From assembly GCA_037178675.1 (NCBI GenBank), contig JAYMGJ010000150.1, forward strand, positions 51,996 through 115,995: 64,000 bases of DNA, written 5' to 3'. Each line of letters begins with the position of its first letter. The first letter of the stretch is position 1. Source of the DNA: Scleroderma bovista. Lineage: Eukaryota > Basidiomycota > Agaricomycetes > Boletales > Sclerodermataceae. Position numbers and translations under genes: made by a program. The notes beneath the pieces are model-generated. The model was not told the origin of the DNA. It saw only the letters and a list, made by a program, of their open reading frames with translations, and did no database searches. This document shows, piece by piece, positions 1-64,000 of this stretch.

Positions 1-261
1 GAGTTGACTTATTGACCGCGTAGATGAGGTCAACTCACCGTAAACTGTTTTCGTCTGTCTGTCTAGTGTCTCCATCTTACCCGGGTTCTGTGTAATTCTT
101 TTGAGTGCAACTTGTGGAAATACAGCCGTTCTTCGACTTTCCTGTGCGACCGACGCTACGACAAAAGGAACAATGTTTCGCAGAGACAACGTTAAGATAA
201 GTAACTTAGTAGACTATGTAAAGGGTCTTCAGATCCTGTCTATAGCATGTCACAAAGTGCA
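1..261. other. Left edge, no gene recognised
   Basis: No coding exon that I can support. It is the 3' flank of the minus-strand F-box gene ending at 262 and probably holds that gene's 3' UTR. Confidence 0.4.
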
Positions 262-2144
262 CTATATATCAAATCTGCGTTCCTCGATACCCTTGATCCC
301 AGCGGTCACAATTCGTCGTTCATCAAACACGACAGTCCCGCTTCTAAAGCCAGAGCCATCGTCGACCCTCACATCTTCATCCGCAGGTTCATTCGACTGA
401 GCAACCTCTGCCCCGCTTCCGCTCTCGAGGTCCCATACCCAGATAGATCCGTGAGCGCCAAGACATACGCATCGCCCGTCTGCAAGAGCGAGGGCGGAGA
501 CGGGTCCGCGTGGGCCGTGCAGTGTACGAACAAACGTCAACCTAGGCGCGTGAGTGTGCGCGCGAGTGAGGGCTGTTGAGGGCATATGCAGACGGTACAG
601 CTGGAGGTGGGTCGAGGTGTGGCTCGTCGAGGACATGTATGAAAGTGCTGCTAAAGATGATGTATCTGGTGTTTGAGAGGTGCTGCTAGAGCTGCTGGCT
701 GCAAAACTCGACGACGTCGAGAAAGACGGTAGAGTATCACCCGGGGCGAGCACGACCCATTTTCCGTCTGTTTGGGTGTCAGCTACCCGCTTCACCTTGC
801 GGCACCATTGTGCACGCATTTGTTGAAGTTTCTGTTCGTCGATCCACCCCTGAGGGACATCTAACGCCCTTGCTGAGCGCGTCCCGCTAACGACGAAGTT
901 CCCAGAAGTGGAGGTGGTGACGGGTGGGTCAGCAAAGATAGCAGATGAGGAGGATACGGATCCAGAGCGGGATATAATCAGTTCGGTTGCGCCCACGCTC
1001 CAATGGGAAGGATATACGGGGACTGCGTATGCCAGGACAAGTTTATATGATGACGTGAGGGGCATAGCAGAAAGGACTATAGACGTCGGCGGATGGCTCG
1101 TGAAAGAGGACAGAGTCTGGGTGTGTGTGATAGCATCTCCGCCGAGATCGAATATCATGAGCGTAAACGTATGCGACAGCGTAACCAGAAGGGGATGGTG
1201 GTAAGAAGCATGTGTCACAGGCGAACGATGATGAGGTAGAGGGATGTAAGTTCTTTTGGCTGCAGCGGGGATAGAGGACGGGTCATGATCGTAAATAGAG
1301 AACTCTCCTGTGGATAGAAAGGCCGCAAGGGATACAGCAGAACCGTGAGGTGTCATCCTGGAAGAAGAGGGCGACTGGTCTAAAGTCATGGAGCATATGT
1401 TGATCGGCTCGTTACTGAGCTGTGACTTGCATTTGAATGTCACTATTAGATCACTGCGATTTCGAAGGTAAATGATCGGCTGCAGTGAGCGCTCTGAGGC
1501 TGCAAAAATAGTTAACGTTCCTGCCAGTAACACCAACCACCGGGGTCCAGGAAGAGGGAGAAGTCCCAAAGGGGAGGATGCTCGACCGAGTAATGGCGAA
1601 TGCACCTCATGATTTCCACTTTCTTCAAAACTTTCAACAGTACAACGACCTTGGTGAAGTGGATAAGAGGGGCATAGAGATGTCTTCAACGGTGCCCACC
1701 ATTTCTCCAGTTTGAGCTGATGCGATACATCCACTTCCAGTCAGTGAGGATGTCATCTGCTGGAGGTGATACCCGTGAGGGTAATGGCTTGACTGGTCTT
1801 CCGTTTGCTCTGCCATAGTAGCCTCTTCCCCCTCTCAGGCGGGCTTTCCCAAACTCCCTAATAAATAAATCCCTCCATAGCTTGAGAGTATGGGTCACTC
1901 TGTTCTCAGCACCAAGTCAGAGCAAACATACATGGTTGTCAATTGCAAGCCGAGAGCAGTTCCTATTGGCCGCTTCGACGGCACAGAGGTCTCTCGAATC
2001 TAAGAAAGAAAAGATAAGGAGGAGTAGTTCATCGGATAATGCGCTGTCGAAGGAGATGACGGCGCGCCGTTCAGAGGCTGGATTCAAGCCATACTGGCGC
2101 TTTGCGATGGACAGTCGTGCTGGCGATAGGTGACGTTTCGACAT
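262..2144 (-). CDS. F-box protein with WD-like C-terminal region
   Basis: Three exons join in frame (2144-1932, 1880-1700, 1649-262) to give 593 residues. The F-box lies at about residues 36-80 (LSDELLLLIFSFLDSRDLC, continuing after intron 1 into LWRDLFIREF). Intron 2 sits inside the sequence NWRNGRCTVE, a stretch usual just after the F-box in fungal F-box/WD proteins. The rest is low-complexity Ser/Thr-rich sequence with at least one recognisable WD-like strand near the C-terminus (IWVWDLESG). F-box proteins bind Skp1 and act as substrate receptors of SCF ubiquitin ligases; the target here is unknown. The start at 2144 is shared, on opposite strands, with the possible upstream start of the neighbouring TAF13 gene. 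Further unrecognised introns in the long last exon are possible. Confidence 0.75.
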
Positions 2145-2181
2145 GGGGACGAGGCCAGAGAGACGTCCGAAACGGGCCATG
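2142..2181. promoter_or_regulatory. Compact divergent start region of F-box gene and TAF13
   Basis: The minus-strand ATG (first base 2144) and a plus-strand ATG (2143) share the palindrome CATG at 2142-2145. A second plus-strand ATG in frame lies at 2179. Even with that later start only 34 bp separate the two coding sequences, so each promoter must overlap the other gene's 5' region. Confidence 0.5.
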
Positions 2182-2959
2182 TCTTACTCCCATTACCAGC
2201 ATACTCAACATCCTGCAGGGACATCATATCCATACGCTGCCTACCATTCCGGAACACCAGGCGTGTATACCCACCCCCAGACTCAAGCACATGCTGCGTA
2301 TCAGGGCGCATATGCCTCGGGAGTAACTGGCTACGGTGCATGGCCCTATCCATACAGCTACATTCCCCAACAACAGCCGCAGACCACCCAAGCTGCGCGA
2401 CCAGTGGTGCAAACTACTGTTGCCCCGGCCACAGTGACTACCTCTGCACCTGGCCCAGTCACACCGAGAACGACCACGTTCACCTCATACACACCAACAC
2501 AGGCGGCTGGTGGTAGCAGTACGATTGGGCGAGGTCGTAAACAATCCAACTTCAGGGGCCTGTTCACCAAAGAGTGTACGCCTTGTATTTCGCTATGGTT
2601 ATCCGTTATAACAAGACAGGACCAGTAAAGAGCCTGTTGTACGGTTTTGGCGACGACCGCAACCCAGCAAATGACACAGTCAATGTCATGGAGGAAATCC
2701 TGATTGAATTCATCGTCGACGTCGTATGTTATATGACTTGTTTATCTAACTTGGTCCTGACATGACCCAGTGTCAAACTGCTGGCGGACCGCAGAGGAAA
2801 GCACGATTATCCATCGAGGATCTGCGGCGCGCATTATCGCGGCCAGCAGATGCAAAAAAACTCGCTCGAATGGAGGAGCTGCTCTTCATGCAAGAAGACA
2901 TCAAGCGAGCTCGTGCACAGTTTGAGGAATCAGAGCTCAGTCAACCCAAGGACTTTTAG
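2179..2959 (+). CDS. TAF13: Transcription initiation factor TFIID subunit 13 (TAF13)
   Basis: Exons 2179-2575, 2626-2723 and 2771-2959 join to 227 residues (239 if translation starts at 2143). After a Tyr/Gln/Pro/Thr-rich N-terminal extension of about 115 residues comes the TAF13 histone fold: GLFTKELKSLLYGFGDD, then VMEEILIEFIVDV, a loop, and KKLARMEELLFMQEDIKRAR. Intron 1 has donor GTACGC and acceptor CCAG, and removing it restores KELKSLLYGFGD exactly as in the family. TAF13 pairs with TAF11 through this fold and helps TFIID engage TBP and core promoters in the nucleus. The N-terminal extension is longer than in animals. I prefer the start at 2179 because it leaves some space to the divergent F-box gene; both starts are open. 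Confidence 0.95.
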
Positions 2960-3119
2960 TGTATTTCTCGCCCTTCATAACCTGCATGTAATTATCATCG
3001 TCGCGTAGAACCATGCGATACGAGCCTCTGACGTTCCTCAAACTGTTACGAGTGACGTCTCGAATGCTGCACCGCTTAGGCCCCTTCTTGTGCTATACGC
3101 GCTACGGAAGAACACGAAG

Positions 3120-3816
3120 TTATTCTTTCATACCTTCTTCGTACTCTGCGTCGGCCGATTCTTCCACCGGTGTCGTAGCGCCGTCTGCCTGGGCTTTTCG
3201 CTGAGCATTGCGCCCTTGGACACCTGGCAAAGAAATGAATTGGATTATAACGACAGGATAAATATATGTAGCTGACCTCCACTCTGAGCCAGCGGTTTTG
3301 CATATTGTTGTAGCCAATCCTCGGACTCCCATACTGTTGAAGCAATAAAATCGACACTGATAATCACTACCATCAAGATTGAACGTACTGGCTCTGTTTC
3401 CTGCTCCCGGTTGCATGGAAGCTTTTATTGGTCTGGCAGTGTTAACCTTCAAGACTTTTCCACGAAACTCGTTCAGGTCCATATTGTCAATCGCATCTTG
3501 AGCGTCCGCAGCAGAGGAGTACGTGACGAAGGCGAAGCCACGATGTTTCGCTTCTGCTAGTTTTGTCAATGGCGCACGGTATGATGAATGATCAAAGTAT
3601 GCCCACCAGTCTCCTGAGCTGGGTTCGTTGCCGCCGATGGCAGCTGCACTTCTACTATGTCCCCTGTCCGAATCCGAATGGTATGCACGCGAGAAAGAGC
3701 ACGTCGAAGAGCGTAAACGCACCAAAAACTTGAAACAGTTGGTAGATGGCGGCCTCGTCTACGTCATCGACGAGTCCTCCGACGAAAATCGTTTTCTTGC
3801 CCTTGGTGTCCTCCAT
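3120..3816 (-). CDS. RRM RNA-binding protein, Cyp33/PPIE-type RRM without cyclophilin domain
   Basis: Five exons (3816-3723, 3663-3607, 3556-3389, 3333-3277, 3223-3120) join in frame to 159 residues. One RRM fills residues 8-85: RNP2 is KTIFVGGL and RNP1 is KHRGFAFVTY, followed by AIDNMDLNEFRGK and VNTARP. The segment IWESEDWLQQY after the RRM resembles the linker behind the RRM of cyclophilin E. The peptidyl-prolyl isomerase domain is absent, since the protein ends soon after in an acidic tail. In animals the parent protein is spliceosome associated; an RNA-binding nuclear role is likely here. The gene starts 77 bp from the divergent WDR83 gene, so the two probably share a promoter. Confidence 0.85.
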
Positions 3817-3892
3817 CTGTCGCGGAGGTAAGCACACAAGAGACTCGGCGGCGGCCCGTTTACGGGCCGGAACAAATCACTGAACAACACTC

Positions 3893-5095
3893 ATGGCAAT
3901 GGCGCCTTCGCGAGGCCCGCAACAGCTCGCTCGCAGATTGCATGCAACGCTCAGTAACCACAGAGGACCCGTCCATGTTGCTAGATATGCAAAGGGAACT
4001 GCCAAGTACATCCTCAGTGGCGGACAAGACCGCACCGTACGTCTCTGGAACGCTGATCTGGGGACCGAGATCAAGGTATTTGAGGCGCACGGCTACGAGG
4101 TCCTCTCCATCTCAGTGTGAGTGCATGCATCTTAACTAGCAAGCTTTCTACTCACGAGCTTTGGCACGATATTAGAAGCCACGATAATGCCAAGTTCGCG
4201 TCTTCGGGTGGTGACCGCTCCGTGTTTGTCTGGGATGTTACTACGGGCATGACGAGTCGCCGCCTCGCGGGCCATACTGGAAAGGTATTTTCAGTCGAGT
4301 TTAATGCCGATGCCACTGTGCTTGCGAGTGGTAAGTACTTGTTCATCGTTTCGTGCTGCACATCACTCTTTCGCAGGTTCGTACGATGCGACGGTTAGGC
4401 TTTGGGATCTGAGGTATGTTTCGTGCCTACATTATTGATTTGAGTGATCTAATCATTCTATGCATCAAAAAAAGGTCGCAAAGCAGGGCCCCTATACAAG
4501 TCCTCGAAGAAGCTAAAGACGCAGTACAGACTCTCCATGTCGACGCAACCACCATCATCGCCGGTTCTGTGGACGGGTATGTGCGAACATATGACCTCCG
4601 CAAAGGTGAACTCAGAGCAGACTTTGTTGGCCGTTCGTCTCCATTGCGCCCTGCCGTCGAACTGCACTCTCACGTACCTTGACAGAACCAGTGACTTCTG
4701 TCATTCCATCCACGGATGGAACCACCTTCCTCGTAGCATCCCTCGATTCGCAGGTGCGACTTTTCGATGTTGGAACGGGCAAGATGCTCAACTATTTCGG
4801 GGGGCACATGCACACATCTTATCGATGTCGTGCATGCTTTGGATACGCTGAGGCAAGCGTGGTCTGCGGCGACGAAAATGGCTGTATCTGGGCATGGGAT
4901 CTTGTTGATGTAAGTACTATCATAATCCAGGAAGCCCTTCTGAATGACCATACCCAGGCTGCGATCCTCCAGCCCAATCCACCACCACAGGTTCATAGCA
5001 AGGTAATAACCTGGACTGAGCACCATCCCACTCAACCCGATGAAATGATTACTGCAAGCGCAGATGGCACCGTCAATATATGGAGAAATGGTTAA
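3893..5095 (+). CDS. WDR83: WD40 protein WDR83 / MORG1
   Basis: Six exons (3893-4116, 4176-4330, 4377-4413, 4475-4632, 4686-4909, 4958-5095) give 311 residues, close to the 315 of the human protein. It is a seven-bladed beta-propeller: repeats with GGQDRTVRLWN, SSGGDRSVFVWD, GSYDATVRLWD, AGSVDGYVRTYDLR, ASLDSQVRLFD, GDENGCIWAWD and a final ASADGTVNIWRNG match the family blade by blade. The family acts as a MAP-kinase organiser scaffold and is also found in spliceosomes. The fifth intron (4910-4957, 48 bp) has no stop codon and is in frame, so retention would go unseen by frame alone; I remove it because the family has no insert there. A second ATG at 3899 is an alternative start. Confidence 0.93.
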
Positions 5096-5228
5096 TTCAA
5101 TCCCATATACATGTGTGTGTATGTGTGTGTAGACATACATATTACCTTCTTGATAGCTATAACAACAAAATTCATGTGCACTTGTACAGTTCTCAAAACC
5201 GAACTTTCACCATCGTTTCGCGATGGGG

Positions 5229-6901
5229 CTATTGCTTGCTAGATCCCTCCACAACGACATTCATGCGTTGCCGCAGGGAAGCTCCCGATTGCGGTTCCTT
5301 TGGTGGCTCTGGTGCTGTCACCACGCTGTCCATATCGGAGAAACTAGACCTAGTGGGTGACGACTGACCACGGATTGTCATTGAGGGCGGGCGACCAACT
5401 CCAAGATAATCCGAGGGACCACGTACGACGCCCGCCTCGCCAGGTCCCACTAACTCGACCGTCTCCGTCAATCCAGCAATGCGAGTCCACCTACGGTAAC
5501 GGGTATACTTGCCAATTCCTCCCCGACTACTTGCACCCTCCCATTTGTTGTCACCGTACAGCCAGCCCTCGGGATCTGTTGCAATATCGTCTTCGGCACC
5601 AGGGATCGCGGACGGGTCGTGAACATGTTGTCCCGCCCCGTTCGCCTTGTCTCGCTCAGAACTTTCGCTCGGTCCACCCTGTCCGCCTGAGTCTCTACTT
5701 CGAGCCGCACGTAACATACGTGCAGCTGTCCCAGGCGTGTTCTCTGGCGTGTCCTTGTCTCTAGGTGGGCACTTCTCGACGCGCCATATTCCATCCTGCC
5801 CCTCCCTCTTCACAACGACACGCCATTCGGGTTCCTCCCAAGTCCATTTCGCCATGCGTTTGGTCCTTGCTTCGCCTTTTCCCACGGTGACATATGATAC
5901 CGTAGGGGGAGGGAGGGAGAACGTGGCTGGTGGAGGGAGGGGAACCTGGGCGGCGCTGCACCACGCTGGGCGTTCGCCGGGGAGGAGCGCTGCGGTCCAG
6001 TCGAGGCCCATCCACCAGCGCTGGTTCTCGTACACTGTGAAGAGGAAACGGACGGGCTGCGCAGGCGTTGGTCCGCCATCGTCGGGCTGGGAGGCAGCAC
6101 TGGTGTAGTCGGATATACCTGAGATGGGCCGTGAAGCATACGATGGCGGGGGAGAGGCAGGCTCTGGAAGGGGGGTGCCAGAGAAGAAGGCACAGAGGTG
6201 GTAGTAACCCCATCGAAGGTGTGCACTGTGAGTTAGCGTTGCCCGTGCATTACAGGCCCACCTTGCTCGGTGGATAAGAACGAGAGTTCCTGTAATAGCG
6301 ATACAGATCGGGAGGGGAACAAAGTACGTGAGGATGAGGTAGGGGGGATAGGCAAGGGCGGCCATGCGGAACAGGGTCAGTGAGGGAGGTAATGGGAGGT
6401 CTGAGAAGGGTGAGGAGGGGAGGAGGGCATGTATCGTCGTTAGGTCTGAAAGCACGGCATGGACAGTGGTTTCGGTCGCGGGCTGGGAGGTGGCAGACGA
6501 TGCAGGGTGAGTTGTCCAACCCTTTAAAGCAAACACAGAAAGGATGGCCAGGGGAAGAAAGAACCTGTGAGGGGATACTTGAATGGTACAACTGAGTATT
6601 ATCGAGGATGGACGTACTTGAGAGTAGCCTCTGAGAACAGGCAGAGTGCCCACCATGCACCAAGGGCGAGCCAGCTCTCCTCCCAAGCAGACTCCCAGCT
6701 GATGATTTCAAGCAAATGTCTTACTATCTGGATGTAAGGTGCGAGCGCTACAAGCTCATATGTGAGTGGAGGTGGTGTGGAAGACACGAACTCGATCAAT
6801 GTCGGTGGTGGATTGGGAGACGGGGGCATCGTTGGCGTCGTCATCGAGCTGATCGACGCAGTCGTATTTGGGGGCATCTGCAGAACCTTTGGTCGCGACA
6901 T
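5229..6901 (-). CDS. Pex24p/dysferlin-domain peroxisomal membrane protein
   Basis: Exons 6901-6618 and 6564-5229 join to 539 residues. A Pro/Ser/Thr-rich N-terminus leads into hydrophobic segments around residues 65-190, for example LAYPPYLILTYFVPLPICI. A dysferlin N motif follows (FLFTVYENQRWWMGLDW with LLPGERPAWCS), then a dysferlin C motif (TWEEPEWRVVV and DPEGWLYGDNKWEG...GKYTRYRRWTR). This order is that of the fungal Pex23/Pex24 family (Pex28-Pex32 in yeast), integral membrane proteins of ER-peroxisome contacts that control peroxisome number and size. The start at 6901 overlaps the start of GPI18 on the other strand in a CATG; in-frame ATGs at 6877 and 6844 are alternatives. A small intron in the region after the second hydrophobic segment cannot be excluded. 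Confidence 0.8.
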
Positions 6902-8223
6902 GCAAGCTTGTGATTCTGGTCAAACCCAGTATCTTCGTGCCCTGCTCTCCCTTTCCCTCCTGAGTCGGCTCATTGTCTGCGTGCTCGTCGTCTCGTCAAC
7001 TGCATTGCTGACACTGTTCGACTCATCCCCTAGACTCGTCCTTTCTGCCGACGTTTCAGCTTGGACGGCCTCGCTACTTCGCTGGGACGTCTTTCATTTC
7101 GGACATGTTGCTCGCCACGGACCCGTGTACGAGCATGAATGGGCCTTCTTTCCCGCAATTTCGCTCGTTATGAGCTGGTCGGGCTCTGCGTTATCTTTTC
7201 TTGGCTTCAGTCGACAAGGATGGTCGGCGCTTTTGTGTGGGGGAGCACTCGTCGGGATGCTCTTCGACTCGACCTGGGTTCTCTACCAGCTATCATTGTT
7301 CCATCTGCGTTCGCCATCTGCTGCATTCCTTGCTACCGCTCTGTCCTTGATATCGAGCAGTCCTGCTGCACTGCGCTTCGCTCCTTACAGCGAACCATTC
7401 TTCACATATTTCTCCTACAGAGGAATGCTGGCCTGTGTGCGGTCACAATGGCCCCTTGCTTCCATATACTTTGCGATGGCAAGCGCCTTTCGTTCCAACG
7501 GCATACTGCTTTGTGGTTTTATCGTGTGGGGAATGCTCGTGGCACCCTTGTTCGCTCGTTGGGATCTAGTAAGTGTCTTAGGGTCTTCATAGTCAACCAT
7601 GTATAATACCGTTCCATCAGCTTTCAGTGAAACGATTGCTATACTGCGTCGCCCTAGTCGCTTTGCCACTTGCACCATTTATTTATCATAACTACAGCGG
7701 TTACGTGCTGTACTGTTTGACGACGCAACCCCACCCTGCGTGGTGTGAAAAGAACATGTTGCCATCAATCTACTCGCATGTCCAAGACAAATACTGGAAC
7801 GTTGGTTTCCTCCGTTATTGGACGATCTCCAACATTCCCAACTTCTTGCTAGCGATACCCGTACTCCTGAATGTGTACGCCTTCTGTGGGTTCTATCTCT
7901 GCCACCTTCCCTGGATCGTCCCCCGCCTTTTGTCACAATGTGAATCCAAAGTCGTCGATGATCGGCTGCAGACGTATTCACTGTTCCTCCAACCAACCAT
8001 TCTCCCTCACGTTGTCCACGGTCTTGCGCTCACACTCATCCTCACATTCAATGCCCATGTGCAGATCGCACTGCGTGTTTTGCCTTCCCTGCCAATGATG
8101 CATTGGGCAGCTGCATGGCTATTGATTGAGCGACCCAAGTGGGGAAAGGCATGGATTGTATGGAGTGTCGTGTGGTGTGCTTTGAGCTGTGTTTTGTGGG
8201 CTGTCTTTCTTCCTCCTGCATAA
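6900..8223 (+). CDS. GPI18: GPI mannosyltransferase 2 (PIG-V/Gpi18)
   Basis: Exons 6900-7568 and 7621-8223 join to 423 residues, near the roughly 430 of yeast Gpi18. It is a polytopic membrane protein with about eight hydrophobic segments. Hallmarks of the family are the early lumenal RWDVFHFGHVARHG with EHEWAFFP, APYSEPFFTYFSYRGM, and the block SHVQDKYWNVGFLRYW...NIPNFLLAIPV. The enzyme transfers the second alpha-1,6 mannose to the GPI core in the endoplasmic reticulum membrane. The acidic residues in the first lumenal loop fit the GT-C mannosyltransferase fold. It is divergent to the peroxisomal membrane protein gene with no intergenic space if the first ATGs are used. Confidence 0.92.
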
Positions 8224-8373
8224 GATATCAGTTAGAGTACCTCCGAATGCATTTAAGAAAAGATAGAGCGAGGTTCGAACTCACCCTTCAAAGTCTTCAA
8301 ATGGCTTGGTCTGGCGCTCGGCCATGCGTCCGTTCGGAGCGTTCGTCATGCTCCGGAGTTCAAACCGACCACC

Positions 8374-10542
8374 ATGATCCACGAGGAGACCTCCCGAGAC
8401 GCCCATGATGACGCGGACAGTAAGGACGATGGACACTACCACAGGCTACACCGTAGCCTGTCTGCGAGGCAGGTCCAGATGATTGCAATCGGGGGTACGA
8501 TTGGGACCGGTCTGTTTCTTGGGAGTGGACGATCCCTGGCTCAGGGTGGGCCTGCTAGCATGCTCATCTGCTATGGCATCGTAGGATTCATCGTATACGT
8601 CACCCTGCTCCTACTTGGAGAAATGGCCACCCAATACCCCGTAGCAGGTGAGTGTGCACTCCGCTTTACCCCGTCTGCAGCTGACGTCAGGATGTCTAGG
8701 TTCTTTCAACGCATACGCGACACGGTTCTTCTCTCCTGCGTACGGTTTTGCACTGTCATGGAACTATTGGTTCAACGATGCCGTGTCCGTAGCTTCGGAT
8801 CTTACGGCCGCTCAGCTTGTTCTTCAGTTCTGGACGACATGGCATCCTTGGGTCATCAGTCTCCTCTTCTGGCTCTTCCTCGTCTCAGTAAACGCTTTCC
8901 ATGTTCGAGCCTACGGTGAACTAGGTCAGTCTGGCCCCTTGTGCTCTTGGTATCCTTGCTCACGAACACACGTTAGAATATTGGCTTTCGCTCCTTAAAG
9001 TAATAGCAGTAGTCGCATTCATCATTATTGGCATACTCGTCAATGTCGGCGTCAACACATCCCACACCTACATCGGTGGTCATTACTGGTCTATCCCTGG
9101 CGCCCCTTTCGTCGGTGGCTTCGCTGGGTTTGCAAATGTATTCGTAACGGCTAGTTTTGCATGTAGGTTCTCGCAAAAATTTAAGTATAAAACTTAATTT
9201 TTGTATAGACGGAGGAACCGAGAGTCTTGGAATCACCGCGGGTGAAACCCGGAACCCTTCACGCAACATGCCAAGGGTCGTCAAACTTGTATTTTGGAGG
9301 TGGGACGTAGTACACTCCTGTCTGAAATTACTCACGAGTCTCCATTAGAATCCTTATGTTCTATGTTATAAGCATACTACTCATTGGTTTGAATGGTCTG
9401 TCAAAGTTGTCTTCGAATACCTAGGTCACTGATCCCTTTCAAATAGTACCCTGGAATTACCCCAACTTATCAAACAAGACTACTACAACGTCACCATTTA
9501 CTATTGTATTCGAACTTGCAGGCTCCAGTGAGTTGTGGGTCCTATATTGGTTGATCGATTCTGATTTGTGGTGAAACAGCTGCAGCAGCTTCATTCATGA
9601 ATACTGTTATTCTCACCTCGGTGCTCTCTGCTGGTAACCACGCGCTGTTTGCGGGAACGAGAGTTCTCTATGGCCTCTCTGTCGTCCAGCCCCAAGCACA
9701 TGCTCCTCACATATTCTCGAGGACCACATCTGCGGGTGTACCCATATTTTCCCTGCTAGCAACCAGCAGCATCAGCATCCTCTGTTTTGCCAGTAGTTAT
9801 ATTGGGAGTGGCCAGTTGTGGGGTTGGCTGCAGAATATTGTTGGTGTCTCGAATCAGGTGCGTGCTGTTCTTTGTGGATGTTTACGCTTGAGTCAGTGTA
9901 TTGGCTAGATTGCGTGGCTTTCCATTGGTTTGGCGAGCTGGAGGTTCAGAAAGGCGTGGATCCAACACGGACGCCCAATACAGGAGCTCAAGTTTTATGC
10001 TCGTTGGACATGGCCGTGGGGACCATACTTTGTGGTGGGTGATGGTCAATCATAGCATTATGTGGCATCTAATTGCCACGCAGATCATCACCGTGTCTTC
10101 CCTTATTCTTAGTAAGTGAACACGGTTTATGGTGTTTTCTCAGGCTAACAGTACTACTTTAGTCCAGGGCTGGACGTCGATATTCCCCAAGTTCTCGGCT
10201 GTTGATTTCGTTTCATTCTACATCGAGATACCCGTGATGGTTGTGATGTATGTGTCCTGGCTTATCACCAAAGGAGCCACTGTGGCGGCAGTGAGACAAC
10301 GGGTTGGCGGTGATGCAACACTAGAACTGGCGAGAGAGACCACGCCACTTTTGTGCATTGGCACTCGAAGGCGCGGAATTGACCTCAGAGCTGCATTTGA
10401 CATCGTTGATCTAAATACTGTCGATCTCCGCAAGGACGAATATGCAGACGCCGACCAAGACGAAGCAGAGGATAACGAACACAAGCAGAGGCTGAGAGGC
10501 CGCTATGGATTGCTTTGGCGACTGTTTTACTACGTCGCATAG
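8374..10542 (+). CDS. Amino-acid permease, APC superfamily (fungal YAT type)
   Basis: Ten exons join in frame to 571 residues: 8374-8647, 8700-8924, 8977-9162, 9209-9299, 9349-9395, 9447-9527, 9580-9857, 9909-10034, 10084-10111, 10163-10542. The fungal amino-acid permease signature opens the membrane part (RQVQMIAIGGTIGTGLFLGSG), followed by about 12 transmembrane segments. Typical blocks are GEMATQYPVAGSFNAYATRF, GGTESLGITAGETRNP, LIGLNVPWNYPNLS and SVLSAGNHALFAGTRVLYGL. These plasma-membrane carriers import amino acids with protons. The substrate cannot be told from sequence, though GAP1/AGP-like general permeases are the nearest picture. The cytosolic C-terminus is acidic, as in nitrogen-regulated permeases that are ubiquitinated. 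Exon 9 is only 28 nt. Confidence 0.9.
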
Positions 10543-10597
10543 ATATGTAGCAGTAGATCACCGGGTATGTCTAATCAGCTGTGTGGTGTGTCGACAG

Positions 10598-10686
10598 GTC
10601 ACTTTGCCGGAGTGGTTAACGGGATCGCCTGCTAACAGCCAAGCGGTTGGGCTTTGCCCGCGAGTGTTCGAATCGCTCAGGTGACG
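10598..10686 (+). tRNA. tRNA-Ser(GCT) with a probable 7-nt intron
   Basis: The acceptor stem GTCACTT pairs with AGGTGAC, one G-T wobble allowed. The D-stem is CCG/CGG around GAGTGGTTAA. The anticodon stem ATCGC pairs with GCGGT only if about 7 nt after CTGCTA are removed, giving loop CTGCTAA with anticodon GCT. There is a long class II variable arm (GGGC-TTT-GCCC). The T-arm is GAGTG-TTCGAAT-CGCTC and the discriminator base is G. All are serine features. It reads AGC and AGT codons. The intron position, one base 3' of the anticodon, is the canonical eukaryotic one. Confidence 0.9.
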
Positions 10687-10761
10687 ACTTTTTGTTGCTC
10701 TTTCGTCCGCTGTCTGAACAGCAATTTCATGCCACTCGATATCCAACTTTGACAGACAACC

Positions 10762-12236
10762 ATGAGTGCCAACAAGTACGCAAACCTACCCGACATCGTC
10801 TGTAAACTACTTGCTCGATGGGCGCAAGGAACTGACAATCTCATACAGGATACAGCCCCAGACGTCTACGAGACCGAGGACATCATTCCCTCTGCCCTTA
10901 CCGACGTGAGTCCCGCTGGATCCTAGACATCCCCACCTCGTCAGTCATATTGCACGCTTATTTTTCACACAGAATGGCGATTTGAGCGACGATGAGCCGT
11001 CTGTCTCCCGTGCTCGCAACAGAGCCACGGGCGATGCTACCGCGAATGGTCGCGAAGGTCTCGACACGAGCAATCTCATCAGCCCCGAAGAAGCTAGTAA
11101 ACATTTTAGAAAAGCAGAGCGGAAACGTACGTGTCGTATGTTCCACCTTCTTGTTGCCATTGTAATATGCAACATAGGCCGCCGACAACGAGCCCTGTAT
11201 GCCTATCCACCGTCCCCCTCTTCCAGCCCATCCAACTCAGCATCACGTTCGCCATCCCCAACGCGTCATCTTTCACTCCCTGCCCGATTGCGCGCGTTAC
11301 AGGCCGAACTAGTGGCACTCGAAGCTGAGATGGCAGATCCGTCCAACCCAGCATTGCAGCCACGCGAAAAGGGTGGAGAGACTGTGGATCCTGGGGAGAT
11401 GATCAGAGGTCTCGTCGATGTCCAGAAGAGGCTGGAGAAAGTGAGAAATGCAAAGGAGGGTCGAGGAAGACTAATCGATGTCGTGTCAAGTCAGAAAACT
11501 GCTTTCACGAAAGGTGATGAAGACCTGCAAGGCACCGAGGACAAGGGTGGAAAGGATGCGCTTTCCAAGAATTCACACGACAAGAGCAGGAGCGATCCCA
11601 CAGATATAACGGAAATGGACAAACGCGTCGGTGAACTCGAGAAACTTATCGGATCAGTGAATGTTACACTACATGAAGTAACTTTATTTTATCTCGAGAT
11701 CCTTTCCATTGCTGACGGCCTTCTAGACAACACCCCTTACACCACCCCTACTTCCCATGCTTATGCGACTCAACAATCAACTCACTCTGCTCACCCAACC
11801 ACGCCACATAGACTCCGTTTCGAGGCGCCTAAAGTTGCTTCTCTCCGACCTTGAACGCGTATCCGCAAGTCAAGCACAGAAACGTCAAAGCGGTACATCG
11901 CTGCCAGGTACCACGTCGGGCGGGGCCCCTGCTCAAGATGCCGTTCTTCCCCTTATCTCTCGTCTCGCACCGTCACTCCCGCAGATACCCCACATCCTCA
12001 CACGCCTGCGGACACTTTCCGCGTTGCATGGCTCTGCAGCTGAGTTTCAGAGTACGATCACCTCTCTTGAAGAGGAGCAAAAACGGACGCGAGAAGCACT
12101 AGAGACATTGACAGCTGCTGTTGAAAATGTAGAGAGCAGTCTGGATGCAAATCGCAGTACTGTCGCCGGCAACGTCAGTAATTTGGAGGAAAGGGTCGAC
12201 CGTGTTCTTGACAGACTAGAAGGGCTGTCCAAGTAA
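10762..12236 (+). CDS. Dynactin subunit 2, dynamitin (p50/JNM1)
   Basis: Exons 10762-10797, 10849-10905, 10973-11126, 11178-11677 and 11727-12236 join to 418 residues. The N-terminus MSANKYANLPDIDTAPDVYETED is the dynamitin signature that docks onto the Arp1 filament. The rest is predicted coiled coil: LPARLRALQAELVALEAEM, MDKRVGELEKLIGSV, and a long C-terminal coil ending LEERVDRVLDRLEGLSK. A Ser/Pro-rich linker lies between. Dynamitin holds the dynactin shoulder together, and dynactin activates dynein for nuclear migration and transport in hyphae. The first exon is only 36 nt. Length agrees with the roughly 400 residues of other family members. Confidence 0.93.
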
Positions 12237-12363
12237 AACGAGTCCTTGTAGGTGGGTCAATAATACAATAAATACCCCGAGCTAATTTCCATATGATCTC
12301 CTACACAGAAATTTGGAGCCAATTGGTTACTGTAATACATTCTTTTGAACAAAGATAGTCAGA

Positions 12364-13017
12364 TCAACCCTCCAATTTAACTCCATGCTCTTCCAGGTAC
12401 TGGAGTGCATGTTGCTTGGCCGCGTCGGATACTCGAGGATCTACGAATGCCCGCTCAGTTGCTTTGCTCCCCCTAAGTAAATGACAAGCGACTCACTATG
12501 AAGTGCTGCTTTATAGCCGGCCAACACTCGCATCTCGTGTTCTTCGTCAGTATCATCATCATGTCGTCCATGAATACCCGCGGCCTCAAGGACTTCTTGA
12601 GCATGGTGCTTGGCTTCTTCTGAGGTGTGAGGGTCTGACAAAGGTATCAAGCTCAGGGAACGGTAAGGACTTGGACGGAGATTTACTGCTTATCGTCGCC
12701 TTGTATCCGGCTAAAACACGAGTAGACTCCTGTGGCTCATGCGGCTCATGTTCACGCTCCGCATCCTGGCCCATCTCCTTGAGTCGCGCCATTGCGTGCT
12801 CCTTGGCTTCTTCGGATACATTCGGGTTGTGAATGGCAGCCTTGAGCCCAGCTGCAACTCGAGCCGTGTCTTTGGTATGCTCTGATACGCCGTCATGCTA
12901 GTTGCCGAAGGCAAACCACCTCAGAAAAGGGACGTACGTGCCATGGCTATTTGTTCTGTTCCTGTGGGGCAAGAATAGAGGGCGAAGATTTAACAAATGT
13001 GTCGCACCTTGTACCAT
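12364..13017 (-). CDS. Con-6 family (conidiation-specific) repeat protein
   Basis: Five exons (13017-13008, 12961-12938, 12881-12687, 12634-12497, 12440-12364) join to 147 residues. There are three Con-6 repeats of the form RVxAGxKAxxxNPxxSEEAKxHAxxxLxE: RVAAGLKAAIHNPNVSEEAK, then RVLAGYKATISNPHTSEEAK, then RVLAGYKAALHNPRVSDAAK. Two introns interrupt the repeats at the same place, just before the Asn-Pro, as expected if the repeats duplicated together with their intron. Con-6 proteins are small, hydrophilic, stress- or spore-induced proteins of fungi whose biochemical role is unknown. The two tiny 5' exons (10 and 24 nt) are my weakest calls; an alternative start is the ATG at 12944. Confidence 0.85.
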
Positions 13018-13111
13018 TCTCTCGAGGAAATGAAATACTTTTGGAACTAGTGACGTCGTGGTGACGCGTTGGTCACATGATCAACCGGAGCTGCAAATGG
13101 CACTGGAGCTA

Positions 13112-13282
13112 TACAGTCAACTCCCTCCTAAGGCATACCAGGTATAACCCATACTCCCTCAAAAGGCATACATTTTTCTATTTCCTGAGTTAGTTTTCAG
13201 GGCCACCAGTCTCTCAGGTACCCCAAAACCCATACCTCACAGCATAAACCGAGGGGTATGCGTTAGGAGGGAGTCGACTGTA
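13112..13282. mobile_element. Small TIR element (MITE), probably Tc1/mariner-like
   Basis: The left end at 13112-13139 and the right end at 13255-13282 are inverted repeats matching at 26 of 28 positions. Both ends read TA-CAGTCRACTCCCTCC inward, so the element begins CAGTC next to TA on each side, as for Tc1/mariner elements that duplicate a TA target. It is about 170 bp with no coding capacity; the interior has a degenerate copy of the GGTATRM...CTCCCTC words. Confidence 0.7.
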
Positions 13283-14502
13283 CTTGGGCGAAAAATTTAA
13301 TTAATTAATTTGAGAGGGCGAAAATTAATTCGAGTTGGAGTCATGAGAGGGAGGCAATGTGTTCTACTAGAACCATTATGCACGAGCATGATATAGTAGT
13401 CATAGTAAGAATCGATGTATCTCTGTTAGCTCACCAATCCTGGTTGAACTGGAGATAGGATGAATACGAAAGGTTGGTATTTGACAACAAATGCAGCATA
13501 TTCGACACTACTCGGGGAAGTGCCGGCTGGCGCCAGCAACCACCTTGCTTGGAACACCCAAGTCCCCTATCTTTTACGACTACATAATTAGGAGCTCACA
13601 TGGGTACTTAGCCCCTAAGGGCACATGGGGTATACAGCATGATGAGTTTACCCTGGGAGGGTACTGTGTACGTGGCGTTCCTGAACCTGGTCGCCCATGC
13701 TTTCTGGCGGAAGTTAACAGCAGTCACAGGTGGTCTGAGTCTATTCAACTTATATGTTGCGCTCTCGCGAAGCTTGGGGCGGTCTAGCATCAGACTATTG
13801 TGCAATTTCGACATCAAAGTATTCCAAGCAGGGCACTGTGCAGAACTATTGGCAGAGAACGATAGACTCGAACAACTGAACGAGGTAACTTTGCGGGAGT
13901 GGAAGAGCACAGGACGTGATACAAGAAGTGTTCAGCAATGAAGTTATACTCGTATTTGTTCTGTATTTGGCCGACATGACAGGTTGCAGTTCTCACGAAT
14001 ATTGGGTTGAGATTGACCTTGCCAAGCAAGGTAGTGTTGCCGCCGAACCGGACTGAGTTCATTGTGAGTTCGGTTCCGGTTCGAAAATGATGGAGTTCGT
14101 TTGAGTTCGGTAAAACGAGCTACAACAAGTTGCGATGCAAACTAAAACGAACTCAGTTATCAATCCTGTGCATCAGTTAGATAGTAATAGCTGCCACTGT
14201 AGCAAGTTAGTAGTATGTACATTGAATGCTCAACTGATTGGTATTTACGACTCATCACTGATGCAGTGTGGCCATGGTGTTACAGTACTAGTAGGCCTTG
14301 TGCATCCTACAATCAATGAGTCGCTGACACGCTCCGAGATTATTTGCATTGCCCTCGCTTGCAGTACAGCATTAACTAGTAGGTAGCCTCCTAGCGAGTG
14401 CATTCACAAGTTTTTTTGCACGGTACGCCGGTATACCTTGTCGCCTAATCTCTGGTGGGGACTGCATATAAACTGTACTAAGAATGTCGAACATCAAAGA
14501 CC
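13283..14502. other. Gene-free transition upstream of the hAT gene
   Basis: An open frame at 13639-13941 has no recognisable family and no supporting exon. Around 14055-14150 there is a cluster of GTTCGGTT/GAACTC words on both strands. A TATA-like CATATAAA lies at about 14466, 37 bp before the hAT start codon. The 5' end of the hAT element is probably in here but I could not identify its terminal repeat. Confidence 0.4.
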
Positions 14503-15958
14503 ATGAATTATTGGCATCCCTCCACTCGTGCTACAGCTACTCAAGGGACCACCGGTGCAGCGGTGTACTATCCGCCGCAGTATACACACCCGCATGGAAA
14601 TGGCAGCAATAACGCACTCCAGGGGTCATATACACCTGTGCCCACTCTGGTTCCCCTGCCTACTGATCCTTCGGCAGGATTTGTTGGCTCGTTTCCAGCA
14701 TCTCAGCCAATGTTGCACCTTACCGAATCATATCGTCAAGGTGCAGCCTCACCGCCTATTTACCAAGCTCCCATTCCAAGCAGGTGTGTGCCCAATCATC
14801 CACCTTTCAACAGACCTCCTGGTGTGCTTGACTCGTTGCAGATACCATTACTTCCATTGCCACCCATTACTACCCCTGTCTTGAGCCAGCCAGAAGTCGA
14901 GGGGCTGCTGCAGTCTGAGCCTGACTCAGTACTACCTACAACAACAAAACGGAAGCAGAAGACAGCAGCATCAAAGCCAACAGCGAAACGACGGAAAAAA
15001 ACTGCTGATGCAATGGCCACTCCTACAGCTGCTCCATGTGGTGTTGGCCCAACTATAGCCCCTGACATGATTGAGGTCCCTCCACAGCTGCTCCATGCTT
15101 ATACAGATCCAACAATGAGTTCTCGTGGCCAAGGGTCATCAACCCGCAAGAATGCTGCAACTGATGTGTGGCATTTCCTGATGACTGTCCCATCTGTTGA
15201 AAAGCCAGATGTTCTGCCTGACGTCACCCAGACTCCAACTCTCACAGTGAATCCTGGTGCGAATGGTGGTGTTGTTGTGGCATGTCGCCTTTGTGTGTAA
15301 GTAGAACTTTCAGTTACTACTGTTTGAATGTCGTGATTCTGACTCGTTTAATTTATCGAAAGAACTCATGGTGATTGGACAGCTTGGAAACATGGGGCGA
15401 GTATGACAAGTTGCTATCGTCGCCATTTTCAAAGCTATCATGATGAGGAGTGGAGCGAAGCATGTAAATCTGAAAATCTGAAACTGCAATCATTACCGAG
15501 CAAAGAAGCGGGTGGCAGGCAGGCTCCATTCACAGTTGAGAGGTTCCACCACCTCTTGCTAAAATGGATTGCTGTTGACGACCAAGTATGTTGGTCTCGC
15601 AAAACTATTGTTGCTTGGGTGCTAACAATAATAAAAAGTCTATTAATGTACTAGAGTGCCCAGAGTTTCGAGAATTATTGCTTTACATTGGCGAGGAAAA
15701 TCTTGACGAGCATGATCTACCACATCGCACAAAGGCCACCATAATGATATTGGAGGAATATAAGAAGAAACATAGTATAGAGATTGTTCACGACATACAG
15801 GTGAGTAGCTATTAGCTGAGGGAGCATGTGTATTCACTTGTTTATCTGTTTACTCTTCCCAGAATTCTGAGGGCCGAGTTTCAACCACAACGGATATGTG
15901 GAGTGACCCCAATCGTGACAGTTATATGGCTGTAACAGGAGCCCATGCACCTGGGTAG
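14503..15958 (+). pseudogene. hAT-family transposase, 3' truncated
   Basis: Exons 14503-15296, 15363-15585, 15639-15800 and 15863-15958 give 424 residues, while complete fungal hAT transposases are about twice that. A Pro-rich N-terminus and a Lys/Arg-rich nuclear-signal-like patch come first. A BED zinc finger follows, with ACRLC, the Trp-rich THGDWTAWKHGA, and CYRRHFQSYHDEEW supplying the His pair. Then come the hAT segments SINVLECPEFRELL, LPHRTKATIMILEEY and the start of the catalytic RNase H fold (GRVSTTTDMWSDPN...SYMAVT), which holds the first catalytic Asp. The frame dies right after MAVT, 28 bp before the left inverted repeat of the KDZ composite, so the catalytic core is lost. The missing part is not at the far side of the composite. 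Confidence 0.8.
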
Positions 15959-15985
15959 GCCGTGTTATACGGTCAGCGGACGATG

Positions 15986-16003
15986 ACAATCGGCCGTGCT
16001 ACA
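15986..16003 (+). repeat. Left terminal inverted repeat of the KDZ composite
   Basis: ACAATCGGCCGTGCTACA, identical over 18 bp to the reverse complement of 35879-35896. It lies 28 bp beyond the stop codon of the truncated hAT gene. Confidence 0.75.
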
Positions 16004-16254
16004 CGGGCTGGCGGAAGTGAGGCTTATGACTAGAGCTTTGCCGTATCACAGGGGTCAGCCCCCAACAGCATTGTCACCAAGTGACAACGGTGGGCCCATG
16101 GCTCTGTTGTCATCACGGGGTAGGGTGAAAGTCTTAAGCCGGACAAATGGGTGTCGTCATGAAAATACTCGGGCTGAGAGGAGTAGCATACCAATAGAAT
16201 AAGTGAGCCAGTACGCAATGGAGGCAGTGGGGTGAAATCTGACGGCAGCAATAA

Positions 16255-16465
16255 CACCATAGTGAGCCGGTCAATCAGCATTGCGGCATGGTCAACAGTG
16301 CGGCAAAGTCAACACTCCGGCATGTTCAACGAGATGATGTGCCGATGAGATGTTGTGCCGCTGATATGCAGTGCCGCTGATATGTGGTGCCGACGATATG
16401 TGGTGCCGGGTGTTATGTGTCGGCCGCATCTATTGCTGCATCAATTTAGTGCCGACGGTTCCTCA
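16255..16465. repeat. Short degenerate TGCCG-word array, left subterminal
   Basis: About a dozen irregular units of 15-20 bp, of the types GTGCCGMTGATATG and CGGCAWRGTCAACA, the first on one strand and the second on the other. The word is the same as in the arrays at 20.2-22.7, 31.3 and 34.8 kb. Candidate transposase-binding subterminal repeats. Confidence 0.6.
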
Positions 16466-16514
16466 TGCCGGATCTTGGCCTAACGGTAGTTACTTAACAC
16501 TATATGCACGGCGA

Positions 16515-17080
16515 TACATCTATATAGAGGACATAGTATCTAGGGCCTAATGGGTATACAGGGAGATCAACTTTGTGGCCCAACGCACTCAATGGGACAC
16601 CTATCCACATGCCTTCCCAACTATATAGTTGTTCCCGCATTGAGGGCTTGTTTAATCCTCTGGGACACCCCATTCATGGCTTGTCACTTTAAAATGTACT
16701 TGCAAGGTTTGCCTGCATAGCTAGATAACACCTCTGCTAGGGCCTGCCCAATGCTATGGGATACCATGGCCATTGCCTGTCAGACTGAGCTGGGCGCACT
16801 GACTATAAATGACGCTGTCTCCAGGGCTTGCCCAGAGTTATGGGACACCACACCTGTGGCTAGCACCCCTTAAAGGTACAGTCTCTGCACAGCCCATTGG
16901 AATGCAAGGGACAATAGTTCCATGGCCCTTTGGTAAGAAAGGGACTCTGTTGTTACAGCCTGATCAGAGCCCGAAACACACTATTCCTCTGGCCTGCCAA
17001 CAGAAATGGCAAACCATATTTAGGGCCTGATGCAAAGCACGGGACACTGGCACTGCAGCCCTCCTACTCACTCCTATTTG
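16515..17080 (+). repeat. Long direct repeat, left copy
   Basis: Clearly similar, in the same orientation, to 35043-35545. Shared landmarks in order are CTAGGGCCT, GAGGGCTTG...TAAT...CTCTGGGACACC, TTCATRGCYTGTCACTTT, AGATAACACCT, CAATGCTATGGGA and AGCCCATTGGAA. Divergence is considerable, perhaps a quarter of positions. It contains repeated GGGACACC words and no gene. Confidence 0.7.
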
Positions 17081-17723
17081 TTGGGCTCTATAATAGAATA
17101 GAGAACACTATATCCAGGGCCTCCTGCTCTTATAGATGATACGGCACCTGGGGCTGTTATGTAATCATGGGACACCATCATATGGGGCTTGACACATTGT
17201 GTGACACCACTTTAGCGGCGTGCCTTGGGAACTGCAGGAGGCGGGGCCTACTCTGCTACTTCTAGCCCCTTGGCCGCAATTCCATGGCTACCCTGCTGCT
17301 TTGGCCGCCATGCTGCTAACAGTCCTTCGGCAGCAGCGGCTATCCCTGGTTCTCTGGCCGCATTGCTGTGGCATACCTTTCTTTTGCCGTGATACCGCGG
17401 CTGTACTTGTCATAGTGGAGGCCACCACTGCCGCCCGGCCATGATTGGTTACAGCCATCACAGCCGCAAACTTGACGACCGGCATAAGGTATCAACTTGC
17501 GGCACCCATTGTATTGGAAGATGCGGACGACACCTCCACCCAGACATGTGCTATTCCCATTCATGCCGATGTGTTCCCTGTGTGATTTCTGCCTCATTGT
17601 TAACCTGGCCGGGTGTTGCAGCCGCTTTGGCCGGCAACATTATATCACATGTGTCGCTTTGGCCGATATTTGATTAACCAATTATTGTTGTGATGAACAT
17701 ATATGTAGGTATTCATACAATGT

Positions 17724-18508
17724 TTACCTACCACCCAAAGACTCCTCCCATTTCTGCCGCAATGCATTTGGTGCACGGGTTAGCATCTCAATGTCCTCCA
17801 TCCTTTTTGCACAATGCTGCATCACCTCCATATGATATTTGAGGGCATTGTCCGAGCTCCGCAACATATTGTCGCAGAAGTACCGTGCATTTGACAAGGC
17901 CTCGTCGGAGGTATACCCAACGGTGAGTAGAATGGTGACCTTTCTATCAGCAACCTTGGAAAAGCTTTAGTATCTAACACAACACGAATAAGGGAGCATA
18001 CCAGGTCCGGCGGAAAGAATGCCTCTGCCTCCGATACCATGTCCCGCAGCGGCCGCGTGCTGTACCCTGCCATACATGGGCCGTGGCCATTTACCCACCA
18101 CGAGTTTGCCACTTGAAGCGTACTTGGAACCTGGACTTCGGCGGCCTTCGCATGATAGACGTTCAACTGTCGCATTGCCGCATACAGTCTTGCCGGCGGC
18201 AGATCTTCTAGTACGACCATTCTGTGCACCCTGCTCGCCATCATTGGCAATATCATCTTCGCACCCATAGCCTGGCATGCGGCAAGCACACGTTCTAAAT
18301 TTGCCTGGGGGCTCATGAGTGTGTTAATCAAATGTAATCATTCTCCACTTACCACTTCCGTTTGTACGTTTGCATACCATTCAGCTGTGGCCAGCATCCC
18401 CTCGGGCTGTTGTTGAACCGCGTGCACCATCCGTCGAAAGCGGACTCCAACGTATTGCAATACCATGGACAGTTCGCAGGTTTCGCGCAGTTCGGATGTG
18501 GTATTCAT
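17724..18508 (-). CDS. Unknown element-borne protein, head-to-head with the TET/JBP gene
   Basis: Exons 18508-18353, 18304-18002 and 17954-17724 join in phase 0 to 229 residues. I do not recognise a family. The protein is mostly helical in appearance, with Leu/Met/Ala-rich stretches (LERVLAACQAMGAK, RLYAAMRQLNVYHAKAAEV, MEVMQHCAKRMEDIEML), no signal peptide and no membrane segment. A Trp/Gly/Cys-containing segment (NSWWVNGHGPCMAGYS) sits in the middle. Its start is 275 bp from the divergent TET/JBP start, so a shared promoter and joint expression are likely. It could be an accessory or structural partner of the dioxygenase or transposase; that is inference from position only. Intact frame and clean introns argue against decay. 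Confidence 0.7.
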
Positions 18509-18783
18509 GATTGATGGTGTGATGGCCGATTCGCCCTAAGCCTTATAACATTCAGGTAATCAATGTTCTCACGGTCCACATGTCACCTGATGCATAATTA
18601 CCACATTGTGCAACCGGGCATGTGTTGTTTCGCACCGGCCAATCGCCGATCAGCCTTGTTTAGTGGATCTAGCCGAGAATGGAATGTGTTGCATTGCCGT
18701 TTGCAAACAGATGTCCGCAGGATGCCGCACATCCCCCACTAAAATTTTTACTCCCCACATTGTCAAAAGTCGTCCTGTTTCCA

Positions 18784-20047
18784 ATGGCCGGTGCAAATGC
18801 CGTGCCATCCAACTATACTTTGTCTGACATCATGGCATCATATATGCGGCGCCGCTTCCTGAATGAAGCATTCCCAGACTTAAATTCCCCCACCCCGGAA
18901 ACACTTCTGTCCCTGCCGGTGGACGCAACTGTAGCCATGAACCAAATTGTATCCACCATCACACAGGCATACCATAATCGGAGTGAGCCAATTCTTTTAT
19001 AGTTCTATTATCCCTTGCTTGATATCCGCTGAAGTTTCGTGCGGCATTGACTTGATTAGGTTGTCTGAAAGCCTCGGACCAATGCAATCCGGAACAAATG
19101 AGCAACAGGAGATTAGGGTCCTCTGTAGACATCCTTCCTCTTTGACTGGGACCCTTTCCCGGCCCACCATTATTCTGGGAGAAGGTGACACAATTGCATT
19201 GTGGTATCTTCCCGGAGCTCTAGCTCCCTGCATCCAAGTATGGTATCATTCCACTCTCATTGTCCACTGTTGAGGCCTTTGTTTCTAGGAGCACATCGCG
19301 GCATCCATCGATTCACTTGCAGATCCACTGGAAGAGAGTATTACTAATCAATCATGGCGTACAACACACCAGTATTTCAAGGATGACGTGGATATTTTCG
19401 GGTGCTTGGAATTCTCTCCGGCACGGCACATGCTCGGCCATTCTGTGAGTACCTTCTTCTTTTGACAATGCACTTGTTTGATCTTCTGCTAGACCCCCAA
19501 TGACATTCCGGGGGTGTCCAAGGCTTTGGCCGGTCCTACCGGCTATCAATGGAGCAAGGATATATGTCTTCCGTCGGCCATACTTTCAGGTGTTCTTTCT
19601 ATTATCCATCCGTCTCTATACGATGCCGGCCACCTTGCCATGCAACGCTTGAATGACTGGGCGACCGGCCATGATCCCGGAATGCTGGCGGCACTTGAAA
19701 ATTGGTCCACTGTCTTCACCAATATCTCGCTAATTGTCAATCGAAGTACCCCCCTCCACAGGGACCCACACTCTCGAGCAGATTGGTATGACATGCTAGT
19801 CAGTGTCGGTAATTATGATGATTGTGCACTGCACATTCCCAGTCTTGGGATTCAGGTATTGTACAATCCCGGCACTGTCGTTGCATTTTCCGGCCGGCTC
19901 TTTCGGCACGGCGTCAACGAGGTTGACGGAGCGAGGTGCTGTTTGGCGTATTATATGAGGGATAATATTCACCATTGGTTGAGGGTGCCACGGCCTCTTG
20001 ATTGGGTGACGCCAGATAATGTCCGCAATGCACTGGTGAAGCATTGA
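18784..20047 (+). CDS. TET/JBP family 2-oxoglutarate/Fe(II) dioxygenase
   Basis: Four exons (18784-18982, 19035-19237, 19289-19444, 19493-20047) join to 370 residues. The C-terminal half is a double-stranded beta-helix dioxygenase of the basidiomycete TET/JBP type. Iron ligands are His275 and Asp277 in LHRDPHSRADWYDML, and His325 in LFRHGVNEV. The 2-oxoglutarate salt-bridge residue is Arg334 in GARCCLAYYMR. NPGTVVAFSGRLF is the usual strand before the distal His, and GEGDTIALWYLPG upstream is also typical. The family oxidises 5-methylcytosine (TET) or thymine (JBP) in DNA; fungal members studied act on 5-methylcytosine. All catalytic residues are present, so an active enzyme is expected. An upstream in-frame ATG at 18679 is possible. 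It lies inside the KDZ composite and shares a divergent promoter region with the 229-residue gene. Confidence 0.9.
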
Positions 20048-20224
20048 ATAATTAGCTTCCTGATATGATTGTTTGTTGTACTAAAATGTAATTCTGATGG
20101 TATGTAGTCCAAATTTGTTGGAAGTAGTTTGTAGTAGATACTATCCGAACGTGTGTTGTGCCGATGGGATGTAGTGCCGCTCGGCGAGCCCAAAGTCGAT
20201 TCCGGCATGATCACAATGATCCGG

Positions 20225-20515
20225 CTTGGTCAAGTGTAAACATTCAACAGGGCGGCACATTCATCATTCCAGCACAGTCAACACTCCGGCACAACGAACA
20301 ATGAGGCATAGTCAACACTCCGGCAGGATCGGCATTCCAGCACTGCCCACCATGCACCCTCACTCGGACATGACCGGCAGAGCAAGAAGTATTCCCGGGG
20401 GCGGCCAACGCGCATCAAGATGGAACCTACTGTCGACACTGAAAATGATGAGAAGCTCACACGAGTTGCATCAGCCTTGAGGAGAAACTGTCGCCGATGA
20501 GTGGTCCATATGATG
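20225..20515. repeat. CGGCA-word array and repeated segment
   Basis: CGGCA-word units (20225-20345) are followed by a segment of about 170 bp (20340-20515). That segment recurs at 21120-21325 and inverted at 21500-21700. It contains a short frame reading PTVDTENDEKL and may be the remains of a gene's last exon spread with the repeat. Confidence 0.6.
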
Positions 20516-22250
20516 ACTGTGCCGGACTGGTAATGGTGCCGGAGTGTTGACTGTGCCGGAGTGTTGACTGTGCCGGAGTGTTGACTGTGCCGGAGTGTTG
20601 ATTGGGCCGGAGTGTTGACTGGGCCGGACTGATGATGGTGCCGAATGGTTGATTGTGCCGACGGAGTGTTGATTGTGCCGACCTGTTGACTGCCGGGATG
20701 TGGATCCTGCCGGAGTGTTGACTGTGCCGCAAGGTTGATTGTGCCGGAGTATTGATTGTGCTGGCCTGTCAACATTACGGCAGAGTCAACACTGCGGCAC
20801 AATCAACCCTCCGGCACAATCACCGTTCTGGCTCAACATTGTGGCAGAGTCAACCCTGTGGCACAATCAACCATTCAGCACATTCATCATTCCGGCACAG
20901 TCAACAGTTCGGCACAATCAACAATTCGGCACTATCATCATTGTGGCACACATTGCCGGAAGCATCCTGACACGCCACTACACAACAGCATGATTGATGC
21001 TAGATTAGTTCACGCTGCCAGAATTATAATTGTGCCGAACTGTTGAATCTGCCGGAATGATAAATGTGCCGCACAATTACATGTGCCGGAGTACACAGCA
21101 ATTGGTGATGTTCACTCCATGGATGCCATTGCCGTTGAGGCACCGCACGCCTTCACTCGGACAGAACCAGCAGAGCAAGAGAGATGTGATCGCAGCTATT
21201 CCCGCGGGTGGTCAACGCGGATCAAGTTGGAACCGACTGTCGACACTGAAAATGATGAGAAGCTTGCACGAGCTGCATCAGCCTTGAGGAAAAACTGTTG
21301 CTGATGAGTGGTCCATATGCACCTGCAGAAGGATTTGAAAAGTAGCTGGGGAGGAAGAGAAGTGTACCCAGTGCAAGGAGAGAGATTTACTGTGTGCTGT
21401 CCAGGTCGAACACTCGACCTGGACAGCAGTAAATCTCTCTCTTTGCACTGGGTACACTTCTCTTCCTTCCTAGCTACTTTTCAAATCCTTCTGCAGGTGC
21501 ATATGGACCACTCATTTGCGACGGTTTCTCCTCAAGGCTGATGCAGCTCCTGCGAGCTTCTCATCATTTTCAGTGTCGACAGTCAGTTCCAACTTGATCC
21601 GCATTGACCGCCCGCGGGAATAGCTGCGATCACATCTCTCTTGCTCTGCTGGTTCTGTCCGAGTGAAGGGCGTGCGGTGCCTCAACGGCAATGGCATCCA
21701 TGGAGTGAACTTATCACCAATTGCTGTGTACTCTGGCACATGTAACTGTGCGGCACATTTATCATTCCGGCAGATTCAACAGTTCGGCAACATTATATTT
21801 CTGGCAATCTAGCATCAATCATGCTGTTGTGTAGTGGTGTGTCAAGATGCTTCTGGCAATGTGTGCCAATGGTGATAATGCCGAATTGGTGATTGTGCCG
21901 AACTGTTGACTGTGCCGGAATGATGAATGTGCTGAACGGTTGATTGTGCCACAGGGTTGACTCTGCCACAATGTTGAGCCAGAACGGTGATTGTGCCGGA
22001 GGGTTGATTGTGCCGCAGTGTTGACTCTGCCGTAATGTTGACAGGCCAGCACAATCAATACTCCGGCACAATCAACCTTGCGGCACAGTCAACACTCCGG
22101 CAGGATCCACATCCCGGCAGTCAACAGGCCGGCACAATCAACACTCCGTCGGCACAATCAACCCTTCGGCACCATCATTAGTCTGGCCCAGTCAACACTC
22201 CGGCACCATTACCAGTCCGGCACAGTCATCATTCCAGCACAGTCCTACCT
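20510..22250. repeat. Long palindrome built of TGCCG/CGGCA arrays
   Basis: The two arms of about 840-900 bp are reverse complements, with small indels and point changes. The centre is at 21411-21412, where GGTCGA and TCGACC face each other across 4 bp. The inner 250 bp of each arm is nonrepetitive sequence; outside it the arms are arrays of 15-20 bp units such as GTGCCGGAGTGTTGACT. Open frames on both strands are mirror translations of the repeat, not genes. Such a structure could extrude a cruciform, bind the transposase, or result from an inverted duplication during transposition. Confidence 0.85.
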
Positions 22251-22256
22251 CAGAGC

Positions 22257-22720
22257 GTGCTCGACCTGGACAGCTTGTGCCGCAGTGTTGACTCTGCCGT
22301 AATGTTGACAGGCCAGTACAATCAATACTCCGGCACAATCAACCTTGCGGCACAGTCAACACTCCGGCAGGATCCACATCCCGGCAGTCAACAGGCCGGC
22401 ACAATCAACACTCCGTCGGCACCATCATTAGTCTGGCCCAGTCAACACTCCGGCACACTCAACCCTCCGGCACAGGCAACATTGCGGCCGAGCCAACACT
22501 GCGGCACAATCATCATTTCGGCACAATCACCATTCTGGCTCAACATTGCGGCAGAGTCAGCCCTCCGGCACAATCAACCAATCAACCATTCGGCACAATC
22601 ATCATTCCGGCACAGTCAACATTCCGGCACAATCAACAATTCGGCATTTCGGCACATCATCATTGCGGCACACGCTGCTGGAATTCGGCACCATCCTGAC
22701 ACGCCGCTACTACACAACAG
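22257..22720. repeat. Third, partial copy of the palindrome arm
   Basis: It starts with the palindrome-centre word TCGACCTGGACAG and repeats the right-arm array in the same orientation, with extra units, up to GCCGCTACTACACAACAGCATG. It is more divergent than the two arms are from each other. Confidence 0.7.
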
Positions 22721-23151
22721 CATGATTGATGCAGTGAACTATGGCACATATGTTATAGCTAGCTGTTGCACCGGCACACAATGGTTTCTAGCTGCGGTAG
22801 TTGATTGTTATCAATGCCAGCAGTCATGGAACTACGAGGACCATGGCCGGTAGGCCCATGTTTGCACATCTTCCCTTGGCAGATTTATATTTACATATTG
22901 GCCGAAGGGTGTTCATGCATGGCATTCAATTGCTGCTGGTGCATGGCTTTGCCATTGCGGCTACCAGCGAATCTATGTGCCACTGTCCATGACCCTCCCA
23001 TTCCATCATCCATTCATTCCAAGGTATGCACCCCATAAATACCTTGCAGTTGCACCTTGTTTTTTCCACTAACAGCCACTTGATGATCCGTTTCAAATAT
23101 GTCCTCTTTGCATACCATATAGCGGTATTTGATGCCGATGGTCAATGCCAA
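22721..23151. other. Spacer between array and transposase 3' end
   Basis: No gene recognised. It is probably the 3' UTR of the minus-strand KDZ gene; no further coding segment could be supported. Confidence 0.3.
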
Positions 23152-26100
23152 TCATACACAACCAAGTCTACCATACATTTGACATTGCTTTGCTGCATAG
23201 CATGCTCTCCCCATCTCTCCGCTCATATTAGCCTCCTCCTTCTGATCTCTCCAAAGTGTTTCCCTATACGAAAGAAATTGTCTTGTCCACGTGGCTTCAC
23301 ATGTCAATAGTTTTACCTCTTCGTCCCACCTGTCTCGCAATGCTTTCGCCCTCAACCAATGCACCCGGTAAACTATACATGTCAGCCGGTGTTAACATGA
23401 GGAGCAATCATCTTACATTCAGACATCCAATCATTGACCTCTGTATCCCGCGGCACATCCATTGTCCAAAACCAGGCCAAAGTGTCATCCCTATGACCCC
23501 TTGCATTTGGGTCGGCAATGGTTGCACTGATCTTTAGGTCTTCTTTCCTCAACATTTTGTATCGGTTCAATGTGTTGCCACTTGCATTCAATGCTATCAT
23601 TTGTTTCCGGCACCGACGATATATTGCCGCATGCCGCTGCACTTTCACATCGGCACTACCCACCTTCCCCCAGGCCCTCGTAGTCATATTGTATGTCCCG
23701 GCATGTCTGACATCGGTCCGGAAGATGACTGCCTTGTGTGCCAGCGAAACCCTTAGTTCATGTAGAGCATCGTTGGCCTGACCTTCCCTCAATCGTAACT
23801 CCTGATCCACCATGGTTAAAAGCCCCAACCTATCGGCTTGCTGCATCCCCAGGTACGACGGCAAGGGCAGTACCACAGCATCCGAGTAGTTGGGATCTTG
23901 TGGGTGGAATGTGTCTGAAAATACATCTTCACCATCACCTTCATCGATGTCCGTTGTGGAAATGAGATTATCCGAGATGTCCTCATTCCAATCTTCGCCT
24001 AGAAATTGGGAAGCTGATTCACAGAGCCGATCAATTTGCATCTGCAGGCGGTCCTGCCGGCGGGCAATAGACAACCTTTGTGTTTCCGTTGCCCTTGCAT
24101 GAATGTGGCGGACATCTATGGCCAAAATAATTTGTGATTCTTCGGCTTTCAATACCCTTGCCATCCATGTTGCTGCCCCACGCATACGACCATCCGGTCC
24201 CTGATTACTTATAATATCCATTTCGATCGACTTAGTTGTTTGAGCTGTCATTATAATACATCAAATTCGTTTGAAATCAGCCAAGCAAGTAAATACCTTT
24301 TTCCAGCTGCACCTCAAATATGTCCATTGATTTTGGATCAGTAACCCTATTCTCCAAAGCCGATTTCTCTTGCTGTGCCCAAAGCTCATGCAACTCGACC
24401 GGAACCCTTATATCAAGCTCCGCAAATGCTCCTTCCGCGGACATCAGTGCCTCTTGAGCATTCTTCAATTTTCTTTTCAGGGCGATGGCTGTGCAATATG
24501 TCGTCGGCATACTTCACCCAAAATCTGCAAGATATTGTGATACCACTCACGCATCCGCACCATCTTTAAGAAGTTGTTGTCATTCATTTGAAAATCAAGC
24601 AGCTCCTGTCTATGCGGCGTTGCCATTCCGCGGGCCGATGGCGAAATGATGTTAAGAGAGGACCAGAGAGTCTCCATAATTTCACCATCGACGCGGCCTA
24701 CACCAGAAATGAAATTGGGAGCATATCGGGTGAAACATTCTGCCTTGTGACCATGTACATGCCAGAGCCCAATGCTAGGTTGAATCCATAGCCCACATGG
24801 TAAGGATATAAAATTGTTTGCTTCTAGCCGGCGCTTTAGGTTTTTGCTGTATTGGCAATTGATGTCATAAAAGGTTATGACTTTTTGTTGCGGATCCATC
24901 CCATGTTGCACGGCATGTGCCAGAGCATAATCCATATTTACCTGCCTATCTTCCTGTTAGGGTGGAATGCATGCAACATGTCGGCACATACTGCTCTCCC
25001 TTCTGAAAGTCAACCATTGCATGGGGTACAAAGCATCCATGCCGCGCACATGCACACCCGCCAATTCCAGTAGATGCCAGCTGATTTCTTTTAGCATTTG
25101 CCTGGTTTACTGCTCGATGGTTGCTACAGTCAGATTTCTGTGAATTCCATTACAATGCTGAACCATATTGTAAACATGTGCAATCACAAACCTCGACCCG
25201 GTTCAATGTTCCGGCCAGATAATCCTTATATTGCGGCATTGTAACCATGAATCCCATTCCGTCCATGAGCCAAACTTCATTAGCTGAATTCTTTGGCCGC
25301 ATATGCTCGGCCTTGAAGTTTCCATCCATCACGATGGTCCTAGAATATTTCCACCTATATCATGCAGCTGCTCAATAAGTACAAGTAAAAATAAAACATT
25401 ACTTACTCCGAGAGGTCTACATCTTCACTGGATGGAATGTTTACTCCTGGTTGTGGGCATGCCGGACAGAACAGCACCAATTCCCCCCTCTTGGGATCAG
25501 GAGATCCTGGATGAAAACCTTGCCATTTTAACAGCTTTAACAGCCTCCACATCCTCGACACCCTGAGTAGCTCTCTGTATCTGTTCTTGGATCAGTGTTG
25601 GTGGTGTCATCGGGTCCTTAATATCATGCTTTGAACTCACCGGTACAAGGCCAGGAAATGCATTGGATGTGACTCGCCGAAGCTTGCTGTAATAATTCAT
25701 GGCAGAGGTGCCGCACTCCACATTATCCATAATGAAGTCATCCAATACTTGGAAGGTGAATACAGTCCTAGGTTCCTTTGTAGTTGCCGGGAAGAGTCCT
25801 GCTTTGACCAACTGCAAATGCGAAGCTCCTGCATCTGGACAGTTACAATACCTCACATCGCAAAAATGTACCCCAGATCTATGCACTACAGTTAGGCAAG
25901 ACCTGTCCGTTCCTCCAGAAAGATGATGTGGTCTTGGTTGGTCCTGAATATCCTCCCATTCATCCTCAACATCACCAGCAATGTCCTCACCATCCATCCC
26001 GCCATTCGGACACGGATCCCCACCATGGCCGAGGTGTACCACCAACCCAGCCTTCTAAATGAGTTGTTGCTGTATGCCACGTAGAATTGATGACTCACCA

Positions 26101-26674
26101 GTCGTAACGATGATTCCTCAAAGAATGTACCGTTCCATTGGTCCACCCGGTGGAAGGGCCGCAACTTGTGTTCCTTTCTGCAACAGGAACTGCAGAGCAA
26201 GGGCCGGTGGATGCATTCGGCGCATCTGTACGTGCCATCTCCTTGACACAACATGCAGACCCTTGGGTGAGGGGGTGCCTCCATGTCCAGAAGGACCTGG
26301 AGGTACCTCTGCTTGTATGGCAACCATGCCAATAAGTAACTGTCCTATTATGCCTTCAGGAGGACATGGCAAGTGCAGGATCGGAATAAATCACACACCT
26401 GATTCTTTGACACACCTGTTCTCTTTCGGGGTGGAAGATCATCCATGGAAATGTATGGCTGGCCATCATCTGGAAACAGTTGGGATTGTTCTAATCCTAT
26501 AGATGCTGACTGGGTCGGAGTGTCATTTGAAGGAGCTTTTCCATGACGGGCCTTCTTTCGGGGCGTTGCCTTCACCATCTTATCAATAGATCCCCTCCTT
26601 GATTTGAATGCCTGCCATGTTACATGAACCACCGGAGTAGAGCTACCAGCAGGTTGTATCTTGGACTTTGCCAT
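23152..26674 (-). CDS. KDZ (Kyakuja-Dileera-Zisupton) transposase with CxC2 cysteine cluster
   Basis: Ten exons join in frame to 1013 residues: 26674-26399, 26344-26099, 26051-25641, 25585-25407, 25339-25192, 25137-24992, 24945-24551, 24488-24297, 24244-23417, 23372-23152. A basic N-terminus leads into a CxC2-type zinc cluster with cysteines 122, 125, 133, 136, 143, 146 and 147, then HRVDQWNGTFFEESSLRLAGL. A second Cys pair group is FCPACPQPG. The RNase H-like core has D376 (VMDGNF), SDCSNHRAVNQANA, the CACARHGCFVP cluster, D496 (YDINCQY), HVHGHKAECF and E557/E560 (GRVDGEIMETLW). The C-terminal helical part includes DQELRLREGQANDALHELR. All conserved blocks are intact, so the enzyme may be active. 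It catalyses cut-and-paste DNA transposition in the nucleus. The intron between exons 7 and 8 was fixed by the consensus donor GTGAGT and frame. Confidence 0.93.
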
Positions 26675-27095
26675 GAGTGGTATCTGATGAGGAAATCCCT
26701 GCACAAAGTCTTTCCACATTGTATCTCACTGAAGCCTCATTGAAACAGCATGGACAGTGATCGGAAAGGGATCTTTGGATCTGCCGATTTGGATCTAGCT
26801 TTTGTAATATGGACTTGAAGATCAGGCACCAATGCAAAAATCCCATATATGGTGGCCGCTACTGAATTAGATCCTAAGTTAAAGTCCGGAAATAGCTTGT
26901 TAGCTGCCGAACAACATAGCCGGCCCCAGAAGTAGCTAGCTCACCAATGGATTTTCCAAAAGAGGTCGGCGTGGAGGAATTGAACACTAATTGACATGGG
27001 AGAAACAATAGCTCGGGAATCCTTCAACAAAGTGTCCGGGACTTCTCTAGCACAGCACCACTCAAAAAAGTATCTAAGTCTACTCAACATACAGC
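26675..27095. promoter_or_regulatory. Divergent promoter region, KDZ transposase and 615-residue gene
   Basis: 421 bp between two outward-facing start codons with no coding exon. Both genes should be transcribed from here. I see no convincing individual promoter element. Confidence 0.5.
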
Positions 27096-29489
27096 ATGGC
27101 CCGCAGTCGTTCATCCAGCAGATCTATGGAGAATCCTGATACAGAAGATGAGCAAGACCATTCTTCTGACTCGTCGGGCACAGAGGCACCACAAAATGTG
27201 GTAAAAACAAAACTCCGGGATGATGAGGTCGAGGTCCTTGAGGAAGCCTTGGAAGACTGGAAGGCAGCTGACAGCAACCAAAGGAAAGGTATGAAGAATG
27301 CCATGAAGGCAAAAATCAAAAATCTCCCTGCCAATAGCACACTCAAAGGACACGAATGGGAGAAGAAAAAAAAAGTGCGCCCCATTTCCATAACTTCACA
27401 TGGACTACTGATGCATCAGTGATATCAGGCAATTAAAAATTGGTTGTATAACCACAGCCGAGCCCGTGCCCGAAAGGCCCTAGTAAAGTATGGACGTAGG
27501 TGGACTGCCAGATCAGTCGTAATGAAGTCGAAGAAAAAAGAAATCGAAGCCGAATTCGAACGGGCCGGAATTGCCCAAGGAAGCACAGGCATGATTAAAG
27601 GCTACCAAAAGGCGGTGGGATGCATCATGGGGAAGCTCACCCAGGAGGAAAGGGATGCTGCGGCAAAGCAGGCTGATGAATGGAACGAGGAGCAGCCGCC
27701 GGCAGAGGTCCAGGCCGAGTAAGTTTGACATGTTATCTCGACAATTATTCATCTGCAAACAGAATGGCCGAGACAAAAGGCCGACAATATGTCAAACAGT
27801 TTGCGCAGGAAATGTGGCGGCAGTGTGGGATGCGGGTGGTTGTGATGGCGGCATGGAAGGGCCGGAATGGTCAGCCCATGATGGGAATGTATGTCACTTC
27901 TCACTTGTGGTATTTGTATACTCACATTCACAGGCATGACTTTAATTCGGCATTGGGACAAGGGAAGACCTTTGCCGATTGGGATGACATCAAGCACCAC
28001 TGGGATGCCTATGCACAGCAGGCCATAGGAGGGGAAGAACACGATGATAGCGATGAAGATGCCGGACCGACGCTCTGCCGGAAGAAAGGGCAGAAGAGGC
28101 CGCAAACTGTTTTACCAACAATGGAAGATGGCACACCAATGATTCCGATCATCCTCGATATGCAAGCATTGGAGAGAAAGGATGTTATGAGGACCTTTGT
28201 GACATGGCATTATCGTAAGTTCTTCCTTGTAAATAGACGGAGAATTGACCCCTTGCCGCAGGCAAGGCATGCGGCAAGCCAAGTGCCAGTGTTCCTTGGG
28301 CTGCCATACATGCAAAGACCGGTATCTACATTTCATCTGTGTACCTGCCGCGGCATTGGGAGTTCAAAGAGCCGACCCGGCTCACAAATCAGGAAGTTAC
28401 AAAGGTACTGGAATTCTGGCGCGATAGGCAAGTGACAGATCCGGAAGATGTACTGACATTTCACAAATGGAGAGATATGGATGGTGGATTACAAGATCCA
28501 GTATCAGATTGTGAGGACTCAGTGGCCGGAATGATAAGTGCAGCAAAGCCGCCCCTGAAAGGTTAGCTCTGAATACTTTTATCAACTTGTTTTGACTGGT
28601 TCAAAGAACCTGCGGCACGAGATGTGGAACTCGCAAGCAGTCGGAAGAGGCGGCGCACAATTGGTATGGATCTTTCAACCATGTTATGCAACCATTGACA
28701 TGCATAAAAGAAGAGGCCCCAGAGGAGAGGGAGTCCAGTGCAACAAACAAAAACCAATGCCGGTCAAACCAGGATGATGGTACGCCCCATCCGTATTCCA
28801 AGCATTTGATCCTCCTACATTTGGAACATCCCTGTCAGCAAGCCATACAACGCCCATTGAACAGCCTGGTCAGTTCCTTTGAATATTTTTGTTGTCAGAA
28901 TATGAAGTTTATATATAGAGGATGACTCAGATGGACATAATGCTAAGGAAAATGGTGCGTGGGGCTTGGTTTTGTTATGCCGGTGGGACCATCTTGACGA
29001 AGAGCATCAGCGGCACTGATGGCACGGCAGCCGGCCGAACCTAAACAGCAAGGTGGGTATTGGTCTCAATTACTTGGAAATGGCACGTATTCTCATATAA
29101 GAAAAAGCACATATGGATCCCGGCAACGTCAATGCTAATGGACCGATGAAGCCAAAGCCCCGGGTTAAAAAGAACACAGCCGATGCGCCAGTGGAATGTA
29201 AGTTTGCCTATTTCAATATCCATTTGAGCAATTCCGACAAATGATAGTTGGTGAATTAACTATGCATTCCATTGGCAACACAAATGGGATGGAGGGTGGT
29301 CGATCAGGGGATGATGATGCCACACACTCTGGAGGCAAGGGGAAGCGGGCTGCCAGCACACGCCGGATTGCCAGGGCTCAACATGTCAATGCCGTTGCCG
29401 GGCCTAGTCAACCGGAACGGCAAAGAAGGCGGCCAAAGCGGCCCGATGCCGATGTCCCTACGCCCAGCCCAAAGAGACGCCGCAAATAA
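27096..29489 (+). CDS. Unknown element-borne protein with homeodomain-like N-terminal region and basic tail
   Basis: Twelve exons join in frame to 615 residues: 27096-27374, 27429-27718, 27763-27888, 27934-28214, 28262-28561, 28607-28663, 28711-28779, 28839-28868, 28919-28954, 29011-29052, 29102-29197, 29248-29489. Residues about 40-105 look like a three-helix DNA-binding unit: EVEVLEEALEDWK as helix 1 and AIKNWLYNHSRARARK in the place of a homeodomain recognition helix (WFxNxRxK). This is a shape argument, not a confirmed family hit. The middle has W-rich segments (MWRQCGMRVVVMAAWKG, DWDDIKHHWDAY, RHWEFKEPTRLT). The C-terminus is strongly basic (RRRPKRP and KRRRK), as in nuclear proteins. 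It is divergent to the KDZ transposase. It might be a transposition accessory factor or regulator; function unknown. Confidence 0.75.
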
Positions 29490-29569
29490 TATACTTGTAG
29501 AATAATGCTATTGTCAAATCTGCCATGTCTTGTGCCGAAAGATTTTATTGCCGCACTACTGTAACAAAA

Positions 29570-30789
29570 CTACAGCTTGGAGGGATCTAATACTACCACA
29601 TCCTCAGGGTGATCGGACTCAATTATGTCACCATTCTCGCCAAGTCGGGCTGACCTAGCCAACATATCCCGCACATTTGCCAACATCGCTCTCCGGCACA
29701 TTTCCGATCTCCACAACCTGGCGGTGTCGAGCAACGTGTTTGCGTAATGAATGTAGGCCGCGATCATAGGGTGATCAAGGCCGGCATCGAGTGGGAGTAG
29801 GTCGGGCAAGTTCCTAGGAGGGACGGATGTAGCAACTTGCCTTGCAGAGGCCACTAGATGACAACTGATCAACTGATACTATGGATGAAGCCCAAGAGAG
29901 ACTTACATGAAAGCGCATCACTCTGGAATGGATCCAAATGCTCATGCAATGCATTAATCCTGTCCACCATCTCAAAATATTCCACTGGATGATTGTTAAA
30001 TACACATAATTCCTGCAGTAATACTGACTTACCATCCTCTGCATGCACGTGTTCCCGGAATCGTGCATGCGATCCAGATACAGCCTCAGGAGATGATTCT
30101 GCCTCCATTGGGGAGGTGGGAATCCGCTGGCTTGATGCCGGGCTAGATAGCGATGCCGGGCTCGATGGCGATGCCGGGAGCGATGGCGATGCCGGGCTGG
30201 ATGGTGATGCCGGGCTGGACGGTGATGCCGGGACTGAGGATGCCGGCATTGATGGGGATGACGTCCCAATACGTGGCACGTGCACTGGAGAGGGCGGGAT
30301 CCATGCGGCCATCGTGGGGGATGGCGACGGTGGCATCCATGCTTGCGGTTGGGTGCCTTGGGATGATGGCCGAACCGATGGGGTAGCTGGCATTGCTGCC
30401 GGGGGTGGCATTGATGCCTGCGACCGAATGGTGAGGGTAGACGGCACATTGGATGAACTGGCAGCGATTGGAGGCGACGGTGGCATCCAAGCCTGGGATC
30501 TAGTCGTGGGGGTTGCTGCACGCATCTCGTGTGCTGAGGGGCCAGGGAGGTTGATCGGAGCTGATTGCGAGGGGGCCGGTAACTGATTGTTTGCCGCTGT
30601 TGCTTGTCTGTTGCTGTCCCCAGACATTGCATCGTTGTTCCTCACAGACACATTTGTTTCACCTGTGCGCATCCCGTGGCGTGGGGGAGAGGGTGGCATC
30701 CAGTCCATGCTTGATGGCAGGCGTTCATCGACAATGGATGGAGGCGGGTGCCACACTGGCAGTGCAGGAATGGCTGATAACGATGTCAT
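29570..30789 (-). CDS. Pro/Ser-rich repeat protein, element-borne
   Basis: Exons 30789-29907 and 29853-29570 join to 388 residues. I recognise no family. The first two thirds are low complexity: MPPSP motifs recur about every 30 residues, and a coding minisatellite gives PASPSSPASPSSPASPSLP. The C-terminal third is ordered-looking (FNNHPVEYFEMVDRINALHEHL, then IAAYIHYANTLLDTARLW, CRRAMLANVRDMLARSARLG). The Pro-Ala-Ser repeats are encoded by CCGGCATCA, that is by the same TGCCG word that fills the noncoding arrays of this element. It is convergent with the 615-residue gene, 80 bp apart. It could be a disordered scaffold; function unknown. Confidence 0.7.
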
Positions 30790-31314
30790 GCAGATCAGCT
30801 CAGAGGAGAGAAATTACTCACTCAATTTCCGCGGACTTGCGCTATCAAATCTGACAGACTTAGGTGGCATAGCGGTAGCAAAGATGCAAGTTGACAAGAT
30901 GGAATTGACGTGGAATGGAAATCACAATTGAATGATTATATAATAATGGTTTCCATATATAGTTCATTTATCTCACCACTGGAAAGATTTGCTGATAGTG
31001 TGTTGTGCCAAAGGTATCGGCAAGTGCCGATGTTATACAAGTGCTGATGGTATTACAAATGTATGTCCTGCCGCTGGGGTGTGTGCCGATTGTCTACCGT
31101 ATGCATGTTCCAATGGAATGCTGTGCTGATTACAGTATGTTACCTCAATCAACACCTAATGCCGCCATCCACGGCAATTATAGATACTCTTGCTATTTAT
31201 GTATATCGGTAACATTGAAGAATTACTGCAAAGGTAAATCTTGCATTTGCCGGCGAAAGATTGGGATAGTATCATGTACATAGTGCCAATAGTGTGCTGT
31301 GTCACAAGTGTGAT
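30790..31314. other. Spacer with scattered TGCCG words
   Basis: No gene. A block at about 31130-31260 (ending in a GCCGGCG word) is repeated at about 31660-31810: both read TGATGCCGCCAT.CA.GGCAATTATAG, then a GTATAT.A segment and GGTAAAT. The two copies flank the 16-bp array, so the spacer is itself an imperfect direct duplication. Confidence 0.5.
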
Positions 31315-31475
31315 GTGCCGATAGTATGTAGTGCCGATGGTATGTAGTGCCGATGGTATGTAGTGCCGATGGTATGTAGTGCCGATGGTATGTAGTGCCG
31401 ATGGTATGTAGTGCCGATGGTATGTAGTGCCGATGGTATGTTGTGCCGATTGTATGTTGTGCCGATGTTGCTGTG
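31315..31475. repeat. 16-bp tandem array, unit GTGCCGATGGTATGTA
   Basis: Nine to ten units, the middle six perfect, with diverged units at both edges. The unit starts with the TGCCG word shared by all arrays of the composite. There are no spacers between units, so this is a minisatellite and not a CRISPR array. Confidence 0.9.
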
Positions 31476-31991
31476 CCGATAGTGTCTTGTGCGAATGGTT
31501 TGCAAGTGCCAATGTTATGCAAGTGCTGATCACTGTTGCAGCGGCATGGATGTAATGCCGCCGGTGGTTATGCCGATTGTATGTGCCGATGCAGTGCCGA
31601 GTGTATGTTCTCCCTTGTATGTTCTGCTGGTTGTGTTGTGCCAGTGGATTAAAAGTATGTTGCTCCTTCCAATACTTGATGCCGCCATACATGGCAATTA
31701 TAGTTACATCTGTAGGACATATCTAGCCTGCTCTTGGTATTCATGTATATCAGTAACGTTGAAAAGTTACTCCACAGGTAAATTTGGGATGTGCCGGCGA
31801 CATATTGGCAATGCATTCATGGCTGTGGTTGAGACCATTACTGGCATGTCTCTGACAGAGTTCTCAGGCTGTGTCAATGATTCACAAGGACAACTCTACA
31901 TGCATAAATATACTTTACAATGTGATGTATATGGTATACATGGAATAGGAAGCGGAAATTGTACAAAAGACGTAGGTATGATAAAAGAAAA
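31476..31991. other. Spacer with duplicated block
   Basis: It holds degenerate TGCCG units up to about 31610, then the second copy of the block described at 31130-31260, then AT-rich sequence that is probably the 3' UTR of the minus-strand gene ending at 31992. Confidence 0.4.
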
Positions 31992-33958
31992 TTAGTCCGT
32001 TTCCATTTGCACACCGGCATCATGCCCGGCATCGGCATCGGAACTCCCAATCTCCATATCGGATGCCGGCCCAACATCTCCATCTTCCGGCGGGCTGACC
32101 TCGATTGCTGGAATATTGCCGGTCTCTATGGTTGCGGCCACTTCATCACAAATCGCTGTCAACAACACAATCTTGTGATCAGTAGCATATGGCTTGGTAA
32201 TTGACAGACTTACCTTTTGGTGGGGCCCAGTCGTAGCTATCACCAGTTGGCTTGCTGGCACCCCTTTCATCGACCAAGCCTGGAGTTGCCACCTCCAGAC
32301 TTGAGGCATTGTTGCGCAGCGCAACCTGCATACCATGGGTGCCGGGCGGCTCGCTCGAGCCATGTCGGGACGGATTGTTGGACGATGCCATTTCTTCCAG
32401 CATTGTGGTAGGCGCTAGTGCCAACGGGCTTGGCGGACTGGGGTGAGCGCACTGCGAGACCTCGGGACATGTTGAGTCAGATGCCGGCTGTGTCGGTGCG
32501 AATGCCTGCCGCGATGCCGGACGTTGAAGGTGGGATGGTGTTGGGAACAGCTGTTCCCGCATCGCTTCAACCACCTGCCGTAAGCTGGCGACTTCTCCGA
32601 GCGCGACGGCCAACCTGTCATTTGCTTCGTCCACCTTTCGTTCTGTTTCGGCCTGCTTTTCCCTCAAACGGACAACCTCCTCCTCGAGATCTTGTACATT
32701 GGAGGTATTTGTACTGTCTCCCGGTGTTGTGGGAGGGTTCGTGCCACTGCCGGCGGCCGTTGACGATGGACTTGCCGTCCTCGATGTCTTCCCTAGCCAT
32801 GCTGGAGTATTGATCAGTACCCCATCAAAAACTGGATGGAATATCGATAGAAATAATATTAAATTGTTCGAATAATGAACGACTTACTTGGTTTCCTGGG
32901 CGGATTGGCCGCTGCTGGTGCCGGGGTCTGACGTTGGCTTTTTGCACGCTGTGACCTTCCTCGGTTGAGCGTTGAGGGCGCAGATGGTGAACGCCGACGC
33001 GGTGCAGGTTTCCTCGGTGCTTGTGAACGCGACCTTGACCTCGCTCTGACTGCCGTCATCATACTGCATGCAATCTTGCTGCAGCAACATTGCCAGCAAG
33101 CACGGCCTGGGTTCGCTGCACACCGTCGATCTCGCTGTACGCACTTGATGCAGCGATCCTTGTCATCCACCCACTCATAGCCTGTGTCTGGTGTCTGCAT
33201 GTCGCGAACGTTTGGCCTTGGTCGCTTTGGCCGTGGTTGCGATGAGGCTTCTTCATCATCACCGTCGCTGTTGATCGTTGCGACGGATTGGGCACGCTTC
33301 CTCGGCTTGCGACTGCGACTGCGGCCCCTAGGCACCTCATCATCCTCGATGGCACGGCTTCCTTCTGGCACTGCTTGTGAGTCCTCAGTTTCACTGGGCT
33401 CACCTACTTGGCCACGACTGCCTTGCACCTCTGTCTCCTTTACCCCCGATGGTCCTGCCACTGCATTGTTCCCCGACGGCTCTACCGCTCTCCTCTTTCC
33501 CTTGTCCACCTTCTTCTGCGGCTTGCCTAGTTGGAACCAGGGATGGTCCCGGATATCGTGGTCCGTGGCGTTAACGATGTCCGGGAAGTGAGGCCACTTC
33601 CCTGTCGACAGGATCACCTCTGGCGCCTCCATAAACTGGTCGGCAGCAACGATGATAGTCGGTATAATGAATCCTGCAGGTAACTCCTGCAGGACATTCT
33701 CGACCCGGCGCTATCATATCCTAATCAGTGAGTTGATTGATTGCAGATAAATTTGCCACGCACCACCTGGGCCCAGATAGTTGACACTGCTTCCGACCAT
33801 ACACCCTTCTCCCGTGTGCTTCTCAAGCCATCAATCCGGCCTTGAATTATTTCAGCGGCCTGGGCGACGACTTCTTCTGCAGTGAGGGACGTAGCCGTTG
33901 ACACGTCCTCTTGAACGGATGAGGCGGAGACGAACTGAGAACCTTCTGAAGTTTCCAT
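31992..33958 (-). CDS. Zn(II)2Cys6-like cluster and coiled-coil protein, element-borne
   Basis: Exons 33958-33767, 33710-32888, 32801-32214 and 32155-31992 join in frame to 588 residues. A helical N-terminus (TAEEVVAQAAEIIQ) and a WPHFPDIVNATDHDIRD segment precede a Lys/Arg-rich, Ser-rich region with nuclear-signal character. Cysteines 251, 254, 261, 269, 272 and 279 are spaced C-x2-C-x6-C-x7-C-x2-C-x6-C, the fungal Zn(II)2Cys6 spacing, with two extra cysteines (273, 274). Unlike usual transcription factors the cluster is central and is followed by an Arg/Ser-rich stretch. A leucine-zipper-like coiled coil follows (VQDLEEEVVRLREKQAETE...LRQVVEAMREQL), which could mediate dimerisation. The C-terminus is acidic. 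It is probably a nuclear DNA- or RNA-binding regulator of the element; target unknown. Confidence 0.75.
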
Positions 33959-34727
33959 ATAGACTGTAAGGATGTGGAAATGGTAAAGCAGTGGTTGAGA
34001 GGAAGAACTGGGTCCGATTGCCGTGCGGCCTGAAGGATGTTCAACGTATTATATAAGCATTTCACACCACAACATGTTTGCATTGTGGTCGCACACCAAA
34101 GTGGACTAAATCAAATATAGGTTAATAATTCAGCCACAAGTCCGACCAATCATTGTCCTGACAATTCGGCTAATGAACCACACTGCCGCATTTCATATTG
34201 CATGATGGCCGCGTTTCTATTGCTTGTGATTGGCTGTCACAGTGCATTGTCCCATCACAATAATAAGGGATCTCGGATCGGCATTATGATTTGCCTTATT
34301 TTGGAGTGTGTCTCTCGGGGAACAATCGATGCGGCATGTATTAACACAGCCGCAGCTTGAGAAAGGGATCAATGCCGCATGTCAGTCATTGCGGTACGGC
34401 CATCATTAATTTAATGTTATCATTGCGGTACTTATTCGCACAGCCACCAGCCTGGCTGCCACCGGCCAGTATGTCAGTGGCAAATGCCGGTGTCCACAAC
34501 CGTGCCGACACTGCCACACGGCACGGTCATTCCCATATTGCCGCACATGCAGCATGATGGCCGCACGGCTATTACTCCAGCACGTTTGTGATTCTCGGCA
34601 AGGTATTGCGGCACCTGCGCGATAGCTGCACAACCATTACCAGTATTTATGTTGTGCCGTTCTTGTAATGCCGCAATTCTATTATGCCGATGGTAGATTG
34701 CTGATGACATGTTGTGCCGCTGCTGTC
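33959..34727. other. Spacer upstream of the Zn-cluster gene
   Basis: No coding exon. It should hold the promoter of the minus-strand gene starting at 33958. Between about 34320 and 34640 there are many TTGCGG/CCGCAA and TGCCG words without a regular period. Confidence 0.4.
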
Positions 34728-34752
34728 GTCGGTTCAAATCCGACATTGCCCG
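34728..34752 (+). other. tRNA T-arm-like sequence with perfect pol III B box
   Basis: GTCGG-TTCAAAT-CCGAC forms a perfect T-arm, followed by an acceptor-like ATTGCCCG. GGTTCAAATCC at 34731-34741 matches the B-box consensus GGTTCRANNCC exactly. No matching 5' acceptor or anticodon arm is found upstream, so this is a tRNA 3'-half or the head of a tRNA-derived short repeat, not a working tRNA. Confidence 0.5.
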
Positions 34753-34760
34753 AAAAACAA

Positions 34761-34970
34761 TTCTGCCGACAGTGTGTTCTGCCGACAGCCTTGTTCTGCC
34801 GACAGCCTTGTTCTGCCGACAGTGTGTTCTGCCGACAGCCTTGTTCTGCCGCCAGCGTTGTTCTGCCGACAACGTGTTCTGCTGACAGCCTTGTTCTGTC
34901 GACAGTGTGTTCTGCCGACAGCCTTGTTCTGCCGACAGACAGCCTTGTTCTGCCGACAGTGTGTTCTGCC
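34761..34970. repeat. Tandem array of TTCTGCCGACAG units
   Basis: About fourteen units of 14-16 bp, of two alternating types ending GTGTG or CCTTG. The TGCCG word is in nearly every unit. It sits just inside the right long direct repeat. Confidence 0.85.
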
Positions 34971-35042
34971 AATGCCATGTAGTGCCGATTGTGTCGTGCC
35001 ACACCTGGCTTACCGCTACTTTAGAGAAGACCAGATGCCCGG

Positions 35043-35545
35043 CCCTACATTTATACAAGGGATTAGTTCTAAGGGCCTGCTGTGTATATTGGGAGGCCAA
35101 ACATTATGGCCGATCATACTGAAGGGGAAGCATATCAGCTGGCCTTCCCATCTAGCTAGGTGTCCCCAGAAGGAGGGCTTGCTTAATGCTCTGGGACACC
35201 GCATTCATAGCCTGTCACTTTGAAGTGTACTGCAAGGCCCTCCCATATAGGTAGATAACACCTTTCTGAGGGCCCACCTAATGCTATGGGACATTGTACC
35301 TATTGTTGCCATGTGCCCTGCACATAATAGATGAAACTGGCTCCAGGGCCTACTCATAGTCATGGGACACCAATCCCATGGCTGGGTATTCTTAAAGGTA
35401 CACCATGCATGCAGCCCATTGGAAAGCACGGGATGCTGTTTCTTTGGCTGGCCCTGCAACAAGAAAGGGACACCAAAGGTACAGCCCAATGCAAAGCACA
35501 GGACACCAATACCACAGCCAAATGCAAAGCATGGGACACTGGTAC
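35043..35545 (+). repeat. Long direct repeat, right copy
   Basis: Same orientation as 16515-17080, with the shared landmarks listed there. Both copies follow a TGCCG-word array and precede GGCCGCA-rich sequence, so a module of array plus repeat appears to have been duplicated in direct orientation. Confidence 0.7.
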
Positions 35546-35878
35546 AGAGGCCCTTCTATTGACTCCCGTCCACAGGCTAGCCGCATTGCAGCACTTACTA
35601 CCGTCCTTTTGCCGAAATGCTGCGGCAAGCCCCCTGCAATCCTCGGCCTGAATCTGCGGCATATAGTCCTCTGGCCGCATGCCGCAGCTCCCTTGCCGCA
35701 TTAGGTCCTATTGCCACAGGCCATATCCTGATCTAGTGTACTAGTGTGTCAGCCCACCAATATTACTTGGTGACAACCTTTCCATGAGCCACCAATATGG
35801 CATGGTGAAACACCTTACCATTAGCCCACTCGTATGACATGGGGATGCACCATGGCTGGGCCCTATCTCAGCTGGTCA

Positions 35879-35896
35879 TGTAGCACGGCCGATTGT
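35879..35896 (-). repeat. Right terminal inverted repeat of the KDZ composite
   Basis: Reverse complement of 15986-16003, 18 of 18 identical. The sequence outside (GTAAGGAATTAAC) is unlike the left flank. Confidence 0.75.
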
Positions 35897-37080
35897 GTAA
35901 GGAATTAACTTGATTTAGCTACGCAACTACGACATATTTTCGATCTACGAAGCACTCGAGAGGGCCCGGGCGTTGGTGAGGACGCCTACCGCGGACCTCG
36001 GGGTGAGTTATGATTGGTACCGGGTAACTGGTATCGATCGTCCTGCGACCGGCAAGACCCACAAAGGGCAGGGCGGACGTATGTTATCTACGACGCACCG
36101 AAGCGGCCAGGTTAGATCCCGCGCCCTATGTCCTTAGGCACGGCCCTCTCAGTGCTTTGCCGCCCCTTGTATTGTAGCTTTGACACTTTCCTTGTACTTT
36201 AGATACATTGTTGCTTGGACGTCGAGCCACTCCGAGGCGCTTTGATGTCAGTACTGTACTTATAGCACCTGTAGCAGCTTCAAGCTGCAGCAATCCGATT
36301 CCCCCAGTTCCGCATTTCACATCCAAGTCATCAGTCTAAGAAGTCACAAGTTCCCGTCATATCTACAGCATTCACCATCCAAGTCCTGAGTCTCTTCCGT
36401 CTCTCTTATCTCCTTCTCACTCCCTTGTCCTCTCGAACACCCGAACCCGCACCTTCCCCTACAATTGTCAGCTTCGTCTGTCCATGTTGTATGGGACAAT
36501 GCAGGTGCATTATGTGGTTGAAGGTGGCTCTAGTCTATATGGTGGCCAAGGGAATCTGAGAATTGGAAATTGAGTACTTCCAGCACAGGTTATACACCTC
36601 CACATGACGAACGCATCCTATATGCAAAAACGTTAAAGCGGATCCAGATGAGCCTCGGGACTGTTTGAGCGGTTGGGCACAGAAGATTCATTTCGATGCT
36701 TTCTCCGGAGGGTAGGAAATACGGCCGACGACAGGTGCGAGTAGCCATTCAAGTTTTGTGCTGCAAAACGCTGCTCACAAGGGAGCCAGACATATGGATT
36801 AGTACAGCCCCGACTAGTAGCATGTTGCGTCGATACGTACCTGTCCGCAGTCTGAAGGCGTCGATGAATTAATGGTGACATGCATGGTGAGGCTCCAGGA
36901 ATAGAATCTGCCAAGAGTTCTGCTCCAAAACCGGTATTTGTGTTTGTAAGGCCGTCCCCGGTTAGGAACAACATCCTACAGACTGCAGTGCACACATACA
37001 TATATGAAGGTTTATCCAGCTGGCACGAGTTCGGAGGTAAAGACCATCCCTTACCTTTCTACCGCCCTCAGGATTGAACC
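35897..37080. other. Gene-free flank and ferric reductase 5' region
   Basis: No supported exon. The GC-rich 35940-36120 has no long frame. A pyrimidine-rich tract at about 36370-36450 looks like a promoter-type CT stretch but is 630 bp from the reductase start. No ATCWGATAA site was found here, unlike upstream of the second copy. Confidence 0.4.
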
Positions 37081-39468
37081 ATGACTCAAAGCGGCGTTCG
37101 CGACTTCTTACCTCTCAATGATGGCACGCTCGCAGACCAGCGTGCCCAGCTCTATCCAACCCAGGTATGGTATGGTATTGGCCTCTTCATCTTCATTATT
37201 GGCGTCTTCAACTGGTCCTCGATCCTCTACTCCAAGTTTTCCCGGTCTCATCGAGGTAGAGATATGGAGTCATTTGCAGCACCATCTCGATCTAGCTCGG
37301 TTTCTATTCGCCGACTTCCCTTGGCGCTGTTGAACGCGTACCGAGTCATTGCTTTCCGCTGGACACTGCATGTTGGCGAAACGTTATGCTTGAGCACAGC
37401 AGAAATCACCCTTACAGTCGCCTATATTGTTTACATGTACATCTGGGCATTTATTAACAGTAAGCACCTTCACTACATTTTCACTTGCGTTGTTTGACTT
37501 CGTCGTCTGTAGCTACGAATCTAGAGGGAGGGAAACTAGACTGGACATATTGGTCCACGCGAATCACAATGCTTGCAACTACCCAGTTCCCTCTTATAGC
37601 AGCACTTTCAACCAAGAATAACTTGGTTTCTTGTTCGTATCCCTCGTCTCTTAGTTTCCCTATATGCTAACTCTTCCCTAGTGATCACTGGCGTCAGTTT
37701 CGAAAGGGTGAGCCGTAATACAGTTTATTCTCAACGTGTTCTCATGTCCTGGTAGCTCAGCTACTTGCACCGTATGATGGCACGCGTTGTCTTCATCATG
37801 CTTTGGGTACACGCTGGCACAGAAATTGTGTATACTATTCCGTAAACCTGCATCCCTATTTTCTGCATTATCTGGGCTGACCATCTACAGGACGTATCCG
37901 AGCCTCAATATGGTATGGCTTGTCTGTGGTATTACCGCCATTACTGCTTTTTCCACCCTGATCATCATTTCTTTGCGACCCATCCGCAATGTAGCATACG
38001 AGTTCTTCTTTTACGCTCATTGCGCTTTGGTTTTGTGAGTGAATAATGCCATTTGCACTTTCCACGCATGACAGGCCTCCAGGGTTATCTTGATCTGCGC
38101 CTATTATCATGCTGGCGAGTATCAGTGAGTCGAAACCTATAATCCGACCATAACGGCAATGACTCTCTCTCAGATTTAACACATTCATCTGGCCGACTTT
38201 CGTCATATGGGGGTTCGACCGTGTCATCCGAACCATCCGCCTCATCATCTTTAACCACTCCTATTTTGGCTTCTTCTCGGGAGCGACGATGGACGCCACA
38301 GTCGAGCTGCAGTCCGAAGAATATGTCCGCTTGCGGCTATGTCGCCCCCCTCACTTCCACTGGTCTCCAGGACAAATGGTCTATCTAATCATTCCATCTG
38401 TTTCCCGGCTCCCATTCGAGGCACATCCATTCACCATCGCAAGCATCGATTCTGCCATGTTCCACTCATCCTGTACAACTGAGAAACCCAAAAGCGGACG
38501 TGGCACCAAAGAAACCATGGCGGAGAAGTCTCCCACCGTTAGCTCACCTTTTTGGAATGAACTTGTATTCTTTATCAACGTGCGGAAGGGCTTCACGTCG
38601 CAACTAAAGAAGGCGGCAACAAAGGGGGAAAAGGTGAAGGCATTCGTTGACGGACCTTATGGCATTCCCCCCGACCTCAGGACGTATGACACGTCAATCC
38701 TCATTGCTGGCATGCCCCCATTTTGCATGATTAATTATATAGGGACTGACAACCATTGCAGGCGGAACTGGTATTTCGTACATTCTTCCCACATTTTTGC
38801 GCATTGTCGAGTGCGTAATTTTACTTTGTGATTGGATTGTAGTGTAGCCAACCCTTATTGACACAGGAACGTTAAGGAAGGCAAGAGTTCTTGCCAGAAA
38901 GTAGTGATTATTTGGGCGATCCGCGATTCAAGCAAGTCATGCTTTTTTTCATCTTGAGCGGACCAAATCTGAGTGCGCCAACCAGATTTCATCGACTGCA
39001 TCAACGAACCAGTCCGTAAAGCTCTCCAACTAGCACCCCCATCATTAGCTGTGGCGATCCGCATCCACGTCACCCGCAAAGACGCAGCCGTCGAGCGTGG
39101 TATGGTTAATGGACCAGAGGCATTTGAACCTCCTGGTGGTGATTCGCGCTCAGCGTCCGCAGAGAGCACAAAGGGAGACGTGCTCGCATTCGAGTCTGTC
39201 AAGGTCGAAAGTGGACGCCCTGATTTGACGAAAATGCTCGGCGAGGAAGGGCAGTCGGCCACCGGAAGGCTGTCCGTAAGTGGTGAGCTTTCAACCTCAG
39301 TACTGTCGTTGTGTGTTTTGATATGTATATTGTCCTGCAGTGTGTGGTTCGCCGGGGATGGCGCAGACAGTGAGACGAGCCCTTCGGTTCCCTGTATCGA
39401 GTCCCAGCAGTGTGTTACATGGTGGACCAAGTGTATCACTATTTGTCGAAACCTATGGCTACGCTTAG
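37081..39468 (+). CDS. Ferric reductase, FRE family, copy 1 (intact)
   Basis: Eleven exons join in frame to 627 residues: 37081-37459, 37513-37632, 37682-37707, 37756-37841, 37891-38034, 38083-38124, 38174-38709, 38762-38810, 38867-38931, 38974-39282, 39341-39468. An N-terminal membrane part with about six helices carries the haem-binding histidines (HRMMARVVFIMLWVH and YEFFFYAHCALVL). It is followed by the FAD domain (FEAHPFTIASID) and the NADPH domain with GGTGISYILPTF. The C-terminal VLHGGPSVSLFVETYGYA closes the Rossmann fold. These plasma-membrane enzymes reduce ferric or cupric ions before uptake. Two introns (38710-38761 and 38932-38973) begin with GC instead of GT; the first GC donor is conserved in copy 2. 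Copy 2 lies inverted 11 kb away. Confidence 0.93.
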
Positions 39469-40725
39469 ACCCTCCAACCGAAGATCTTGGACTCTGTTGT
39501 ATGATCCGTCATCCCGCGTAACTCATCCGATTTCGTTTATATACCGTAGTAAGACCTACGTTCGCCGGTGCGCCCAGTTTGCAGCGATTTTGCATCACAC
39601 AGATACGACTATGCTTCGTAGTATTCATGTGCTTTCTATATCTCTTGTTGCTATTGTACATTTTTCATTTGGTCTTTTTGTTAGCTATTGTGTTCTCGGC
39701 TGCTAATTGGCTTTGGGTTATTATAGCATCGATGACACTATCTACTCGAGTGTCTTTCTCTCCCCAGAAGTCAAGTCATTATCGCAGGCTCATCGTTAAG
39801 TACCCTAGGCGTTTTTGATACCAATGCGCAGTCCACTGATAGGGCCCATAGTCTGAATTTTACAATGTCGGGAGCAGATCCTTGTGCAACCGATAAGTTC
39901 TGCAACTTGCAAGCTTTGCCGCAGTAAAGGGCCCAGTTGTGTGTATCACGCTCAAATTAAGACATAAGGCCGTCCATCCATCGATCCACTTAGCCGATTG
40001 TCCTCAAACCAGTTTCAGAATGCGCGCCCATCCACTCAGCACGACGTGTTTCCTTGGAAGCTGGATGACGGAACAGTAGGGGCATGAGGTTTGATCTCGA
40101 GGGGTATATAACTCACCGCGTGCTGAACTTGGGCTTGTGCGGTATGTGGTGCTTAAAATATACAACGCACTGGCAGGGCCGACTGTTGCCGTGCCCGAAC
40201 AGTGTCAAATGGCAAAGGTGACTAGTTAGAGCCTATCCCAAGGATAAATAGACACATCGAATGTGAAGAGGTAACCATATAGAAGATTACTTTCCCTGCA
40301 CGCGTAGACAGGTCAGATCCCAATGATCACCTTGAAAATGTTAACCTATACAAGACATGGTACAGGAGGGAGTCGACAACCTCCCCCAGCTTCTGGTGTT
40401 GCTTGGGGGCCACCGCCATTACGGCCGGTCTTGTGGCCGATGTAGAAACAAGTGCGTCCCTGTGGATTTGGCTACAGGTACAGTCTAGGCTAGGAATATC
40501 TGCATCGAGAACTATCATACACCATACAACGAATAAGGGGATACACTGCACCAGCCATAGAACGTGGTGGTGGTGAGACTTGCAGTGCACAACGAGGATG
40601 AAATTCGTAGTAGATAAGGTTAACGATGATGAACAGAAAAGAGATAGATTATACAGCAAGTGTACGCACACGACGATGATCAAAGCAGTACGCAGAAGAA
40701 AGGGAGTTCTTGAACAGTGCAGAGG
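39469..40725. other. Gene-free interval
   Basis: No supported exon. A 14-bp AGGAGGGAGTCGAC match at about 40367 recalls the right end of the small element at 13112-13282, but no second end is found nearby. Confidence 0.4.
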
Positions 40726-42055
40726 TCATAGGCTCTGGATCTGGACTATCAAAAATTGCTTCTCGTCCTATCCAGCATGATGCGATCAGGTTCGTTAAGC
40801 CAAGTTCGTGAAATACTCACGCTAAATTGTTCATCTTCCTTGTCGTTATGGAAATTCTTAAGGAAAACCAGCAGTTTCTCCTTATTTCTTCGTAATATTG
40901 CTTCGATTTGGGGTGGCTTTTTCGGGTTTGCCACGAAGACCTAAACCAACGCAGTTGATTGCCATTGGCCCGGTGAATGAGGCCAAGACGAACCTTGAAG
41001 ACATGGAACGCTTCGAACTGGATGTTCTTGCTTTTGTCCCGTAGCATGTTCATCATCATCTTAAGATTCGATTCTTGTGCGATGTATCGTGTCATGATGT
41101 TGAAGTTTGCACGGTCGAGTAGAATCTCGCCAAGAAGTTTAAGTGATTGTCGTTTGGTCACATAATTGTTGGATAGTATCAAGGTCGTGTAAGAGTTGAA
41201 GTACTTCATTTTGGCACCAAAGACGGGGAATGAGATGCAGGAAAACAAAACATGAATATGTCATACTCTGTCATAGTTCTTGTCGAGATATTCAGCTACC
41301 ATTGGCTTGTGTCGTGTTAATGTTTCCTTCAAGTTGGCAAATGCATCACAGGATACACCAAACGACGTCGTTTCTATGTAATGTGGAAACATATAAAACC
41401 TAGTTTGAGTCAGTACGTGGTCACGATGTATCCTGGACACTCACTGATCGGAATAGAGTAATATCTTGGCCAGCTGCTCGTGCTTCAACATTTCTCTCAA
41501 TACCATACCCGTGTTCAGTGCGACCTCCTCATTCCCATATCCAGCCAATGCTGCAAAGATGACATCCTCGTGTCTCGCACAAATGTATTCCACTGTTGGT
41601 AACCGATTGCCGATCTGTCTACGCAGGAGGTTGTTGAATATCTGCACCACATCCTTCCGTGACTCAAAATCAAACTTGTGTATATTCTGAAGGATGAGGA
41701 GTAGGAGGTCTGTGGAATATGTCTCTTGCGCGAGTTGAGCGATCAGTTCGGGTATCGGTTCTGTGGCAGATTACGAGTAACAATCATAGTGCACGAGGTG
41801 CGTGAATAAACCAACGATCAACGTACCACCGTCACCATATAATATTCCTTTGATTGCCTGAAGATTCCTAGACACCTCTTCACTCGCCTAGTCATGTTCT
41901 CCCTAGTAAACCAGTGCGACCAAGCAATCGATGCAAGTCCGCACCTTTCTCCTGGCTTCTGTTCCTGGCGGTCCGGCATCGAGTTTGGATATAGCATCTC
42001 GAAGCCCTCGTACAATATCGGGCGGTGTCCGTGGTTTGGTCTTGAAGAAATTCAT
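40726..42055 (-). CDS. HYM1: Mo25 / Hym1 scaffold protein (CAB39 family)
   Basis: Seven exons (42055-41945, 41887-41827, 41760-41445, 41399-41267, 41203-40994, 40940-40821, 40767-40726) join to 330 residues, against 341 for human MO25. The whole length aligns: [104 protein letters not shown] and [16 protein letters not shown]. The helical-repeat scaffold activates STE20-type kinases and works in the RAM/MOR pathway of cell separation and polarity in fungi. The acceptor of intron 4 is not the nearest possible one; ATGAAG|TACTTC keeps both frame and family length. Confidence 0.95.
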
Positions 42056-43999
42056 CGTGAATCGTAGTTGGGAGGGGTTTAAACATAGTCTCGGTACCCT
42101 CCGTGGTGAAGTGCGGGGTTTGACGGAGTTCAAAAAAGGAGTGCACCGTTTTGTAAAAAATGCCAGAGAACGCAGTCATGCTCAAGTCGTCACTTTACCG
42201 ATCTCGGAGTTACAACACTCACCGCCGAAGCCAACATACTGTGACTGCCGAATGGGCAGGGGTGCCGACAACGGTGTAACTGATAGTACTGTACTGAAGA
42301 ACCCATTCTAGTCTAGGTTCGAAGACAAGGTATGCCACTGCACTTCATGTCGCCGCAAAAGGGCAAGTCTTTTGTTTCAGGAATTTGCAAGGTAACACTG
42401 GTGGGTGAGCGGCCCGGGGTCAAGTTGGCTATCTCAGTACCTGCAAAATCCGAGCGGGCAGAGCCACAGTCTTAGGGGTGTACCGCTCCGATCACAAGGG
42501 TCTGGTAGGCTTAGTACCAGACTTCAGTACTATACCTCCGGCGTCAACGTGAAGATGCGCCAAGGGATTTGTTATTACTATAGTGTCTGCCATGAGACAG
42601 TCATCTCCCCCCGAAGCAACCGCTGGATCAGAGTGGACATTAACAGTCACGGAGTGTGGACCACTCGCAAGCATATTTTGCAGATCTTTGATGGAAAAGA
42701 GGCTTCCCAAACGAAAAAAAGGCTTGGCATACATACTGAATTTAATTCTGATCGGAGCGTTCCACCATGCTTGAAGTTTACTTGCCAAAAGTGCTCCCCG
42801 TTGGGTCAAGTTAGATTTGTCTGGTAACCCTGGTCTCCATCCAATCGGAGTGCTTTCAAAAAAAAAACTCAGCAAGCGCATCATTCGACGCTTTTTGTAG
42901 ATAAGTTGGTGTTTGCTGGTGCTCTAATAAGTATTTAAAGCATCCTCGATTGTCACAGTACGAACACGAATATGATTGTGATTGGTGCCAATGGCAGCCT
43001 TTAGGTGTGGAAAGTTCCGACTTCGTTAGTTCGCGCCACAGTCCAGAGAGTCAGCAATCATCATATCGAAAGAAAGTGTCTTGGATAGTAGCCACTTTTT
43101 TGTGGAGTGCAATAATGAAACTGGGTGGGTTATCCCAAATCTCGTATGGTGGGGCTTCAAGCTATTCGTTTCAGGTCAGAGCTGGTCGTTTAATTACTAA
43201 CCCTGTTCACACACACGGACTACCAGCACTTCAACGGAACCACCTGATCGCCTCTATGGGAACCAACAGACTTCTCTTCTCCATACCTTTACTCAGAGGG
43301 CATTTCAGGCAGCCAGGGCAACTTGAAGGGCAGGCGAACGAATGGATAAGCATTCTACCTGTTTTTTTTTCTCGTCACAATGTGGTGACGTGGCGACAGG
43401 TGCCGCATCGCATAACACTTTAGCGTGGTCACAAGGTGTACACCACCAATCATCGCTGGTTTCTTGCTGGCAGGGGGAGGCACTGGTGAGATGTGAGCTG
43501 CCTTGAATCATAAGCACTTTTTTGTGCCTTATCGGCAATATGCAATCTGTTCACAGTCAACACAGGACGAGCATTCGCCAGCTATAGTCAACCCATTCCC
43601 GCAAGTCCACTGAACTCATGTGGACGCCTTTCTGATTACTGTAGTACGACATATATTTCTGGTCATAACCCCAGCTGGATCTCAACTTTACCCGTGGGAT
43701 GATTCTGTTCTACCGCAAACTTGCCTCAGTCTCACATATTCGTGCGCAGGCATGAGCGGGACGCTGTCATCTACATGTATGGCTTCTGACCCTTTACTAT
43801 TACCGATGCGTTGGCATGATGACCTGGCAGGGATTTTTTCCCCATTCCGCGTTTGAAGCATGATACAGATCGCCAGGCTTGCTTGCTTTCTGCGCATCGT
43901 GATTCGTCAACGGCCAACCCCACTCCGAAGGCATATAAAGTCAGTAGCATGAAGGTTGACTAGGTACCTCTTGCTTCGCCAACCCACCAACCCTTCAAC
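42056..43999. other. Gene-poor interval, chitinase 5' region at right end
   Basis: Frames at 42405-42827 (+) and 42492-42884 (-) overlap one another and match no family I know; neither has a convincing exon partner. The last 100 bp before 44000 should hold the chitinase promoter, with a CATATAAAG TATA-like word at 43931-43939. Confidence 0.4.
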
Positions 44000-46027
44000 A
44001 TGCCTGGTGCCCAACGTATTATGTCTACATCCTTACTCCTCATCGCGTTGGGCTCTCCAGTTTTTGCGTTCAATATGGCACTCAATACAAATGTATGTCC
44101 CGTCCATCGACCTCCCTTTCATTCCTGATAAGCTTCTTAGCTTGCAGTGTAAGGTTCTCGCACATGAAGATCCCCCGGCCAACCTTCTCTACAGGTATTG
44201 GGGTCAAGATTCGTACGGTATCAGCAACCCCTCCGATTCGGCCAACTGGCAGAAAGATATTTCCTATTATTGTGCAGTATGCGTAGAATATTTTCTCTTC
44301 CAAGCCTAGTTTGACCGATCTCAGGACGACACGATCAATACCATCCCTATTGCTTTTTTGAATGTGTTTTACTCCACGGGTGGTCTTCCCTCCATTAACC
44401 TTGCCAATGTAAGCTTGGATCTACACATCAACTAGGATCCGTCTAAGCAATCATTTCACAGACCTGCAGCAACGCCAATCAATCTGACTTCTCTGGAACT
44501 GCCTTGTTAAACTGCTCTTTTTTAGCTGCTGGTATCCAGGCTTGCCAATCAAAAGGCAAGATCGTTACGATTTCTCTTGGCGGTTCCTCTGGTTCCATCG
44601 GGTTTTCTGATGATACACAAGCCAAGGCGTTTGCACAAACCATTTGGGATCTGTTCCTTGGAGGAAGCAGTAATACACGCCCATTTGGATCCGCGGTACT
44701 TGATGGGTGATGATTTCCGATCGAATCTCTGGGGATGGGAAAATTGATATTGATATTTTGGCGAATGCAGAATCGACCTCGATGTTGAAGGCGGGTCCGA
44801 AACTGGTTATACTGCTTTCATATCCGCACTTCGTGGATTGATGGCTAGCGGAAGTAAGCAGTGAGTCAGCCTGTCCAACCGATGAGAAGTCTTCTCGATA
44901 TGACGGTCATTACCAGGTACTATATCACAGCAGGTGGACGACAACAAATTTTCTCGACCGAGCAGGCAGTCCTGACCTACAGAGATAGCCCCACAGTGTC
45001 CATTTCCAGACTCTTACCTCGGGCAGACTCTCAATCAAGTCGGATTCGATGCCGTATATGTGCAATTCTGTACGTACTTTTTCTCTTCCTCTCTACTAGC
45101 CGATTCATGTGCAATGCTTCAGACAACAACTGGTGTGGCCTCAATAACTACAATAACCTAAATGTAAGTGCTCTATACCCAAATAAGTCATACTTCATGG
45201 GGTATGTTGAATGCAGTACTTAGGCTTGGAACTTCGGGACGTGGTACGTCTGGGGTAAGAGTGGTTTCTCGAAAATGCTAACCGCCCGGTAGGGACAACT
45301 GGGCAAAGACGGTCTCCCCAAATCCAAATGTCAAAATATATATCGGCGCACCAGCATCGTCAGCGGCGGCAGGGTCGGGCTATGTTGATCCATCGACATT
45401 TGCGAATATTGTTCAACAGATCCAAAGCCAGTATACATCATTTGGAGGGGTTATGCTGTGGGACGCGTCTCAGGCTTATTGTGAGTTTTGAACATCATTT
45501 CTGGTTTGTTTGAAGCATGGTTTTCATCACGCTTTTCTAAGCTAATGGGAGATACGATCTGGCTGTGAAGACTGCTCTCATTGGTGGAGGAAGCACTGGA
45601 GCATTGAATCCTTCATGTACTACCAATGGCGGTGCTTTAACGACACCTACTGCATCCCCTACACCTTCATCCGGTTCCAGCTCCTGTGGAGGTGTGGCAG
45701 CATGGCAGAGCAGCCAGACAGTGAGTAGTAGTCCACGTTTCTGACACCTGACTCAAATGATTTCACCCACTTCGTCAAGTACGTGGGCGGTGACCAAGTA
45801 AGCTACAAGTGAGTATCTCAGAGCACTCGGCGGAAGTAGTTGCTGATCAACGATCTTCCTTGTTACAGTGGTCATTTGTGGACTGCGCAATGGTGGACGT
45901 ACGGCGATGTACCAGGAGGTGGGTTGAACCTTTCTTCTAAAATTTCTCTAACGAACGTGCTGACGGGGCACACGTTATCATAGGTCCCGCAGGAGTTTGG
46001 ATCGATAAAGGGAACTGTTCTACCTAA
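44000..46027 (+). CDS. GH18 class III chitinase with C-terminal chitin-binding module
   Basis: A secreted endochitinase. A signal peptide ([16 protein letters not shown] within residues 8-23) precedes the GH18 barrel that opens [12 protein letters not shown]. The catalytic motif DGIDLDVE spans residues 170-177, with Glu177 as the acid. [25 protein letters not shown] and [12 protein letters not shown] are the other barrel strands. A Ser/Thr/Pro linker leads to a CBM5/12-type module ([27 protein letters not shown]). Exons 1-6 start 44000, 44141, 44195, 44325, 44462 and 44771. Exon 2 is an 8-nt microexon (44141-44148) needed to restore NLAVYWGQ. Later introns lie near 44862-44917, 44932-44989, 45065-45121, 45164-45226, 45248-45292, 45480-45541, 45720-45780, 45809-45868 and 45916-45983. 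It likely remodels the fungus's own wall or degrades chitin outside the cell. Confidence 0.9.
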
Positions 46028-46303
46028 ACTTGGAGGGCATTCTAATTCAATGATTGCTTCCATCGCCCTGATCCCGCATTCGCGCGTTCATCCAACATGC
46101 TACGTATTGAGGCTCCCTGATAATTCCTTGCTATTTCCCATGGCGTGGATGACTAACCTTCAGAATCTGGCCAGCGTTGGAGTTTGTATGCGGGTAATCA
46201 CAAATCCTTTATCTATTGTTTCTCTCTTCTTAGATCAACGAGGATACATCAATGTCCGTATTTTGCAGGCACAGTGGAGTTTTGCTACGGCTGAATGGGA
46301 AGG

Positions 46304-47340
46304 CTAGCTTGTTTCTTTTTTAAACCGCCTGTTGGTTTTGCTCCAGTGCTGAAATGCTGAGAGATTGCAGCTGTGGAGGCAGGTCAGCACTGGACTGAAT
46401 AAATCCCTACCCTTGGCCGCTAGCTTCGCCTCACGGTCGCCCAGTTCATTCCCTTCAACGTCCATTTTACCCGGTAGCCAATGGATTGCTATCTGGTCCT
46501 GCCCCAGTCCTTTAGAGACGGCGTATGTCATCCCTAAACCCTAAAAGTAAGCAATACCCTGGTCTCGCCGTAGATTACTCACTAGACGGAATCGCTGCCT
46601 GGCTGTCGACGATATCTTCACTGGGAATCGGACCCGGTAGGAGGTCATTAGATGAGCTGCCAACACTAGCCCTACTGCCTCAGCCTCGTAGACTGTGTGT
46701 TCATCTGGAGCACCCAAGTGGTAGCGCATTGTAGCAACGTGTGCCTCATCCTGGTATAGGACAGCCAATGCGCCGACGCCGTCTGAAGTGCCCGAATGGT
46801 ACCTCCAAACGAAGCGCGGAAGTCCGCTAATGCGTTTCCTTTGTCACCAACTATAGCTGTTATGAACGGAGGCAGCTGCCCGGGGAAAATGGGCATAGGT
46901 TGCGCTTTCGCGATAGTGCTCGGATCGATGTGAAGGCGGTAAGTGGGATGATGGAGGATAGACTTGTGTCTTAGAAGTACTCACCCCGTTTGGTGATACG
47001 GCGTAGGATCGGGTGGAGAGGGCGTTGGGGTGGGAGCGCAGCCATTCAGATCATTGAGCGTAACAGTGGAGCTTGCACTAAAATTTCTGCAGAGGGTAGA
47101 GATACTTTGAATGGTCATGGTGAGTCCGCTAATGGCTTCCCCATGGCCATGTCGAAGGGGGGAGCATATGCCGCTTTAGGGGACTGCGACTGAGCGGTAT
47201 AGTAGCCGCATTAGTCTGGGTGATCAAGATCCCTTTCGAAGTGTTAGCTAGTCGACGGAGAAAGCTGACGTACGTTGCTAACGTATACGCCGCGTGGGCC
47301 ATCCATCTCAATTCGGACCAGTGATACGCCTAGGAAATGA
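46304..47340 (-). pseudogene. LINE retrotransposon remnant, RNase H region
   Basis: Broken frames on the minus strand translate to the RNase H domain of a fungal non-LTR retrotransposon polyprotein: VLYQDEAHVATMRYHLG, HTVYEAEAVGLVLAAHLM, then QIAIHWLPGKMDVEGNELGD and REAKLAAKG. Upstream pieces such as RMRWMAHAAYTLATYVSFLRRL fit the end of the reverse transcriptase thumb. There are several frameshifts and stops, so it is inactive. The reverse-transcriptase piece of what may be the same copy is at 49410-49945. Confidence 0.75.
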
Positions 47341-48599
47341 TGTGTAGATGAAGGACGAATGGTTGTACCCCGCGGATCAGCGGCGGATTTCTCCCCCCCT
47401 TCCTACGGCTTGGGGTTTTGATTTCCGTATCCGAGTGTTTTTGTATCTTCATGAATCATGACCTAGAGCCAAACCTCTTTCCGGTTTTCGGCGGATAGAA
47501 ATGATAAACGCACGGCGCTCGTTATTTTTATACTTAGGTAAAGTCCATGAAACAGCACAAAGCGGAACATATGCACTAAGATCGGTAGCATGAACAGGTG
47601 ATCGTTACGAGGAGAGAGAAAAAAATGGACGCCCGCCCTCTCAAAATTATAGCTTAGCTCCAACTACATACTAGTCTAATGGCATAACAAACGCAGATCG
47701 TTACCACCAACTTCACTCGCGTCCATGACCCATGACCATTCTCACCATTTCCTCGACCACTGGCATGACAATGATGTTGATGGCCACCATGGTCACTAGT
47801 ACCACCCCGTAAGGCCGCCGCCAACTAACGTTGACAGCACCCCCCACCACCACACCCATCTCCGCTATTGCCACTGCCATACTACCGCTGTGCAGGTGAT
47901 GACGATTCCACCGCGTCTCGTAATATGCGATGAACTCTTAGGCACCAGTTCATGGTATATTGCGGGACGTGTGAGCGAACTTAAACAGTCCATTTCCACT
48001 ACGTTGCTTACCTTGCGCAGAATTCGATGATCACCTGCATGTCAAGTCCGTACTAATACCTTTAATAGCAGCGTCATTCCGTTCATGTGCTCCAGGTGCA
48101 TGTTGTTATTCCTATTCATCCTTGATGTGGTGTACAGTGTAGCGTAAGTTGTTACATTCACTCGCATTACTCATGGGAACCCTGTTCTCTGACAGAGCAA
48201 TCCACGTGGCTTGAGCATATGCGTTTGTTGTCTCTCGCGAGGTATTGGTAACTACAACACCGTGCCGAGGAGACGCACCAGCATGCAGGAAAACCAAGCC
48301 CGCCTTTCCGCCGCCTACGGCATAGGACCTGGCCAATCTTCATGCTTACCTTCCGATTTAGCATTTCACTGTTCTACCAAGACACGACCCTGTTCGTAGA
48401 GGAAGGTCGTCGGTCTTTCCATCACACGCACTTGAGCTTTTGGTGGTCAAATCATAAGTGGCTTGCGAGGCACCTTGGCGAGTCATCCGAGTGCTGATGA
48501 CATCCAATAGGGACTGATCAATCTTTAAAGGATACACCGGCCAGATTAATCCCGGCCAGCTCTGCTCCAGCCGCATACATATACACCAACCTCTCCACC
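47341..48599. other. Gene-free interval within LINE/ABC debris
   Basis: No supported exon. The segment around 47760-47890 has a high density of CACC/CCAC words. It may belong to the same decayed insert as its neighbours. Confidence 0.3.
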
Positions 48600-49406
48600 C
48601 CACCTTCACAGCAACCACAGCTTGAGTTTCCTCTCGTCGCGGAGGCACACCCAGAGTCGATGCGCGGTGACAGCGAAAGAGAATCGGAAAAACTTGGGGT
48701 GTCAGCCACAGACACATCCATTGAACATTCAGCTAGACTCTGGAAACCAACCTTTAAAATATCGGCGCAGATTCTGGCAGCTATGGTGCGTCCTCACCGT
48801 CATCGAGCAGTATATGACTGGGACACTCCACCTACGTAGGCTACCCGAGGTTCCACCCTCTTCCCCTTCCTTATCGCTGGATGACGCAAAACCCGGTAAC
48901 TGAGTTGTACCAGACCGCCTTTTCCACCAACACACCCTGCACCGACAACCCCACTTGCTACTGCCTCTCTTTTTTCCGGCATGACATTCCCATGGGTGAC
49001 GGAACTCATGGTCCTAGGGTACCAACGCACTCTTCAAGCACCGGATCTGTACGAACTCGATAAGTCTGGCATGGGCACTCAATGATGTGTTCCGCTGGTC
49101 ATTTTGGCTCGGAGGGATATTCAAGGTGCATGCAATCTTTATGCGCGATACGATGTCGGATGACTGTTCAAACAGGCGATTGGTGATACTTCCCAAATGA
49201 TGGGCCCACTCCTTCTGAAATCAATTATATCGTTCGCCGAGGAGCGGTCTGCTGCACTTGCATCGGGGGGGACTCCCCCCAATGTTGGCGTTGACAGTGC
49301 TATGTCACTCCGTCTATGGTTCTTAACCATAATAACAAGTATGTGCACAATCATGTACGTGGCTTATATGTGCCTGTCTGATAGTCATAGGAAACCAGAG
49401 AGGTAA
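48600..49406 (+). pseudogene. ABC transporter (ABCC/MRP-type) 5' fragment
   Basis: Short frames translate to the region before and inside the first membrane domain of fungal ABCC transporters: FPWVTELMVLGYQRTLQAPDLYEL, then LNDVFRWSFWLGGIFKV, GDTSQMMGPLLLKSIISFAEERSA, and a hydrophobic FLTIITSMC. Some are separated by what could be introns, but stops interrupt the first part (around 48830 and 48900) and nothing downstream codes for the ATP-binding domains. The sequence switches at about 49406 to LINE reverse transcriptase debris on the other strand. It is therefore a truncated relic. Confidence 0.65.
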
Positions 49407-49409
49407 TCG

Positions 49410-49945
49410 TCAAATCGTAGCCTCGTTCGACGGTGCCTTAGGAGTTGTGACTTGATCGGGAGCTTGCGAGTGCACATGCCATGAAGACGACCGTGAACCA
49501 CATTTGGGAAAGCTCCTTCTATGTCCAAGAAGAGGGCGTACACAACTCGGTGCTGGCGCCATGCGTGTCGAATTGTTGCCTCGAACAGATGTCGGGAACA
49601 GTGGTGTTGCGACCTTGACGTCCGCCAGAGTGTTTGGGATCAAGTTGTGCTTCTCGAGGATGTACGCCGTTCGAGAGCCAGCAATGATAGCAGATAGGGG
49701 TTTTGCGGTTGTGTTGAGAAGGACGACGGGCGGAAAGCCTTGGGATGTGAGTAGTCCTTCTTGCCCGGTTTACGCAATATTAGACTGTGATGGAATCTTG
49801 CCGTGGGCGATAATAATGTTGCGACCAAACGTCGACCCCGATACCGATTGGAGCCATTGTGAGTAGGCGAGAGGAGAAAGAAATGACAATGATGTTTGAA
49901 AATAAATTTTCTATTGTGGCGGAAAAGGGGCGTTATAGGGACCAT
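49410..49945 (-). pseudogene. LINE retrotransposon remnant, reverse transcriptase fingers
   Basis: Minus-strand frames with shifts read LILRKPGKKDYSHPKAFRP, YILEKHNLIPNTLA and LFLDIEGAFPNVV, the hallmark fingers/palm blocks of non-LTR reverse transcriptases with the catalytic-region DIEGAFPN. Frameshifts separate them. With 46304-47340 it forms an inactive LINE broken by, or scrambled with, the ABC-transporter fragment. Confidence 0.7.
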
Positions 49946-50133
49946 ACGATACGAATCATCGTGGCACGGTACACATTGCTCTTCTCAAATATATTGAGGC
50001 CTTGACGAACTAATCTCAGACGGATAAAAATGTGGAGGGTAGAAGTAGGCCTCCTTTTACTATTATCAGTGGCACAGATTCAAAAAGGATTACTGTACAT
50101 TATATTTCTCATTTGGAGCTGTCAACCACTCGT

Positions 50134-52517
50134 CTAGGCGTATCCATATGGTTCTACGAACAGGGAGACACTCGGTCCACCATGCAACACATTACTGGGA
50201 CTTGATACGGGAAACCGAAGGGCTTGTTTCACTGTCTCCGCCATCCCTTGCGAACAACACGCTACGCAGATATTGAGTGTATCAAAATCTGCAATGAGTG
50301 CATTGCAACGTGGAAAACTCACCACTGACGGCCAACTTTCCAGTGGCAGACTGGACTTCCTCGCCTAGTATTCTCACCAAATCAGGACGTCCATTTCCGA
50401 TCTTAATGGACTCGAATGCAAGAATGTCGCCTCTTTGTGTGCCCTCTTGAGAAATGGAGCCAGTATCACTATCAGAATGATCGAGTGCTTCTTGTCCGAC
50501 ATCGTGTACCGTGTTGCGCTCGACTGTTTTTTTGCAGGTGATATGGATGCGGATCGACACAGCTAATGATGAGGGAACAAGTTGGAGAGCTTTACAGAGT
50601 GGTTCATTAACCCAGTCGATGAAACCTGGTCGCATGCTCAGCTCCGTTCCGCTGGCCATGAAAAATCATCGCTTACTTTCATCGCGGGTTGCCCAAACAA
50701 ACACTACTTTCCGGCAAGAACTCTTGCCTCGCTTAACACTCCTGTGTCAATAAGTGTTAGCCACTTTACAATCCAACCACGTCAAACAAAATTACGCACT
50801 CGACTATATGCAAGAACGTGGGAAGAATATACGAAATACCAGTTGCGCCTGCAGGTTGTCAGTGACCATGCCTAACTATACAAAATTGGAGGCATGCCAG
50901 CAATGAGGATTGTCGTGTCATATGTCCTGAGGTCGGGGGGAATGCCATAAGGTCCGTCAATGAATGCCTTCACTTTTTTCCCCTTTGTTGCCGCCTTCTT
51001 TAGTTGCGAGGTGAAGCCCTTCCGCACGTTGATAAAGAATACAAGTTCGTTCCAAAAAGGAGAGCTAACGGTGGGAGACTTTTCGGCATCCTTGGTGCCA
51101 CGCCCGCTTGTAGATTTCTCAGTTGTGCAGGTTGAGTGGAACGCGACTGAATCGATGCTTGCAATGGTGAACGGATGTGCCTCGAAAGGGAGTCGGGAAA
51201 CGGATGGGATGATTAGATAGGCCATTTGTCCTGGAGACCAGTGGAAGTTAGGGGGGCGACATAACCGCAAACGGACATATTCTTCGGACTGCAGCTCGAT
51301 GGTGGCATTCATCGTTGTTCTCGAGAAGAAGCCAAAGTAGGAGTGGTTAAAAATGATGAGGCGGATAGCTCGGATGACACGGTCGAACCCCCATAGTACG
51401 AAAGTCGGCCAGACCCATTGGTAAGATCTAGGAGAATTATTGCAAGGCGGAGTCAGATCAGAAAGTTTACTACTTACGGGCCAATGGCAGCATGAAAGTA
51501 GGCGCAGATTAGGAAGACCCTAGAAAACTTGTCAAATATGGAAAATGTAGATGGGACATTATTCACTCACAAAACCAAAATGCAATGAGCGTAAAAGAAG
51601 AACTCGTATGCAACCTTGCGGACGGGTCGCAAAGAAAGGATGACTATTACGGAGAAAGCGACGGTAGCGGTGATACCACAGATAAGCGATGGCGCATGAA
51701 TCGGCTTCCTGTACAGTGTCAGTACATATCGTGCGGAAATAGGGGTGTGTATTTACCCGACTTTGCGCATAATTTCTATGCCAGAGTGTGCCCAAAGCAT
51801 GGTGAAGACGACACGTGCCATCATACGGTGCAAGAAGACGAGCTACCACAACATGAGAACACGCTAAGAGTAAATTGTGTTGCGGCTCACTCTTTCAAAA
51901 CTGACGCCAGTGATCACTATGAAAAAGTTAGCAAAGTTAGCAATTAATGGTAGAGGGATACGAACAAGAAACCAAATTGTTTTTGGCTGCAAGTACTGTG
52001 ATAAGAGGGAATTGGCTGGTTGCAATTGTTGCCAAGCGAATGGACCAGTATCTCCTGTCCAGCTTTTCCCCCTCCAGATTCGTAGCTACCGATGGTGAAG
52101 TCAAGCAGTGCAAGTGCAACAATAGCGAAGCTACTTACTGTTAATGAAGCCCCAGACATACATGTAAACAATATAGGCGACTGTAAGGGTGATTTCTGCT
52201 GTGCTCAAGCATAATGTTTCACCAATGTGCAGTGTCCAACGGAAAACAATGACCCGGTATGCATTGAGTAACGCCACAGGTAGGCGACGAAGTGAAACCG
52301 AGCTTGGCCGGGGTGTTGCAAGTGATTCCATATCCCTACTATGGCGCGACACGGAAAACTTGGAATAGAGGATCGACGACCAGTTGAAGAGACCAATGAT
52401 GAACAGAAAGAGACCAATGCCATACCAAGCTTGTTTTGCATAGAGATCTGCACGGTAGTCTGCGAGCTTGCCATCAGTACTGCGAGGTACCAAGTCGAGA
52501 ATGCCGCCTCGAGCCAT
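50134..52517 (-). CDS. Ferric reductase, FRE family, copy 2 (apparent frameshift)
   Basis: Inverted paralogue of the gene at 37081-39468 with the same exon plan; exon 1 (52517-52139) has exactly the same 379-nt length. Identity is about 90% in the FAD/NADPH region (for example LRLCRPPNFHWSPGQMAYL) and lower in the N-terminus. Haem histidines (HRMMARVVFTMLWAH) and the GATGISYILPTF nucleotide motif are present, and it ends LFVEPYGYA. The GC-AG intron after ILIAG is conserved with copy 1. At the next-to-last coding stretch, near 50617, the acceptor region is 1 nt shorter than in copy 1 and I find no splice choice that keeps frame from ATRDE into FIDWVNEP. Either the last 100-150 residues are lost or an unusual splice is used. 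Function if active: metal reduction at the plasma membrane. Confidence 0.8.
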
Positions 52518-53311
52518 GACTACAGGGGAACTGAATGGGGGCTGGGGAAGCTAAGGTATCGATATTGATTCGCTCTCGGCTGGCTAACTTTATATAGGCG
52601 TGCACCCCGTGTCATTTCCCGTCGTTGATGGACGGCACTGTCGGAACATTCGGTGGAATCGATCCACCTTCGGAGTTTGGGCAGAACTAAAAAACTCACC
52701 CTGTGAGAGGCATGGCAGGGCACGCCACCAATCGCATAATTCATCGACGACTGAGGTACTTCGGTTACTTGTCGACGCAAGGCAGCATACATGCCCATTT
52801 GTCTTGGCACTTCCAGACCTGCCAACCGTGGTGGAGGTGCTTCACTCCTTTGCGATCGATGCTGTAATGGATTTGCGTGCCTTCCGGAGAAATCTCGAAA
52901 TGAATCTCCTTTGTCCTACCTCACTCATACATTCTTCCCTCACTTTCTGCTCCGAGTTTAAATTCAGTGTATAACTGCTGGAGGTACTAATAAAGTTCCA
53001 ATTTTCAAAATCCTTGGCCGTCAATGTAAACTAACATCATGAAACCCACCGAGCATGAATACACCGATCACAATATATGATGGCTGTCCAAGCTGATATT
53101 TTTATTCGTACGTTGGTTGCGCCAGTTCTGGTTTCTTGGATCCATTGGTTGAGAGATGCCTTACGAAGACTCAGATCATTCAGTGACATCAACTAGATTG
53201 CCATCTCACCTGCCATACACAAAAATTCTTTGTGCCTTCGCTCCGCTTCCTCCTTTCATTGAGGTACTATAGCACTTCGTCGTATGGGAAATCCGAAGCC
53301 AGGGACCTGTT
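52518..53311. promoter_or_regulatory. 5' region of ferric reductase copy 2
   Basis: No coding exon supported. The first 800 bp upstream of the reductase start lie here, with the GATA sites at its far end. Confidence 0.4.
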
Positions 53312-53320
53312 ATCTGATAA
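53312..53320 (+). promoter_or_regulatory. Iron-GATA-type site ATCTGATAA (distal pair, proximal member)
   Basis: Matches ATCWGATAA, the consensus of fungal iron-repressor GATA factors (Urbs1/SREA type). Lies 795 bp upstream of the ferric reductase copy 2 start and inside a 16-bp repeat TGTTATCTGATAAGAT. TTATC-T-GATAA is itself palindromic. Confidence 0.6.
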
Positions 53321-53384
53321 GATCACGGCCAAATTATCATATCGGGGACCTGGAACCAGGAACATTGTTTTCGGCCGTGTTGTT

Positions 53385-53393
53385 ATCTGATAA
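53385..53393 (+). promoter_or_regulatory. Iron-GATA-type site ATCTGATAA (second member)
   Basis: Second copy of TGTTATCTGATAAGAT, 73 bp from the first, 868 bp upstream of the reductase start. Two full sites this close are unlikely by chance. Confidence 0.6.
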
Positions 53394-56069
53394 GATGTTC
53401 GGTGCTATTACATAAGGGTGTCGGGTTCCATCACCTGACTAAGGGGCGCTGACAGTGGCATCCATCATCAGTTGCATAGTCAATACCCACAAGCGATGAT
53501 GTGGTTCACGCACTAATGAATCAGGTCCTTGAACAGACCACTCTGTCCTTCATGGTACCACTATCTCTGGAGCTTGCTTGAAAAACCGGGTATCCGTTTT
53601 ACCAGTCATCTAAGCGAGGACGTTATATTAAATCCAATTGGTGATGATAGCAATGGTGGTGCGAGTGACTGCACCTATACAAGCTTGGTGAGACAAAATA
53701 GTGAGGGTAATGAAACCAGCCCGATGCCTAGAAACGCAGCATACGGAGACTTAGGACCTACGGCCAACAAGTCGTCGCCTCTGGCGACTGAAGAAGAGAG
53801 GTATGGAGCGTAAGGGTCGCTGACCTTACCCCAGGGTACGTCTAGCCCGACTTTGATCCGGGCTTCCCAGACGGTTGTGCTTCTGTTCGTCGACCTCCGC
53901 TGCGCGTGCATGGAATGCTGCCTGGGACATGAATAGCTATGCGTCGTCATAATCATTACTGTCGCGAGCTCAGTGATAAGTGCCGCTCACCTTGAACTGG
54001 CCCACGACCACATCCGCCTCAACGCTATCCTTACATGTGCAACGCCTTCTCAATGCTCCCTCTCCTCCGGTACAGAAACACCCAACGCACTCAACGGAGT
54101 ATGATACCGCTTCCAAAACTCCCCGATCTCGACTCCTACTTCCCATACTCCTACCCTTGCACCGGCACTTCCACTTCCACACCTTGCCACAACAGCACCC
54201 AGCCCCGCCCTCCTCACCTGCATCTTGACAGTGCGCCCCTCAAGCCTGGTTGGGTAGACACGCATCATTGGGGTTTATACAAAAGATATACGAAGAGACA
54301 GCAGAGGGTCTTGGTGAGATCGTCATGGCTATCATGTGCTGCGTCCTGATCGAAAAATATGGTACACAGTTCCTTCTTGACCATTTAAGTCTTGTAGGAA
54401 AACGCATTCTCGGTGCAAAGGGCTGAACGCCGAGAAATTCTGGAACGGGAGCGAGAGTGCCTGTGTTTCGCACGACGACAGCGTCAACGTTGCGGAAACG
54501 ACGTCGAAAATTCGAGGTTCTGCGATGGAGGATGGCAGAGATGAGTTTACATGTCTGAGAAACGTGTCGCTTTGAGACTCGAGAGGTCAATTGTTTTGAA
54601 AGTAACTTTGAGCTGCTGGAATCAGTGTGCATCGTCTCTGACGCTGCCTGGATGGAGTGTGAGCATGCTAACGTGGGGTGAGCCCGCGATGTACGCACCT
54701 GAACAGTATGACAGGTCCTGCCCAATCCATCTCACATGAAGTATACGGCATTGTTAGCCAGCTGAAAATGTATGGTGGCAAAAGTAGTATCCTCCCTGGA
54801 GTAGTGTCCGTATACTCTGCTGCATACTTGTGCAAGAGCAAGTCTGCGTTTCACGGGTCGTATGCATTTTTGTGGTTTACTAGAACGAGTGCTGATTGCC
54901 CGTGCCTGTATATGTTGTCAGACGTTCTTGGAGACAGTTGATGATGACATCGTCGGAAGGATTAGCCACTGCACTGTGCTTTTTTGTCATCCGCGAATAT
55001 CATCGTTTCAAGGAGCGCCGAAGCTGCATGAAAAATGTCTCAGCAGCTCCGACAGGGGACCAATGTGAGGTATGCAGTAAACAAGGTGCCTGCCCTGCTG
55101 CGACTGCCAAGTTGTCTCCTGACATCTGACCTGCAGCACTGAGCAGTAGTCACTGCCCGTCCTCATTGTCGACATACATATGCTCGTCGTTCTAGACCTC
55201 TAATTCCCTAAGTCATAATTCTCGTGCTTCTCGCTCTTGACACAGACAATACCTGCAGGCTGCGCAAGGCAGCACGGGTGACCAATGCCAATACAGACGG
55301 TCCTCGCAATATCCCTCGGGTGGGAGTGAGATCTCTCCCACCTATTCCTGGTGTGTCAAATCTTCCCTTATTGCTTCTCTGCCATCTCAAACGAAGCCAC
55401 CACGAAACCCCAGTTGAGAAGACGTCGGATGTGCTGTGTAGATACAACAATGTAGTGCACGGGAGCGTGTCACTCTCTTGACTATGTCATGTTAGTGGGG
55501 GAAAACTCAGCCTTGAAGTACATATATGTGGCCCACCGGATACGACCGATGGAGTTGAGACGGGATGATGTAGCCGAAGCCACGCACTGGCAGCAGCAAG
55601 ACTCGACTCTGCTTGACACTTGCACAGAGTATCGCGGCGAGCTGACACCCGTCTCATTCAGACGGCCGTTATGTCATAGTAAGTCCAAGTTGTACATAGT
55701 ACGACAATCTGATTCTTGTTTTGGCACGTAGCCTGAGTAGGTGATCAGTGCTGGTATGAGAACACATACCAACTCACTTTGCTGCACGACGTCGACGCGG
55801 GTCATGAACCGTGGTTCACTCTCCTGAGTATTCCTCGCCTGGGGTGCTTGGAGGGCTTGTGTATTGTTATAGCGAGCACTCAAAGGACCCGGCCAGCAAT
55901 GTCAATTCCTTTAACACTGTCACCGACTACAGGCCAGGAGAGCACTCCTGTAATAAGCAAATAACTACCAATGTTCTCTGTGACTACCTCTGTCCGAACA
56001 GTCTCGCATTTCCAATGCAGGTCCTCTGGGGATTACTAGTCATATTTCCGAACAGGGAGGTTTGTATAT
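53394..56069. other. Gene-poor interval
   Basis: Several frames of 60-160 codons on both strands (for example 54240-54725 - and 55208-55481 +) overlap one another and show no family motif or consistent exon partner. I see no gene I can support. Some may be decayed coding sequence. Confidence 0.35.
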
Positions 56070-56640
56070 CTAGTGTCTTGTTAGAAGGACGAAATTTGGC
56101 AGGCAGAAATGTACGTACAACCATTCAGGAGCACTGTCTAGCCACCATCGTGGCGGTCGTCCAATCTTCTTCTCGAACGCGCGAAGATGCCAAGGATACA
56201 GACAAGTCTGTCCCGGTTCACAATCCTGCCACACCACTAGCAGACGCACTCCACCAGGCTCATGAGGGTCGTAGCAGTCCGATGGAATGTCTACCCCTTC
56301 AACAGGCTTGACAGTAGCCGGGAAGCACACGGGAAGGCGGAAGCAGTCAGAGATGTAACCGGGCGCGTTGGAGATCATGGAAAGACGATCCAGACACTGA
56401 TACCCAGGGTGAACGCGTTTGAACGAGAAGACAGAAAGCTGAAAAAGTTCTTCTGGCGTGACTGCGTATCCAAAGAGATGCAGAAAGCCAGGAACACGCG
56501 GGGGACGAGCGAGAACGATGCGGTTAAGCTGTGGCACCTCGATCCATTGCTCTTCGTATGCCTTGGAGTGGATCTCAGAAACCTTTGCTTGATTTCAGTA
56601 CTAGTTTATACACATGAATGTGTGCATCACTGAAACTACA
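56070..56640 (-). CDS. Hypothetical protein, partial exon
   Basis: A long exon with coding-like composition reads about 130-150 residues: PGFLHLFGYAVTPEELFQLS, HPGYQCLDRLSMISN, EGVDIPSDCYDPHEPGG, RPPRWWLDSAPEW. It ends at a good donor (GTACGT) at about 56113. The following exon is not clear, and upstream the frame runs to at least 56580 without an obvious start codon. I do not recognise the family. It may be a fragment of a larger gene whose other exons are lost or too diverged. Confidence 0.45.
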
Positions 56641-56643
56641 TTT

Positions 56644-57430
56644 TTTTTACAAAGTCTTACATTGACATTATAAAGTGAATAAAGGTCAGAATTGCACGGA
56701 ATATGACAATGCACCCAGCAAGAGATCCATAGCTTTTTAAAGGTCTTCGGATCTGCTAATGAGCACATTTATTGTCTCCATTTCTAAAAGACTTATGTTA
56801 GGCCTTTAATAATTTACCATATGTTCTATGACCCTTTTCATGTCATCAGAGCCCTCCAGTGACATCAATATAATATTGCTAAGGGTGGACCAACATCATT
56901 GAAACTGATTTTTTTTAAGCAAGTCTTACATTGACATTATAAAATGAGAATTGCATGGAATATGACAATATGCCCAGAAAAGAGATATATAGCTTTTTAA
57001 AGGTCTTCTGATCTGCTAATGAGCACATTTATTGTCTGCATTTCCAAAAGACTTATGACAGGCCTTTAATGATTTACCCTATGTTCTATGACCCTTTTCA
57101 TGTCATCAGAGCCCTCCAGTGACATCAACATAATATTGCTAAGGGTGGACCAACATCATCAAAACTGATTTTTTTAGGCAAGTCTTACAATAACATTATA
57201 AAATGAGAATTGCATGGAATATGACAGTGTGCCCAGAAAAGAGATTTAAAGGTCTTCTGATCTGCCAATATGTACATATATCATCTGCATTTCCAAAAGA
57301 CTTATGCCTGGTAGCTTGTGATGAAGTCAGCCATTTAATAATTTGCCCTATATTCTATGTCCCTTTTCATATCATCAGTGACATCAATGCAATGTTGTCA
57401 AGGGTGGACCAACACATTCACCACAGTCCT
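56644..57430. repeat. Tandem repeat, three copies of a unit of about 260 bp
   Basis: Units start at about 56644, 56910 and 57168, each with a T-run followed by AAGTCTTACA..RACATTATAAA. Common words include GGAATATGACA, AGGTCTTCKGATCTGC, AAAAGACTTATG and TCATCAG..GTGACATCAA. Units 1 and 2 are very close; unit 3 is shortened and more diverged. AT-rich, with no coding potential. Confidence 0.85.
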
Positions 57431-58147
57431 TTTTCTGAATAGCTAACAGGTGTTAGATATTTCTCATTCAAACCCAATCTGTCCCACAATCTGCTCTCGG
57501 GGAAGTTTTGTTAATGAAGCCAAACCATTCCTACATTCCATTTGCCACCCCTTTGATGACACATCAATACTGAAGTCCAACACTCAAAGTTCTTCTGAGG
57601 TTTCCAAAGTTCACTTAATAATTGCTACATGTGTAAATTTTGTCCCAGTTCCCTATCATGTGGCATGCCATCTCACACTATTGTCTTGATTCCTAAACAT
57701 GGGGAAAAATATTTCTGGTTCAGGGTGCAGAGAAAATTTCACCATCCAGGTAATTTGTCAGCAGGTTCTGCAAAATGACAAAATATTGTCAAGCATCTCA
57801 ATCAGAAACATGATCTGAAAATATTCTCTGATTATGAATATTCAACAATTTTGTGATATTGCCCATTTTGCATCCTTCATGGCATCATTCAGATGGTCTT
57901 CCCACTGACAGTGTGATTCTCACTAGTAGTATTGGTTTGACTGAAATATAATCAAATTCTATATGACACTGCTATAGGAATCACAGTACAGATGGTATTG
58001 GTATGAACACCAAGCTGGTGTCAAATACAGCATACACCAATGAATGGTGATGACGAGTACACGAGCAACAGGAAGGTAAACTAATGCGACAAGAGGTTGA
58101 GCTATTTTGGATCCAGCTGCAAGTTGACGGAATAACGCAATGGCCAT
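57431..58147. other. AT-rich gene-free interval
   Basis: No supported exon. It contains more TTCTGA/AATATT words without a clear period. Confidence 0.35.
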
Positions 58148-59673
58148 TCACATTCTTGAAAGAGCAACCGAGAGCGTCTCTGGCTGCTGGGGCTGGTAGG
58201 AGGATGCATTGCGACGACCAAAAACTTTGCTAATGTGAAATTGGAATATGCAAATTCCGGAATAATTAAATACTCACCGATTCCACCAGAGGAGCAAGTC
58301 TTTGAGCTCGTCGGACTTCTTGCGTGACAAAGGTTGTTCAAAGTAATCGATGATGTGACGGTAAAACGTGTTGTAGTCGAACTCTTCGTCTTTTAAACTC
58401 CAAGATGTGGAGCTGGACAATGCGAAGCGAAGCTAGACAGTGACAGTGGTATTGTGAGATCAATGAGTATGCATGCATACATTTGATACAAGAATACAAG
58501 CTCTCACTTGACAGGCAGTGTAAGCGATCGCATGGGGATCAACAGACTTCATCTTCAACAATCCAGCGACATTGCAACGAGTTCTTGTACCACACTTGGT
58601 CTTCTGAGCTTTCCTGGAAGAGCCCGTCCCATTAACGTCTTCACCAAGTCCAGCTTGAGCTGAGGTTGGCGATGTAAAGAGGTGGTGAAATGCCTACAAA
58701 AGTCTGAGCACGAAAATTTGAGTGCGGTAATCCTACTGTGAACGTACCCTTACAAGAAGTTCACCTTTAAATAGCCCCTTAGATGGACCACTTGGGTCAT
58801 ACTGTCCTTTGGCGTATAAAAAGGCTGGGTATGTATTTGCAGTTACTGGATATTTGGGATGGTATTCGCGGATCGCAGACCGAATGCTGTTTGCAAATTG
58901 TTAGTAGTCACTACTGACTGACAGATCAATTACACATACGAAACATCAAGCCAATCATAGTCAACTGGACAAAGAAGTTGTCCAGTCACGTCATGATAAA
59001 AACCTCTTTCTGACTTGTCATTGGCGTTGAGAGAGGGGGTCGGGCGCGGTGACGCTTCATTCAGCCAATTCACGACAGCAGCCCTCAGCGAATTGGCATC
59101 ATCCCCCCGTGCCCCTTCTGCACCTTTCCTTAGCTTCAAAAGCACCATCATATATTATGAGACCTTGCACAGAATAGCATGCAAACTTACCTCTTGACAT
59201 GCCAGTGCCGTGTCATAGTCGTCTGTGTCTGCATTGATGAATTTCTTGACTGACGGGCACCAGTAAATCAGTTTTTTGAACGAGCGGTAGGCATAGTCCT
59301 CCCTTTGGGCCAAAGAATTCGGACAGAGTCAGATTTGTCCAGGTCAAAAAATAAGTACTTACTCTGTAGAGCCTTGAATGGTGTCTGGCGACACCTCGTC
59401 CACTGCTCCGAGCTCTAGACGACGGTCATGTTCTGCGATCAAGTCAGTGACAGGTATGGCAAGATCAACAAGCCAGCGAATGGCTCATCCTTCGAGACGG
59501 TAAGAATGAGTACTGTGAAACATACACACTGTAAGCTCAGGGCAAAAATCATGTATAATTACTGAAAGAACCTACGGCTTTTTTACAATCTTTGAAAGGA
59601 GCTGGGTGTTCTCCTCTTCCAGCGCAGAAATTCGGCGCTTTAGTGCTGCATGAGTATCAGGCATTGCGAGCAT
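58148..59673 (-). CDS. DUF6698-like protein of Agaricomycetes
   Basis: A minus-strand multi-exon gene. The N-terminus has a short coiled coil (LKRRISALEEENTQLLSKI, first exon 59673-59576). Further exons read HDRRLELGAVDEVSPDTIQGS, YRSFKKLIYWCPSVKKFI with TDDYDTALACQE, LRKGAEGARGDDANSLRAAVVNWLN with SERGFYHDVTGQLLCPVDYDW, AIREYHPKYPVTANTYPAFLY with KGLFKGELLVRAFHHLFTSP, KTKCGTRCNVAGLLKMKSVDPHAIAYTACQLRFALSS, FYHHIIDYFE and LLLWWNRIFGR. This block order matches the DUF6698 family, which is expanded in mushrooms and often found near transposable elements; its function is unknown. The junction between the first and second exon is not resolved. Exact ends of the inner exons are approximate. Confidence 0.7.
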
Positions 59674-60031
59674 AAAAGAAGTTTCTTAGGACTTCCCGGC
59701 TAATCAAACTCGACACGCTCTTTTAACATAAGATGGACAGATGATCCGGTGAGTCAACGTCAGACATTACCCAACAGTAAATCAGTTCAATTGCTCCGTC
59801 AAGTCATCAGGCACACACAGGGCACTGATCTGGAATGGCACGGCCGCGCAGCAAATCATTAATGTGGCTTTTCGAGTTTCCGCACTGTTGGAAATTGGGA
59901 TAACCTGACCTATTCCAGGTTTGGGGATTAGGTTTTGCAAGCATGAGATTAGGTTTATTCTTGTGTCCACTTGCTTCATCCCGAAACTGTCCCCGCGTTA
60001 GAACGACCCGCGAAACGAGTCCAATGCCTTA

Positions 60032-60243
60032 CCTGAACATGTCTGCCGCCTGGCCATACATCCCCTGCAGCACCTCGCGCGCCAGATACACCTTGTCGCC
60101 CTCGCGCTTGAACCCACCCACCCCAAGTCCCATCGGGCTGCCCCCACTTCGCCGTGGCCACTGCGACGCCATCCCAAAGTCTCCAATCTTGAACTGCCCT
60201 TCCCACGTTAAGAACACATTCGCCGGCTTAAGATCGAGATGTT
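60032..60243 (-). pseudogene. Wee1-type kinase domain fragment
   Basis: One exon-sized piece covers the catalytic loop to the P+1 region of a Wee1/Swe1-like kinase: HLDLKPANVFLTWEGQFKIGDFGMA, then FKREGDKVYLAREVLQG and YGQAADMF. HLDLKPAN and DFG are intact, but the APE motif is ARE (LAREVLQG), and both the N-lobe and everything after the following donor-like site are missing. Sequence homology starts and stops abruptly. It is a captured or left-over gene fragment, not a kinase. Confidence 0.75.
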
Positions 60244-60728
60244 GAGGTCACCAAACTAAGATCGGTCCGAGTTAGATAACTTATGGAAAATGCGGGAAGA
60301 GTCAAAAAGTACCACAACACTGATGGATAGTGATGGACAAGGGTTTGGAAACCTGTGGCGGGTCACGGGTATGGGTACAGGTTGCAATTTTAGAACCCAC
60401 GGACTGCTGAATAATACCCGCAAGTCGCTGGACCGTCTTCACACACAGCTAGCTCAACAGTGACGCACATTTATTGCACGCCATTCCCTCACAGTATTAG
60501 GTAGGGCATCTTTGGCGCGCACGGATCTCACGCTGATGTCGCATACCAGCGCAACTACTGCACTTGGCAAAGGAAATCTATCTACATACATTGGCGCGAA
60601 CGCAGGACTGAGCAGGGTGGCCATAGAATCATATCCCAACACTGACCGTCAGTCCTCCAGTCTTCCATTTCGGACATTCGGAAACTTCTCATAATTATTT
60701 TTACAGTTTGACGAGGCGGATACCAACA

Positions 60729-60991
60729 ATGAGTCGTACATATACTTCTGGCATTGCTGAGATCTCAAGTCCATCCAGAAGATTCGTGCCTCCAAAGCCA
60801 CTTCTATTCTGTTTGCAAGTGGAGCTTGTGTTACACGACAAGGAGTGCATGGCGAAGAAGCCCAAGACCAAGGCCCTTAGGTACGTTGAATCTATTTACT
60901 ATCCCTAGGCAGATAGTGATGATCTCATTGATCGTGTTCTCACAGACCTGCTCAACCACCACCACTGGTGCCAATGACACCACCTCAATGA
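60729..60991 (+). CDS. Hypothetical small protein
   Basis: Exons 60729-60880 and 60946-60991 join in frame (donor GTACGT, acceptor CACAG) to 65 residues, with a Ser/Pro-rich start, a hydrophobic LLFCLQVELVLH, a Lys-rich patch and a Pro-rich end. No family recognised. The 3' end of its intron and the exon start resemble 61645-61680, at the start of the next small gene, which suggests a local duplication. Confidence 0.4.
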
Positions 60992-61123
60992 ATGTTGATT
61001 ACTTAGTTAGCTGGTTGCACTGTAGCATACAATGTATCTGTAATAATATATTTTATTTATCATTTTCATTTTTTGAGATATGACAAAAGGGGGTTGAGAG
61101 TGTTCTTGTCTAGTGATATGCAA

Positions 61124-61345
61124 GGTGCTGTACTTGATTGGAACCAAGCTACATTTCAGAGAAAACCTTAATCTTAGTGATGCCTCTCCTCCGTCTACAA
61201 ATGAGGGATGGCTGCAGAGCCATTGTTTGGCTACATTTTAAAACCAAACAAAAGTGCTCGACTGAGCATTGGTCAGTTCTCGTCGAGGTGCTGTACTTGA
61301 TTGGAATCAAGCTACATTTCAGAGGAAACTTAATCTCAGTGATGA
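61124..61345. repeat. Direct repeat of about 58 bp, two copies
   Basis: AGGTGCTGTACTTGATTGGAA.CAAGCTACATTTCAGAG occurs at about 61124 and again at about 61288, followed in both by CTTAATCT.AGTGATG. Spacing is 164 bp. Confidence 0.8.
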
Positions 61346-61671
61346 CTCCATTCAGGGCCAAACATCACGATCAATGTATTGAGTTGCGGTGAGTATCAAA
61401 CATTTGGGAATAACATAACTCGCCCCACTCTTCTGTGAAAAATTTCACGATACAGGGATCAGGAGTTTTCTTAGGTAAAAAGGGTTGTTGTGTAGATATG
61501 ATCCGAAGGCCCGAATTCAAGGCTCTGCGTAGGCTGTAATATATGCCGTGTCAGTGAGGCAAAGGTCAGGGGCCTGCAGACTCACAAGAAACAAGCATAT
61601 AGCCAGCATTTGAAGCGTGAGTGCTAAACATATTTTATTCCTGGGTCGATGATATCATTCTCACAGACCTG

Positions 61672-62025
61672 ATGGCAACTGCTGAGGAATCAACAATTCT
61701 CGTCAACGTAGAACTTGAAACCTACCCATCCGTCCAATACCCAACTCTTGCAGAATTTCTTGATCGCCTTGATAATGAAGAACCCTTGCGACATTGGCGA
61801 GAGTGGTTCTTCTGGCCTCTGCGAAGACTGGGAGTTAGGACTCTCGACGACATGGCCATTGTTTCACCAGAAAGCATCTTCGTTTTCTATGGACTAAATC
61901 CCGTCGCAATCATGGACCTGTATGTCCACGTGGTGGACATGATTGTCTCTAGGGTAAGAAAGGTAGTCAATCATTTCGAGTGGGTTAGTCACGTTATGTT
62001 AACAGAGTGCGGCCATACATCAATA
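61672..62025 (+). CDS. Hypothetical small protein
   Basis: Exons 61672-61953 and 62005-62025 (donor GTAAGA, acceptor AACAG) join to 100 residues. It has acidic and hydrophobic helices (YPTLAEFLDRLDNEEPLRHW, GVRTLDDMAIV, NPVAIMDLYVHVVDMIV). No family recognised. Composition looks coding and the intron is clean, but there is no independent support. Confidence 0.5.
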
Positions 62026-63496
62026 AATGACACATGCTAGCAAGCTACTTCACAGTTGCTCTGCTGAACGACTGAATCCTGTCCATTTCACGTCTGTGGT
62101 TCTTGAGAGCATCGTGCCATTGCATCGCAGTTTGCAGGAAGTCACTGAGGGAGTCAGCCAGTAACATAACTTGTTTTATTCATTTTGTAACACTGTACAT
62201 GTAGTTGGATCACACCGGCACTACAAATGCTTCCAAGCACGTTGGGTATGCACATGGAGGTCTGAGTGGCTCGCGAACACCTCAGTTGGTTGATGGACCG
62301 CATTGATGGCATATACATGTGTAAGCACGCTGGTGATGCAAGCTGGCGAGACGAGTCATCATCTGATTGAGCAAGCAAAAATTACAAATGAGTCCACGTA
62401 CTGCGTTGGAACCTATGCAGACGTGTCAAGTATCATGTACCTGAAATCATGAAAACACAATTTTAGTGGGATGACTATCTTCCACCATTAGAACCCGACT
62501 TTGGTAGTAGACCAGGAAACACCTACCAACAGAGGCCATAAACATATATGAGTGTACTAGAGGCATAAGAGGATGGACGAATGAGTCGAACAGCGCTGGA
62601 GACTACACAGAGGAGTTGAACGAGCGCATCAACGTGCCAACCATGCCGAACAACACGAAAATGACTATAAAACTGCCAGAGATGCAAACCAGATGACTCA
62701 CCTGGTGGACTCGAAATTGAATCGCCTGAAATTGCTAGGGCGACAGTGTATTCGCACTGTGGAAGCATACCAATCGAGGCCCCCTATTTTCCGTTCTCTC
62801 AGGTTCTGTATGTACTCCATTTGGTCATCATATAAGTGCGTGTTTTCTGGTGGTAAGAATTCTCGCAGGAGTTTTGTGCTGAACACATTTTGGGTTGGCA
62901 TGCTTGCTAAGGTTTCTACTTTGTAAGAATTTCTTAGCTGTGAGGTAATATGATAAGGGTGGGTTGAGGCGCACGAGTCAAAAGATCGCCTTTAGGCAAG
63001 TTGAGAGTGGCCCATATGTACTAAGGAGCCGCAGCAATGGGATTGAGGACGTCTAGATGATCATTGACTAGTAAACGACAGGCAAGGAAATGGCGAACCA
63101 GACCTAGACATAGATGACACAATGAGGGGAGGGGTTAGGCGGACATCGGCCCACATTCCCTGATCTCCATTAGGTGAAGATCTGCGGAGCAGATACTACT
63201 GGTCACACGCGAGGGGACTTAGGTGATTTGTTTGACCCGAGCTATTTCTTAGTATAGTCAGCCAATATATTCGGAACTCGTTAGGGCAGTGAAAATGGAA
63301 AGATCACTTCCAGGCTAACGTTCACTCACCATTCAGGTTGTCAGGATCCCTGAATGACAAAAGCCACATGTTCTATGGAACTCGGAAGCTATCACTTCCA
63401 CTGCGATCTGGTTACTTATTGTTAGCGGATGTAATGGATCTTAAGAAGCCGAAAACATAAATGGTATGAAATCGACATACTCACACTGGTCGTGCG
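62026..63496. other. Gene-free interval
   Basis: No supported exon on either strand. Frames at 62523-62768 (-) and 62693-62926 (+) overlap and match nothing known. The right end should hold the promoter of the F-box-like gene. Confidence 0.35.
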
Positions 63497-64000
63497 ATGT
63501 GGAGATGTCTTCCCGCTGAGCTCAAAAGAGAAATATTCCACCTCGCTGCAGACCACACCAACGATGTCCTCAGGTTCCTGCAAGTTGCCAGGCGTGTCCA
63601 TGTTTGGTGGGTACTACATCACAATAAATAATGTTAACTCATAAAATGGCGTTGGTCAGGTTAGAACCAATTCTTTATAGAGTGGTAAAACTCACCAGGG
63701 AGGGCCAAGCTCAGCATTTCATCAAATGTCTTCATCTGCGAAAGTCCCCACAATCCTTTGCATATGCTGCCGTGAAGGCTTTGTGCATCTACGGCGACAT
63801 ACAGACCACAACGGCTCTTGAAATTTTACAGGACTGCACAGGCGTTACCTCCCTTGCGATCTGGACTTTACCGAATGCTGAGGTCTCGCCTATTCCCGAG
63901 CTGATGCAGGAACGGGTTAACACACTTCCGCTGAGAAGGTTATCGCTCAGCGTGGCTTCCATGTTCTCAACCTCCCCTTCGTTTACCACGCTGGACATAG
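63497..64000 (+). CDS. F-box-like protein, 5' part, cut by the window end
   Basis: Exon 1 (63497-63606) and exon 2 (63660 to beyond 64000) join in frame. The start MWRCLPAELKREIFHLAADH and ...DVLRFLQVARRVHVWLEPILYRVVKL is the F-box-like opening seen in hundreds of Agaricomycete proteins (LPxELxxxIFxxAA...V...V..W..PxLYRxV). It is followed by leucine-rich, LRR-like sequence (VKALCIYGD, TSLAIWTLPN, PLRRLSLSV). They are probably Skp1-binding receptors, but most are uncharacterised. The frame is open to the window edge. Confidence 0.75.

Follow-up and report, generated by a model that had tools for sequence, protein, structure and literature searches.

The window analysed here, 64,000 nucleotides of the Scleroderma bovista genome (contig JAYMGJ010000150.1), contains a large transposon with six genes, termed A to F (Table 1). 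Gene B encodes a TET/JBP dioxygenase and gene C a KDZ transposase; genes A, D, E, and F are accessory genes. As the initial annotation had proposed, the six spliced genes lie between 18-bp repeats, and their frames are open in our models.

Table 1 Features of the transposon, by position in the window.
Feature	Position	Strand	Remarks
Whole transposon	15939..36516		From copy comparison; includes a 572-bp solo-LTR insertion; ~20.0 kb without the LTR
Left terminus	15939..15953	+	GAGCCC plus 9-bp ATGCACCTG, outer inverted repeat at offset 6
Left subterminal 18-bp inverted repeat	15986..16003	+	'TIR' of the initial annotation
Left subterminal CGGCA/TGCCG array	16264..16440
Gene A	17551..18508	-	258-aa model, 4 exons, head-to-head with TET
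Gene B, TET/JBP dioxygenase	18784..20047	+	370-aa model, 4 exons, CcTET-like (AG type)
Main CGGCA/TGCCG array	20080..22900		Between 3' ends of TET and KDZ; 17-bp period, 385-nt inverted arms
Gene C, KDZ transposase with CxC2 cluster	22926..26719	-	1075-aa model, 11 exons
Gene D	27126..29489	+	602-aa model, divergent from KDZ, basic C-terminus ending TPSPKRRRK
Gene E	29570..30789	-	372-aa model, Pro/Ser-rich, conserved C-terminal part ending LDPSKL
TGCCG array between genes E and F	31250..31700		16-bp period
Gene F	31992..33958	-	599-aa model, conserved N-terminal domain, Zn2Cys6-spaced cysteines, RS-rich and coiled-coil-like stretches
Right subterminal TGCCG array	34640..35020		16-17 bp period
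Right subterminal 18-bp inverted repeat	35879..35896	-
Solo LTR	35897..36468	+	~567 bp plus 5-bp duplication ATTGT, adjoining the right subterminal repeat
Right terminal 48 bp	36469..36516	-	Ending GCATTATGTG

Ends and copies of the element

The initial annotation had taken an exact 18-bp inverted repeat as the transposon end. The repeat exists, with ACAATCGGCCGTGCTACA and its exact reverse complement each occurring once within the window. It is subterminal, as homology extends past both repeats in 13 of 13 other paired copies, which rules it out as the end of the element. All 13 of these fetched copies carry an extension of 47 bp on the left, starting with GAGCCC, and of 48 bp on the right, ending in TATGTG. 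In the window copy the right end is hidden because a solo LTR has inserted there, displacing the terminal 48 bp. The interval originally drawn (15986-35896) was 47 bp short at the left and 620 bp at the right. Exact 7-bp target site duplications were found in four of the 13 other paired copies (ACCTGCC, CGGAAAC, GTCCCTC, TTAAGCT), with none in the remaining nine and none seen by eye at the window copy. An Rfam scan of the window gave no match.

The initial annotation had put forward a genome search for copies as a check. The 13 copies have the same ends, are collinear in gene content where not deleted, and are ~94-99.6% identical in their main blocks. The left end is 96-100% identical over 40 scored copies (94 candidates) and the right end 98-100% identical over 40 scored copies (102 candidates), the window's copy included in each set; the recurrence of both ends is beyond chance. 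All six gene models are free of stops and frameshifts in five of the 13 other fetched copies (C572, C727, C342, C120, and C556), a count that scored stops and frameshifts in the models and left out splice sites. Extra DNA is present inside copies C76 and C24.

Gene products and sequence arrays

The product of gene C matches the Pfam KDZ family over the full profile (PF18758, E 1.8e-42, positions 1-217 of 217), confirming the transposase. The transposase domain is preceded by a CxC2 cysteine cluster (PF18803, E 1.9e-24), an order also described for intact Pleurotus KDZ elements (PMC7641404). The product of gene B matches Tet_JBP (4.4e-18) and CcTet 7vpn (2.8e-35). Alignment by eye to 7vpn places H-R-D at the HxD pair, Ser at +5 (CcTET Gly331), and Asp at +11 (Asp337), together with the distal His and the Arg, in agreement with the catalytic residues assigned earlier. 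The AG-type features, namely HxD, Gly or Ser at CcTET 331, and Asp at 337, are those given for the Kyakuja TET in Kojima 2025 (PMC12730594).

The accessory genes constitute four protein families without a Pfam match above the cut-off, scanned as full models for A, D, and F and as the main exon frame for E. Gene A, the TET neighbour, is present as annotated at first, with a model of 258 aa in place of 229 residues. It has no Pfam match at E<=0.1, and its homologues are 11 metagenome proteins covering 36-57% of A, of which the five inspected have the appearance of intron read-through. Gene D has a helical N-terminal region as well as HMG-like and GTF2I/NRF1-like regions, assigned from weak fold matches of its homologues. 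A PDB sequence search with D returned a best hit at E 0.2, which is unrelated, and Pfam gave nothing above the cut-off. The basic tail attributed to D is present, while the homeodomain-like match is absent in a second model. Among the 25 protein homologues of D, 15 clusters belong to Pisolithus tinctorius and six to P. orientalis, indicating many copies. Gene E likely has an additional first exon near 30870-30820 (MPPKSVRFDSASPRK); its Pro/Ser-rich composition agrees with the earlier description, which had also proposed a scaffold role.

Counted by eye, the cysteines of F in the window have the spacing CX2CX6CX7CX2CX6C, as do those in loci L040 and L042, and the Zn2Cys6 cluster has the spacing CX2CX6CX5-12CX2CX6-8C. 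We name F Zn2Cys6-like only, because no curated Pfam zinc-cluster family is among its matches at E<=0.1. The earlier description as Zn2Cys6-like agrees with this spacing, and a coiled-coil-like stretch is seen by eye and in weak Pfam matches. The protein search returned three homologues of F only. Relatives bind CGG. The element is filled with CGGCA/TGCCG arrays, whose density is tenfold that of the flanks; no CGG array was found in L040 or L041.

Uncorrected N/S ratios among copies are 0.73 for A, 0.35 for TET, 0.36 for KDZ, 0.59 for D, 0.48 for E, and 0.42 for F. After correction for the CpG-driven spectrum, omega among close copies is 0.59 for KDZ (P 0.002), 0.60 for TET (P 0.037), and 0.71 for F (P 0.013). 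Constraint on A, D, and E is not significant after this correction, and the constraint on all six genes suggested by the uncorrected ratios fails for these three.

Conservation of the gene set and CpG decay

Divergent families of the same genome have homologues of the four accessory genes, in most cases at 30-50% identity, next to their KDZ and TET genes, and one such family, C441, has all six genes together. Its matches are to A (37% over 101 aa, 47% over 43, 23% over 66; 2.8e-21), TET (9e-44), the end of KDZ (5e-21), D (40% over 289 aa, 50% over 82; 6e-68), F (29% over 286 aa, 40% over 48; 2e-29), and the C-terminus of E (32%, E 0.02), the last with strand and place unchanged. E recurs in C122 (30% identity, 9e-7), and C539 contains KDZ (2e-161), D (1e-68), and F (2e-20). 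Genome-wide, A lies within 4 kb of 108 of 150 TET matches, with 2.3% of the genome being that near, and the pairs are arranged head-to-head in 96 cases and in tandem in 12. Among 139 D matches, 79 have a listed KDZ within 8 kb (head-to-head in 78), 80 have F within 9 kb, and 119 have at least one partner nearby; conversely, D is absent within 8 kb of 71 of the 150 KDZ matches listed. Because their homologues recur beside KDZ and TET in divergent families, the four accessory genes are, judged by this comparison, not chance cargo.

The copies differ mainly by CpG transitions, which occur at 25-42 times the rate of other cytosines (826/18562, compared with 129/89918 at other C/G sites). The decay has no strand bias and no 5'-base bias. 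RIP-like mutation at TCG was rejected as its cause, because the rates at ACG (0.056), CCG (0.040), GCG (0.048), and TCG (0.042) are alike and both strands are affected equally. The host genome has four C5-methyltransferase matches on three contigs. Such unbiased CpG decay suggests that the host methylates the copies, in which case the TET enzyme would have a substrate. The initial annotation had the element controlling its own cytosine-modification and chromatin state; the decay fits methylation of the copies by the host, and the control itself is putative.

Relation to known elements and proposed mechanism

Iyer et al. 2014 in PNAS reportedly noted KDZ-TET/JBP linkage in basidiomycetes, with TET/JBP genes expanded along with KDZ, and the abstract is said to name further proteins, among them a divergent HMG domain; gene D may fit this. 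The linkage, also stated in the initial annotation, is published for TET+ Kyakuja of Agaricomycetes, which occur in five orders including Boletales and for which escape from methylation-based silencing was proposed (Kojima 2025, PMC12730594). As described there, these elements likewise combine a KDZ transposase and an AG-type TET/JBP gene in one element and have 7-bp target site duplications, as do four of the 13 copies here. The two Laccaria Kyakuja families of that paper have 5'-CA..TG-3' termini and no TIRs, whereas the window element has GAG..GTG ends with 9-bp outer and 18-bp subterminal inverted repeats. Because its termini are not of the Laccaria type, we file it as KDZ, 'probably Kyakuja'. 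In the parts of the paper considered here, CA..TG termini are known from two families and perhaps do not define Kyakuja. Those parts describe no further conserved genes in Kyakuja, and the portions of the literature examined contain no description of the six-gene set, from which we do not claim its absence from print. Anti-silencing proteins are also mentioned there for plant Vandal (MuDR) elements (PMC12730594). Algae likewise have giant KDZ elements, exceeding 10 kb and reaching 30 kb, and many of these giant families have extra transcribed genes; the corresponding part of PMC12477816 does not specify their gene content and describes no TET set. Their transposase is often broken, implying mobilisation in trans (PMC12477816).

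Our best reading is an autonomous transposon, probably Kyakuja-type, with a conserved six-gene set for transposition and anti-silencing. We consider it reasonably probable that the element is a KDZ-group cut-and-paste DNA transposon with recent activity, that its six-gene set is conserved, and that the full mechanism holds as well. The KDZ protein would cut at the ends, with the short outer repeat and the 18-bp subterminal repeat as guides. Copies would be repressed by CpG methylation from the host, and TET would oxidise 5-methylcytosine on element DNA, so that young copies stay expressible. The HMG-like, basic protein D and the zinc-cluster-like protein F are putative element-specific DNA-binding proteins that would recruit the transposase, TET, or both to element DNA; F may do so via the CGGCA/TGCCG arrays. 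A would work with TET, and E could be a scaffold. A more specific form, sequence-directed demethylation by a set conserved across families, in which F (with D) reads the CpG-containing arrays and brings TET with A and E as partners, is tentative and on the unlikely side. VANC, encoded by Vandal, exerts sequence-directed control over the silencing of Vandal itself, an element in which short motifs are expanded, and is not known to be a dioxygenase. Vandal and the window element would share element-encoded control of silencing, here by TET and a zinc-cluster-like protein; we claim no sequence relation.

Transposon-borne TET enzymes are known already. The conserved partner genes, an element-filling candidate recognition motif, and the record of CpG decay make a transposon/methylation arms race directly testable in a mushroom-forming fungus, and the four families lacking a Pfam match probably work with TET or KDZ. 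If the sequence-directed reading is true, the methylation of a fungal DNA transposon is removed by a targeted eraser that the element itself encodes.

Several other readings were weighed. A, D, E, and F may be transposition co-factors for end binding, bending, and transpososome assembly of a 20-kb element, with TET alone handling methylation. This is a real possibility, though short of an even chance: D and KDZ are head-to-head in nearly every linked case, the HMG-like and basic parts of D would suit DNA bending (on weak fold matches), and arrays also lie near both ends, whereas the frequent position of A beside TET hints at a role with TET. TET might also serve not to erase methylation but to make oxidised bases (5hmC, or 6mA products), which the transposase or D/F would read as a positive mark. 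We regard this as improbable; demethylation needs fewer steps, although the CpG decay points to lasting methylation of the copies and CcTET is described as acting on 5mC and 6mA in DNA (Kojima 2025, PMC12730594).

That a KDZ element captured the accessory genes from the host and carries them passively, as accidental or host-serving cargo, is very improbable. The listed KDZ matches without D nearby and the lack of significant constraint on A, D, and E when close copies are compared would favour it, but the recurrence of the genes by KDZ/TET in divergent families and the multi-copy D homologues in Pisolithus argue against it. Nested insertions do occur (the solo LTR; C76 and C24), and most copies lack target site duplications, as would suit separate genes or nested elements that happen to lie together between unrelated short repeats; the probability of such a chance cluster is close to nil, as it is refuted by the 13 other copies with the same ends and collinear content.

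Ends and copies of the element

The element is a real transposon, probably of the Kyakuja type. When the window (G000:C150:51996-115995) was compared with the 51.8-Mb genome (850 contigs) using 215-bp inner pieces, at least 40 copies of the left end (96-100% identity, 40 of 94 candidates scored) and at least 40 of the right end (98-100%, 40 of 102 scored) were found, each count including the window's own. The exact 18-bp inverted repeat that the initial annotation had taken for the ends is present, once at each place, but is subterminal. In all 13 other copies with both ends listed on one contig, their pieces joined by script, homology continues 47 bp further left and 48 bp further right, to the outermost bases GAGCCC... 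and ...TATGTG. Since the true ends lie at 15939 and 36516, the annotated interval was short by 47 bp on the left and 620 bp on the right; the element had been correctly recognized as one unit and wrongly delimited. The 572-bp insertion on the right has at least 39 other genome copies (88-97% identity, among 92 candidates) and ATTGT on both sides, and is therefore read as a solo LTR. The other 13 copies measure 13.5-26.5 kb. Four of them show an exact 7-bp duplication just outside the ends (ACCTGCC, CGGAAAC, GTCCCTC, TTAAGCT); none flanks the other nine, nor the window copy, whose flanks were compared by eye. TET-bearing Kyakuja with 7-bp target site duplications and an anti-methylation idea, Boletales included, are already described in Kojima 2025 (PMC12730594).

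Features of the element and its surroundings (window coordinates)
Feature	Position	Strand	Model length	Remark
Host genes	5232-11851			left side
hAT-like part, presumed	15579-15938			left flank
Left end	15939			homology boundary in other copies
Gene A	17551-18508	-	258 aa	
Gene B, TET	18784-20047	+	370 aa	
Gene C, KDZ	22926-26719	-	1075 aa	
Gene D	27126-29489	+	602 aa	
Gene E	29570-30789	-	372 aa	
Gene F	31992-33958	-	599 aa	
Dense TGCCG/CGGCA arrays	20080-22900; 16264-16440; 31250-31700; 34640-35020			16-17 bp period
Solo LTR insertion	35897-36468		572 bp	adjoins right subterminal repeat; ATTGT on each side
Right terminal 48 bp	36469-36516			displaced by the 572-bp insertion
FAD_binding_8 gene pair	37279-39090; 50521-52319			inverted

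The six genes and their recurrence

Gene models come from a small home-made gene finder, so exon borders are approximate, especially where genes start and stop and at D's C-terminus. Firm Pfam matches (KDZ, CxC2, Tet_JBP) bear out the annotated transposase and dioxygenase, and TET aligns closely with CcTet, a protein of known structure. All six genes are present in the other copies, bar deletions in C131, C19 and C216, where KDZ is entirely, mostly and partly deleted, respectively. D is truncated in C131 and C19, and both retain A, TET, E and F despite the loss of all or most of KDZ. C19, with a perfect 7-bp target site duplication and most of KDZ missing, may have moved in trans, or may have lost KDZ after insertion. 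Judged by reading frames, not splice sites, all six models are free of stops and frameshifts in five of 13 copies (C572, C727, C342, C120, C556); each of the remaining eight is interrupted somewhere in the six models by a stop, a frameshift or a deletion, and KDZ of C24 additionally bears an insertion.

Genome matches number at least 150 for TET (150 of 159 candidates scored) and at least 166 for KDZ (150 of 317 scored, with 150 rows used in linkage counts), and they fall into several families distinguished by exon length. The divergent C441 family was read as two pieces. D (40% over 289 aa, 50% over 82; 6e-68) is in one of them (L040), as are F (29% over 286 aa, 40% over 48; 2e-29), with cysteine spacing identical to the window's, and E, whose C-terminal match (32%, E 0.02) has the same strand and place as in the window and whose N-terminal motif KxVRF matches the window's likely first exon of E. 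The other (L041) carries TET (9e-44) and A (37% over 101 aa, 47% over 43, 23% over 66; 2.8e-21), together with the end of KDZ (5e-21). In a third family, one locus (C539) carries KDZ, D, F and a truncated E of which the VRF-motif start is left, and another (C122) matches E at 9e-7.

By coordinates only, A lies within 4 kb of TET in 108 of 150 TET matches (96 head-to-head, 12 tandem) and not in 42; an A match is within this distance for 2.3% of the genome. Among 139 D matches, listed KDZ rows lie within 8 kb in 79 (expected 4.6%; 78 head-to-head, median distance 3.6 kb), TET within 16 kb in 87 (expected 9.3%) and F within 9 kb in 80 (expected 4.3%), again by coordinates; 119 have at least one partner and 20 none. 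Many matches in these counts belong to the window's own family, and a few pairings involve a neighbouring element. Sets of D, KDZ, TET and F number 44, of which 33 lie outside the 11 contigs marked as window family; F is in sense with D in 19 of these 33, unlike in the window family, where it is antisense. Gene blocks have been turned around between families; A-TET, for one, is inverted in C441. Some F matches in more distant families (E 0.002-0.01) were accepted on position alone. In the TET/KDZ family on C74, C127, C252, C324 and C491, A was not detected and D only weakly, perhaps reflecting an older or different gene set. The proposed cargo system holds insofar as the genes belong to the element lineage, recurring with KDZ/TET in divergent families; their joint function is conjectural. 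Available portions of the literature on KDZ/TET elements yielded no account of the six-gene set or its conservation across divergent families, nor a description of the CpG-decay record or CGGCA arrays.

Homologues of D (n=25) occur in Pisolithus tinctorius (15), P. orientalis (6), Scleroderma citrinum (2; 74 and 68%), S. yunnanense (1) and Melanogaster broomeanus (1; 36%). F has three, a pair from S. citrinum (47 and 51%) plus a single further protein. By this distribution the window's genome probably belongs to the Boletales, close to Scleroderma. A D homologue (P0001) and an F homologue (P0027) of S. citrinum are both on contigs with a listed length of 433648, which suggests linkage in that species. 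AlphaFold models of two D homologues (P0005, mean pLDDT 50; P0001, 57) are best in the N-terminal helical region. The second helical region gave weak HMG box matches and the C-terminal region weak GTF2I repeat and NRF1 matches (all Z <8); Foldseek alone found no match at E<=0.001. Further proteins, with a divergent HMG domain, are reportedly mentioned in the abstract of Iyer 2014, so D may already be known in kind.

CpG decay and constraint among copies

Among 14 copies, repeat arrays left out, transitions affect 826 of 18562 CpG sites (4.45%) vs 0.11-0.18% at CpA, CpT and CpC, without strand bias (418/408), clear 5'-base bias or any clearly protected stretch. Decay per single copy ranges from 0.4 to 12.8%. 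CpG observed/expected, at 0.81-0.88 in the flanks, is lower within the element (0.68-0.70). This pattern, compared within element copies and flanks, is that expected from CpG methylation followed by deamination, and the genome has four C5-methyltransferase matches on three contigs. The record suggests that the TET enzyme has a substrate; it bears on the substrate, not on protection by the enzyme. Spectrum-corrected constraint among copies was observed for KDZ (0.59, P 0.002), TET (0.60, P 0.037) and F (0.71, P 0.013), with P values uncorrected for six tests, and not for D (0.89), E (0.82) or A (1.24).

Repeat arrays and flanking sequence

The element carries 240 copies of TGCCG/CGGCA in its 20.6 kb (80 in exons), vs 50 in the remaining 43.4 kb of the window, and the motif is the element's most over-represented intergenic pentamer (8.1x dinucleotide expectation, among pentamers seen at least 60 times). 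The arrays form long inverted arms (385 nt, 95%), and the largest varies among copies by deletions and rearrangements. Zinc-cluster proteins bind CGG triplets, and F combines zinc-cluster cysteine spacing with a coiled-coil-like stretch; from sequence, we postulate that F might recognize the arrays, with TGCCG/CGGCA as candidate motif. CpGs of the motif decay like other CpGs, and the two C441 pieces showed no such array.

The sequence of the left flank resembles a piece of what we take to be a hAT-type transposase gene (motif TTTDMWSDPNRDSYMAVTG); Pfam gave no match on its upstream piece (15579-15812). Further left lie ordinary host genes for Pex24p peroxin, PIG-V mannosyltransferase and dynamitin. 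To the right of the element, the duplicated genes with FAD_binding_8 matches share 80-94% complementary blocks, 11-14 kb apart.
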